Positions 1-64,000 of a stretch of DNA of 64,000 bases are shown here, piece by piece (position 1 is the first letter of the stretch; each line of letters starts with the position of its first letter). This DNA is from Gracilariopsis chorda. Taxonomy: Eukaryota > Rhodophyta > Florideophyceae > Gracilariales > Gracilariaceae. Location of the stretch: positions 1-64,000 of the forward strand of contig NBIV01000389.1 in NCBI GenBank assembly GCA_003194525.1, in the 5' to 3' direction. The notes below the pieces were generated by a model. That model saw nothing but the letters and a program-made list of their open reading frames with translations, made no database searches and was not told the origin of the DNA. The translations under genes were made by a program, and so were the position numbers.

Positions 1-1600
1 AAATGGGTGGCCCACTGGCGTCTCTGTCATCGTACGGTCTTCCGACACCCATGCAGGACCTACCGGAAATGCGTGCTCCAGCTCGGTCTCCGCAGCAAAT
101 CCAGTCGGAGCTGAACGACACTGTGCAAGCTGCCCTCCCTCTCTTCAATGAGCGTCAGCTTCTGGCGTTCAATACCGTCGTGGGGCCTATCCTTCCTGGC
201 GTGTCGCGGAGAGCTTGCAGGGTCTTGGTGGTCCTTCTACGCCAACGCAGCCAACCACTTGCGTTTTGTTTTTGGATGCTCCGGGTGGAACCGGCAAGAC
301 CTTCTTCTCCAAGGCAATTCAGGCCACGTTACGCCTTCGTGGCAAGTCCGTCCTTACGGTAGCCACGTCTGCTGTAGCAGCCATACTGCTTGAGGGCGGT
401 CGGACGGCCCCCTCCGTGTTCAGGATTCCCATCCCAGCCACCGCTGAGAGCACGTGCAACATCCCGGTCAACTCGCACCTGGCCACTCGGATGAAGAACG
501 TCGACCTCATTATCTGGGACGAGATCGTAATGTGTCACCGCTTCTGCGTCGAAGCCGTAGACCGCACTCTCCGTGACATAACGCGCTCGCAGCTCCTCTT
601 TGGAGGCAAGTTCGTATTGCTTTCTGGCGACTTTCGTCAGATCCTTCCCGTTGTTCGTGGCGGCTCTCGATCAGTGATCGTCAACGCATGCATCAAACGC
701 TCAAGTCTCTTTTCCCACTTTCGCACCTTGAGATTGACTGAGGACATGCGCCTTTCTGCGCTCCGTCGAGACCCCACAGCCACACAGGGGGCACTGCAGT
801 TTCTAAACACGCTCTTGCAGATTGGAGAGGGCAGACTGCCAGGCACTGTCCCGCCATAGCACCCCTTCACCCTGCCAGAGTCCGTAAAATGTGTGGAGTC
901 GTTCCGCACCATGGTCCGTAACGTCTTTCATGGTATCGCTCAGAGGTACATAGATGCAGATTGGCTAACGTCAACGGTGATTATAACCGCACGAAACTAT
1001 CGCCTACCAGAGCTTAACGACTACGTAGGCCACATGATACCTGGAGCGTATCGCACGTACCTCAGTGCGGACAAGGTGAGCGACGACGACGGTGCCGCGC
1101 TGCAGTACCCTGTCGAGATGCTCAACACTCTGACTGCCGGGTCAGCGCTGCCGGACCACCGCTTCAAACTCAAAAAGGGCTTTGTGGTTATGCTCCTTCG
1201 CAACTTGGATCCCTCAAACGGCCACGTCAATGGTGTCATCTAGACCGTAGAAGACATGCAAAGCAACGTACTGTTTCTTCGACTCGCTTCTGAAGTAAAT
1301 CGTGGCAATGCACTATGCCTGCCGCGCATGCCCTGTGGACCTGGAGACGACAACTTTCCGGTTCCCAACTTCACTCGCACCCAGTTCCCAGTACATGTTT
1401 GTTTTGCCATCACTACCAATAAGGCACAGGGTCAGTCGTATAGTGGTCGCATCGGACTGGATTTTCGTGATGGCTGTTTCACGCATGGCCAGCTGTACGT
1501 CGCCTTTTCTCGGACCACCAGCCCGTCCAACATCGTGGCCTGTCTCCCTGCCGGTAGCACCTCTTCCAATAATGTAGTGTACCCCGAAGTTCTTTTGTAG
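1..1600 (+). pseudogene. PIF1-like helicase domain of Helitron RepHel (unit 0, 5'-truncated by window, broken)
   Basis: This is the C-terminal helicase that would unwind DNA during rolling-circle transposition. Visible motifs are Walker A GGTGKT, Walker B WDEI, GDFRQ (motif III), LTEDMRL, LLRNLDP, NKAQGQS (motif V) and SRTTS (motif VI). This is the only copy in the window that keeps the motif VI Arg (CGG at 1511-1513). The frame is broken three times: a lost C near 206 shifts the reading frame before Walker A; TAG at 857-859 is the stop shared by all units; and a private TAG at 1241-1243 replaces a Tyr codon. The last stop is TAG at 1598-1600. The family assignment is secure; loss of function is inferred from the breaks. 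Confidence 0.9.
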
Positions 1601-1790
1601 ACGAACTTGATAGCTTTAAGTAAACCTCTTCTTTTTTCTTTCATTGTTTTCTTTTCTTCTCCCTTCTCACTCCCCAAAAATACTTGCATTCTACAAACCG
1701 ACTACCCAAAACACGGTACCCAAATACTCCTTTCACTCTAATGCTTCTTTCACTCCTTAACGCGTGCGAAGCACGCAATGGAGCCACTTG
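1..1790 (+). mobile_element. Helitron unit 0, 3' part only
   Basis: The window opens inside the helicase part of a Helitron copy and runs to its 3' end. The copy closes with the hairpin at 1762-1776 (GCGTGC, loop GAA, GCACGC) and CTTG at 1787-1790; the next copy starts at 1791. From 1601 to 1790 there is only a pyrimidine-rich tail and the terminal hairpin. This copy differs from all later ones by scattered substitutions, for example CACGGTACCC where later units read CACGCTAGCT, so it belongs to an older or less homogenised subtype. The element class follows from the helicase, the terminal hairpin and the TC-type 5' end of the following unit. Confidence 0.9.
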
Positions 1791-2815
1791 TCCCTTTATA
1801 CTAAAGACAATGTTTGTCCGTCTGTCTGTGTGTCTGTCAGCTATCGCTCACTCATTGGCTGCAAAATCGGCAAGGAGGCTGCCAAGTGCACACGTGGCAT
1901 TTTATGCGCTCCAGGAGGCATGCACACCACAGGAGCCAAGACGCATGTTGCACCGCATAATGCGACACGTTTCCACCTGGCGCCTTTTTGCACGCCACAG
2001 TAGCCGAGCCGTTTGACCAGAGTAGCCCACCCGTTACACTACAGTAACCGAACCGTTGCAGTGCAGTGCACATGACCGTTTTAATTACTATTTTTCAACG
2101 GTCATGTGCACCAATCGCATTGCACGCTATACAAAAGCGTGCAATGCACTCGCCCACTGAGCACTCGCGTTCTCCTTCGCTGTGGTTAACCTACGGTGTG
2201 GGTTCTAGCACTATGGGCGAGTCAGGACTTCTGAAAAAGTTACGCTGGCGGTACCGGCGGGATCTGTTAAGTTTAACTTTCTCACCAAACAACGCGTTCG
2301 TCATCCAGATTTAATTGGTTCGGCAACTATTTCTGGGTGGCGTTCACGTGAGGTACGATAGCTCCCCACAAAACGTGCATTGCGTGGAAGGAGTAGCCCT
2401 TGAAGAGTCTAGAAAGGGGACAACAGAGTAGGAGTCGAGCAACAGCGGCTCTGTCTGGATCTAAGGAACTGTTAAAGGGAAACGGTCTTCGGACTAAAGT
2501 ACGTCCAGCACAGAGCTGCCTAGCGATTTTGGGATTGTAAATCTCGCAGTCCTGGCAGCCTCTCCAGGCACGGCCCCCTGTTTACTCTGTACAGGTCAGT
2601 TCCCAATCTAGGCGGTTTCTTTGTGGTCAAGATATTCTATCTTCGCTGCAACGATCCAAAACTTCGGTGCTAGGTGCATAAAAGGGTTTGGCAGCCCGTA
2701 GCACAATTGTTCTCGACCATATCCTTTTTTTTTTTTTTTTCGTTCTTTTCTTTTTTTTCTTTGCCAGTCTTTCGACAGTTTGTCTTTTCTGTGGAGTGCT
2801 TACGTTCTTTTTACC
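1791..2815 (+). other. Non-coding leader of unit 1
   Basis: No convincing gene lies here. From 5' to 3' I see a (GTCTGT)-rich stretch near 1814-1840, a long imperfect inverted repeat (left arm about 1870-1915, right arm about 1948-1990), and several CCGTT motifs. Then come a perfect 15-bp inverted repeat at 2066-2111 and an 11-bp hairpin with a 7-nt loop near 2120-2148 (CATTGCACGCT..AGCGTGCAATG). A TATA-like CATAAAAG lies near 2677 and a long T/C tract at about 2725-2765 precedes the ATG. Unlike later units, the right arm of the long inverted repeat is present once, and the loop contains a 33-bp sequence not found in them. Confidence 0.7.
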
Positions 2816-4198
2816 ATGCCTCCAACTCAGCCCAGTGCTTCAGGCGATGCCAGACGTGAGCAGAACCGTCAACGTACTGCTGCAAGACGTCGAGCAGAGT
2901 CCAGTGAGCAACAGGCAGAGAGGAGACGTCTTGATAGAGAGCGAGCAGCCATACGGAGGGCAAATGAAACTGAGGAACAGCATGAAGCACGAAGAGCAGC
3001 TAATAGGGAACGTACGCGAAGAAGAAGGGCTAGAGCTTTCGCCGCGCACACTGATGACTTTCGTGAGGCTGACTGTACAGCCACTGCTTCGACCCGAGCT
3101 TCAGAGACGCCAGATAATCGCACAAATCGTCAAGCAAACGACCGTGACGCCCATCGTGCTGCAAGGCAACAGGATGACTCTGCTGCTGAACATTCTCGCC
3201 GTCACTCTGAAAGAACATCTAGAAAGGCATCACGAGAGCTTGAGAGCGCAGCTGACCGACAACAGCGTCTTGAGGCTGAGCGCGAGAGCCGAAATGTCGC
3301 CCGTCGATTGTTTGACTCTGATGATGTAGACGAGAGTGGCTACATGGACCTCGGTCTCATGAATGTAGAATTCCGCTTTTGCAAGGCACTGCATTTCAAA
3401 CAGGAAAGCGTTGTGAGCAGCTCCTGCTCGCAACCTCTTTTCTCGCAGTGCTGCGCAAAAGGACATCTCAGCTTCCCTGCGCTTCTGGAGCCTCCACCTC
3501 TTCTTCGCCAACTGCTGACTGCGACTGGGCCCCGAGAGAACCACTTTCGTGCTGAGATCTGTGCCTACAACACAGTTATGTCTATGGCGTCCGTCAAGGC
3601 AAACTAGGTGAGCCGTGGTTTAGGAGACTCTACCCTCAATACTACGATCACCATGCAGGGACAGATCTATCACTGCATGGGTCCGCTCATTCCCGCTCAG
3701 GGTGTCCAGCCCGCATTTCTGTGTGTGTACATCCATGACACAGACTATGACGCGCAGTCTGCGAGGCGAGCGGGGTTGCTGCCCCGCCTCCAACCGGAAC
3801 TGCTGTCTCAGTTGGCTGCCATGCTGCACACGGGCAATCCATACGTGCAGACATTCTGCAGCCTGCGCGAGTGGGCTATCACCGATACGCCAGCAAATAC
3901 GTATCAGATGGTGATCCATGCTGATAGACGGCCCCGCGGCGAGCATGATCGTCGCTACAACGGGCCCGAGGCGTCGCAAGTAGCCGCCATCATTCCAGGG
4001 AATGAGGATGGCGAGATTGAGACGCGCGGTATTGTTGTGCGTAGGCGTGGAGAGCTGACTGTAAATGGTGATGAGGTGCTGAACACTATCCCCGTCACTC
4101 ACAGATCGTACGATCCCTTGAGCTACGTTCTTTTTTTCCCATGTTGCCAGGAAGGATGGCACCCTGATATGAGGTATTGCCCACCAAACGCCTCGTGA
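2816..4198 (+). pseudogene. RepHel segment A, N-terminal region (unit 1)
   Basis: I chose the ATG at 2816 (ACC-ATG-CC) because the Arg-rich N-terminus begins there and the codons upstream encode only a polypyrimidine tract. The first ~150 codons are Arg/Glu/Ala-rich repeated blocks, typical of Helitron N-termini and likely basic or coiled-coil and nuclear. A Cys/His cluster follows (CKALHF, then SQCCAKGH). In this copy the first Cys of the CxxC pair is Phe (FRFC), whereas other units read CRFC or CCFC. TAG at 3605-3607 replaces a Trp codon (TGG in other units), and TGA at 4196-4198 closes the segment as in every unit. The frame continues unchanged into segment B after the TGA. Confidence 0.85.
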
Positions 4199-5984
4199 GA
4201 GAAGAAGGTGACTCCGCTGATGTATTATTCGTGGCAGCTTTTCGAGAGACCGACCGAGTTCAGTACGATTCTACGCGGCAAACGACTCTTCCAGCAGTAC
4301 ATGGTTGACCAGTTCTGCAAGGTTGAGTCGGAGTGTTTGTCTTACTTACGACACAACCAGGACAGACTTCGAGCTGCGGACTACACATCCCTGCGGGAGA
4401 GCCTGGGTGACTCTCTGCTGGGCGTGGATGAGGCCGATGCTGTTCGCGCTGGACGACTGTTCGTGTTGCCATCCACATTTGTAGGAGGTGACCGATACAT
4501 GAGAAAGCAAATGCACGACATCATCGCCATATCCAACACCATTGGGCACCCCGATATCTTTCTCACGATGACGTGCAATCCGAACTGGCCTGAGATCACC
4601 AGGGCACTGTTCGATGGTCAGCGCGCTCCCGATCGACCTGATCTTTGTGCTCGAGTGTTTCGTCTCAAGATGAAAGCCTTGATGTCGTTTGTCATTGATG
4701 AACAGTTCTTTGGAGCCGTTCTTGTTCACGTGCGGGTAATCGAGTTCCAAAAGCGAGGCCTACCGCACGCGCACATTATCTTCTTCCTCAACGAAGATGC
4801 AAAGCAGCAGCTCCGAGACCCTGCTCACATTGACGAGCTCATCTCAGCTGAGATTCCTCTTTCCTCCGACTCCACCTTCCAAGAGTTGGTGCTCAAGCAA
4901 ATGATTCACACTCCGTGCGGTGCAGGCAACCAGTCAGCGCTGTGCATGCGCGAGCTGACATGCTTGAAGCACTTTCAGAAGCGGTTTCGCTCCGAAACTG
5001 CACAGCTTGAGAATGAGTATTACATCAGCTACAGAAGACGCGCTCCTTCCGAGGGCAGGGTGTCTGTGGAAAGAAGCTGCAGGGTCGGCCATCGACCAGC
5101 GCGTAGTGACGTTGGACAATTCGTGGGTGGTTCCACATTGCCCAGAGCTTCTCCGCCGGTTTGCATGCCACATCAACGTTGAGCTATGCGTATCGCGACT
5201 TGGCGGTATCAAGTACCTCTTCAAGTATGTGTGCAAGGGTTCCGACAGAGTCACCATGGAGATTGTAGATGAGAACGGACGCCATGACGAGATCCAGAAC
5301 TTCCAGGACGCACGGTATGTGTCAGCCTCCGAAGCAGTGTGGCGGATGCTTGCGTTCGATATTGTCGATCGCAATCCACCCGTCGTGCGGCTTGAAGTAC
5401 ACTTGAAAGATCACCATACGGTGTTCTTCCAGGAAGGCGACGAGCACTCTGCTGCTAACAGAGAGCGGGCAGGAACCAAGCTGACTGAGTGGTTTGTGGC
5501 CAACCAAAAGTACCCCGGTGCACAGCATATCCCTTATGCCCAGTTCCCGAGGTTCTTTACTTGGAACAAAGCAAACAAATGCTGGAGGCCGCGTGCATGT
5601 CTCCGACGTCGTTCGGTGTCTCGAAGCCAGCCCACCTCCTCCTCAGCCGCACCTGCAGCAGCCGATCTATACGACTTCACTGGCAGCGGTGCGCATGTAG
5701 TTGGGCGCATTTACACTGCGAGTCCACGAGAGGGAGAGCGGTACTACCTCCGCTTACTCTTGACCCACACAGCGGGTGCTACTTCCTTTCAGCACCTCCG
5801 CAACGTAGATGGTCAGCAGTGTGGTAGCTTCAGGGAGGCCTGCCTCAAGATGGGCCTTCTCGCCGACGACAGCGAGTGGAGACGGGCACTACGCGAGTCC
5901 TTTCGCTCCTCATTTGTTCCGCTCTCTCATTTGTTTGCCACCATCTTGCTTTACTGCGAGCCGTCGGACCCCCGTTCTCTGTGA
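4199..5984 (+). pseudogene. RepHel segment B, HUH/Y2 Rep nuclease (unit 1)
   Basis: This is the rolling-circle nuclease domain, which in active Helitrons nicks and joins the element ends. Motif 1 is TMTCNPNWPEI near 4566-4598, the HUH motif is HAH at 4766-4774 (both His present), and the two candidate catalytic Tyr lie four residues apart in KYLFKYVCKG (codons 5214-5216 and 5226-5228). The upstream half reads in one frame to about 5060 and the downstream half in the next (+1), so a frameshift lies between about 5045 and 5110. After that the frame is open through YLRLLLTHTAGATSF and LFATILLYCEPSDP to TGA at 5982-5984, where relatives have Trp. It lacks the TAG and TAA stops seen downstream in other units. 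Confidence 0.88.
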
Positions 5985-7709
5985 GAGCAGCATCTATCGA
6001 TGTTCCTGCAGGATATACGCGCTCGAGATCGCGGCATGATGCACGCACTGGCCGACGACGAAAGAGCCAGCTCTTACGTTCTCTTAGAAGTGCAAAAGGC
6101 ATTGCAAGAAATGGGTGGCCCACTGGCGTCTCTGTCATCGTACGGTCTTCCGACACCCATGCCGGACCTACCGGAAATGCGTGCTACAGCTCGGTCTCCG
6201 CAGCAAATCCAGTCGGAGCAGAACGACACTGTACAAGCTGCCCTCCCTCTCTTCAATGAGCGTCAGCGTCTGGCGTTCAATACCGTCGTGGGTGCCATCC
6301 TTCCCGGCGTGTCCGCGGAGAGCTTGCAGGGTCTTGGTGGTCCATGTACGCCAACGCAGCCAACCACTCGCGTCTTCTTCTTGGATGCTCCGGGTGGAAC
6401 CGGCAAGACCTTCCTCTCCAAGGCAATTCAGGCCACGTTACGCCTTCGTGGCAAGTCCGTCCTTACGGTAGCCACGTCTGCTGTAGCAGCCATACTGCTT
6501 GAGGGCGGTCGGACGGCCCACTCCGTGTTCAGGATTCCCATCCCAGCCACCGCTGAGAGCACGTGCAACATCCCGGTCACCTCGCACCTGGCCACTCGGA
6601 TGAAGAACGTCGACCTCATTATCTGGGACGATATCGTAATGTGCCACCGCTTCTGCGTCGAAGCCGTAGACCGCACTCTCCGTGACATAACGCGCTCGCA
6701 GCTCCTCTTTGGAGGCAAGTTCGTATTGCTTTCTGGCGACTTTCGTCAGATCCTTCCCGTTGTTCGTGGCGGCTCTCGATCAGTGATCGTCAACGCATGC
6801 ATCAAACGCTCAAGTCTCTTTTCCCACTTTCGCACCTTGAGATTGACTGAGGACATGCGCCTTTCTGCGCTCCGTCGAGACCCCACAGCCACACAGGGGG
6901 CACTGCAGTTTCTAAACACGCTCTTGCAGATTGGAGAGGGCAGACTGCCAGGCACTGTCCCGCCATAGCACCCCTTCACCCTGCCAGAGTCCGTACAATG
7001 TGTGGAGTCGTTCCGCACCATGGTCCGTAACGTCTTTCATGGTATCGCTCAAAGGTACATAGATGCAGATTGGCTAACGTCAACGGTGATTATAACCGCA
7101 CGAAACTATCGCCTACCAGAGCTTAACGACTACGTAGGCCACATGATACCTGGCGCGTATCGCACGTACCTGAGTGCGGACAAGGTGATCGACGACGACG
7201 GTGCTGCGCTGCAGTACCCTGTCGAGATGCTCAACACTCTGACTGCCGGGTCAGCGCTGCCCGACCACTGCCTCAAACTCAAAAAGGGCTTTGTGGTTAT
7301 ACTCCTTCGCAACTTGGATCCCTCAAACGGCCACGTCAATGGTGCCATCTATACCGTAGAAGACATGCAAAGCAACGTACTGTTCCTTCGACTCGCTTCT
7401 GGAGTAAATCGTGGCAACGCACTATGCCTGCCGCGCATGCCCTGTGGACCTGGAGACAACAACTTTCCGGTTCCCAACTTCACTCGCACCCAGTTCCCAG
7501 TACGTGTTTGTTTTGCCATCACTACCAATAAGGCACAGGGTCAGTCGTATACTGGTCGCGTCGGACTGGATTTGCGTGATGGCTGTTTCACCCATGGCCA
7601 GCTGTACGTCGATTTTTCTTGGACCACCAACCCGTCCAACATCGTGGCCTGTCTCCCTGCCGGTAGCACCTCTACCATTAATGTAGTGTACCCCGAAGTT
7701 CTTTCGTAG
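5985..7709 (+). pseudogene. RepHel segment C, PIF1-like helicase (unit 1)
   Basis: This continues in the frame of the Rep C-terminus (EQHLSMFLQDIRARD..), so it is the helicase half of one fused protein rather than a separate gene. Motifs seen are GGTGKT, WDDI (Walker B, Glu changed to Asp in this copy only), GDFRQILPV, LTEDMRL, LLRNLDP and NKAQGQS. Motif VI reads VDFSWTT, with the usual Arg replaced by Trp (TGG at 7620-7622). TAG at 6966-6968 splits the domain and the final stop is TAG at 7707-7709. The LPVVRGGSRSVIV stretch groups this copy with unit 0 and against units 2-10 (LAVARGGFRSVSV). Confidence 0.88.
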
Positions 7710-7869
7710 AGGAACTTGATAGCTTTAAGTAAACCTCTTCTTTTTTCTTTCATTTTTTCTTTTCTTCTCCCTTCTCCCTCCCCAAAAATACTTGCATTCT
7801 ACAAACCGACTACCCAAAACACGCTAGCTAAATACTCCTTTCACTCTATTGCTTCTTTTACTCCTCAAC

Positions 7870-7898
7870 GCGTGCGAAGCACGCAATGGAGCCACTTG
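7870..7898 (+). repeat. Helitron 3' terminal hairpin and end (unit 1; same at every unit end)
   Basis: The stem GCGTGC / GCACGC (7870-7875 and 7879-7884) with a GAA loop is followed by AATGGAGCCA and the terminal CTTG. A short GC-rich hairpin about 10 nt before the end is the hallmark Helitron termination signal; the canonical terminal tetranucleotide is CTRR, so CTTG is a variant. The same arrangement occupies the last 29 bases of the units ending at 1790, 14030, 20171, 26289, 32408, 38576, 44701, 50834, 56965 and 63098. Confidence 0.85.
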
Positions 7899-7926
7899 TC
7901 CCCCCTTACTAAAGACAATGATTGTC
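7899..7926 (+). repeat. Helitron 5' terminus with subterminal palindrome
   Basis: The unit opens with TC, as Helitrons do, and 15 bases in carries GACAAT-G-ATTGTC (7914-7926), a perfect 6-bp inverted repeat, followed by GTCCGTCTGTGTGTCTGTG. Unit 1 has a 5-bp version (GACAA-TGT-TTGTC). The number of C after the T is 6 in most units and 5 in the units starting at 26290 and 38577. It is a plausible left-end recognition sequence for Rep; that role is inferred. Confidence 0.65.
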
Positions 7927-7977
7927 CGTCTGTGTGTCTGTGTGTCAGCTAACGCCCACTCATTGGCCGCAAAATCG

Positions 7978-8129
7978 AGAAGGAGGCTGCCAAGTGGAAA
8001 CGTGGCATTTTATGCGCTCCAAGAGGCATCTTGCACCGCATAATGCGACACGTTGCCACCTGGCGCCTTTTGCACGCCATCTTGCACCGCATAATGCGAC
8101 ACGTTTCCACCTGGCGCCTTCTGCACGCC
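7978..8129 (+). repeat. Long imperfect inverted repeat with tandemly duplicated right arm
   Basis: The left arm at about 7978-8023 (AGAAGGAGGCTGCCAAGTGG.. to ..CTCCAAG) is complementary with mismatches to 8030-8073 (CTTGCACCGCATAATGCG.. to ..GGCGCC). The right arm lies in a 51-bp block that is duplicated in tandem: 8028-8078 and 8079-8129, with two differences between copies (TTGCC/TTTCC and CTTTT/CTTCT). Each block contains the palindrome CGCATAATGCG. Unit 1 has only one right arm. The block is repeated at the same place in all later leaders. Function unknown; a hairpin in single-stranded transposition intermediates is possible. Confidence 0.7.
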
Positions 8130-8198
8130 ACAGTAGCCTAGCCGTTTCACCAAAGTAGCCCACCCGTTACACTACGGTAACCGAGCCGTTGCAGTGCA

Positions 8199-8244
8199 GT
8201 GCACATGACCGTTTTAATTAATATTTTTCAACGGTCATGTGCAC
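8199..8244 (+). repeat. Perfect 15-bp hairpin with AT-rich loop
   Basis: GTGCACATGACCGTT (8199-8213) and its exact complement AACGGTCATGTGCAC (8230-8244) flank a 16-nt T/A-rich loop. The same 46-bp structure is at 2066, 14331, 20471, 26585, 38876, 45002, 51135, 57266 and 63399. In unit 6 (from 32710) an inserted G breaks the arm and the loop is one base shorter. Unit 1 differs only in the loop. Direct CCGTT motifs precede it. Conservation in every unit may simply reflect recent copying; a replication or protein-binding role is inference. Confidence 0.8.
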
Positions 8245-8252
8245 CAATCACA

Positions 8253-8277
8253 TTGCACGCTATACAAAAGCGTGCAA
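8253..8277 (+). repeat. 9-bp hairpin, loop ATACAAA
   Basis: TTGCACGCT (8253-8261) pairs with AGCGTGCAA (8269-8277) across a 7-nt loop, nine bases after the 46-bp hairpin. In unit 1 the stem is 11 bp long (CATTGCACGCT/AGCGTGCAATG); in units 2-11 the outer two pairs are lost through a TG to AG change. It resembles the 3' terminal hairpin in containing GCACGC/GCGTGC, but is not followed by a terminus. Confidence 0.7.
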
Positions 8278-8699
8278 AGCACTCGCCCACTGAACACTCG
8301 CGTTCTCCTTCGCTGTGGTTAACCTACGGTGTGGGTTCTAGCACTCTGGGCGAGTCAGGACGTCTGAAAAAGGTACGCTGGCGGTACCGGCGGGATCTGT
8401 TAAGTTTAACTTTCTCACCAAACAACGCGTTCGTCATCCAGATTTAATTCGTTCGGCAACTATTTCTGGGTGGCGTTCACGTGAGGTACGATAGCTCCCC
8501 ACAAAACGTGCATTGCGTGGAAGGAGTAGCCCTTGAAGAGTCTAGAAAGGGGACAACAGATTAGGAGTCGAGCAACAGCGGCTCTGTCTGGATCTAAGGA
8601 ACTGTTAAAGGGAAACGGTCTTCGGACTAAAGTACGTCCAGCACAGAGTTGCCTAGCGATTTTGGGATTGTAAATCTCGCAGTCCTGGCAGACTCTCCA

Positions 8700-8947
8700 G
8701 GCACGACCCCCTGTTTACTCTGTACAGGTCAGTTCCCAATCTAGGCGGTTTCTTTGTGGTCAAGATATTCTATCTTCGCTGCAACGATCCAAAACTTCGG
8801 TGCTAGGTGCATAAAAGGGTTTGGCAGCCCGTAGCACAATTGTTCTCGACTATATCCTTTTTTTTTCTTTTTTCTTTCTTTTCTTTTTTTGCTTTGCCAG
8901 TCTTTGGACAGTTTTTCTTTTTTGTGGTCTGCGTGAGATCTTTTACA
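8700..8947 (+). promoter_or_regulatory. Candidate promoter and 5' leader end of RepHel (unit 2)
   Basis: A TATA-like GCATAAAAGG lies at 8809-8818, about 130 bp before the ATG, and TATATCC at 8851-8857 precedes an almost pure T/C tract (8855-8890). The tract ends in TTTGCCAG at 8893-8900, a good 3' splice-acceptor context. CAG-GTCAGT at 8725-8733 could be a donor, giving a possible 173-nt 5'-UTR intron (8728-8900). The promoter and intron readings compete because the TATA-like box lies inside the would-be intron. Both are weakly supported without transcript data. The arrangement is present in every unit. Confidence 0.3.
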
Positions 8948-10330
8948 ATGCCTCCAATTCAGCCCAGTGCCTCAGGAGATGCCACATGTGAGCAGAACCG
9001 TCAACGTACTGCTGCAAGACGTCGAGCAGAGTCCAGTGAGCAACAGGCAGAGAGGAGACGTCGTAATAGAGAGCAAGCAGCCATACGGAGGGCAAATAAA
9101 ACTGAGGAACAGCGTGAAGCACGAAGAACAGCTGATAGGGAACGTGCGCGAAGACGAAGGGCTAGAGCGTCCGCCGCGCACACTGATGACGTTCGTGAGG
9201 CCAACCGTACAGCCACTGCTTCGGCACGAGCTTCAGAGACGCCAGATAATCGCGCAAATCGTCAGGCAAACGATCGTGACGCCCATCGTGCTGCAAGGCA
9301 ACAGGATGACCCCGCTGCTGAACATTCTCGCCGTCACTCTGAAAGAACATCTAGACAGGCATCACGAGAGCTCGAGAGCACAGCTGATCGACGACAGCGT
9401 CTTGAATCTCAGCGCGAGAGCCAAAATGTGGCCCGCCGATTGTTTGACTCGGATGATGTCGACGACAGCGGCTACATGGACCTCAGTCTCATGAATGTAG
9501 AGTGCTGCTTTTGCAAGGCACTGCATTTCAAAGAGGAAAGGGTTGTGAGCAGCTCCCGCTCGCAACCTCTTTTCTCGCAGTGCTGCGCAAAGGGGCATCT
9601 CAGCTTCCCTGCGCTTCTGGAGCCTCCACCTCTTCTTCGCCAACTACTGACTGCAACTGGGCCCCGAGAGAACCACTTTCGTGCTGAGATCCGTGCCTAC
9701 AACACAGTTATGTCTATGGCGTCCGTCAAGGCAAACTGGGTGAGCCGTGGTTTAGGAGACTCTACCCTCAATACTACGATCACCATGCAGGGACAGATCT
9801 ATCACTACATGGGTCCGCTCATTCCCGCTCAGGGTGTCCAGCCCGCATTTCTGTGTGTGTACATCCATGACACAGACTATGACGCGCAGTCTGCGAGGCG
9901 AGCGGGGTTGCTGCCCCGCCTCCAACCAGAACTGCTGTCTCAGTTGGCTGCCATGCTGCACACAGGCAATCCATACGTGCAGACATTCTGCAGCCTGCAC
10001 GAGTGGGCTATCACCGATACGCCAGCAAATACGTATCAGATGGTGATCCATGCTGATAGACGACCCCGCGGCGAGCATGTTCGTCGCTACAACGTGCCTG
10101 AGGCGTCGCAAGTAGCCGCCATCATTCCAGGGAATGATGACGGCGAGATTGAGACGCGCGATATTGTTGTGCGTAGGCGTGGAGAGCTGACTGTAAATGG
10201 TGATGAGGTGCTGGACACTATCCCCGTCAGTCACAGATCGTACGATCCCTTGAGCTACGTTCTTTTGTTCCCATGTTGCCAGGAAGGATGGCACCCTGAC
10301 ATGAGGTATTGCTCACCAAACGCCTCGTGA
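8948..10330 (+). pseudogene. RepHel segment A, N-terminal region (unit 2)
   Basis: 460 codons from ATG 8948 (ACA-ATG-CC) to TGA 10328-10330. The segment is uninterrupted, because the Trp at the unit-1 TAG position is TGG here. Arg-rich blocks occupy roughly residues 17-165; the Cys/His cluster reads VECCFC-KALHF followed by SQCCAKGH. The downstream part (QGQIYHYMGPLIPAQG.., NPYVQTFCSL..) matches the Helitron region before the Rep core. Private changes include an Arg for Gln (GACGACAGCG at 9390-9399) and His for Arg in SLHEWAI. Confidence 0.85.
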
Positions 10331-12116
10331 GAGAAGAAGGTGACTCCGCTGATGTATTATTCGTGGCAGCTTTTCGAGAGACCGACCGAGTTCAGTACGA
10401 TTCTACGCGGCAAACGACTCTTGCAGCAGTACATGGTTGACCAGTTCTGCAAGGTTGAGTCGGAGCGTTTGTCTTACTTGCGACACAACCAGGACAGACT
10501 TCGAGCTGCGGACTATACATCCCTGCGGGAGAGCCTGGGTGACTCTCTGCTGGGCGTGGATGAGGCCGATGCTGTTCGCGCTGGACGACTGTTCGTGTTG
10601 CCATCCACATTTGTAGGAGGTGACCGATACATGAGACAGCAAATGCACGACATCATCGCCATATCCAACACCATTGGGCACCCCGATATCTTTCTCACGA
10701 TGACGTGCAATCCGAACTGGCCTGAGATCACCAGGGCACTGTTCGATGGTCAGCGCGCTCTCGATCGACCTGATCTTTGTGCTCGAGTGTTTCGTCTCAA
10801 GATGAAAGCCTTGATGTCGTTTGTCATTGATGAACAGTTCTTTGGAGCCGTTCTTGCTCACGTGCGGGTAATCGAGTTCCAAAAGCGAGGCCTGCCGCAC
10901 GCGCAAATTATCTTCTTCCTCAACGAAGATGCAAAGCAGCAGCTCCGAGACCCTGCTCACATTGACGAGCTCATCTCAGCTGAGATTCCTCCTCCTTCCG
11001 ACTCCATCTTCCAAGAGTTGGTGCTCAAGCAAATGATTCACAATCTGTGCCGTGCAGGCAACCGGTCAGCGCTGTGCATGCGCGAGCTGACATGCTTGAA
11101 GCACTTTCCGAAGCCGTTTCGCTCCGAAACTGCACGGCTTGAGAATGAGTATTACATCAGCTACAGAAGACGCGCTCCTTCCGAGGGCGGGGTGTCTGTG
11201 GAAAGAAGCTGCAGGGTCGGCCATCGACCAGCGCGTAGTGACGTTGGACAATTCGTGGGTGGTTCCACATTGCCCAGAGCTTCTCCGACGGTTTGCATGC
11301 CACATCAACGTTGAGCTATGCGTATCGCGACTTGGCGGTATCAAGTACCTCTTCAAGTATGTGTGCAAGGGTCCCGACAGAGTCACTATGGAGATTGTAG
11401 ATGAGAACGGACGCCATGACGAGATCCAGAACTTCCAGGACGCACGGTATGTGTCAGCCTCCGAAGCAGTGTGGCGGTTGCTTGCGTTCGACATTGTCGA
11501 TCGCAATCCACCCGTCGTGTGGCTTGAAGTATACTTGGAAGATCACCATACGGTGTTCTTCCAGGAAGGCGACGAGCACTCTGCTGCTAACAGAGAGCGG
11601 GCAGGAACCAAGCTGACTGAGTGGTTTGTGGCCAACCGAAAGTACCCCGGTGCACAGCATATCCCTTATGCCCAGTTCCCGAGGTTCTTTACTTGGAACA
11701 AATCAACCAAATGCTGGAAGCCGCGTGCATGTCTCCGACGTCGTTCGGTGTCTCGAAGCCAGCCCACCTCCTCCTCAGCGGCAACTGCAGCAGCCGATCT
11801 ATACGACTTCACTGGCAGCGGTGCGCATGTAGTTGGGCGCATTTAGACTGCCAGTCCACGAGAGGGAGAGCGGTACTACCTCCGCTTACTCTTGACCCAC
11901 ACAGCGGGTGGTACTTCCTTTCAGCACCTCCGCAACGTGGATGGTCAGCAGTGTGGTAGCTTCAGGGAGGCCTGCCTCAAGATGGGACCTCTCGCCGACG
12001 ACAGTGAGTGGAGACGGGCACTACGCGAGTCCTTTCGCTCCTCATTTGTTCCGCTCTCTCATTTGTTTGCCACCATATTGCTCTAATGCGAGCCGTCGGA
12101 CCCCCGTTCTCTGTGA
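10331..12116 (+). pseudogene. RepHel segment B, Rep nuclease with HUH lesion (unit 2)
   Basis: Reads on from segment A in the same frame (EKKVTPLMYYSWQLF..). Motif 1 is intact but the HUH motif is HAQ: CAC at 10898-10900, CAA at 10904-10906, so one metal-binding His is lost. The shared frameshift lies between about 11180 and 11245, after which the two-Tyr motif KYLFKYVCKG is present. Additional stops not in unit 1 are TAG 11844-11846 (Tyr in unit 1) and TAA 12084-12086 (Tyr in unit 1); TGA 12114-12116 is shared. Confidence 0.87.
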
Positions 12117-13841
12117 GAGCAGCATCTATCGATGTTCCTGCAGGATATACGCGCTCGAGATCGCAGCATGATGCACGCACTGGCCGACGACGAAAGAGCC
12201 AGCTCTTACGTTCTCTTAGAATTGCAAAAGGCATTGCAAGAAATGGGTGGCCCACTGGCGTCTCTGTCATCGTACGGTCTTCCGACACCCATGCAGGACC
12301 TACCGGAATTGCGCGCTCCAACTCGGTCTCCGCAGCAAATCCAGTCAGAGCTGAACGACACTGTGCAAGCTGCACTCCCTCTCTTCAATGAGCGTCAGCG
12401 TCTGGCGTTCAATACCGTCGTGGGTGCCATCCTTCCTGGCGTGTCCGCGGAGAGCTTGCAGGGTCTTGGTGGTCCTTGTACGCCAACGCAGCCAACCACT
12501 CACGTCTTCTACTTGGATGCTCCGGGTGGAACCGGCAAGACCTTCCTCTACAAGGCAATCCAGGCCACGTTACGCCTTCGTGGCAAGTCCGTCCTTACGG
12601 TAGCCACGTCTGCTGTAGCAGCCATACTGCTTGAGGGCGGTCGGACGGCCCACTCCGTGTTCAGGATTCCCATCCCAGCCACCGCTGAGAGCACGTGCAA
12701 CATCCCGGTCACCTCGCACCTGGCCACTCGGATGAAGAACGTCGACCTCATTATCTGGGACGAGATCGTAATGTGTCACCGCTTCTGCGTCGAAGCCGTA
12801 GACCGCACTCTCCGTGACATAACGCGCTCGCAGCTCCTCTTTGGAGGCAAGTTCGTATTGCTTTCTGGCGACTTTCGGCAGATCCTTGCCGTTGCTCGTG
12901 GCGGCTTTCGATCAGTGAGCGTCAACGCATGCATCAAACGCTCAAGTCTCTTTTCCCACTTTCGCACCTTGAGATTGACTGAGGACATGCGCCTTTCTGC
13001 GCTCCGTCGAGACTCCACAGCCACACAGGGGGCACTGCAGTTTCTAAACACGCTCTTGCAGATTGGAGAGGGCAGACTGCCAGGCACTGTCCCGCCATAG
13101 CACCCCTTCACCCTGCCAGAGTCCGTAAAATGTGTGGAGTCGTTCCGCACCATGGTCCGTAACGTCTTTCATGGTATCGCTCAAAGGTACATAGATGCAG
13201 ATTGGCTAACGTCAACGTTGATTATAACCGCACGAAACTATCGCCTACCAGAGCTTAACGACTACGTAGGCCACATGATACCTGGCGCGTATCGCACGTA
13301 CCTGAGTGCGGACAAGGTGATCGACGACGACGGTGCTGCGCTGCAGTACCCTGTCGAGATGCTCAACACTCTGACTGCCGGGTCAGCGCTGCCCGACCAC
13401 TGCCTCAAACTCAAAAAGGGCTTTGTGGTTATGCTCCTTCGCAACTTGGATCCCTCAAACGGCCACGTCAATGGTGCCATCTATACCGTAGAAGACATGC
13501 AAAGCAACGTACTGTTCCTTCGACTCGCTTCTGGAGTAAATCGTGGCAACGCACTATGCCTGCCGCGCATGCCCTGTGGACCTGGAGACAACAACTTTCC
13601 GGTTCCCAACTTCACTCGCACCCAGTTCCCAGTACGTGTTTGTTTTGCCATCACTACCAATAAGGCACAGTGTCAGTCGTATACTGGTCGCGTCGGACTG
13701 GATTTGCGTGATGGCTGTTTCACCCATGGCCAGCTGTACGTCGATTTTTCTTGGACCACCAACCCGTCCAACATCGTGGCCTGTCTCCCTGCCGGTAGCA
13801 CCTCTACCAATAATGTAGTGTACCCCGAAGTTCTTTCGTAG
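12117..13841 (+). pseudogene. RepHel segment C, helicase (unit 2)
   Basis: Open from the shared TGA to TAG 13098-13100, then to the final TAG 13839-13841. Walker A, WDEI and GDFRQ are intact. Motif V has Cys for Gly (AQCQ, TGT at 13671-13673) and motif VI is SWTT. A private Tyr (FLYKAIQ) replaces the Cys found after Walker A in other homogeneous units. Confidence 0.87.
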
Positions 13842-15078
13842 AGGAACTTGATAGCTTTAAGTAAACCTCTTCTTTTTTCTTTCATTTTTTCTTTTCTTCT
13901 CCCTTCTCCCTCCCCAAAAATACTTGCATTCTACAAACCGACTACCCAAAACACGCTAGCTAAATACTCCTTTCACTCTATTGCTTCTTTTACTCCTCAA
14001 CGCGTGCGAAGCACGCAATGGAGCCACTTGTCCCCCCTTACTAAAGACAATGATTGTCCGTCTGTGTGTCTGTGTGTCAGCTAACGCCCACTCATTGGCC
14101 GCAAAATCGAGAAGGAGGCTGCCAAGTGGAAACGTGGCATTTTATGCGCTCCAAGAGGCATCTTGCACCGCATAATGCGACACGTTGCCACCTGGCGCCT
14201 TTTGCACGCCATCTTGCACCGCATAATGCGACACGTTTCCACCTGGCGCCTTCTGCACGCCACAGTAGCCTAGCCGTTTCACCAAAGTAGCCCACCCGTT
14301 ACACTACAGTAACCGAGCCGTTGCAGTGCAGTGCACATGACCGTTTTAATTAATATTTTTCAACGGTCATGTGCACCAATCACATTGCACGCTATACAAA
14401 AGCGTGCAAAGCACTCGCCCACTGAACACTCGCGTTCTCCTTCGCTGTGGTTAACCTACGGTGTGGGTTCTAGCACTCTGGGCGAGTCAGGACGTCTGAA
14501 AAAGGTACGCTGGCGGTACCGGCGGGATCTGTTAAGTTTAACTTTCTCACCAAACAACGCGTTCGTCATCCAGATTTAATTGGTTCGGCAACTATTTCTG
14601 GGTGGCGTTCACGTGAGGTACGATAGCTCCCCACAAAACGTGCATTGCGTGGAAGGAGTAGCCCTTGAAGAGTCTAGAAAGGGGACAACAGAGTAGGAGT
14701 CGAGCAACAGCGGCTCTGTCTGGATCTAAGGAACTGTTAAAGGGAAACGGTCTTCGGACTAAAGTACGTCCAGCACAGAGTTGCCTAGCGATTTTGGGAT
14801 TGTAAATCTCGCAGTCCTGGCAGACTCTCCAGGCACGACCCCCTGTTTACTCTGTACAGGTCAGTTCCCAATCTAGGCGGTTTCTTTGTGGTCAAGATAT
14901 TCTATCTTCGCTGCAACGATCCAAAACTTTGGTGCTAGGTGCATAAAAGGGTTTGGCAGCCCGTAGCACAATTGTTCTCGACTATATCCTTTTTTTTCTT
15001 TTTTTCTTTCTTTCTTTTTTTGCTTTGCCAGTCTTTGGACAGTTTTTCTTTTTTGTGGTCTGCGTGAGATCTTTTACA

Positions 15079-16460
15079 ATGCCTCCAATTCAGCCCAGTG
15101 CCTCAGGAGATGCCACATGTGAGCAGAACCGTCAACGTACTGCTGCAAGACGTCGAGCAGAGTCCAGTGAGCAACAGGCAGAGAGGAGACGTCGTAATAG
15201 AGAGCAAGCAGCCATACGGAGGGCAAATAAAACTGAGGAACAGCGTGAAGCACGAAGAACAGCTGATAGGGAACGTGCGCGAAGACGAAGGGCTAGAGCG
15301 TCCGCCGCGCACACTGATGACGTTCGTGAGGCCAACCGTACAGCCACTGCTTCGGCACGAGCTTCAGAGACGCCAGATAATCGCGCAAATCGTCAGGCAA
15401 ACGATCGTGACGCCCATCGTGCTGCAAGGCAACAGGATGACCCCGCTGCTGAACATTCTCGCCGTCACTCTGAAAGAACATCTAGACAGGCATCACGAGA
15501 GCTCGAGAGCACAGCTGATCGACAACAGCGTCTTGAATCTCAGCGCGAGAGCCAAAATGTGGCCCGCCGATTGTTTGACTCGGATGATGTCGACGACAGC
15601 GGCTACATGGACCTCGGTCTCATGAATGTAGAGTGCTGCTTTTGCAAGGCACTGCATTTCAAAGAGGAAAGGGTTGTGAGCAGCTCCCGCTCGCAACCTC
15701 TTTTCTCGCAGTGCTGCGCAAAGGGGCATCTCAGCTTCCCTGCGCTTCTGGAGCCTCCACCTCTTCTTCGCCAACTACTGACTGCAACTGGGCCCCGAGA
15801 GAACCACTTTCGTGCTGAGATCCGTGCCTACAACACAGTTATGTCTATGGCGTCCGTCAAGGCAAACTGGGTGAGCCGTGGTTTAGGAGACTCTACCCTC
15901 AATACTACGATCACCATGCAGGGACAGATCTATCACTACATGGGTCCGCTCATTCCCGCTCAGGGTGTCCAGCCCGCATTTCTGTGTGTGTACATCCATG
16001 ACACAGACTATGACGCGCAGTCTGCGAGGCGAGCGGGGTTGCTGCCCCGCCTCCAACCAGAACTGCTGTCTCAGTTGGCTGCCATGCTGCACACAGGCAA
16101 TCCATACGTGCAGACATTCTGCAGCCTGCGCGAGTGGGCTATCACCGATACGCCAGCAAATACGTATCAGATGGTGATCCATGCTGATAGACGACCCCGC
16201 GGCGAGCATGTTCGTCGCTACAACGGGCCCGAGGCGTCGCAAGTAGCCGCCATCATTCCAGGGAATGATGACGGCGAGATTGAGACGCGCGATATTGTTG
16301 TGCGTAGGCGTGGAGAGCTGACTGTAAATGGTGATGAGGTGCTGGACACTATCCCGTCAGTCACAGATCGTACGATCCCTTGAGCTACGTTCTTTTGTTC
16401 CCATGTTGCCAGGACGGATGGCACCCTGACATGAGGTATTGCTCACCAAACGCCTCGTGA
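15079..16460 (+). pseudogene. RepHel segment A (unit 3)
   Basis: Same organisation as in unit 2, with Cys pair CCFC. A missing C in CCCCGTCAG (near 16353) shifts the frame and produces an early stop at 16381-16383, 77 bases before the shared TGA at 16458-16460. The polypyrimidine tract just before the ATG also differs slightly in length. Confidence 0.82.
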
Positions 16461-18250
16461 GAGAAGAAGGTGACTCCGCTGATGTATTATTCGTGGCAGC
16501 TTTTCGAGAGACCGACCGAGTTCAGTACGATTCTACGCGGCAAACGACTCTTGCAGCAGTACATGGTTGACCAGTTCTGCAAGGTTGAGTCGGAGCGTTT
16601 GTCTTACTTGCGACACAACCAGGACAGACTTCGAGCTGCGGACTATACATCCCTGCGGGAGAGCCTGGGTGACTCTCTGCTGGGCGTGGATGAGGCCGAT
16701 GCTGTTCGCGCTGGACGACTGTTCGTGTTGCCATCCACATTTGTAGGAGGTGACCGATACATGAGACAGCAAATGCACGACATCATCGCCATATCCAACA
16801 CCATTGGGCACCCCGATATCTTTCTCACGATGACGTGCAATCCGAACTGGCCTGAGATCACCAGGGCACTGTTCGATGGTCAGCGCGCTCTCGATCGACC
16901 TGATCTTTGTGCTCGAGTGTTTCGTCTCAAGATGAAAGCCTTGATGTCGTTTGTCATTGATGAACAGTTCTTTGGAGCCGTTCTTGCTCACGTGCGGGTA
17001 ATCGAGTTCCAAAAGCGAGGCCTGCCGCACGCGCAAATTATCTTCTTCCTCAACGAAGATGCAAAGCAGCAGCTCCGAGACCCTGCTCACATTGACGAGC
17101 TCATCTCAGCTGAGATTCCTCCTCCTTCCGACTCCATCTTCCAAGAGTTGGTGCTCAAGCAAATGATTCACAATCTGTGCGGTGCAGGCAACCGGTCAGC
17201 GCTGTGCATGCGCGAGCTGACATGCTTGAAGCACTTTCCGAAGCCGTTTCGCTCCGAAACTGCACGGCTTGAGAATGAGTATTACATCAGCTACAGAAGA
17301 CGCGCTCCTTCCGAGGGCGGGGTGTCTGTGGAAAGAAGCTGCAGGGTCGGCCATCGACCAGCGCGTAGTGACGTTGGACAATTCGTGGGTGGTTCCACAT
17401 TGCCCAGAGCTTCTCCGCCGGTTTGCATGCCACATCAACGTTGAGCTATGCGTATCGCGACTTGGCGGTATCAAGTACCTCTTCAAGTATGTGTGCAAGG
17501 GTCCCGACAGAGTCACTATGGAGATTGTAGATGAGAACGGACGCCATGACGAGATCCAGAACTTCCAGGACGCACGGTATGTGTCAGCCTCCGAAGCAGT
17601 GTGGCGGTTGCTTGCGTTCGACATTGTCGATCGCAATCCACCCGTCGTGTGGCTTGAAGTATACTTGGAAGATCACCATACGGTGTTCTTCCAGGAAGGC
17701 GACGAGCACTCTGCTGCTAACAGAGAGCGGGCAGGAACCAAGCTGACTGAGTGGTTTGTGGCGAACCAAAAGTACCCCGGTGCACAGCATATCCCTTATG
17801 CCCAGTTCCCGAGGTTCTTTACTTGGAACAAATCAAACCAAAATGCTGGAAGCCGCGTGCATGTCTCCGACGTCGTTCGGTGTCTCGAAGCCAGCCCACC
17901 TCCTCCTCAGCGGCCACTGCAGCAGCCGATCTATACGACTTCACTGGCAGCGGTGCGCATGTAGTTGGGCGCATTTACACTGCCAGTCCACGAGAGGGAG
18001 AGCGGTACTACCCTCCGCTTACTCTTGACCCACACAGCGGGTGCTACTTCCTTTCAGCACCTCCGCAACGTGGATGGTCAGCCAGTGTGGTAGCTTCAGG
18101 GAGGCCTGCCTCAAGATGGGACTCTCGCCGACGACAGCGAGTGGAGACGGGCACTAACGCGAGTCCTTTCGCTCCTCATTTGTTCCGCTCTCTCATTTTG
18201 TTTGCCACCATATTGCTCTAATGCGAGCCGTCGGACCCCGTTCTCTGTGA
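16461..18250 (+). pseudogene. RepHel segment B, Rep nuclease (unit 3)
   Basis: Clean through motif 1, HAQ and the two-Tyr motif, with the shared frameshift. From about 17838 (AAACCAAAATG against AAACAAATG elsewhere) it collapses into short frames. The Tyr codon at the VGRIY site is TAC, not TAG. Ends at the shared TGA 18248-18250. Confidence 0.82.
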
Positions 18251-19982
18251 GAGCAGCATCTATCGATGTTCCTGCAGGATATACGCGCTCGAGATCGCGG
18301 CATGAATGCACGCACTGGCCGACGACGAAAGAGCCAGCTCTTACGTTCTCTTAGAATTGCAAAAGGCATTGCAAGAAATGGGTGGCCCACTGGCGTCTCT
18401 GTCATCGTACGGTCTTCCGACACCCATGCAGGACCTACCGGAATTGCGGCGCTCCAACTCGGTCTCCGCAGCAAATCCAGTCAGAGCTGAACGACACTGG
18501 TGCAAGCTGCACTCCCTCTCTTCAAATGGAGCGTCAGCGTCTGGCGTTCAATAACCGTCGTGGGTGCATCCTTCCTGGCGTGTCCGCGGAGAGCTTGCAG
18601 GGTCTTGGTGTCCTTGTACGCCAACGCAGCCAAACCACTCACGTCTTCTACTTGGATGCTCCGGGTGGAACCGGCAAGACCTTCCTCTGCAAGGCAATCC
18701 AGGCCACGTTACGCCTTCGTGGCAAGTCCGTCCTTACGGTAGCCACGTCTGCTGTAGCAGCCATACTGCTTGAGGGCGGTCGGACGGCCCACTCCGTGTT
18801 CAGGATTCCCATCCCAGCCACCGCTGAGAGCACGTGCAACATCCCGGTCACCTCGCACCTGGCCACTCGGATGAAGAACGTCGACCTCATTATCTGGGAC
18901 GAGAATCGTAATGTGTCACCGCTTCTGCGTCGAAGCCGTAGACCGCACTCTCCGTGACATAACGCGCTCGCAGCTCCTCTTTGGAGGCAAGTTCGTATTG
19001 CTTTCTGGCGACTTTCGGCAGATCCTTGCCGGTTGCTCGTGGCGGCTTTCGATCAGTGAGCGTCAACGCATGCATCAAACGCTCAAGTCTCTTTTCCCAC
19101 TTTCGCACCTTGAGATTGACTGAGGACATGCGCCTTTCTGCGCTCCGTCGAGACCCACAGCCACACAGGGGGCACTGCAGTTTCTAAACACGCTGTTGCA
19201 GATTGGAGAGGGCAGACTGCAGGCACTGTCCCGCCATAGCACCCCTTCACCCTGCCAGAGTCCGTAAAATGTGTGGAGTCGTTCCGCACCATGGTCCGTA
19301 ACGTCTTTCATGGTAATCGCTCAAAGGTACATAGATGCAGATTGGCTAACGTCAACGGTGAATTATAACCGCACGAAAACTATCGCCTACCAGAGCTTAA
19401 CGACTACGTAGGCCAACATGATAACTGGCGCGTTATCGCACGTACCTGAGTGCGGACAAGGTGATCGACGACGACGGTGCTGCGCTGCAGTACCGCTGTC
19501 GAGATGCTCAACACTCTGACTGCCGGGTCAGCGCTGCCCGACCACTGCCTCAAACTCAAAAGGGCTTTGTGGTTATGCTCCTTCGCAACTTGGATCCTCA
19601 AACGGCCACGTCAATGGTGCCATCTATACCGTAGAAGACATGCAAAGCAACGTACTGTTCCTTCGACTCGCTTCTGGAGTAAATCGTGGCAACGCACTAT
19701 GCCTGCCGCGCATGCCCTGTGGACCTGGAGACAACAACTTTCCGGTTCCCAACTTCACTCGCACCCAGTTCCCAGTACGTGTTTGTTTTGCCATCACTAC
19801 CAATAAGGCACAGGGTCAGTCGTATACTGGTCGCGTCGGACTGGATTTGCGTGATGGCTGTTTCACCCATGGCAGCTGTACGTCGATTTTTTCTTGGACC
19901 ACAACCCGTCCAACATCGTGGCCTGTCTCCCTGCCGGTAGCACCTCTACCATTAATGTAGTGTACCCGAAGTTCTTTCGTAG
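18251..19982 (+). pseudogene. RepHel segment C, helicase (unit 3)
   Basis: Walker A (from 18664) and the WDE motif lie in one short open frame, 18382-18957. Motif V (NKAQGQS, Gly kept) lies in another, 19640-19960. Between them are many single-base indels, for example GACGAGAATCG near 18899 and TTGCCGGTTG near 19026. The shared TAG is at 19237-19239 and the final TAG at 19980-19982. Confidence 0.8.
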
Positions 19983-21216
19983 AGGAACTTGATAGCTTTA
20001 AGTAAACCTCTTCTTTTTTCTTTCATTTTTTCTTTTCTCTCTCCTTCTCCCTCCCAAAAATACTTGCATTCTACAAACCGACTACCCAAAACACGCTAGC
20101 TAAAATACTCCTTTCACTCTATTGCTTCTTTTACTCCTCAACGCGTGCGAAGCACGCAATGGAGCCACTTGTCCCCCCTTACTAAAGACAATGATTGTCC
20201 GTCTGTGTGTCTGTGTGTCAGCTAACGCCCACTCATTGGCCGCAAAATCGAGAAGGAGGCTGCCAAGTGGAAACGTGGCATTTTATGCGCTCCAAGAGGC
20301 ATCTTGCACCGCATAATGCGACACGTTGCCACCTGGCGCCTTTTGCACGCCATCTTGCACCGCATAATGCGACACGTTTCCACCTGGCGCCTTCTGCACG
20401 CCACAGTAGCCTAGCCGTTTCACCAAAGTAGCCACCCGTTACACTACAGTAACCGAGCCGTTGCAGTGCAGTGCACATGACCGTTTTAATTAATATTTTT
20501 CAACGGTCATGTGCACCAATCACATTGCACGCTATACAAAAGCGTGCAAAGCACTCGCCCACTGAACACTCGCGTTCTCCTTCGCTGTGGTTAACCTACG
20601 GTGTGGGTTCTAGCACTCTGGGCGAGTCAGGACGTCTGAAAAAGGTACGCTGGCGGTACCGGGCGGGATCTGTTAAGTTTAACTTTCTCACAAACAACGC
20701 GTTCGTCATCCAGATTTAATTGGTTCGGCAACTATTTCTGGTGGCGTTCACGTGAGGTACGATAGCTCCCACAAAACGTGCATTGCGTGGAAGGAGTAGC
20801 CCTTGAAGAGTCTAGAAAGGGACAACAGAGTAGGAGTCGAGCAACAGCGGCTCTGTCTGGATCTAAGGAACTGTTAAAGGGAAACGGTCTTCGGACTAAA
20901 GTACGTCCAGCACAGAGTTGCCTAGCGATTTTGGGATTGTAAATCTCGCAGTCCTGGCAGACTCTCCAGGCACGACCCCTGTTTACTCTGTACAGGTCAG
21001 TTCCCAATCTAGGCGGTTTCTTTGTGGTCAAGATATTCATCTTCGCTGCAACGATCCAAAAACTTCGGTGCTAGGTGCATAAAAGGGTTTTGGCAGCCCG
21101 TAGCACAATTGTTCTCGACTATATCCTTTTTTTTTTCTTTTTTCTTTCTTTCTTTTTTGCTTTGCCAGTCTTTGGACAGTTTTCTCTTTTTTGTGGTCTG
21201 CGTGAGATCTTTTACA

Positions 21217-22593
21217 ATGCCTCCAATTCAGCCCAGTGCCTCAGGAGATGCCACATGTGAGCAGAACCGTCAACGTACTGCTGCAAGACGTCGAGCAGAG
21301 TCCAGTGAGCAACAGGCAGAGAGGAGACGTCGTAATAGAGAGCAAGCAGCCATACGGAGGGCAAATAAAAACTGAGGAACAGCGTGAAGCACGAAGAACA
21401 GCTGATAAGGGAACGTGCGCGAAGACGAAGGGCCTAGAGCGTCCGCCGCGCACACTGATGACGTTCGTGAGGCAACCGTACAGCCACTGCTTCGGCACGA
21501 GCTTCAGAGACGCCAGATAATCGCGCAAATCGTCAGGCAAACGATCGTGACGCCCATCGTGCTGCAAGCAACAGGATGACCCCGCTGCTGAACATTCTCG
21601 CCGTCACTCTGAAAGAACATCTAGACAGGCATCACGAGAGCTCGAGAGCACAGCTGATCGACACAGCGTCTTGAATCTCAGCGCGAGAGCCAAAATGTGG
21701 CCGCCGATTGTTTGACTCGGATGATGTCGACGACAGCGGCTACATGGACCTCAGTCTCATGAATGTAGAAGTGCCGCTTTTGCAAGGCACTGCATTTCAA
21801 AGAGGAAGGGTTGTGAGCAGCTCCCGCTCGCAACCTCTTTCTCGCAGTGCTGCGCAAAGGGGCATCTCAGCTTCCCTGCGCTTCTGGAAGCCTCCACTCT
21901 TTCTTCGCCAACTACTGACTGCAACTGGGCCCCGAGAGAACCACTTTCGTGCTGAGATCCGTGCCTACAACACAGTTATGTCTATGGCGTCCGTCAAGGC
22001 AAACTGGGTGAGCCGTAGGTTTAGGAGACTCTACCCTCAATACTACGATCACCATGCAGGGACAGATCTATCACTACATGGGTCCGCTCATTCCCGCTCA
22101 GGGTGTCCAGCCCGCATTTCTGTGTGTGTAACATCCATGACACAGACTATGACGCGCAGTCTGCGAGGCGAGCGGGTTGCTTGCCCGCTCCAACCAGAAC
22201 TGCTGTCTCAGTTGGCTGCCATGCTGCACACAGGCAATCCATACGTGCAGACATTCTGCAGCCTGCGCGAGTGGGCTATCACCGATACGCCAGCAAATAC
22301 GTATCAGATGGTGATCCATGCTGATAGACGACCCCGCGGGAGCATGTTCGTCGCTACAACGGCCGAGGCGTCGCAAGTAGCCGCCATCATTCCAGGGAAT
22401 GATGACGGCGAGATTGAGACGCGCGATATTGTTGTGCGTAGGCGTGGAGAGCTGACTGTAAATGGTGATGAGGTGCTGGACACTATCCCCGTCAGTCACA
22501 GATCGTACGATCCTTGAGCTACGTTCTTTTGTTCCCATGTTGCCAGAAGGATGGCACCCTGACATGAGGTATTGCTCACCAAACGCCTCGTGA
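21217..22593 (+). pseudogene. RepHel segment A (unit 4)
   Basis: The start ATG and the first 53 codons match other units. An extra A in the AAATAAAAACTG run near 21370 then ends the frame at 21373-21375. The Arg-rich part, the Cys/His cluster and the domain before Rep are recognisable only across several frames (21708-22517 is the longest piece). The shared TGA is at 22591-22593. Confidence 0.78.
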
Positions 22594-24380
22594 GAGAAGA
22601 AGGTGACTCCGCTGATGTAATTATTCGTGGCAGCTTTCGAGAGACCGACCGAGTTCAGTACGATTCTACGCGGCAAACGACTCTTGCAGCAGTACATGGT
22701 TGACCAGTTCTGCAAGGTTGAGTCGGAGCGTTTGTCTTACTTGCGACACAACCAGGACAGACTTCGAGCTGCGGACTATACATCCTGCGGGAGAGCCTGG
22801 GTGACTCTCTGCTGGGCGTGGATGAGGCCGATGCTTGTTCGCGCTGGACGACTGTTCGTGTTGCCATCCACATTTGTAGGAGGTGACCGATACATGAGAC
22901 AGCAAATGCACGACATCATCGCCATATCCAACACCATGTGGCACCCCGATATCTTCTCACGATGACGTGCAATCCGAACTGGCCTGAGATCACCAGGGCA
23001 CTGTTCGATGGTCAGCGCGCTCTCGATCGACCTGATCTTTGTGCTCGAGTGTTTCGTCTCAAGATGAAAGCCTTGATGTCGTTTGTCATTGATGAACAGT
23101 TCTTTGGAGCCGTTCTTGCTCACGTGCGGGTAATCGAGTTCCAAAAGCGAGGCCTGCCGCACGCGCAAATTATCTTCTTCCTCAACGAAGATGCAAAGCA
23201 GCAGCTCCGAGACCCTGCTCACATTGACGAGCTCATCTCAGCTGAGATTCCTCCTCCTTCCGACTCCATCTTCCAAGAGTTGGTGCTCAAGCAAATGATT
23301 CACAATCTGTGCGGTGCAGGCAACCGGTCAGCGCTGTGCATGCGCGAGCTGACATGCTTGAAGCACTTCCGAAGCCGTTTCGCTCCGAAACTGCACGGCT
23401 TGAGAATGAGTATTACATCAGCTACAGAAGACGCGCTCCTTCCGAGGGCGGGGTGTCTGTGGAAAGAAGCTGCAGGGTCGGCCATCGACACGCGCGTAGT
23501 GACGGTTGGACAATTCGTGGGTGGTTCCACATTGCCCAGAGCTTCTCCGCGGTTTGCATGCCACATCAACGTTGAGCTATGCGTATCGCGACTTGGCGGT
23601 ATCAAGTACCTCTTCAAGTATGTGTGCAAGGGTCCCGACAGAGTCACTATGGAGATTGTAGATGAGAACGGACGCCATGACGAGATCCAGAACTTCCAGG
23701 ACGCACGGTATGTGTCAGCCTCCGAAGCAGTGTGGCGGTTGCTTGCGTTCGACATTGTCGATCGCAATCCACCCGTCGTGTGGCTTGAAGTATACTTGGA
23801 AGATCACCATACGGTGTTCTTCCAGGAAGGCGACGAGCACTCTGCTGCTACAGAGAGCGGGCAGGAACCAAGCTGACTGAGTGGTTTGTGCGAACCAAAA
23901 GTCACCCCGGTGCACAGCATATCCCTTATGCCCAGTTCCGAGGTTCTTTAACTTGGAACAAATCAACCAAATGCTGGAAGCCGCGTGCATGTCTCCGACG
24001 TCGTTCGGTGTCTCGAAGCCAGCCACACCTCCTCCTCAGCGGCACTGCAGCAGCCGATCTATACGGACTTCACTGGCAGCGGTGCGCATGTAGTTGGGCG
24101 CATTTTAGACTGCCAGTCCACGAAGAGGAGAGCGGTACTACTCCGCTTACTCTTGACCCACACAGCGGGTGCTACTTCCTTTCAGCACCTCCGCAACGTG
24201 GAATGGTCAGCAGTGTGGTAGCTTCAGGGAGGCCTGCCTCAAGATGGGACCTCTCGCCGACGACAGCGAGTGGAGACGGGCACTACGCGAGTCCTTTTCG
24301 CTCCTCATTTGTTCCGCTCTCTTCATTTGTTTGCCACCATATTGCTCTAATGCGAGCCGTCGGACCCCCGTTCTCTGTGA
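22594..24380 (+). pseudogene. RepHel segment B, Rep nuclease (unit 4)
   Basis: One frame from about 22938 to 23876 carries motif 1, HAQ and KYLFKYVCKG. Here local indels near 23370-23550 happen to move the reading across the ancestral frameshift, so both Rep halves appear in a single 312-codon ORF. This is compensation by errors, not a repaired gene. The shared TGA is at 24378-24380. Confidence 0.78.
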
Positions 24381-26100
24381 GAGCAGCATCTATCGATGTT
24401 CCTGCAGGATATACGCGCTCGAGATCGCGGCATGATGCACGCACTGGCCGACGACGAAAGAGCCAGCTCTTACGTTCTCTTAGAATTGCAAAAGGCATTG
24501 CAAGAAATGGGTGGCCCACTGGCGTCTCTGTCATCGTACGGTCTTCCGACACCCATGCAGGACCTACCGGAATTGCGCGCTCCAACTCGGTCTCCGCAGC
24601 AAATCCAGTCAGAGCCTGAACGACAACTGTGCAAAGCTGCACTCCCTCTCTTCAATGAGCGTCAGCGTCTGGCGTTCAATACCGTCGTGGGTGCCATCCT
24701 TCCTGGCGTGTCCGCGGAGAGCTTGCAGGGTCTTGGTGGTCCTTGTACCCAACGCAGCCAACCACTCACGTCTTCTACTTGGATGCTCCGGGTGGAACGG
24801 CAAGACCTTCCTCTGCAAGGCAATCCAGGCCACGTTACGCCTTCGTGGCAAGTCCGTCCTTACGGTAGCCACGTCTGCTGTAGCAGCATTACTGCTTGAG
24901 GGCGGTCGGACGGCCCACTCACGTGTTCAGGATTCCCATCCCAGCCACCGCTGAGAGCACGTGCAACATCCCGGTCACCTCGCACCTGGCCATCGGATGA
25001 AGAACGTCGACCTCATTATCTGGGACGAGATCGTAATGTGTCACCGCTTCTGCGTCGAAGCCGTAGACCGCACTCTCCGTGACATAACGCGCTCGCAGCT
25101 CCTCTTGGAGGCAAGTTCGTATTGCTTTCTGGCGACTTTCGGCAGATCCTTGCGTTGCTCGTGGCGGCTTTCGATCAGTGAGCGTCAAACGCATGCATCA
25201 AACGCTCAAGTCTCTTTTCCCACTTTCGCACCTTGAGATTGACTGAGGACATGCGCCTTTCTGCGCTCCGTCGAGACCCACAGCCACACAGGGGGCACTG
25301 CAGTTTTCTAAACACGCTCTTGCAGATTGGAGAGGGCAGACTGCAGGCACTGTCCCGCCATAGCACCCTTCACCCTGCCAGAGTCCGTAAAAATGTGTGG
25401 AGTCGTTCCGCACCATGGTCCGTAACGTCTTTCATGGTATCGCTCAAAGGTACATAGATGCAGATTGGCTAACGTCAACGTTGATTATAACCGCACGAAA
25501 CTATCGCCTTACCAGAGCTTAACGACACGTAGGCCACATGATACCTGGCGCGTATCGCACGTACCTGAGTGCGGACAAGGTGATCGACGACGACGGTGCT
25601 GCGCTGCAGTACCCTGTCGAGATGCTCAACACTCTGACTGCCGGGTCAGCGCTGCCCGACCACTGCCTCAAACTCAAAAGGGCTTTGTGGTTATGCTCCT
25701 TCGCAACTTGGATCCCTCAAACGCCACGTCAATGGTGCCATCTATACCGTAGAAGACATGCAAAGCAACGTACTGTTCCTTCGACTCGCTTCTGGAGTAA
25801 ATCGTGGCAACGCACTATGCCTGCCGCGCATGCCCTGTGGACCTGGAGACAACAACTTTCCGGTTCCCAACTTCACTCGCACCAGTTCCCAGTACGTGTT
25901 TGTTTTGCCATCACTACCAATAAGGCACAGGTCAGTCGTATACTGGTCGCGTCGGACTGGATTTGCGTGATGGCTGTTTCACCCATGGCCAGCTGTACGT
26001 CGATTTTTCTTGGACCACCAACCGTCCAACATCGTGGCCTGTCTCCCTGCCGGTAGCACCTCTACCAATTAATGTAGTGTACCCCGAAGTTCTTTCGTAG
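24381..26100 (+). pseudogene. RepHel segment C, helicase (unit 4)
   Basis: Walker A is broken by a missing C (GGTGGAACGGCAAG near 24795). The WDEI region (from about 24973) and the motif V region (25538-26056) survive in separate frames, and the motif V run CAGGTCAG lacks one G. The shared TAG is at 25361-25363 and the final TAG at 26098-26100. Confidence 0.78.
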
Positions 26101-27331
26101 AGGAACTTGATAGCTTTAAGTAAACCTCTTCTTTTTTCTTTCATTTTTTCTTTTCTTCTCCCTTCTCCCTCCCCAAAAATACTTGCATTCTACAAACCGA
26201 CTACCCAAAACACGCTAGCTAAATACTCCTTTCACTCTATTGCTTCTTTTACTCCTCAACGCGTGCGAAGCACGCAATGGAGCCACTTGTCCCCCTTACT
26301 AAAGACAATGATTGTCCGTCTGTGTGTCTGTGTGTCAGCTAACGCCCACTCATTGGCCGCAAAATCGAGAAGGAGGCTGCCAAGTGGAACGTGGCATTTT
26401 ATGCGCTCCAAGAGGCATCTTGCACGCATAATGCGACACGTTGCCACCTGGCGCCTTTTGCACGCCATCTTGCACGCATAATGCGACACGTTCCACCTGG
26501 CGCCTTCTGCACGCCACAGTAGCCTAGCCGTTTCACCAAAGTAGCCCACCCGTTACACTACAGTAACCGAGCCGTTGCAGTGCAGTGCACATGACCGTTT
26601 TAATTAATATTTTTCAACGGTCATGTGCACCAATCACATTGCACGCTATACAAAAGCGTGCAAAGCACTCGCCCACTGAACACTCGCGTTCTCCTTCGCT
26701 GTGGTTAACCTACGGTGTGGGTTCTAGCACTCTGGGCGAGTCAGGACGTCTGAAAAAGGTACGCTGGCGGTACCGGCGGGATCTGTTAAGTTTAACTTTC
26801 TCACCAACAACGCGTTCGTCATCCAGATTTAATTGGTTCGGCAACTATTTCTGGGTGGCGTTCACGTGAGGTACGATAGCTCCCCACAAAACGTGCATTG
26901 CGTGGAAGGAGTAGCCCTTGAAGAGTCTAGAAAGGGGACAACAGAGTAGGAGTCGAGCAACAGCGGCTCTGTCTGGATCTAAGGAACTGTTAAAGGGAAA
27001 CGGTCTTCGGACTAAAGTACGTCCAGCACAGAGTTGCTAGCGATTTTGGGATTGTAAATCTCGCAGTCCTGGCAGACTCCAGGCACGACGCCTGTTTACT
27101 CTGTACAGGTCAGTTCCCAATCTAGGCGGTTTCTTTGTGGTCAAGATATTCTATCTTCGCTGCACGATCCAAACTTTTTGGTGCTAGGTGCATGAAAGGG
27201 TTTGGCAGCCCGTAGCACAATTGTTTCTCGACTATATCCTTTTTTTTTTCTTTTTTCTTTCTTTCTTTTTTTTGCTTTGGCCAGTCTTTGGACAGTTTTC
27301 TTTTTTGTGGTCTGCGTGAGATTCTTTTACA

Positions 27332-28708
27332 ATGCCTCCAATTCAGGCCCAGTGCCTCAGGAGATGCCACATGTGAGCAGAACCGTCAACGTACTGCTGC
27401 AAGACGTCGAGCAGAGTCCAGTGAGCAACAGGCAGAGAGGAGACGTCGTAATAGAGAGCAAGCAGCCATACGGAGGGCAAATAAAAACTGAGGAACAGCG
27501 TGAAGCACGAAGAACAGCTGATAGGAACGTGCGCGAAGACGAAGGGGCTAGAGCGTCCGCCGCGCACACTGATGACGTTCGTGAGGCCAACGTACAGCAC
27601 TGCTTCGGCACGAGCTTCAGAGACGCCAGATAATCGCGCAAATCGTCAGGCAAACGATCGTGACGCCCATCGTGCTGCAAGGCAACAGGATGACCCGCTG
27701 CTGAACATTCTCGCCGTCACTCTGAAAGAACATCTAGACAGGCCTCACGAGAGCTCGAGAGCACAGCTGATCGACAACAGCGTCTTGAATCTCAGCGCGA
27801 GAGCCAAAATGTGGCCCGCCGATTGTTTGACTCGGATGATGTCGACGACAGCGGCTACATGGACCTCGGTCTTCATGAATGTAGAGTGCTGCTTTTGCAA
27901 GGCACTGCATTTCAAAGAGGAAGGGTTGTGAGCAGCTCCGCCTCGCAACCTCTTTTCTCGCAGTGCTGCGCAAAGGGGCATCTCAGCTTCCCTGCGCTTC
28001 TGGAGCCTCCACCTCTTCTTCGCCAACTACTGACTGCAACTGGGCCCCGAGAGAACCCTTTCGTGCTGAGATCCGTGCCTACAACACAGTTATGTCTATG
28101 GCGTCCGTCAAGGCAAACTGGGTGAGCCGTGGTTTAGGAGACTCTACCCTCATAACTACGATCACCATGCAGGGACAGATCTATCACTACATGGGTCCGC
28201 TCATTCCCGCCTCAGGTGTCCAGCCGCATTTCTGTGTGTGTACATCCATGACACAGACTATGAGCGCAGTCTGCGGGCGAGCGGGGTTGCTGCCCGCCTC
28301 CAACCAGAACTGCTGTCTCAAGTTGGCTGCCATGCTGCACACAGGCAATCCATACGTGCAGACATTCTGCAGCCTGCGCGAGTGGGCTATCACCGATACG
28401 CCAGCAATACGTATCAGATGGTGATCCATGCTGATAGACGACCCCGCGGCGAGCATGTTCGTCGCTACAACGGGCCCGAGGCGTCGCAAGTAGCCGCCAT
28501 CATTCCAGGGAATGATGACGGCGAGATTGAGACGCGCGATATTGTTGTGCGTAGGCGTGGAGAGCTGACTGTAAATGGTGATGAGGTGCTGGACACTATC
28601 CCCGTCAGTCACAGATCGTACGATCCCTTGAGCTACGTTCTTTTGTTCCCATGTTGCCAGGACGGATGGCACCCTGACATGAGGTATTGCTCACCAAACG
28701 CCTCGTGA
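27332..28708 (+). pseudogene. RepHel segment A (unit 5)
   Basis: The ATG is at 27332 but the frame breaks within the first codons (an extra G in CAGGCCCAGTG) and again at the AAAAACTG run near 27482. Pieces 27288-27491, 27500-27931 and 28238-28708 carry the Arg-rich blocks, the CCFCKALHF cluster (in part) and the region before Rep. The last piece runs cleanly into the shared TGA 28706-28708. Confidence 0.78.
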
Positions 28709-30494
28709 GAGAAGAAGGTGACTCCGCTGATGTATTATTCGTGGCAGCTTTTCGAGAGACCGACCGAGTTCAGTACGATTCTACGCGGCAAACGACTCTT
28801 GCAGCAGTACATGGTTGACCAGTTCTGCAAGGTTGAGTCGGAGCGTTTGTCTTACTTGCGACACAACCAGGACAGACTTCGAGCTGCGGACTATACATCC
28901 CTGCGGGAGAGCCTGGGTGACTCTCTGCTGGGCGTGGATGAGGCCGATGCTGTTCGCGCTGGACGACTGTTCGTGTTGCCATCCACATTTGTAGGAGGTG
29001 ACCGATACATGAGACAGCAAATGCACGACATCATCGCCATATCCAACACCATTGGGCACCCCGATATCTTTCTCACGATGACGTGCAATCCGAACTGGCC
29101 TGAGATCACCAGGGCACTGTTCGATGGTCAGCGCGCTCTCGATCGACCTGATCTTTGTGCTCGAGTGTTTCGTCTCAAGATGAAAGCCTTGATGTCGTTT
29201 GTCATTGATGAACAGTTCTTTGGAGCCGTTCTTGCTCACGTGCGGGTAATCGAGTTCCAAAAGCGAGGCCTGCCGCACGCGCAAATTATCTTCTTCCTCA
29301 ACGAAGATGCAAAGCAGCAGCTCCGAGACCCTGCTCACATTGACGAGCTCATCTCAGCTGAGATTCCTCCTCCTTCCGACTCCATCTTCCAAGAGTTGGT
29401 GCTCAAGCAAATGATTCACAATCTGTGCGGTGCAGGCAACCGGTCAGCGCTGTGCATGCGCGAGCTGACATGCTTGAAGCACTTTCCGAAGCCGTTTCGC
29501 TCCGAAACTGCACGGCTTGAGAATGAGTATTACATCAGCTACAGAAGACGCGCTCCTTCCGAGGGCGGGGTGTCTGTGGAAAGAAGCTGCAGGGTCGGCC
29601 ATCGACCAGCGCGTAGTGACGTTGGACAATTCGTGGGTGGTTCCACATTGCCCAGAGCTTCTCCGCCGGTTTGCATGCCACATCAACGTTGAGCTATGCG
29701 TATCGCGACTTGGCGGTATCAAGTACCTCTTCAAGTATGTGTGCAAGGGTCCCGACAGAGTCACTATGGAGATTGTAGATGAGAACGGACGCCATGACGA
29801 GATCCAGAACTTCCAGGACGCACGGTATGTGTCAGCCTCCGAAGCAGTGTGGCGGTTGCTTGCGTTCGACATTGTCGATCGCAATCCACCCGTCGTGTGG
29901 CTTGAAGTATACTTGGAAGATCACCATACGGTGTTCTTCCAGGAAGGCGACGAGCACTCTGCTGCTAACAGAGAGCGGGCAGGAACCAAGCTGACTGAGT
30001 GGTTTGTGGCCAACCAAAAGTACCCCGGTGCACAGCATATCCCTTATGCCCAGTTCCCGAGGTTCTTTACTTGGAACAAATCAAACAAATGCTGGAAGCC
30101 GCGTGCATGTCTCCGACGTCGTTCGGTGTCTCGAAGCCAGCCCACCTCCTCCTCAGCGGCCACTGCAGCAGCCGATCTATACGACTTCACTGGCAGCGGT
30201 GGGCATGTAGTTGGGCGCATTTAGACTGCCAGTCCACGAGAGGGAGAGCGGTACTACCTCCGCTTACTCTTGACCCACACAGCGGGTGCTACTTCCTTTC
30301 AGCACCTCCGCAACGTGGATGGTCAGCAGTGTGGTAGCTTCAGGGAGGCCTGCCTCAAGATGGGACCTCTCGCCGACGACAGCGAGTGGAGACGGGCACT
30401 ACGCGAGTCCTTTCGCTCCTCATTTGTTCCGCTCTCTCATTTGTTTGCCACCATATTGCTCTAATGCGAGCCGTCGGACCCCCGTTCTCTGTGA
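28709..30494 (+). pseudogene. RepHel segment B, Rep nuclease (unit 5)
   Basis: Clean copy: open 28709-29692, shared frameshift, then 29517-30224 ending at TAG 30222-30224 (VGRI stop). TAA is at 30462-30464 and the shared TGA at 30492-30494. HUH motif is HAQ; both Tyr of the KYLFKY motif are present. Confidence 0.86.
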
Positions 30495-32219
30495 GAGCAG
30501 CATCTATCGATGTTCCTGCAGGATATACGCGCTCGAGATCGCGGCATGATGCACGCACTGGCCGACGACGAAAGAGCCAGCTCTTACGTTCTCTTAGAAT
30601 TGCAAAAGGCATTGCAAGAAATGGGTGGCCCACTGGCGTCTCTGTCATCGTACGGTCTTCCGACACCCATTCAGGACCTACCGGAATTGCGCGCTCCAAC
30701 TCGGTCTCCGCAGCAAATCCAGTCAGAGCTGAACGACACTGTGCAAGCTGCACTCCCTCTCTTCAATGAGCGTCAGCGTCTGGCGTTCAATACCGTCGTG
30801 GGTGCCATCCTTCCTGGCGTGTCCGCGGAGAGCTTGCAGGGTCTTGGTGGTCCTTGTACGCCAACGCAGCCAACCACTCACGTCTTCTACTTGGATGCTC
30901 CGGGTGGAACCGGCAAGACCTTCCTCTGCAAGGCAATCCAGGCCACGTTACGCCTTCGTGGCAAGTCCGTCCTTACGGTAGCCACGTCTGCTGTAGCAGC
31001 CATACTGCTTGAGGGCGGTCGGACGGCCCACTCCGTGTTCAGGATTCCCATCCCAGCCACCGCTGAGAGCACGTGCAACATCCCGGTCACCTCGCACCTG
31101 GCCACTCGGATGAAGAACGTCGACCTCATTATCTGGGACGAGATCGTAATGTGTCACCGCTTCTGCGTCGAAGCCGTAGACCGCACTCTCCGTGACATAA
31201 CGCGCTCGCAGCTCCTCTTTGGAGGCAAGTTCGTATTGCTTTCTGGCGACTTTCGGCAGATCCTTGCCGTTGCTCGTGGCGGCTTTCGATCAGTGAGCGT
31301 CAACGCATGCATCAAACGCTCAAGTCTCTTTTCCCACTTTCGCACCTTGAGATTGACTGAGGACATGCGCCTTTCTGCGCTCCGTCGAGACCCCACAGCC
31401 ACACAGGGGGCACTGCAGTTTCTAAACACGCTCTTGCAGATTGGAGAGGGCAGACTGCCAGGCACTGTCCCGCCATAGCACCCCTTCACCCTGCCAGAGT
31501 CCGTAAAATGTGTGGAGTCGTTCCGCACCATGGTCCGTAACGTCTTTCATGGTATCGCTCAAAGGTACATAGATGCAGATTGGCTAACGTCAACGTTGAT
31601 TATAACCGCACGAAACTATCGCCTACCAGAGCTTAACGACTACGTAGGCCACATGATACCTGGCGCGTATCGCACGTACCTGAGTGCGGACAAGGTGATC
31701 GACGACGACGGTGCTGCGCTGCAGTACCCTGTCGAGATGCTCAACACTCTGACTGCCGGGTCAGCGCTGCCCGACCACTGCCTCAAACTCAAAAAGGGCT
31801 TTGTGGTTATGCTCCTTCGCAACTTGGATCCCTCAAACGGCCACGTCAATGGTGCCATCTATACCGTAGAAGACATGCAAAGCAACGTACTGTTCCTTCG
31901 ACTCGCTTCTGGAGTAAATCGTGGCAACGCACTATGCCTGCCGCGCATGCCCTGTGGACCTGGAGACAACAACTTTCCGGTTCCCAACTTCACTCGCACC
32001 CAGTTCCCAGTACGTGTTTGTTTTGCCATCACTACCAATAAGGCACAGGGTCAGTCGTATACTGGTCGCGTCGGACTGGATTTGCGTGATGGCTGTTTCA
32101 CCCATGGCCAGCTGTACGTCGATTTTTCTTGGACCACCAACCCGTCCAACATCGTGGCCTGTCTCCCTGCCGGTAGCACCTCTACCAATAATGTAGTGTA
32201 CCCCGAAGTTCTTTCGTAG
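30495..32219 (+). pseudogene. RepHel segment C, helicase (unit 5)
   Basis: Clean, with Walker A, WDEI and GDFRQ intact, motif V Gly kept (AQGQ) and motif VI SWTT. It carries PTPIQDL (ATT) where unit 2 has Met. Unlike units 2, 7, 9 and 10 it keeps RRDPTATQ. Shared TAG 31476-31478; final TAG 32217-32219. Confidence 0.86.
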
Positions 32220-33481
32220 AGGAACTTGATAGCTTTAAGTAAACCTCTTCTTTTTTCTTTCATTTTTTCTTTTCTTCTCCCTTCTCCCTCCCCAAAAATA
32301 CTTGCATTCTACAAACCGACTACCCAAAACACGCTAGCTAAATACTCCTTTCACTCTATTGCTTCTTTTACTCCTCAACGCGTGCGAAGCACGCAATGGA
32401 GCCACTTGTCCCCCCTTACTAAAGACAATGATTGTCCGTCTGTGTGTCTGTGTGTCAGCTAACGCCCACTCATTGGCCGCAAAATCGAGAAGGAGGCTGC
32501 CAAGTGGAAACGTGGCATTTTATGCGCTCCAAGAGGCATCTTGCACCGCATAATGCGACACGTTGCCACCTGGCGCCTTTTGCACGCCATCTTGCACCGC
32601 ATAATGCGACACGTTTCCACCTGGCGCCTTCTGCAGCGCCACAGTAGCCTAGCGTTTCACCAAAAGTAGGCCCACCCGTTACACTACGTAACCGAGCCGT
32701 TGCAGTGCAGTGCACGATGACCGTTTTAATTAATATTTTCAACGGTCATGTGCACCAATCACATTGCACGCTATACAAAAAGCGTGCAAAAGCACTCGCC
32801 CACTGAACACTCTGCGTTCTCCTCTCGCTGTGGTTACCTACGGTGTGGGTTCTAGCACTACTGGGCGAGTCAGGACGTCTGAAAAAAAGTAACGCTGGCA
32901 GGCTATACCGGCGGGATCTGTTAAGTTTTAACTTTCTCACCAAAACAACGCGTTCGTCATCCAGATTTAATTGGTTCGGCAACTATTTCTGGGTGGCGTT
33001 CACGGTGAGGTACGATAGCTCCCCACAAACGTGCATTGGCGTGGAAGGAGTAGCCCTTGAAGAGTCTAGAAAGGGGACAACAGAGTAGGAGTCGAGCAAC
33101 AGCGGCTCTGTCTGGATCTAAGGAACTGTTAAAGGGGAAACGGTCTTCGGACTAAAGTACGTCCACAGCACAGAGTTGCCTAGCGATTTTGGGATTGTAA
33201 ATCTCGCAGTCCTGGCAGACTCTCAGGCACGACCCACTGTTTACTCTGTACAGGTCAGTTCCCAATCTAGGCGGTTTCTTTGGTGGTCAAGATATTCTAT
33301 CTTCGCTGCAACGATCCAAAACTTCGGTGCTAGGTGCATAAAAGGGTTTGGCAGCCCGCTAGCACAATTGTTCTCTCGACTATATCCTTTTTTTTTTCTT
33401 TTTTTCTTTCTTTCTCTTTTTTTGCTTTGCCAGTCTTTGGACAGTTTTTCTTTTTTTGTGGTCTGCGTGAGATCTTTTACA

Positions 33482-34874
33482 ATGCCTCCAATTCAGCCCA
33501 GTGCCTCAGGAGATGCCACATGTGAGCAGAACCGTCAACGTACTGCTGCAAGAGCGTCGAGCAGAGTCCAGGTGGAGCAACAGGCAGAGAGGAGACGTCG
33601 TAATAGAGAGCAAGCAGCCATACGGAGGGCAAATAAAAACTGAGGAACAGCGTGAAGCACGAAGAACAGCTGATAGGAACGTGCGCGAAGACGAAGGGCT
33701 AGAGCGTCCGCCGCGCACACTGATGACGTTCGTGAGGCCAACCGTACAGCCACTGCTTCGGCACGAGCTTCAGAGACGCCAGATTAATCGCGCAAATCGT
33801 CAGGCAAACGATCGTGACGCCCATCGTGCTGCAAGGCAACAGGATGACCCCGCTGCTGAACATTCTCGCCGTCACTCTGAAAGAACATCTAGACAGGGCA
33901 TCACGAGAGCTCGAGAGCACAGCTGATCGACAACAGCGTCTTGAATCTCAGCGCGAGAGCCAAAATGTGGCCCGCCGATTGTTTGACTCGGATGATGTCG
34001 ACGACAGCGGGCTACATGGACCTCAGTCTCATGAATGTAGAGTGCCGCTTTTTGCAAGGCACTGCATTTCAAAGAGGAAAGGGTTGTGAGCAGCTCCCGC
34101 TCGCAACCTCTTTTCTCGCAGTGCTGCCGCAAAGGGGCATCTCAGCTTCCCTGCGCTTCTGGAGCCTCCACCTCTTCTTCGCCAACTACTGACTGCAACT
34201 GGGCCCGAGAGAACCACTTTCGTGCTGAGATCCGTGCCTACAACACAGTTATGGTCTATGGCGTCCGTCAAGGCAAACTGGGTGAGCCGTGGTTTAGGAG
34301 ACTCTACCCTCAATACTACGATCACCATGCAGGGACAGATCTATCACTACATGGGTCCGCTCATTCCCGCTCAGGGTGTCCAGCCCGCATTTCTGTGTGT
34401 GTACATCCATGACACAGACTATGACGCGCAGTCTGCGAGGCGAGCGGGGTTGCTGCCCCCGCCTCCAACCAGAAACTGCTGTCTCAGTTGGCTGCCATGC
34501 TGCACACAGGCAATCCATACGTGCAGACATTCTGCAGCCTGCGCGAGTGGCTATCACCGATACGCCAGCAAATACGTATCAGATGGTGATCCATGCTGAT
34601 AGGACGACCCCGCGGCGAGCATGTTCGTCGCTACAACGGGCCCGAGGCGTCGCAAGTAGCCGCCATCATTCCAGGGAATGATGACGGCGAGATTGAGACG
34701 CGCGATATTGTTGTGCGTAGGCGTGGAGAGCTGACTGTAAATGGTGATGAGGTGCTGGACACTATCCCGTCAGTCACAGATCGTACGATCCCTTGAGCTA
34801 CGTTCTTTTGTTCCCATGTTGCCAGGACGGATGGCACCCTGACATGAGGTATTGCTCACCAAAACGCCTCGTGA
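33482..34874 (+). pseudogene. RepHel segment A (unit 6)
   Basis: Starts normally at ATG 33482, but insertions (AAGAGCGTCG, CCAGGTGGAGC) and the AAAAACTG run break it within 55 codons. Later pieces (33814-34089, 34222-34599, 34593-34796) hold the remaining blocks; the Cys pair is of the CRFC type. A missing C in ATCCCGTCAG matches the one in unit 3. Shared TGA 34872-34874. Confidence 0.78.
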
Positions 34875-36664
34875 GAGAAGAAGGTGACTCCGCTGATGTA
34901 TTATTCGTGGCAGCTTTTCGAGAGACCGACCGAGTTCAGTACGATTCTACGCGGCAAACGACTCTTGCAGCAGTATATGGTTGACCAGTTCTGCAAGGTT
35001 GAGTCGGAGCGTTTGTCTTACTTGCGACACAACCAGGACAGACTTCGAGCTGCGGACTATACATCCCTGCGGGAGAGCCTGGGTGACTCTCTGCTGGGCG
35101 TGGATGAGGCCGATGCTGTTCGCGCTGGACGACTGTTCGTGTTGCCATCCACATTTGTAGGAGGTGACCGATACATGAGACAGCAAATGCACGACATCAT
35201 CGCCATATCCAACACCATTGGGCACCCCGATATCTTTCTCACGATGACGTGCAATCCGAACTGGCCTGAGATCACCAGGGCACTGTTCGATGGTCAGCGC
35301 GCTCTCGATCGACCTGATCTTGTGCTCGAGTGTTTCGTCTCAAGATGAAAGCCTTGATGTCGTTTGTCATTGATGAAACAGTTCTTTGGAGCCGTTTCTT
35401 GCTCACGTGCGGGTAATCGAGTTTCCAAAAGCGAGGCCTGCCGCACGCGCAAATTATCTTCTTCCTCAACGAAGATGCAAAGCAGCAGCTCCGAGACCCT
35501 GCTCACATTGACGAGCTCATCTCAGCTGAGATTCCTCCTCCTTCCGACTCCATCTTCCAAGAGTTGGTGCTCAAGCAAATGATTCACAATCTGTGCGGTG
35601 CAGGCAACCGGTCAGCGCTGTGCATGCGCGAGCTGACATGCTTGAAGCACTTTCCGAAGCCGTTTCGCTCCGAAACTGCACGGCCTTGAGAATGAGTATT
35701 ACATCAGCTACAGAAGACGCGCTCCTTCCGAGGGCGGGGTGTCTGTGGAAAGAAGCTGCAGGGTCGGCCATCGACCAGCGCGTAGTGACGTTGGACAATT
35801 CGTGGGTGGTTCCACATTGCCCAGAGCTTCTCCGCCGGTTTGCATGCCACATCAACGTTGAGCTATGCGTATCGCGACTTGGCGGTATCAAGTGACCTCT
35901 TCAAGTATGTGTGCAAGGGTCCCGACAGAGTCACTATGGAGATTGTAGATGAGAACGGACGCCATGACGAGATCCAGAACTTCCAGGACGCACGGTATGT
36001 GTCAGCCTCCGAAGCAGTGTGGCGGTTGCTTGCGTTCGAACATTGTCGATCGCAATCCACCCGTCGTGTGGCTTGAAGTATACTTGGAAGATCACCATAC
36101 GGTGTTCTTCCAGGAAGGCGACGAGCACTCTGCTGCTAACAGAGAGCGGGCAGGAACCAAGCTGACTGAGTGGTTTGTGGCGAACCAAAAGTACCCCGGT
36201 GCACAGCATATCCCTTATGCCCAGTTCCCGAGGTTCTTTACTTGGAACAAATCAACCAAATGCTGGAAGCCGCGTGCATGTCTCCGACGTCGTTCGGTGT
36301 CTCGAAGCCAGCCCACCTCCTCCTCAGCGCCACTGCAGCAGCCGATCTATACGACTTCACTGGCAGCGGTGCGCATGTAGTTGGGCGCATTTACACTGCC
36401 AGTCCACGAGAGGGAGAGCGGTACTACCTCCGCTTACTCTTGACCCACACAGCGGGTGCTACTTCCTTTCAGCACCTCCGCAACGTGGATGGTCAGCAGT
36501 GTGGTAGCTTCAGGGAGGCCTGCCTCAAGATGGGACCTCTCGCCGACGACAGCGAGTGGAGACGGGCACTACGCGAGTCCTTTCGCTCCTCATTTGTTCC
36601 GCTCTCTCATTTGTTTGCCACCATATTGCTCTAATGCGAGCCGTCGGACCCCCGTTCTCTGTGA
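34875..36664 (+). pseudogene. RepHel segment B, Rep nuclease (unit 6)
   Basis: Motif 1 is in frame 34884-35348; a lost T near 35321 and inserted A and T near 35379-35428 break the HUH neighbourhood (HAQ codons still readable). KYLFKY is interrupted by an inserted G (AAGTGACCTC near 35893). The last part, 36170-36634, is clean, keeps Tyr at VGRIYTAS and stops at TAA 36632-36634. Shared TGA 36662-36664. Confidence 0.78.
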
Positions 36665-38387
36665 GAGCAGCATCTATCGATGTTCCTGCAGGATATACGC
36701 GCTCGAGATCGCGGCATGATGCACGCACTGGCCGACGACGAAAGAGCCAGCTCTTACGTTCTCTTAGAATTGCAAAAGGCATTGCAAGAAATGGGTGGCC
36801 CACTGGCGTCTCTGTCATCGTACGGTCTTCCGACACCCATTGCAGGACCTACCGGAATTGCGCGCTCCAACTCGGTCTCCGCAGCAAATCCAGTCAGAGC
36901 TGAACGACACTGTGCAAGCTGCACTCCCTCTCTTCAATGAGCGTCAGCGTCTGGCGTTCAATACCGTCGTGGGTGCCATCCTTCCTGGCGTGTCCGCGGA
37001 GAGCTTGCAGGGTCTTGGTGTCCTTGTACGCCAACGCAGCCAACCACTCACGTCTTCTACTGGATGCTCCGGGTGGAACCGGCAAGACCTTCCTCTGCAA
37101 GGCAATCCAGGCCACGTTACGCCTTCGTGGCAAGTCCGTCCTTACGGTAGCCACGTCTGCTGTAGCAGCATACTGCTTGAGGGCGGTCGGACGGCCCACT
37201 CCGTGTTCAGGATTCCCATCCCAGCCACCGCTGAGAGCACGTGCAACATCCCGGTCACCTCGCACCTGGCCACTCGGATGAAGAACGTCGACCTCATTAT
37301 CTGGGACGAGATCGTAATGTGTCACCGCTTCTGCGTCGAAGCCGTAGACCGCACTCTCCGTGACATAACGCGCTCGCAGCTCCTCTTTGGAGGCAAGTTC
37401 GTATTGCTTTCTGGCGACTTTCGGCAGATCCTTGCCGTTGCTCGTGGCGGCTTTCGATCAGTGAGCGTCAACGCATGCATCAAACGCTCAAGTCTCTTTT
37501 CCCACTTTCGCACCTTGAGATTGACTGAGGACATGCGCCTTTCTGCGCTCCGTCGAGACCCCACAGCCACACAGGGGGCATTGCAGTTTCTAAACACGCT
37601 GTTGCAGATTGGAGAGGGCAGACTGCCAGGCACTGTCCCGCCATAGCACCCCTTCACCCTGCCAGAGTCCGTAAAATGTGTGGAGTCGTTCCGCACCATG
37701 GTCCGTAACGTCTTTCATGGTATCGCTCAAAGGTACATAGATGCAGATTGGCTAACGTCAACGGTGATTATAACCGCACGAAACTATCGCCTACCAGAGC
37801 TTAACGACTACGTAGGCCACATGATACCTGGCGCGTATCGCACGTACCTGAGTGCGGACAAGGTGATCGACGACGACGGTGCTGCGCTGCAGTACCCTGT
37901 CGAGATGCTCAACACTCTGACTGCCGGGTCAGCGCTGCCCGACCACTGCCTCAAACTCAAAAAGGGCTTTGTGGTTATGCTCCTTCGCAACTTGGATCCC
38001 TCAAACGGCCACGTCAATGGTGCCATCTATACCGTAGAAGACATGCAAAGCAACGTACTGTTCCTTCGACTCGCTTCTGGAGTAAATCGTGGCAACGCAC
38101 TATGCCTGCCGCGCATGCCCTGTGGACCTGGAGACAACAACTTTCCGGTTCCCAACTTCACTCGCACCCAGTTCCCAGTACGTGTTTGTTTTGCCATCAC
38201 TACCAATAAGGCACAGGGTCAGTCGTATACTGGTCGCGTCGGACTGGATTTGCGTGATGGCTGTTTCACCCATGGCCAGCTGTACGTCGATTTTTCTTGG
38301 ACCACCAACCCGTCCAACATCGTGGCCTGTCTCCCTGCCGGTAGCACCTCTACCATTAATGTAGTGTACCCCGAAGTTCTTTCGTAG
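36665..38387 (+). pseudogene. RepHel segment C, helicase (unit 6)
   Basis: Three small indels near 36840 (inserted T), 37061 (lost T) and 37170 (lost C) scramble the region around Walker A; from there to the end it is clean. Subtype B signs: CTGTTGCAG near 37600, GGTGATT near 37763, ACCATTAATG near 38352. Motif V AQGQ, motif VI SWTT. Shared TAG 37644-37646; final TAG 38385-38387. Confidence 0.82.
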
Positions 38388-39621
38388 AGGAACTTGATAG
38401 CTTTAAGTAAACCTCTTCTTTTTTCTTTCATTTTTTCTTTTCTTCTCCCTTCTCCCTCCCCAAAAATACTTGCATTCTACAAACCGACTACCCAAAACAC
38501 GCTAGCTAAATACTCCTTTCACTCTATTGCTTCTTTTACTCCTCAACGCGTGCGAAGCACGCAATGGAGCCACTTGTCCCCCTTACTAAAGACAATGATT
38601 GTCCGTCTGTGTGTCTGTGTGTCAGCTAACGCCCACTCATTGGCCGCAAAATCGAGAAGGAGGCTGCCAAGTGGAAACGTGGCATTTTATGCGCTCCAAG
38701 AGGCATCTTGCACCGCATAATGCGACACGTTGCCACCTGGCGCCTTTTGCACGCCATCTTGCACCGCATAATGCGACACGTTTCCACCTGGCGCCTTCTG
38801 CACGCCACAGTAGCCTAGCCGTTTCACCAAAGTAGCCCACCCGTTACACTACAGTAACCGAGCCGTTGCAGTGCAGTGCACATGACCGTTTTAATTAATA
38901 TTTTTCAACGGTCATGTGCACCAATCACATTGCACGCTATACAAAAGCGTGCAAAGCACTCGCCCACTGAACACTCGCGTTCTCCTCGCTGTGGTTAACC
39001 TACGGTGTGGGTTCTAGCACTCTGGGCGAGTCAGGACGTCTGAAAAAGGTACGCTGGCGGTACCGGCGGGATCTGTTAAGTTTAACTTTCTCACCAAACA
39101 ACGCGTTCGTCATCCAGATTTAATTGGTTCGGCAACTATTTCTGGGTGGCGTTCACGTGAGGTACGATAGCTCCCCACAAAACGTGCATTGCGTGGAAGG
39201 AGTAGCCTTGAAGAGTCTAGAAAGGGGACAACAGAGTAGGAGTCGAGCAACAGCGGCTCTGTCTGGATCTAAGGAACTGTTAAAGGGAAACGGTCTTCGG
39301 ACTAAAGTACGTCCAGCACAGAGTTGCCTAGCGATTTTGGGATTGTAAATCTCGCAGTCCTGGCAGACTCTCCAGGCACGACCCCCTGTTTACTCTGTAC
39401 AGGTCAGTTCCCATCTAGGCGGTTTCTTTGTGGTCAAGATATTCTATCTTCGCTGCAACGATCCAAAACTTCGGTGCTAGGTGCATAAAAAGGGTTTGGC
39501 AGCCCGTAGCACAATTGTTCTCGACTATATCCTTTTTTTTCTTTTTTCTTTCTTTTCTTTTTTTGCTTTGCCAGTCTTTGGACAGTTTTTCTTTTTTGTG
39601 GTCTGCGTGAGATCTTTTACA

Positions 39622-41002
39622 ATGCCTCCAATTCAGCCCAGTGCCTCAGGAGATGCCACATGTGAGCAGAACCGTCAACGTACTGCTGCAAGACGTCGAG
39701 CAGAGTCCAGTGAGCAACAGGCAGAGAGGAGACGTCGTAATAGAGAGCAAGCAGCCATACGGAGGGCAAATAAAACTGAGGAACAGCGTGAAGCACGAAG
39801 AACAGCTGATAGGGAACGTGCGCGAAGACGAAGGGCTAGAGCGTCCGCCGCGCACACTGATGACGTTCGTGAGGCCAACCGTACAGCCACTGCTTCGGCA
39901 CGAGCTTCAGAGACGCCAGATAATCGCGCAAATCGTCAGGCAAACGATCGTGACGCCCATCGTGCTGCAAGGCAACAGGATGACCCCGCTGCTGAACATT
40001 CTCGCCGTCACTCTGAAAGAACATCTAGACAGGCATCACGAGAGCTCGAGAGCACAGCTGATCGACAACAGCGTCTTGAATCTCAGCGCGAGAGCCAAAA
40101 TGTGGCCGCCGATTGTTTGACTGGATGATGTCGACGACAGCGGCTACATGGACCTCAGTCTCATGAATGTAGAGTGCCGCTTTTGCAAGGCACTGCATTT
40201 CAAAGAGGAAAGGGTTGTGAGCAGCTCCCGCTCGCAACCTCTTTTCTCGCAGTGCTGCGCAAAGGGGCATCTCAGCTTCCCTGCGCTTCTGGAGCCTCCA
40301 CCTCTTCTTCGCCAACTACTGACTGCAACTGGGCCCCGAGAGAACCACTTTCGTGCTGAGATCCGTGCCTACAACACAGTTATGTCTATGGCGTCCGTCA
40401 AGGCAAACTGGGTGAGCCGTGGTTTAGGAGACTCTACCCTCAATACTACGATCACCATGCAGGGACAGATCTATCACTACATGGGTCCGCTCATTCCCGC
40501 TCAGGGTGTCCAGCCCGCATTTCTGTGTGTGTACATCCATGACACAGACTATGACGCGCAGTCTGCGAGGCGAGCGGGGTTGCTGCCCCGCCTCCAACCA
40601 GAACTGCTGTCTCAGTTGGCTGCCATGCTGCACACAGGCAATCCATACGTGCAGACATTCTGCAGCCTGCGCGAGTGGGCTATCACCGATACGCCAGCAA
40701 ATACGTATCAGATGGTGATCCATGCTGATAGACGACCCCGCGGCGAGCATGTTCGTCGCTACAACGGGCCCGAGGCGTCGCAAGTAGCCGCCATCATTCC
40801 AGGGAATGATGACGGCGAGATTGAGACGCGCGATATTGTTGTGCGTAGGCGTGGAGAGCTGACTGTAAATGGTGATGAGGTGCTGGACACTATCCCCGTC
40901 AGTCACAGATCGTACGATCCCTTGAGCTACGTTCTTTTGTTCCCATGTTGCCAGGACGGATGGCACCCTGACATGAGGTATTGCTCACCAAACGCCTCGT
41001 GA
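39622..41002 (+). pseudogene. RepHel segment A (unit 7)
   Basis: Open from ATG 39622 until a lost C near 40105 (GTGGCCGCC) moves the frame into TGA 40126-40128. A second lost C in GACTGGATG (near 40122) means the original frame is not recovered. The rest, with CRFC and SQCCAKGH, is open 40148-41002. Shared TGA 41000-41002. Confidence 0.82.
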
Positions 41003-42787
41003 GAGAAGAAGGTGACTCCGCTGATGTATTATTCGTGGCAGCTTTTCGAGAGACCGACCGAGTTCAGTACGATTCTACGCGGCAAACGACTCTTGCAGCA
41101 GTATATGGTTGACCAGTTCTGCAAGGTTGAGTCGGAGCGTTTGTCTTACTTGCGACACAACCAGGACAGACTTCGAGCTGCGGACTATACATCCCTGCGG
41201 GAGAGCCTGGGTGACTCTCTGCTGGGCGTGGATGAGGCCGATGCTGTTCGCGCTGGACGACTGTTCGTGTTGCCATCCACATTTGTAGGAGGTGACCGAT
41301 ACATGAGACAGCAAATGCACGACATCATCGCCATATCCAACACCATTGGGCACCCCGATATCTTTCTCACGATGACGTGCAATCCGAACTGGCCTGAGAT
41401 CACCAGGGCACTGTTCGATGGTCAGCGCGCTCTCGATCGACCTGATCTTTGTGCTCGAGTGTTTCGTCTCAAGATGAAAGCCTTGATGTCGTTTGTCATT
41501 GATGAACAGTTCTTTGGAGCCGTTCTTGCTCACGTGCGGGTAATCGAGTTCCAAAAGCGAGGCCTGCCGCACGCGCAAATTATCTTCTTCCTCAACGAAG
41601 ATGCAAAGCAGCAGCTCCGAGACCCTGCTCACATTGACGAGCTCATCTCAGCTGAGATTCCTCCTCCTTCCGACTCCATCTTCCAAGAGTTGGTGCTCAA
41701 GCAAATGATTCACAATCTGTGCGGTGCAGGCAACCGGTCAGCGCTGTGCATGCGCGAGCTGACATGCTTGAAGCACTTTCCGAAGCCGTTTCGCTCCGAA
41801 ACTGCACGGCTTGAGAATGAGTATTACATCAGCTACAGAAGACGCGCTCCTTCCGAGGGCGGGGTGTCTGTGGAAAGAAGCTGCAGGGTCGGCCATCGAC
41901 CAGCGCGTAGTGACGTTGGACAATTCGTGGGTGGTTCCACATTGCCAGAGCTTCTCCGCCGGTTTGCATGCCACATCAACGTTGAGCTATGCGTATCGCG
42001 ACTTGGCGGTATCAAGTACCTCTTCAAGTATGTGTGCAAGGGTCCCGACAGAGTCACTATGGAGATTGTAGATGAGAACGGACGCCATGACGAGATCCAG
42101 AACTTCCAGGACGCACGGTATGTGTCAGCCTCCGAAGCAGTGTGGCGGTTGCTTGCGTTCGACATTGTCGATCGCAATCCACCCGTCGTGTGGCTTGAAG
42201 TATACTTGGAAGATCACCATACGGTGTTCTTCCAGGAAGGCGACGAGCACTCTGCTGCTAACAGAGAGCGGGCAGGAACCAAGCTGACTGAGTGGTTTGT
42301 GGCCAACCAAAAGTACCCCGGTGCACAGCATATCCCTTATGCCCAGTTCCCGAGGTTCTTTACTTGGAACAAATCAAACAAATGCTGGAAGCCGCGTGCA
42401 TGTCTCCGACGTCGTTCGGTGTCTCGAAGCCAGCCCACCTCCTCCTCAGCGGCCACTGCAGCAGCCGATCTATACGACTTCACTGGCAGTGGTGGGCATG
42501 TAGTTGGGCGCATTTAGACTGCCAGTCCACGAGAGGGAGAGCGGTACTACCTCCGCTTACTCTTGACCCACACAGCGGGTGCTACTTCCTTTCAGCACCT
42601 CCGCAACGTGGATGGTCAGCAGTGTGGTAGCTTCAGGGAGGCCTGCCTCAAGATGGGACCTCTCGCCGACGACAGCGAGTGGAGACGGGCACTACGCGAG
42701 TCCTTTCGCTCCTCATTTGTTCCGCTCTCTCATTTGTTTGCCACCATATTGCTCTAATGCGAGCCGTCGGACCCCCGTTCTCTGTGA
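41003..42787 (+). pseudogene. RepHel segment B, Rep nuclease, halves fused by a 1-bp loss (unit 7)
   Basis: This is the only clean-looking copy in which motif 1, HAQ and KYLFKYVCKG fall in one open frame (41012-42517, 501 codons). A C is missing in ACATTGCCAGAGC near 41946, which offsets the ancestral shift. About 30 residues before 41946 are still read out of register, so the domain is not truly restored. TAG 42515-42517, TAA 42755-42757, shared TGA 42785-42787. Confidence 0.83.
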
Positions 42788-44512
42788 GAGCAGCATCTAT
42801 CGATGTTCCTGCAGGATATACGCGCTCGAGATCGCGGCATGATGCACGCACTGGCCGACGACGAAAGAGCCAGCTCTTACGTTCTCTTAGAATTGCAAAA
42901 GGCATTGCAAGAAATGGGTGGCCCACTGGCGTCTCTGTCATCGTACGGTCTTCCGACACCCATTCAGGACCTACCGGAATTGCGCGCTCCAACTCGGTCT
43001 CCGCAGCAAATCCAGTCAGAGCTGAACGACACTGTGCAAGCTGCACTCCCTCTCTTCAATGAGCGTCAGCGTCTGGCGTTCAATACCGTCGTGGGTGCCA
43101 TCCTTCCTGGCGTGTCCGCGGAGAGCTTGCAGGGTCTTGGTGGTCCTTGTACGCCAACGCAGCCAACCACTCACGTCTTCTACTTGGATGCTCCGGGTGG
43201 AACCGGCAAGACCTTCCTCTGCAAGGCAATCCAGGCCACGTTACTCCTTCGTGGCAAGTCCGTCCTTACGGTAGCCACGTCTGCTGTAGCAGCCATACTG
43301 CTTGAGGGCGGTCGGACGGCCCACTCCGTGTTCAGGATTCCCATCCCAGCCACCGCTGAGAGCACGTGCAACATCCCGGTCACCTCGCACCTGGCCACTC
43401 GGATGAAGAACGTCGACCTCATTATCTGGGACGAGATCGTAATGTGTCACCGCTTCTGCGTCGAAGCCGTAGACCGCACTCTCCGTGACATAACGCGCTC
43501 GCAGCTCCTCTTTGGAGGCAAGTTCGTATTGCTTTCTGGCGACTTTCGGCAGATCCTTGCCGTTGCTCGTGGCGGCTTTCGATCAGTGAGCGTCAACGCA
43601 TGCATCAAACGCTCAAGTCTCTTTTCCCACTTTCGCACCTTGAGATTGACTGAGGACATGCGCCTTTCTGCGCTCCGTCGAGACTCCACAGCCACACAGG
43701 GGGCACTGCAGTTTCTAAACACGCTCTTGCAGATTGGAGAGGGCAGACTGCCAGGCACTGTCCCGCCATAGCACCCCTTCACCCTGCCAGAGTCCGTAAA
43801 ATGTGTGGAGTCGTTCCGCACCATGGTCCGTAACGTCTTTCATGGTATCGCTCAAAGGTACATAGATGCAGATTGGCTAACGTCAACGTTGATTATAACC
43901 GCACGAAACTATCGCCTACCAGAGCTTAACGACTACGTAGGCCACATGATACCTGGCGCGTATCGCACGTACCTGAGTGCGGACAAGGTGATCGACGACG
44001 ACGGTGCTGCGCTGCAGTACCCTGTCGAGATGCTCAACACTCTGACTGCCGGGTCAGCGCTGCCCGACCACTGCCTCAAACTCAAAAAGGGCTTTGTGGT
44101 TATGCTCCTTCGCAACTTGGATCCCTCAAACGGCCACGTCAATGGTGCCATCTATACCGTAGAAGACATGCAAAGCAACGTACTGTTCCTTCGACTCGCT
44201 TCTGGAGTAAATCGTGGCAACGCACTATGCCTGCCGCGCATGCCCTGTGGACCTGGAGACAACAACTTTCCGGTTCCCAACTTCACTCGCACCCAGTTCC
44301 CAGTACGTGTTTGTTTTGCCATCACTACCAATAAGGCACAGTGTCAGTCGTATACTGGTCGCGTCGGACTGGATTTGCGTGATGGCTGTTTCACCCATGG
44401 CCAGCTGTACGTCGATTTTTCTTGGACCACCAACCCGTCCAACATCGTGGCCTGTCTCCCTGCCGGTAGCACCTCTACCAATAATGTAGTGTACCCCGAA
44501 GTTCTTTCGTAG
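42788..44512 (+). pseudogene. RepHel segment C, helicase (unit 7)
   Basis: Clean. It carries Leu for Arg after Walker A (ATLLLRGK), a change shared only with units 9 and 10, plus RRDSTATQ and motif V Cys (AQCQ) shared with units 2, 9 and 10. Shared TAG 43769-43771; final TAG 44510-44512. Confidence 0.86.
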
Positions 44513-45751
44513 AGGAACTTGATAGCTTTAAGTAAACCTCTTCTTTTTTCTTTCATTTTTTCTTTTCTTCTCCCTTCTCCCTCCCCAAAAATACTTGCAT
44601 TCTACAAACCGACTACCCAAAACACGCTAGCTAAATACTCCTTTCACTCTATTGCTTCTTTTACTCCTCAACGCGTGCGAAGCACGCAATGGAGCCACTT
44701 GTCCCCCCTTACTAAAGACAATGATTGTCCGTCTGTGTGTCTGTGTGTCAGCTAACGCCCACTCATTGGCCGCAAAATCGAGAAGGAGGCTGCCAAGTGG
44801 AAACGTGGCATTTTATGCGCTCCAAGAGGCATCTTGCACCGCATAATGCGACACGTTGCCACCTGGCGCCTTTTGCACGCCATCTTGCACCGCATAATGC
44901 GACACGTTTCCACCTGGCGCCTTCTGCACGCCACAGTAGCCTAGCCGTTTCACCAAAGTAGCCCACCCGTTACACTACAGTAACCGAGCCGTTGCAGTGC
45001 AGTGCACATGACCGTTTTAATTAATATTTTTCAACGGTCATGTGCACCAATCACATTGCACGCTATACAAAAGCGTGCAAAGCACTCGCCCACTGAACAC
45101 TCGCGTTCTCCTTCGCTGTGGTTAACCTACGGTGTGGGTTCTAGCACTCTGGGCGAGTCAGGACGTCTGAAAAAGGTACGCTGGCGGTACCGGCGGGATC
45201 TGTTAAGTTTAACTTTCTCACCAAACAACGCGTTCGTCATCCAGATTTAATTGGTTCGGCAACTATTTCTGGGTGGCGTTCACGTGAGGTACGATAGCTC
45301 CCCACAAAACGTGCATTGCGTGGAAGGAGTAGCCCTTGAAGAGTCTAGAAAGGGGACAACAGAGTAGGAGTCGAGCAACAGCGGCTCTGTCTGGATCTAA
45401 GGAACTGTTAAAGGGAAACGGTCTTCGGACTAAAGTACGTCCAGCACAGAGTTGCCTAGCGATTTTGGGATTGTAAATCTCGCAGTCCTGGCAGACTCTC
45501 CAGGCACGACCCCCTGTTTACTCTGTACAGGTCAGTTCCCAATCTAGGCGGTTTCTTTGTGGTCAAGATATTCTATCTTCGCTGCAACGATCCAAAACTT
45601 CGGTGCTAGGTGCATAAAAGGGTTTGGCAGCCCGTAGCACAATTGTTCTCGACTATATCCTTTTTTTTTTCTTTTTTCTTTCTTTTCTTTTTTTGCTTTG
45701 CCAGTCTTTGGACAGTTTTTCTTTTTTGTGGTCTGCGTGAGATCTTTTACA

Positions 45752-47134
45752 ATGCCTCCAATTCAGCCCAGTGCCTCAGGAGATGCCACATGTGAGCAGA
45801 ACCGTCAACGTACTGCTGCAAGACGTCGAGCAGAGTCCAGTGAGCAACAGGCAGAGAGGAGACGTCGTAATAGAGAGCAAGCAGCCATACGGAGGGCAAA
45901 TAAAACTGAGGAACAGCGTGAAGCACGAAGAACAGCTGATAGGGAACGTGCGCGAAGACGAAGGGCTAGAGCGTCCGCCGCGCACACTGATGACGTTCGT
46001 GAGGCCAACCGTACAGCCACTGCTTCGGCACGAGCTTCAGAGACGCCAGATAATCGCGCAAATCGTCAGGCAAACGATCGTGACGCCCATCGTGCTGCAA
46101 GGCAACAGGATGACCCCGCTGCTGAACATTCTCGCCGTCACTCTGAAAGAACATCTAGACAGGCATCACGAGAGCTCGAGAGCACAGCTGATCGACAACA
46201 GCGTCTTGAATCTCAGCGCGAGAGCCAAAATGTGGCCCGCCGATTGTTTGACTCGGATGATGTCGACGACAGCGGCTACATGGACCTCAGTCTCATGAAT
46301 GTAGAGTGCCGCTTTTGCAAGGCACTGCATTTCAAAGAGGAAAGGGTTGTGAGCAGCTCCCGCTCGCAACCTCTTTTCTCGCAGTGCTGCGCAAAGGGGC
46401 ATCTCAGCTTCCCTGCGCTTCTGGAGCCTCCACCTCTTCTTCGCCAACTACTGACTGCAACTGGGCCCCGAGAGAACCACTTTCGTGCTGAGATCCGTGC
46501 CTACAACACAGTTATGTCTATGGCGTCCGTCAAGGCAAACTGGGTGAGCCGTGGTTTAGGAGACTCTACCCTCAATACTACGATCACCATGCAGGGACAG
46601 ATCTATCACTACATGGGTCCGCTCATTCCCGCTCAGGGTGTCCAGCCCGCATTTCTGTGTGTGTACATCCATGACACAGACTATGACGCGCAGTCTGCGA
46701 GGCGAGCGGGGTTGCTGCCCCGCCTCCAACCAGAACTGCTGTCTCAGTTGGCTGCCATGCTGCACACAGGCAATCCATACGTGCAGACATTCTGCAGCCT
46801 GCGCGAGTGGGCTATCACCGATACGCCAGCAAATACGTATCAGATGGTGATCCATGCTGATAGACGACCCCGCGGCGAGCATGTTCGTCGCTACAACGGG
46901 CCCGAGGCGTCGCAAGTAGCCGCCATCATTCCAGGGAATGATGACGGCGAGATTGAGACGCGCGATATTGTTGTGCGTAGGCGTGGAGAGCTGACTGTAA
47001 ATGGTGATGAGGTGCTGGACACTATCCCCGTCAGTCACAGATCGTACGATCCCTTGAGCTACGTTCTTTTGTTCCCATGTTGCCAGGACGGATGGCACCC
47101 TGACATGAGGTATTGCTCACCAAACGCCTCGTGA
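45752..47134 (+). pseudogene. RepHel segment A (unit 8)
   Basis: 460 uninterrupted codons from ATG to TGA 47132-47134. The Cys/His cluster is in its fullest form: Cys186 and Cys189 (CRFC), His193, Cys212, Cys213 and His217, consistent with a zinc-binding element, as expected for Helitron N-termini. The RARASAAHTDDVREAN region closes the Arg-rich part. On its own the product would be an Arg-rich protein without the nuclease core; I see no evidence that it is selected for that. Confidence 0.86.
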
Positions 47135-48920
47135 GAGAAGAAGGTGACTCCGCTGATGTATTATTCGTGGCAGCTTTTCGAGAGACCGACCGAGTTCAGT
47201 ACGATTCTACGCGGCAAACGACTCTTGCAGCAGTACATGGTTGACCAGTTCTGCAAGGTTGAGTCGGAGCGTTTGTCTTACTTGCGACACAACCAGGACA
47301 GACTTCGAGCTGCGGACTATACATCCCTGCGGGAGAGCCTGGGTGACTCTCTGCTGGGCGTGGATGAGGCCGATGCTGTTCGCGCTGGACGACTGTTCGT
47401 GTTGCCATCCACATTTGTAGGAGGTGACCGATACATGAGACAGCAAATGCACGACATCATCGCCATATCCAACACCATTGGGCACCCCGATATCTTTCTC
47501 ACGATGACGTGCAATCCGAACTGGCCTGAGATCACCAGGGCACTGTTCGATGGTCAGCGCGCTCTCGATCGACCTGATCTTTGTGCTCGAGTGTTTCGTC
47601 TCAAGATGAAAGCCTTGATGTCGTTTGTCATTGATGAACAGTTCTTTGGAGCCGTTCTTGCTCACGTGCGGGTAATCGAGTTCCAAAAGCGAGGCCTGCC
47701 GCACGCGCAAATTATCTTCTTCCTCAACGAAGATGCAAAGCAGCAGCTCCGAGACCCTGCTCACATTGACGAGCTCATCTCAGCTGAGATTCCTCCTCCT
47801 TCCGACTCCATCTTCCAAGAGTTGGTGCTCAAGCAAATGATTCACAATCTGTGCGGTGCAGGCAACCGGTCAGCGCTGTGCATGCGCGAGCTGACATGCT
47901 TGAAGCACTTTCCGAAGCCGTTTCGCTCCGAAACTGCACGGCTTGAGAATGAGTATTACATCAGCTACAGAAGACGCGCTCCTTCCGAGGGCGGGGTGTC
48001 TGTGGAAAGAAGCTGCAGGGTCGGCCATCGACCAGCGCGTAGTGACGTTGGACAATTCGTGGGTGGTTCCACATTGCCCAGAGCTTCTCCGCCGGTTTGC
48101 ATGCCACATCAACGTTGAGCTATGCGTATCGCGACTTGGCGGTATCAAGTACCTCTTCAAGTATGTGTGCAAGGGTCCCGACAGAGTCACTATGGAGATT
48201 GTAGATGAGAACGGACGCCATGACGAGATCCAGAACTTCCAGGACGCACGGTATGTGTCAGCCTCCGAAGCAGTGTGGCGGTTGCTTGCGTTCGACATTG
48301 TCGATCGCAATCCACCCGTCGTGTGGCTTGAAGTGTACTTGGAAGATCACCATACGGTGTTCTTCCAGGAAGGCGACGAGCACTCTGCTGCTAACAGAGA
48401 GCGGGCAGGAACCAAGCTGACTGAGTGGTTTGTGGCGAACCAAAAGTACCCCGGTGCACAGCATATCCCTTATGCCCAGTTCCCGAGGTTCTTTACTTGG
48501 AACAAATCAACCAAATGCTGGAAGCCGCGTGCATGTCTCCGACGTCGTTCGGTGTCTCGAAGCCAGCCCACCTCCTCCTCAGCGGCCACTGCAGCAGCCG
48601 ATCTATACGACTTCACTGGCAGCGGTGCGCATGTAGTTGGGCGCATTTACACTGCCAGTCCACGAGAGGGAGAGCGGTACTACCTCCGCTTACTCTTGAC
48701 CCACACAGCGGGTGCTACTTCCTTTCAGCACCTCCGCAACGTGGATGGTCAGCAGTGTGGTAGCTTCAGGGAGGCCTGCCTCAAGATGGGACCTCTCGCC
48801 GACGACAGCGAGTGGAGACGGGCACTACGCGAGTCCTTTCGCTCCTCATTTGTTCCGCTCTCTCATTTGTTTGCCACCATATTGCTCTAATGCGAGCCGT
48901 CGGACCCCCGTTCTCTGTGA
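47135..48920 (+). pseudogene. RepHel segment B, Rep nuclease (unit 8)
   Basis: TMTCNPNWPEI lies near 47503-47532, HAQ at 47702-47710, and the Tyr codons at 48150-48152 and 48162-48164. Upstream frame open 47135-48118; after the shared frameshift, the downstream frame is open 47943-48890, with Tyr kept at VGRIYTAS. This is the longest open Rep C-terminal part in units 2-10. TAA 48888-48890 and shared TGA 48918-48920 follow. Confidence 0.88.
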
Positions 48921-50645
48921 GAGCAGCATCTATCGATGTTCCTGCAGGATATACGCGCTCGAGATCGCGGCATGATGCACGCACTGGCCGACGACGAAAG
49001 AGCCAGCTCTTACGTTCTCTTAGAATTGCAAAAGGCATTGCAAGAAATGGGTGGCCCACTGGCGTCTCTGTCATCGTACGGTCTTCCGACACCCATGCAG
49101 GACCTACCGGAATTGCGCGCTCCAACTCGGTCTCCGCAGCAAATCCAGTCAGAGCTGAACGACACTGTGCAAGCTGCACTCCCTCTCTTCAATGAGCGTC
49201 AGCGTCTGGCGTTCAATACCGTCGTGGGTGCCATCCTTCCTGGCGTGTCCGCGGAGAGCTTGCAGGGTCTTGGTGGTCCTTGTACGCCAACGCAGCCAAC
49301 CACTCACGTCTTCTACTTGGATGCTCCGGGTGGAACCGGCAAGACCTTCCTCTGCAAGGCAATCCAGGCCACGTTACGCCTTCGTGGCAAGTCCGTCCTT
49401 ACGGTAGCCACGTCTGCTGTAGCAGCCATACTGCTTGAGGGCGGTCGGACGGCCCACTCCGTGTTCAGGATTCCCATCCCAGCCACCGCTGAGAGCACGT
49501 GCAACATCCCGGTCACCTCGCACCTGGCCACTCGGATGAAGAACGTCGACCTCATTATCTGGGACGAGATCGTAATGTGTCACCGCTTCTGCGTCGAAGC
49601 CGTAGACCGCACTCTCCGTGACATAACGCGCTCGCAGCTCCTCTTTGGAGGCAAGTTCGTATTGCTTTCTGGCGACTTTCGGCAGATCCTTGCCGTTGCT
49701 CGTGGCGGCTTTCGATCAGTGAGCGTCAACGCATGCATCAAACGCTCAAGTCTCTTTTCCCACTTTCGCACCTTGAGATTGACTGAGGACATGCGCCTTT
49801 CTGCGCTCCGTCGAGACCCCACAGCCACACAGGGGGCACTGCAGTTTCTAAACACGCTGTTGCAGATTGGAGAGGGCAGACTGCCAGGCACTGTCCCGCC
49901 ATAGCACCCCTTCACCCTGCCAGAGTCCGTAAAATGTGTGGAGTCGTTCCGCACCATGGTCCGTAACGTCTTTCATGGTATCGCTCAAAGGTACATAGAT
50001 GCAGATTGGCTAACGTCAACGGTGATTATAACCGCACGAAACTATCGCCTACCAGAGCTTAACGACTACGTAGGCCACATGATACCTGGCGCGTATCGCA
50101 CGTACCTGAGTGCGGACAAGGTGATCGACGACGACGGTGCTGCGCTGCAGTACCCTGTCGAGATGCTCAACACTCTGACTGCCGGGTCAGCGCTGCCCGA
50201 CCACTGCCTCAAACTCAAAAAGGGCTTTGTGGTTATGCTCCTTCGCAACTTGGATCCCTCAAACGGCCACGTCAATGGTGCCATCTATACCGTAGAAGAC
50301 ATGCAAAGCAACGTACTGTTCCTTCGACTCGCTTCTGGAGTAAATCGTGGCAACGCACTATGCCTGCCGCGCATGCCCTGTGGACCTGGAGACAACAACT
50401 TTCCGGTTCCCAACTTCACTCGCACCCAGTTCCCAGTACGTGTTTGTTTTGCCATCACTACCAATAAGGCACAGGGTCAGTCGTATACTGGTCGCGTCGG
50501 ACTGGATTTGCGTGATGGCTGTTTCACCCATGGCCAGCTGTACGTCGATTTTTCTTGGACCACCAACCCGTCCAACATCGTGGCCTGTCTCCCTGCCGGT
50601 AGCACCTCTACCATTAATGTAGTGTACCCCGAAGTTCTTTCGTAG
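48921..50645 (+). pseudogene. RepHel segment C, helicase (unit 8)
   Basis: Walker A at 49329-49346, WDEI near 49560, GDFRQ near 49674, LTEDMRL near 49778. After TAG 49902-49904 come LLRNLDP near 50238, NKAQGQS near 50464 and SWTT near 50556. Apart from the TAG and the motif VI Arg to Trp change, all helicase motifs look normal. Final TAG 50643-50645. Confidence 0.88.
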
Positions 50646-51883
50646 AGGAACTTGATAGCTTTAAGTAAACCTCTTCTTTTTTCTTTCATTTTTTCTTTTC
50701 TTCTCCCTTCTCCCTCCCCAAAAATACTTGCATTCTACAAACCGACTACCCAAAACACGCTAGCTAAATACTCCTTTCACTCTATTGCTTCTTTTACTCC
50801 TCAACGCGTGCGAAGCACGCAATGGAGCCACTTGTCCCCCCTTACTAAAGACAATGATTGTCCGTCTGTGTGTCTGTGTGTCAGCTAACGCCCACTCATT
50901 GGCCGCAAAATCGAGAAGGAGGCTGCCAAGTGGAAACGTGGCATTTTATGCGCTCCAAGAGGCATCTTGCACCGCATAATGCGACACGTTGCCACCTGGC
51001 GCCTTTTGCACGCCATCTTGCACCGCATAATGCGACACGTTTCCACCTGGCGCCTTCTGCACGCCACAGTAGCCTAGCCGTTTCACCAAAGTAGCCCACC
51101 CGTTACACTACAGTAACCGAGCCGTTGCAGTGCAGTGCACATGACCGTTTTAATTAATATTTTTCAACGGTCATGTGCACCAATCACATTGCACGCTATA
51201 CAAAAGCGTGCAAAGCACTCGCCCACTGAACACTCGCGTTCTCCTTCGCTGTGGTTAACCTACGGTGTGGGTTCTAGCACTCTGGGCGAGTCAGGACGTC
51301 TGAAAAAGGTACGCTGGCGGTACCGGCGGGATCTGTTAAGTTTAACTTTCTCACCAAACAACGCGTTCGTCATCCAGATTTAATTGGTTCGGCAACTATT
51401 TCTGGGTGGCGTTCACGTGAGGTACGATAGCTCCCCACAAAACGTGCATTGCGTGGAAGGAGTAGCCCTTGAAGAGTCTAGAAAGGGGACAACAGAGTAG
51501 GAGTCGAGCAACAGCGGCTCTGTCTGGATCTAAGGAACTGTTAAAGGGAAACGGTCTTCGGACTAAAGTACGTCCAGCACAGAGTTGCCTAGCGATTTTG
51601 GGATTGTAAATCTCGCAGTCCTGGCAGACTCTCCAGGCACGACCCCCTGTTTACTCTGTACAGGTCAGTTCCCAATCTAGGCGGTTTCTTTGTGGTCAAG
51701 ATATTCTATCTTCGCTGCAACGATCCAAAACTTCGGTGCTAGGTGCATAAAAGGGTTTGGCAGCCCGTAGCACAATTGTTCTCGACTATATCCTTTTTTT
51801 TTCTTTTTTCTTTCTTTTCTTTTTTTGCTTTGCCAGTCTTTGGACAGTTTTTCTTTTTTGTGGTCTGCGTGAGATCTTTTACA

Positions 51884-53266
51884 ATGCCTCCAATTCAGCC
51901 CAGTGCCTCAGGAGATGCCACATGTGAGCAGAACCGTCAACGTACTGCTGCAAGACGTCGAGCAGAGTCCAGTGAGCAACAGGCAGAGAGGAGACGTCGT
52001 AATAGAGAGCAAGCAGCCATACGGAGGGCAAATAAAACTGAGGAACAGCGTGAAGCACGAAGAACAGCTGATAGGGAACGTGCGCGAAGACGAAGGGCTA
52101 GAGCGTCCGCCGCGCACACTGATGACGTTCGTGAGGCCAACCGTACAGCCACTGCTTCGGCACGAGCTTCAGAGACGCCAGATAATCGCGCAAATCGTCA
52201 GGCAAACGATCGTGACGCCCATCGTGCTGCAAGGCAACAGGATGACCCCGCTGCTGAACATTCTCGCCGTCACTCTGAAAGAACATCTAGACAGGCATCA
52301 CGAGAGCTCGAGAGCACAGCTGATCGACAACAGCGTCTTGAATCTCAGCGCGAGAGCCAAAATGTGGCCCGCCGATTGTTTGACTCGGATGATGTCGACG
52401 ACAGCGGCTACATGGACCTCAGTCTCATGAATGTAGAGTGCCGCTTTTGCAAGGCACTGCATTTCAAAGAGGAAAGGGTTGTGAGCAGCTCCCGCTCGCA
52501 ACCTCTTTTCTCGCAGTGCTGCGCAAAGGGGCATCTCAGCTTCCCTGCGCTTCTGGAGCCTCCACCTCTTCTTCGCCAACTACTGACTGCAACTGGGCCC
52601 CGAGAGAACCACTTTCGTGCTGAGATCCGTGCCTACAACACAGTTATGTCTATGGCGTCCGTCAAGGCAAACTGGGTGAGCCGTGGTTTAGGAGACTCTA
52701 CCCTCAATACTACGATCACCATGCAGGGACAGATCTATCACTACATGGGTCCGCTCATTCCCGCTCAGGGTGTCCAGCCCGCATTTCTGTGTGTGTACAT
52801 CCATGACACAGACTATGACGCGCAGTCTGCGAGGCGAGCGGGGTTGCTGCCCCGCCTCCAACCAGAACTGCTGTCTCAGTTGGCTGCCATGCTGCACACA
52901 GGCAATCCATACGTGCAGACATTCTGCAGCCTGCGCGAGTGGGCTATCACCGATACGCCAGCAAATACGTATCAGATGGTGATCCATGCTGATAGACGAC
53001 CCCGCGGCGAGCATGTTCGTCGCTACAACGGGCCCGAGGCGTCGCAAGTAGCCGCCATCATTCCAGGGAATGATGACGGCGAGATTGAGACGCGCGATAT
53101 TGTTGTGCGTAGGCGTGGAGAGCTGACTGTAAATGGTGATGAGGTGCTGGACACTATCCCCGTCAGTCACAGATCGTACGATCCCTTGAGCTACGTTCTT
53201 TTGTTCCCATGTTGCCAGGACGGATGGCACCCTGACATGAGGTATTGCTCACCAAACGCCTCGTGA
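51884..53266 (+). pseudogene. RepHel segment A (unit 9)
   Basis: 460 codons, same protein as in units 8 and 10 as far as I can see (CRFC cluster, SLMNVEC, QDGWHPDM near the end). TGA 53264-53266. Confidence 0.86.
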
Positions 53267-55051
53267 GAGAAGAAGGTGACTCCGCTGATGTATTATTCGT
53301 GGCAGCTTTTCGAGAGACCGACCGAGTTCAGTACGATTCTACGCGGCAAACGACTCTTGCAGCAGTACATGGTTGACCAGTTCTGCAAGGTTGAGTCGGA
53401 GCGTTTGTCTTACTTGCGACACAACCAGGACAGACTTCGAGCTGCGGACTATACATCCCTGCGGGAGAGCCTGGGTGACTCTCTGCTGGGCGTGGATGAG
53501 GCCGATGCTGTTCGCGCTGGACGACTGTTCGTGTTGCCATCCACATTTGTAGGAGGTGACCGATACATGAGACAGCAAATGCACGACATCATCGCCATAT
53601 CCAACACCATTGGGCACCCCGATATCTTTCTCACGATGACGTGCAATCCGAACTGGCCTGAGATCACCAGGGCACTGTTCGATGGTCAGCGCGCTCTCGA
53701 TCGACCTGATCTTTGTGCTCGAGTGTTTCGTCTCAAGATGAAAGCCTTGATGTCGTTTGTCATTGATGAACAGTTCTTTGGAGCCGTTCTTGCTCACGTG
53801 CGGGTAATCGAGTTCCAAAAGCGAGGCCTGCCGCACGCGCAAATTATCTTCTTCCTCAACGAAGATGCAAAGCAGCAGCTCCGAGACCCTGCTCACATTG
53901 ACGAGCTCATCTCAGCTGAGATTCCTCCTCCTTCCGACTCCATCTTCCAAGAGTTGGTGCTCAAGCAAATGATTCACAATCTGTGCGGTGCAGGCAACCG
54001 GTCAGCGCTGTGCATGCGCGAGCTGACATGCTTGAAGCACTTTCCGAAGCCGTTTCGCTCCGAAACTGCACGGCTTGAGAATGAGTATTACATCAGCTAC
54101 AGAAGACGCGCTCCTTCCGAGGGCGGGGTGTCTGTGGAAAGAAGCTGCAGGGTCGGCCATCGACCAGCGCGTAGTGACGTTGGACAATTCGTGGGTGGTT
54201 CCACATTGCCCAGAGCTTCTCCGCCGGTTTGCATGCCACATCAACGTTGAGCTATGCGTATCGCGACTTGGCGGTATCAAGTACCTCTTCAAGTATGTGT
54301 GCAAGGGTCCCGACAGAGTCACTATGGAGATTGTAGATGAGAACGGACGCCATGACGAGATCCAGAACTTCCAGGACGCACGGTATGTGTCAGCCTCCGA
54401 AGCAGTGTGGCGGTTGCTTGCGTTCGACATTGTCGATCGCAATCCACCCGTCGTGTGGCTTGAAGTATACTTGGAAGATCACCATACGGTGTTCTTCCAG
54501 GAAGGCGACGAGCACTCTGCTGCTAACAGAGAGCGGGCAGGAACCAAGCTGACTGAGTGGTTTGTGGCGAACCAAAAGTACCCCGGTGCACAGCATATCC
54601 CTTATGCCCAGTTCCCGAGGTTCTTTACTTGGAACAAATCAAACAAATGCTGGAAGCCGCGTGCATGTCTCCGACGTCGTTCGGTGTCTCGAAGCCAGCC
54701 CACCTCCTCCTCAGCGGCCACTGCAGCAGCCGATCTATACGACTTCACTGGCAGCGGTGGCATGTAGTTGGGCGCATTTAGACTGCCAGTCCACGAGAGG
54801 GAGAGCGGTACTACCTCCGCTTACTCTTGACCCACACAGCGGGTGCTACTTCCTTTCAGCACCTCCGCAACGTGGATGGTCAGCAGTGTGGTAGCTTCAG
54901 GGAGGCCTGCCTCAAGATGGGACCTCTCGCCGACGACAGCGAGTGGAGACGGGCACTACGCGAGTCCTTTCGCTCCTCATTTGTTCCGCTCTCTCATTTG
55001 TTTGCCACCATATTGCTCTAATGCGAGCCGTCGGACCCCCGTTCTCTGTGA
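53267..55051 (+). pseudogene. RepHel segment B, Rep nuclease (unit 9)
   Basis: As in unit 8 through KYLFKY (HUH is HAQ, shared frameshift present). One G is missing in GGTGGCATG near 54757, so the frame ends at TAG 54765-54767, 14 bases before the subtype A stop at the VGRI site. TAA 55019-55021; shared TGA 55049-55051. Confidence 0.86.
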
Positions 55052-56776
55052 GAGCAGCATCTATCGATGTTCCTGCAGGATATACGCGCTCGAGATCGCG
55101 GCATGATGCACGCACTGGCCGACGACGAAAGAGCCAGCTCTTACGTTCTCTTAGAATTGCAAAAGGCATTGCAAGAAATGGGTGGCCCACTGGCGTCTCT
55201 GTCATCGTACGGTCTTCCGACACCCATTCAGGACCTACCGGAATTGCGCGCTCCAACTCGGTCTCCGCAGCAAATCCAGTCAGAGCTGAACGACACTGTG
55301 CAAGCTGCACTCCCTCTCTTCAATGAGCGTCAGCGTCTGGCGTTCAATACCGTCGTGGGTGCCATCCTTCCTGGCGTGTCCGCGGAGAGCTTGCAGGGTC
55401 TTGGTGGTCCTTGTACGCCAACGCAGCCAACCACTCACGTCTTCTACTTGGATGCTCCGGGTGGAACCGGCAAGACCTTCCTCTGCAAGGCAATCCAGGC
55501 CACGTTACTCCTTCGTGGCAAGTCCGTCCTTACGGTAGCCACGTCTGCTGTAGCAGCCATACTGCTTGAGGGCGGTCGGACGGCCCACTCCGTGTTCAGG
55601 ATTCCCATCCCAGCCACCGCTGAGAGCACGTGCAACATCCCGGTCACCTCGCACCTGGCCACTCGGATGAAGAACGTCGACCTCATTATCTGGGACGAGA
55701 TCGTAATGTGTCACCGCTTCTGCGTCGAAGCCGTAGACCGCACTCTCCGTGACATAACGCGCTCGCAGCTCCTCTTTGGAGGCAAGTTCGTATTGCTTTC
55801 TGGCGACTTTCGGCAGATCCTTGCCGTTGCTCGTGGCGGCTTTCGATCAGTGAGCGTCAACGCATGCATCAAACGCTCAAGTCTCTTTTCCCACTTTCGC
55901 ACCTTGAGATTGACTGAGGACATGCGCCTTTCTGCGCTCCGTCGAGACTCCACAGCCACACAGGGGGCACTGCAGTTTCTAAACACGCTCTTGCAGATTG
56001 GAGAGGGCAGACTGCCAGGCACTGTCCCGCCATAGCACCCCTTCACCCTGCCAGAGTCCGTAAAATGTGTGGAGTCGTTCCGCACCATGGTCCGTAACGT
56101 CTTTCATGGTATCGCTCAAAGGTACATAGATGCAGATTGGCTAACGTCAACGTTGATTATAACCGCACGAAACTATCGCCTACCAGAGCTTAACGACTAC
56201 GTAGGCCACATGATACCTGGCGCGTATCGCACGTACCTGAGTGCGGACAAGGTGATCGACGACGACGGTGCTGCGCTGCAGTACCCTGTCGAGATGCTCA
56301 ACACTCTGACTGCCGGGTCAGCGCTGCCCGACCACTGCCTCAAACTCAAAAAGGGCTTTGTGGTTATGCTCCTTCGCAACTTGGATCCCTCAAACGGCCA
56401 CGTCAATGGTGCCATCTATACCGTAGAAGACATGCAAAGCAACGTACTGTTCCTTCGACTCGCTTCTGGAGTAAATCGTGGCAACGCACTATGCCTGCCG
56501 CGCATGCCCTGTGGACCTGGAGACAACAACTTTCCGGTTCCCAACTTCACTCGCACCCAGTTCCCAGTACGTGTTTGTTTTGCCATCACTACCAATAAGG
56601 CACAGTGTCAGTCGTATACTGGTCGCGTCGGACTGGATTTGCGTGATGGCTGTTTCACCCATGGCCAGCTGTACGTCGATTTTTCTTGGACCACCAACCC
56701 GTCCAACATCGTGGCCTGTCTCCCTGCCGGTAGCACCTCTACCAATAATGTAGTGTACCCCGAAGTTCTTTCGTAG
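55052..56776 (+). pseudogene. RepHel segment C, helicase (unit 9)
   Basis: Carries PTPIQDL, ATLLLRGK, RRDSTATQ and AQCQ, the derived combination shared with units 7 and 10. Shared TAG 56033-56035; final TAG 56774-56776. Confidence 0.87.
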
Positions 56777-58014
56777 AGGAACTTGATAGCTTTAAGTAAA
56801 CCTCTTCTTTTTTCTTTCATTTTTTCTTTTCTTCTCCCTTCTCCCTCCCCAAAAATACTTGCATTCTACAAACCGACTACCCAAAACACGCTAGCTAAAT
56901 ACTCCTTTCACTCTATTGCTTCTTTTACTCCTCAACGCGTGCGAAGCACGCAATGGAGCCACTTGTCCCCCCTTACTAAAGACAATGATTGTCCGTCTGT
57001 GTGTCTGTGTGTCAGCTAACGCCCACTCATTGGCCGCAAAATCGAGAAGGAGGCTGCCAAGTGGAAACGTGGCATTTTATGCGCTCCAAGAGGCATCTTG
57101 CACCGCATAATGCGACACGTTGCCACCTGGCGCCTTTTGCACGCCATCTTGCACCGCATAATGCGACACGTTTCCACCTGGCGCCTTCTGCACGCCACAG
57201 TAGCCTAGCCGTTTCACCAAAGTAGCCCACCCGTTACACTACAGTAACCGAGCCGTTGCAGTGCAGTGCACATGACCGTTTTAATTAATATTTTTCAACG
57301 GTCATGTGCACCAATCACATTGCACGCTATACAAAAGCGTGCAAAGCACTCGCCCACTGAACACTCGCGTTCTCCTTCGCTGTGGTTAACCTACGGTGTG
57401 GGTTCTAGCACTCTGGGCGAGTCAGGACGTCTGAAAAAGGTACGCTGGCGGTACCGGCGGGATCTGTTAAGTTTAACTTTCTCACCAAACAACGCGTTCG
57501 TCATCCAGATTTAATTGGTTCGGCAACTATTTCTGGGTGGCGTTCACGTGAGGTACGATAGCTCCCCACAAAACGTGCATTGCGTGGAAGGAGTAGCCCT
57601 TGAAGAGTCTAGAAAGGGGACAACAGAGTAGGAGTCGAGCAACAGCGGCTCTGTCTGGATCTAAGGAACTGTTAAAGGGAAACGGTCTTCGGACTAAAGT
57701 ACGTCCAGCACAGAGTTGCCTAGCGATTTTGGGATTGTAAATCTCGCAGTCCTGGCAGACTCTCCAGGCACGACCCCCTGTTTACTCTGTACAGGTCAGT
57801 TCCCAATCTAGGCGGTTTCTTTGTGGTCAAGATATTCTATCTTCGCTGCAACGATCCAAAACTTCGGTGCTAGGTGCATAAAAGGGTTTGGCAGCCCGTA
57901 GCACAATTGTTCTCGACTATATCCTTTTTTTTTCTTTTTTCTTTCTTTTCTTTTTTTGCTTTGCCAGTCTTTGGACAGTTTTTCTTTTTTGTGGTCTGCG
58001 TGAGATCTTTTACA

Positions 58015-59397
58015 ATGCCTCCAATTCAGCCCAGTGCCTCAGGAGATGCCACATGTGAGCAGAACCGTCAACGTACTGCTGCAAGACGTCGAGCAGAGTC
58101 CAGTGAGCAACAGGCAGAGAGGAGACGTCGTAATAGAGAGCAAGCAGCCATACGGAGGGCAAATAAAACTGAGGAACAGCGTGAAGCACGAAGAACAGCT
58201 GATAGGGAACGTGCGCGAAGACGAAGGGCTAGAGCGTCCGCCGCGCACACTGATGACGTTCGTGAGGCCAACCGTACAGCCACTGCTTCGGCACGAGCTT
58301 CAGAGACGCCAGATAATCGCGCAAATCGTCAGGCAAACGATCGTGACGCCCATCGTGCTGCAAGGCAACAGGATGACCCCGCTGCTGAACATTCTCGCCG
58401 TCACTCTGAAAGAACATCTAGACAGGCATCACGAGAGCTCGAGAGCACAGCTGATCGACAACAGCGTCTTGAATCTCAGCGCGAGAGCCAAAATGTGGCC
58501 CGCCGATTGTTTGACTCGGATGATGTCGACGACAGCGGCTACATGGACCTCAGTCTCATGAATGTAGAGTGCCGCTTTTGCAAGGCACTGCATTTCAAAG
58601 AGGAAAGGGTTGTGAGCAGCTCCCGCTCGCAACCTCTTTTCTCGCAGTGCTGCGCAAAGGGGCATCTCAGCTTCCCTGCGCTTCTGGAGCCTCCACCTCT
58701 TCTTCGCCAACTACTGACTGCAACTGGGCCCCGAGAGAACCACTTTCGTGCTGAGATCCGTGCCTACAACACAGTTATGTCTATGGCGTCCGTCAAGGCA
58801 AACTGGGTGAGCCGTGGTTTAGGAGACTCTACCCTCAATACTACGATCACCATGCAGGGACAGATCTATCACTACATGGGTCCGCTCATTCCCGCTCAGG
58901 GTGTCCAGCCCGCATTTCTGTGTGTGTACATCCATGACACAGACTATGACGCGCAGTCTGCGAGGCGAGCGGGGTTGCTGCCCCGCCTCCAACCAGAACT
59001 GCTGTCTCAGTTGGCTGCCATGCTGCACACAGGCAATCCATACGTGCAGACATTCTGCAGCCTGCGCGAGTGGGCTATCACCGATACGCCAGCAAATACG
59101 TATCAGATGGTGATCCATGCTGATAGACGACCCCGCGGCGAGCATGTTCGTCGCTACAACGGGCCCGAGGCGTCGCAAGTAGCCGCCATCATTCCAGGGA
59201 ATGATGACGGCGAGATTGAGACGCGCGATATTGTTGTGCGTAGGCGTGGAGAGCTGACTGTAAATGGTGATGAGGTGCTGGACACTATCCCCGTCAGTCA
59301 CAGATCGTACGATCCCTTGAGCTACGTTCTTTTGTTCCCATGTTGCCAGGACGGATGGCACCCTGACATGAGGTATTGCTCACCAAACGCCTCGTGA
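58015..59397 (+). pseudogene. RepHel segment A (unit 10)
   Basis: 460 codons from ATG 58015 to the shared TGA 59395-59397, without private breaks; CRFC cluster intact. Confidence 0.86.
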
Positions 59398-61183
59398 GAG
59401 AAGAAGGTGACTCCGCTGATGTATTATTCGTGGCAGCTTTTCGAGAGACCGACCGAGTTCAGTACGATTCTACGCGGCAAACGACTCTTGCAGCAGTACA
59501 TGGTTGACCAGTTCTGCAAGGTTGAGTCGGAGCGTTTGTCTTACTTGCGACACAACCAGGACAGACTTCGAGCTGCGGACTATACATCCCTGCGGGAGAG
59601 CCTGGGTGACTCTCTGCTGGGCGTGGATGAGGCCGATGCTGTTCGCGCTGGACGACTGTTCGTGTTGCCATCCACATTTGTAGGAGGTGACCGATACATG
59701 AGACAGCAAATGCACGACATCATCGCCATATCCAACACCATTGGGCACCCCGATATCTTTCTCACGATGACGTGCAATCCGAACTGGCCTGAGATCACCA
59801 GGGCACTGTTCGATGGTCAGCGCGCTCTCGATCGACCTGATCTTTGTGCTCGAGTGTTTCGTCTCAAGATGAAAGCCTTGATGTCGTTTGTCATTGATGA
59901 ACAGTTCTTTGGAGCCGTTCTTGCTCACGTGCGGGTAATCGAGTTCCAAAAGCGAGGCCTGCCGCACGCGCAAATTATCTTCTTCCTCAACGAAGATGCA
60001 AAGCAGCAGCTCCGAGACCCTGCTCACATTGACGAGCTCATCTCAGCTGAGATTCCTCCTCCTTCCGACTCCATCTTCCAAGAGTTGGTGCTCAAGCAAA
60101 TGATTCACAATCTGTGCGGTGCAGGCAACCGGTCAGCGCTGTGCATGCGCGAGCTGACATGCTTGAAGCACTTTCCGAAGCCGTTTCGCTCCGAAACTGC
60201 ACGGCTTGAGAATGAGTATTACATCAGCTACAGAAGACGCGCTCCTTCCGAGGGCGGGGTGTCTGTGGAAAGAAGCTGCAGGGTCGGCCATCGACCAGCG
60301 CGTAGTGACGTTGGACAATTCGTGGGTGGTTCCACATTGCCCAGAGCTTCTCCGCCGGTTTGCATGCCACATCAACGTTGAGCTATGCGTATCGCGACTT
60401 GGCGGTATCAAGTACCTCTTCAAGTATGTGTGCAAGGGTCCCGACAGAGTCACTATGGAGATTGTAGATGAGAACGGACGCCATGACGAGATCCAGAACT
60501 TCCAGGACGCACGGTATGTGTCAGCCTCCGAAGCAGTGTGGCGGTTGCTTGCGTTCGACATTGTCGATCGCAATCCACCCGTCGTGTGGCTTGAAGTATA
60601 CTTGGAAGATCACCATACGGTGTTCTTCCAGGAAGGCGACGAGCACTCTGCTGCTAACAGAGAGCGGGCAGGAACCAAGCTGACTGAGTGGTTTGTGGCC
60701 AACCAAAAGTACCCCGGTGCACAGCATATCCCTTATGCCCAGTTCCCGAGGTTCTTTACTTGGAACAAATCAAACAAATGCTGGAAGCCGCGTGCATGTC
60801 TCCGACGTCGTTCGGTGTCTCGAAGCCAGCCCACCTCCTCCTCAGCGGCCACTGCAGCAGCCGATCTATACGACTTCACTGGCAGCGGTGGGCATGTAGT
60901 TGGGCGCATTTAGACTGCCAGTCCACGAGAGGGAGAGCGGTACTACCTCCGCTTACTCTTGACCCACACAGCGGGTGCTACTTCCTTTCAGCACCTCCGC
61001 AACGTGGATGGTCAGCAGTGTGGTAGCTTCAGGGAGGCCTGCCTCAAGATGGGACCTCTCGCCGACGACAGCGAGTGGAGACGGGCACTACGCGAGTCCT
61101 TTCGCTCCTCATTTGTTCCGCTCTCTCATTTGTTTGCCACCATATTGCTCTAATGCGAGCCGTCGGACCCCCGTTCTCTGTGA
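59398..61183 (+). pseudogene. RepHel segment B, Rep nuclease (unit 10)
   Basis: Upstream frame 59398-60381, shared frameshift, downstream frame 60206-60913 ending at TAG 60911-60913. TAA 61151-61153; shared TGA 61181-61183. HUH is HAQ; both Tyr of the two-Tyr motif are present. GGGCATG at the VGRI site matches units 5 and 7. Confidence 0.87.
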
Positions 61184-62908
61184 GAGCAGCATCTATCGAT
61201 GTTCCTGCAGGATATACGCGCTCGAGATCGCGGCATGATGCACGCACTGGCCGACGACGAAAGAGCCAGCTCTTACGTTCTCTTAGAATTGCAAAAGGCA
61301 TTGCAAGAAATGGGTGGCCCACTGGCGTCTCTGTCATCGTACGGTCTTCCGACACCCATTCAGGACCTACCGGAATTGCGCGCTCCAACTCGGTCTCCGC
61401 AGCAAATCCAGTCAGAGCTGAACGACACTGTGCAAGCTGCACTCCCTCTCTTCAATGAGCGTCAGCGTCTGGCGTTCAATACTGTCGTGGGTGCCATCCT
61501 TCCTGGCGTGTCCGCGGAGAGCTTGCAGGGTCTTGGTGGTCCTTGTACGCCAACGCAGCCAACCACTCACGTCTTCTACTTGGATGCTCCGGGTGGAACC
61601 GGCAAGACCTTCCTCTGCAAGGCAATCCAGGCCACGTTACTCCTTCGTGGCAAGTCCGTCCTTACGGTAGCCACGTCTGCTGTAGCAGCCATACTGCTTG
61701 AGGGCGGTCGGACGGCCCACTCCGTGTTCAGGATTCCCATCCCAGCCACCGCTGAGAGCACGTGCAACATCCCGGTCACCTCGCACCTGGCCACTCGGAT
61801 GAAGAACGTCGACCTCATTATCTGGGACGAGATCGTAATGTGTCACCGCTTCTGCGTCGAAGCCGTAGACCGCACTCTCCGTGACATAACGCGCTCGCAG
61901 CTCCTCTTTGGAGGCAAGTTCGTATTGCTTTCTGGCGACTTTCGGCAGATCCTTGCCGTTGCTCGTGACGGCTTTCGATCAGTGAGCGTCAACGCATGCA
62001 TCAAACGCTCAAGTCTCTTTTCCCACTTTCGCACCTTGAGATTGACTGAGGACATGCGCCTTTCTGCGCTCCGTCGAGACTCCACAGCCACACAGGGGGC
62101 ACTGCAGTTTCTAAACACGCTCTTGCAGATTGGAGAGGGCAGACTGCCAGGCACTGTCCCGCCATAGCACCCCTTCACCCTGCCAGAGTCCGTAAAATGT
62201 GTGGAGTCGTTCCGCACCATGGTCCGTAACGTCTTTCATGGTATCGCTCAAAGGTACATAGATGCAGATTGGCTAACGTCAACGTTGATTATAACCGCAC
62301 GAAACTATCGCCTACCAGAGCTTAACGACTACGTAGGCCACATGATACCTGGCGCGTATCGCACGTACCTGAGTGCGGACAAGGTGATCGACGACGACGG
62401 TGCTGCGCTGCAGTACCCTGTCGAGATGCTCAACACTCTGACTGCCGGGTCAGCGCTGCCCGACCACTGCCTCAAACTCAAAAAGGGCTTTGTGGTTATG
62501 CTCCTTCGCAACTTGGATCCCTCAAACGGCCACGTCAATGGTGCCATCTATACCGTAGAAGACATGCAAAGCAACGTACTGTTCCTTCGACTCGCTTCTG
62601 GAGTAAATCGTGGCAACGCACTATGCCTGCCGCGCATGCCCTGTGGACCTGGAGACAACAACTTTCCGGTTCCCAACTTCACTCGCACCCAGTTCCCAGT
62701 ACGTGTTTGTTTTGCCATCACTACCAATAAGGCACAGTGTCAGTCGTATACTGGTCGCGTCGGACTGGATTTGCGTGATGGCTGTTTCACCCATGGCCAG
62801 CTGTACGTCGATTTTTCTTGGACCACCAACCCGTCCAACATCGTGGCCTGTCTCCCTGCCGGTAGCACCTCTACCAATAATGTAGTGTACCCCGAAGTTC
62901 TTTCGTAG
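61184..62908 (+). pseudogene. RepHel segment C, helicase (unit 10)
   Basis: As in unit 9, plus a private Gly to Asp change (VARDGFRS, GAC near 61968) and a silent C to T near 61483. Motif V Cys, motif VI SWTT. Shared TAG 62165-62167; final TAG 62906-62908. Confidence 0.87.
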
Positions 62909-63098
62909 AGGAACTTGATAGCTTTAAGTAAACCTCTTCTTTTTTCTTTCATTTTTTTCTTTTCTTCTCCCTTCTCCCTCCCCAAAAATACTTGCATTCT
63001 ACAAACCGACTACCCAAAACACGCTAGCTAAATACTCCTTTCACTCTATTGCTTCTTTTACTCCTCAACGCGTGCGAAGCACGCAATGGAGCCACTTG

Positions 63099-64000
63099 TC
63101 CCCCCTTACTAAAGACAATGATTGTCCGTCTGTGTGTCTGTGTGTCAGCTAACGCCCACTCATTGGCCGCAAAATCGAGAAGGAGGCTGCCAAGTGGAAA
63201 CGTGGCATTTTATGCGCTCCAAGAGGCATCTTGCACCGCATAATGCGACACGTTGCCACCTGGCGCCTTTTGCACGCCATCTTGCACCGCATAATGCGAC
63301 ACGTTTCCACCTGGCGCCTTCTGCACGCCACAGTAGCCTAGCCGTTTCACCAAAGTAGCCCACCCGTTACACTACAGTAACCGAGCCGTTGCAGTGCAGT
63401 GCACATGACCGTTTTAATTAATATTTTTCAACGGTCATGTGCACCAATCACATTGCACGCTATACAAAAGCGTGCAAAGCACTCGCCCACTGAACACTCG
63501 CGTTCTCCTGCGCTGTGGTTAACCTACGGTGTGGGTTCTAGCACTCTGGGCGAGTCAGGACGTCTGAAAAAGGTACGCTGGCGGTACCGGCGGGATCTGT
63601 TAAGTTTAACTTTCTCACCAAACAACGCGTTCGTCATCCAGATTTAATTGGTTCGGCAACTATTTCTGGGTGGCGTTCACGTGAGGTACGATAGCTCCCC
63701 ACAAAACGTGCATTGCGTGGAAGGAGTAGCCCTTGAAGAGTCTAGAAAGGGGACAACAGAGTAGGAGTCGAGCAACAGCGGCTCTGTCTGGATCTAAGGA
63801 ACTGTTAAAGGGAAACGGTCTTCGGACTAAAGTACGTCCAGCACAGAGTTGCCTAGCGATTTTGGGATTGTAAATCTCGCAGTCCTGGCAGACTCTCCAG
63901 GCACGACCCCCTGTTTACTCTGTACAGGTCAGTTCCCAATCTAGGCGGTTTCTTTGTGGTCAAGATATTCTATCTTCGCTGCAACGATCCAAAACTTCGG
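63099..64000 (+). mobile_element. Helitron unit 11, 5' leader only (cut by window end)
   Basis: Starts TCCCCCCTTACTAAAG directly after unit 10 and runs through the 51-bp tandem block, the 46-bp hairpin (63399-63444) and the 9-bp hairpin to just before the TATA-like box; the coding region would begin beyond the window. A private G (CTCCTGCGCTG near 63510) replaces T. No gene is present. The array therefore continues to the right. Confidence 0.92.

Follow-up and report, generated by a model that had tools for sequence, protein, structure and literature searches.

Organization of the Helitron array

The window (the whole stretch of 64,000 nucleotides that was analyzed, positions 1 to 64000) contains ten complete Helitron units of 6,108 to 6,168 bp, all on the forward strand and with zero host bases between them. 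Eleven copies of the 3' hairpin were located at positions 1762, 7870, 14002, 20143, 26261, 32380, 38548, 44673, 50806, 56937, and 63070, giving successive spacings of 6108, 6132, 6141, 6118, 6119, 6168, 6125, 6133, 6131, and 6133, and the k-mer spacing in the window peaks at 6131 to 6133. At all 11 junctions, CACTTG is followed directly by TCCC, with no intervening base. The true termini of the element were set from copies elsewhere in the genome that have other flanks, and they coincide with the junctions in the array. The hairpin spacings and the base-exact junctions thus agree with the ten complete abutting units described in an earlier note on this DNA.

The window opens with the 3' part of a partial RepHel unit (positions 1 to 1790, with the hairpin at 1762 and the CACTTG end at 1790), and contig C440, the last 8.9 kb of which match positions 175 to 9109 at 99.86%, continues it leftward. 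The first complete unit (1791 to 7898; 6,108 bp) belongs to a subtype designated B; it begins with TCCCTTTATACTAAAG, has HAH as its HUH motif, and has a broken reading frame. The other nine complete units are of subtype C: one at 7899 to 14030, four with indel-rich sequence (14031 to 20171, 20172 to 26289, 26290 to 32408, and 32409 to 38576), and four more at 38577 to 44701, 44702 to 50834, 50835 to 56965, and 56966 to 63098, the last of which served as the reference unit. The next unit starts at 63099 and runs past the window end at 64000. The whole contig (C389; 73,851 bp) is array throughout and holds 11 complete units, and its contiguous C block (7899 to 73851) measures 66 kb. The array had been said to leave the window on both sides. 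On the right, this is seen directly, as the last 9.85 kb of the contig beyond the window are also array; on the left, the window starts at base 1 of the contig, so the extension rests on the overlap with C440.

Coding region and termini

The unit is a Helitron of the RepHel superfamily. In a relative, copy L013, a single frame of 1,618 amino acids joins a Rep (HUH) domain to a Pif1-like helicase (Pfam Helitron_like_N, 8.1e-56; PIF1, 1.3e-66; Pif1_2B, 4.5e-12), and this RepHel frame matches Helraiser (PDB 7lcc) at 1e-211. The same domains are present in pieces in the broken RepHel frame of a unit in the window: the Rep part at 59407 to 60378 (Helitron_like_N, 4.3e-55), the PIF1 helicase part at 61199 to 62164 (4.1e-61), and the Pif1 2B domain part at 62201 to 62905 (1.3e-13). 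Copies L010, L013, L021, and L025 and the array unit RepB contain PHAH and KYLFKY, which correspond to the HUH and two-tyrosine motifs. In the reference unit, the second histidine of HUH is replaced by glutamine (HAQ), and PHAQ is found in 11 of the 12 C units, the twelfth being unreadable. Three stop positions are common to RepB and 11 of the 12 C units, two of the three also occur in RepA, another unit of the array, and none of the 17 full-length copies examined outside the array shares them; stops and the frameshift are common among the units and are not present in every one. As judged from these stops and the altered HUH motif, the amplified C-type units are dead. The units are complete in length, as had been claimed, but not in coding capacity. 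No endonuclease domain of the Helentron/Helitron2 type was matched by Pfam at E values up to 0.1 in the 1,618-amino-acid frame of L013, which is incomplete at its C terminus.

The termini can be illustrated by the junction at 56965/56966, with both ends set on copies with other flanks. The 3' hairpin, GCGTGC-GAA-GCACGC flanked by CTCC and GGAG, lies at 56937 to 56951 (a fold of 56917 to 56965 gives -8.2 kcal/mol, with a z score of -1.72, and 7 of 200 shuffles were as good), and the terminus CTTG lies at 56962 to 56965. The 5' end, TCCCCCCTTACTAAAG, occupies 56966 to 56981 and includes a target-like CTAA motif. Host-flanked 5' ends begin with TCCCCCC and so have the 5' TC of Helitrons, although the T could be a host base and part of the sites were selected for this sequence. 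The hairpin is also as expected, but the 3' end reads CTTG rather than CTRR, and assignment to canonical, Helitron1-type elements was rejected for this reason. CTTG ends are reported from maize and from Helraiser elements with mutated ends (PMC4778049).

Variation among the units

The eight cleaner C units differ from one another by only 3 to 34 substitutions, whereas the unit at 1791 to 7898 differs from them by 193 to 207 and was placed in a separate subtype. The four units between 14031 and 38576 have 32 to 73 indel columns relative to the cleanest unit, so the extreme lengths (6118, 6119, and 6168, for example) seem to reflect unpolished sequence rather than true variation. Among the 12 C units, there are 146 variable columns, 122 of them singletons, and a comparison of 8 of these units at 14 informative sites gave 27 four-gamete violations. 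RepB, which is ~3.3% diverged and adjoins the C block, is 91.5% identical to C in the first interval compared and 99.5% identical in the last three. Mosaic units are indicated by these patterns, which could be due in part to sequencing or assembly error.

Exact C-type 3' ends occur 27 times in the genome, on seven contigs, a count that includes the 3' end of RepB itself twice (on C389 and C440). All 27 are on array contigs and on the plus strands of these contigs, and all except one, which is followed by other DNA, run into a tandem junction. Eight changed junctions were observed on C429 and C788.

With its long head-to-tail order and homogenized units, this DNA is a genuine satellite-like block of inactive Helitrons that are full length and nearly identical, in agreement with its initial description as a macrosatellite of full-length RepHel elements.

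Array edges and abutting copies across the genome

The genome surveyed is eukaryotic and ~91 Mb in size. A protein with a weak phycobilisome-family match (28 bits; its best PDB hit, an allophycocyanin, has an E value of 0.22) gives a slight hint that the host may be a red alga or some other phycobilisome-bearing alga. Non-Helitron flanks of the array were found on C440 (left, by overlap) and on C103 (right). The order into the array is a non-autonomous relative of ~2.1 kb, RepA (94.2%), RepB (96.4%), and then the C block. Since edges between the array and other DNA are present on both contigs, the array looks integrated in the genome, and a free circular or linear concatemer was discounted on account of the same connections.

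The expectation of mostly single Helitrons fails in this genome: 126 of the 159 exact 3' ends continue into another 5' end (ACTAAAG within 3 to 16 nt), a proportion that is inflated by homogeneous arrays and that leaves copies with mutated ends outside the count. Abutting is thus the majority state of exact copies. Among 17 full-length copies outside the array, a set that leaves out 8 further listed ones (on C86, C254, and C303), 11 have an abutting neighbor, and the other 6 have none on either side. When the first 100 of the 159 listed 3' ends were compared, all 55 neighbor pairs less than 10 kb apart on the same contig shared one orientation, and tandem junctions of many different sequences, from units of several sizes, occurred on 25 of the 40 contigs represented. 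Neighbors are often different elements, and arrays of alternating unlike elements are present. A heterodimer of a non-autonomous element and a RepHel element (~8.8 kb) is found repeatedly, on both C303 and C76, its two halves being 98.7 to 99.9% and 97.9 to 99.2% alike in 1-kb samples.

These observations also bear on whether assembly error created the tandem order or a large part of the copy number. C389 has no flanking DNA of its own, the other C-type contigs are short fragments, four units of the window are indel-rich, and all C-type matches have the same strand, as such an error might produce. However, the array meets other DNA on both sides, its units bear different variants, and varied junctions and several unit sizes recur on many contigs. 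On account of the two edges, the junctions, and the unit sizes, we set assembly artefact aside as the main explanation and regard it as very improbable.

Target sites

Just downstream of the insertion point, CTAA is present at 17 of 28 host-flanked 3' ends, compared with 1.5% of host windows, and absent from the other 11. The motif lies 5 to 14 nt after the 3' end in seven of the nine sites seen first and in 10 of 19 sites fetched later as a test. These counts show a CTAA target bias. The 5' neighbor base is A in 11 of 18 cases, and the 3' neighbor base is T in all nine sites that were not selected for T; an A^T cut without target-site duplication is a candidate mode of insertion here. A search for the empty site of the nested copy L063, by its predicted junction with up to two mismatches, gave no matches. 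For the repeated flanks of L035 and L042, no empty copy was found among the stronger matches; C66 and C204 both carry the insertion, and C155, C403, and C681 all have a Helitron 3' end at the repeated-flank position.

The 5' end of the element bears the same CTAA motif. The likeness between target and left end is inexact because the offsets from the cut differ, CTAA starting 6 to 9 nt after the cut in host sites and 9 to 10 or 14 nt after it in the element's 5' end. In addition, CTAA occurs much too often across the genome to account alone for 79% tandem junctions, so its effect must be reinforced, either by a special affinity for genuine left ends or by local amplification.

Origin of the array

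We consider it probable that the array was seeded by insertion at left-end-like sites and then expanded by exchange between neighbors. In the first step, as suggested by the target-site statistics, the transposase would cut its own left end and the target alike, between an A and a T that are followed a few bases later by a TNCTAA-like motif. The left end of a resident copy would then itself be a good target, and we infer that it is the preferred one. A newcomer would insert directly upstream of the resident copy in the same orientation, which would create exact junctions between the 3' and 5' ends of unlike family members. In the second step, to which the sequence pattern points, abutting copies would recombine by unequal crossing-over and gene conversion, and one unit would be multiplied and homogenized in place. 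The protein of the C unit is dead and in its present state could not drive this expansion.

Alternatively, the C block could have been made by rolling-circle replication, through bypass of the 3' terminator or repeated copying of a circle, and a single integration of the resulting multimer, perhaps with enzyme from another copy. The junctions show the precise 3'/5' joins that Helitron circles, such as those of Helraiser (PMC4778049), would have, the cleaner C units are very similar, and tandem arrays in bat and silkworm have been put down to a bypassed termination signal (PMC4067079). However, the exact C-type 3' end is confined to array contigs, the units look mosaic, arrays of alternating unlike elements occur, and the diverged RepB, with the same three stops, adjoins the block. 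The last observation suggests that a dead lineage was probably long resident in the array. We regard a rolling-circle origin of the block as possible but doubtful. The unlike neighbors, the mosaic-looking units, and the local C-type 3' ends favor stepwise insertion beside a resident copy plus recombination, and the C block would thus be a product of recombination and not of rolling-circle multimers. Both processes had been combined in the earlier note, which suggested read-through or a repeatedly copied circle followed by unequal crossing-over; of the two, unequal crossing-over has the better support.

It is also conceivable that the host retains the array for a function, as a centromere, heterochromatin, or small-RNA locus, given that tandem Helitron arrays are reported from plant centromeres (Xiong et al. 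2016, as cited in PMC5148889 and PMC12628747). However, several unit types form arrays in this genome, which speaks for a mutational tendency more than for one selected site, and we consider such a function unlikely.

Relation to known tandem Helitrons

Tandem Helitrons are already known; what is found here is an array of full-length units in a genome where most exact copies abut another. The bat element Helraiser (Helibat1) is similar in its RepHel protein, its 5' TC and 3' hairpin, its insertion in front of a T, as is indicated here, and a target bias that is strongest on the side flanking the 3' end, and its circles have precise 3'/5' joins of the kind seen at the array junctions (PMC4778049). 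However, its 3' end is CTAG and not CTTG, and AT-richness is described at its targets (PMC4778049) in place of a sharp CTAA motif. The plant centromeric arrays are likewise long, with several to several hundred repeats, but their units are described as truncated, and many of the arrays combine several 5' ends with only one 3' end (Xiong et al. 2016, as cited in PMC12628747 and PMC5148889). The complete units read in the present array are all full length with both ends, and unlike in the truncated pattern, 26 of the 27 exact C-type 3' ends are followed by a 5' end. Head-to-tail Helitrons, and Helitrons adjoining distant relatives, are reported from bats, silkworm, maize, and fungi (PMC4067079 and PMC5148889), and for a three-copy tandem in Metarhizium acridum, both insertion into the 5' end and a rolling-circle origin have been offered as explanations (PMC4067079 and PMC5148889). 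Unlike the present case, the portions of these two sources available to us give no left-end-like target motif. In Drosophila, site preference makes transposable element dimers that are able to expand (McGurk and Barbash, as cited in PMC12628747), which is comparable, except that here a Helitron family has a target that resembles its own end.

More generally, we tentatively propose that Helitron transposases pick pseudo-left-ends, using the same A^T cut and downstream motif for the donor left end and the target, so that a resident copy would be the best target in the genome and the family would turn itself into satellites. The absence of clustering near donor sites reported for Helraiser retransposition (PMC4778049) speaks against a general rule of this kind. 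In the literature searched, mostly without subscription papers, we found no description of a Helitron target as a mimic of the left end of the element.

The array is a clear case of the conversion of a transposon into a satellite of full-length units, and one genome contains both of its edges as well as the intermediate steps (abutting pairs, heterodimers, and homogeneous blocks). Tandem Helitrons have been used as support for rolling-circle transposition (PMC5876387), and this inference would weaken if tandems arise mainly from a target that mimics the left end. Pseudo-left-end targeting, if true, would account for many tandem Helitrons without terminator bypass and would allow a direct test of how target choice relates to left-end recognition. 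A tendency of the transposon to insert where the sequence resembles its own left end may be the reason that such blocks form in this genome.

Structure and extent of the array

The genome assembly comprises 1,081 contigs (91.3 Mb), and the window occupies positions 1 to 64000 of contig C389, which is 73,851 bp long. The ten complete units proposed in the earlier note were confirmed by eleven hairpins GCGTGCGAAGCACGC lying 6108 to 6168 bp apart, and the period obtained from a k-mer spacing count agrees with this spacing. The claimed absence of any gap held as well: at 11 junctions in the window, the CACTTG 3' end is joined directly to TCCC..., and the units therefore abut exactly. The array fills the remaining 9.85 kb of C389 as well, and the contig holds 11 complete units. 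Most units also contain two short repeats close to the 5' end, one of 51 bp that is doubled and one of 22 bp in 2.9 copies (for example, at 57094 to 57197 and 57195 to 57257). Four consecutive units (14031 to 38576) have 32 to 73 indel columns relative to the reference unit (56966 to 63098), versus 1 to 10 in the other C389 units of the main subtype (C type), and this stretch looks like unpolished long-read sequence.

The end of contig C440 overlaps positions 175 to 9109 with 99.86% identity. Its order is other DNA (926 bp examined), an ~2.1-kb non-autonomous relative, the RepHel units RepA (94.2%) and RepB (96.4%; window positions 1791 to 7898), and then C type; the base preceding the first element is A. 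On contig C103, C type extends to position 12,670 and is followed by other DNA (2.3 kb examined). A C-type-specific 41-mer, used as an exact-match probe of the genome, matched 27 times on seven contigs (C389, 11; C887, 4; C103, C793, and C838, 3 each; C921, 2; C440, 1), a count in which RepB, having a C-like 3' end, is included twice (C389 and C440, one place). A tandem junction follows 26 of these 3' ends, the remaining one being the C103 edge, which fits a single array with a single right edge. At C921:15761 there is a third exact junction on that contig, unmatched by C-type-specific patterns; hence, the unit ahead of it is either of another type or contains an error there. Contiguous C-type sequence on C389 amounts to 66 kb, and the array might reach ~158 kb, should the other contigs (of which C793, C838, C887, and C921 were read in part) prove mutually non-overlapping.

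Coding state of the units

Copy L013, located elsewhere in the genome, has a 1,618-amino-acid frame with Helitron_like_N, PIF1, and Pif1 2B domains, matching the bat Helitron Helraiser (PDB 7lcc) at 1e-211. This RepHel frame breaks off inside the final helicase region, at a point past which the array units continue; it is therefore nearly intact, and its product may or may not be active. Of the 12 C units compared with it (C389, 10; C103, 2), 11 carry in-frame stops at three common positions, and the twelfth, the most error-laden, shows two of these along with numerous others. In nine of the 12, the frame clearly changes at residues 806/807. The HUH motif takes the form HAQ in 11 units and is unreadable in one. 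RepB has HAH, yet the three stops and the frame change are present; RepA has two of the stops. None of the three stops was found in any of 17 copies outside the array. Judged by their reading frames, the array units are dead.

Family copies and their ends

A DNA search of the genome for the family gave 40 matches listed among 140 candidates: 12 of C type, RepB twice (C389 and C440), and 26 others. Eighteen of the latter were examined, namely 17 full-length copies (L010 and L013 to L028) and the 5'-truncated L011; the other eight, outside this set, lie on C86 (four), C254 (three), and C303 (one). The typical 5' end is TCCCCCC, 1 to 6 nt, and ACTAAAG, and the 3' end is hairpin-AATGGAGCCACTTG with T next. 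These ends are Helitron-like but not canonical, with CTTG instead of CTRR. Among the full-length copies, the 5' side is host flanked in nine, and the 3' side has no intact 5' end behind it in eight, as in L011; a decayed 5' end may be present there in L027. An abutting neighbor was found in 11 of the 17, and six are solitary on both sides (L017, L022 to L025, and L028).

Copy L063 (C155:133288 to 133457) sits within the 5' region of another copy rather than at the end of that copy; its 3' junction was searched for in the genome and not found. L011 (near its 5' break) and L076 (C681) are cut beside similar non-Helitron sequences terminating in ...TTGCACCACA and ...TTGCACTACA, respectively, which may represent the 3' terminus of a different mobile element. 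An identical flank follows the Helitron 3' end at C155:158476, C403:20813, and C681:9363 and is likely a segmental duplication postdating insertion. Site L029 (C193:122113 to 122385) contains an open frame weakly matching the phycobilisome family, the sole clue to the group of the host, and the adjoining frame is one that we take, by eye, to be peptide-deformylase-like.

Tandem state and target motif

ACTAAAG lies within 3 to 16 nt after 126 of the 159 exact 3' termini in the genome; without the 27 C-type ends, 100 of 132 are tandem. Among the first 100 of the 159 3' ends listed, 71, from 25 of 40 contigs, are tandem, and orientation is identical in all 55 same-contig neighbor pairs less than 10 kb apart. 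Periods of other arrays, taken from the coordinates of listed matches, are ~2.24 kb (C311, C942, and C1081), ~2.48 kb (C429 and C788), 2.7 to 2.9 kb (C66, C484, C814, and C856), and 6.08 kb (C254 and C86). At eight listed junctions on C429 and C788, the 3' end terminates in the same altered base (CTTT), a mutation therefore copied along with the unit. On C303 and C76, a 2.6- to 2.7-kb non-autonomous element is paired with a 6.1-kb RepHel in a heterodimer that is repeated. Sampled over 1 kb, the non-autonomous halves are 98.7 to 99.9% alike in four of five cases (NA1 to NA3 and C76_10377), C76_19175 being clearly different, and the RepHel halves are 97.9 to 99.2% alike in four of five, C303_Rep1 being clearly different.

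A CTAA motif was first suggested by the host DNA 3' of nine copies. Of 23 further 3' flanks fetched, 19 were kept after removal of L033 and L045 (variant tandem junctions) and L044 and L069 (flanks duplicating another's). CTAA occurs at +5 to +14 in 7/9 first and 10/19 later flanks, against a background of 1.5% (22,136 host windows), with L027 (possible decayed 5' end) and the C103 edge (L038) counted as misses. Twenty-one of the 28 flanks have CTA[AT] in this interval, starting 6 to 9 nt past the cut, and in 15 of these 21 it is preceded two bases ahead by T; in the element's own 5' end, CTAA begins 9 to 10 or 14 nt past the cut. In HUH chemistry, as summarized in PMC4778049, the target strand receives the same kind of cut as the left end of the donor, and the tyrosine becomes linked to the nucleotide that follows A. 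If one recognition served both, a left-end-like target would be predicted. The motif alone is insufficient for so high a tandem fraction because such sites are common; either genuine left ends would need to be strongly preferred over such sites, or amplification in place would have to contribute as well.

Origin of the array

The eight cleaner of the 12 C units are 3 to 34 substitutions apart, and their 14 informative sites yield 27 four-gamete violations. The identity of RepB to C type is 91.5% over the initial 400 columns of the alignment and 99.5% over its final three windows. In the tree, RepA clusters with L022 and L023, yet stretches of its coding region are 99% identical to RepB. The four-gamete violations and this patchwork likeness are signs of exchange between neighbors. 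Variation in the four indel-rich units is probably in part sequencing error, given their many indels, and units could have been blurred by assembly. The main rival explanation is that the C block is a rolling-circle multimer; the array is best explained by seeding, in which insertion would have occurred at left-end-like targets, and by subsequent expansion, which would have been driven by recombination.

The array in the window is a real, satellite-like, and apparently integrated series of full-length dead Helitrons. Tandem Helitrons are already known, as described in PMC5148889, PMC12628747, PMC5876387, and PMC4067079. As far as our literature searches went, what is new is an array whose units are full length and both of whose edges are present, a family that is mostly tandem, and a left-end-like target motif.
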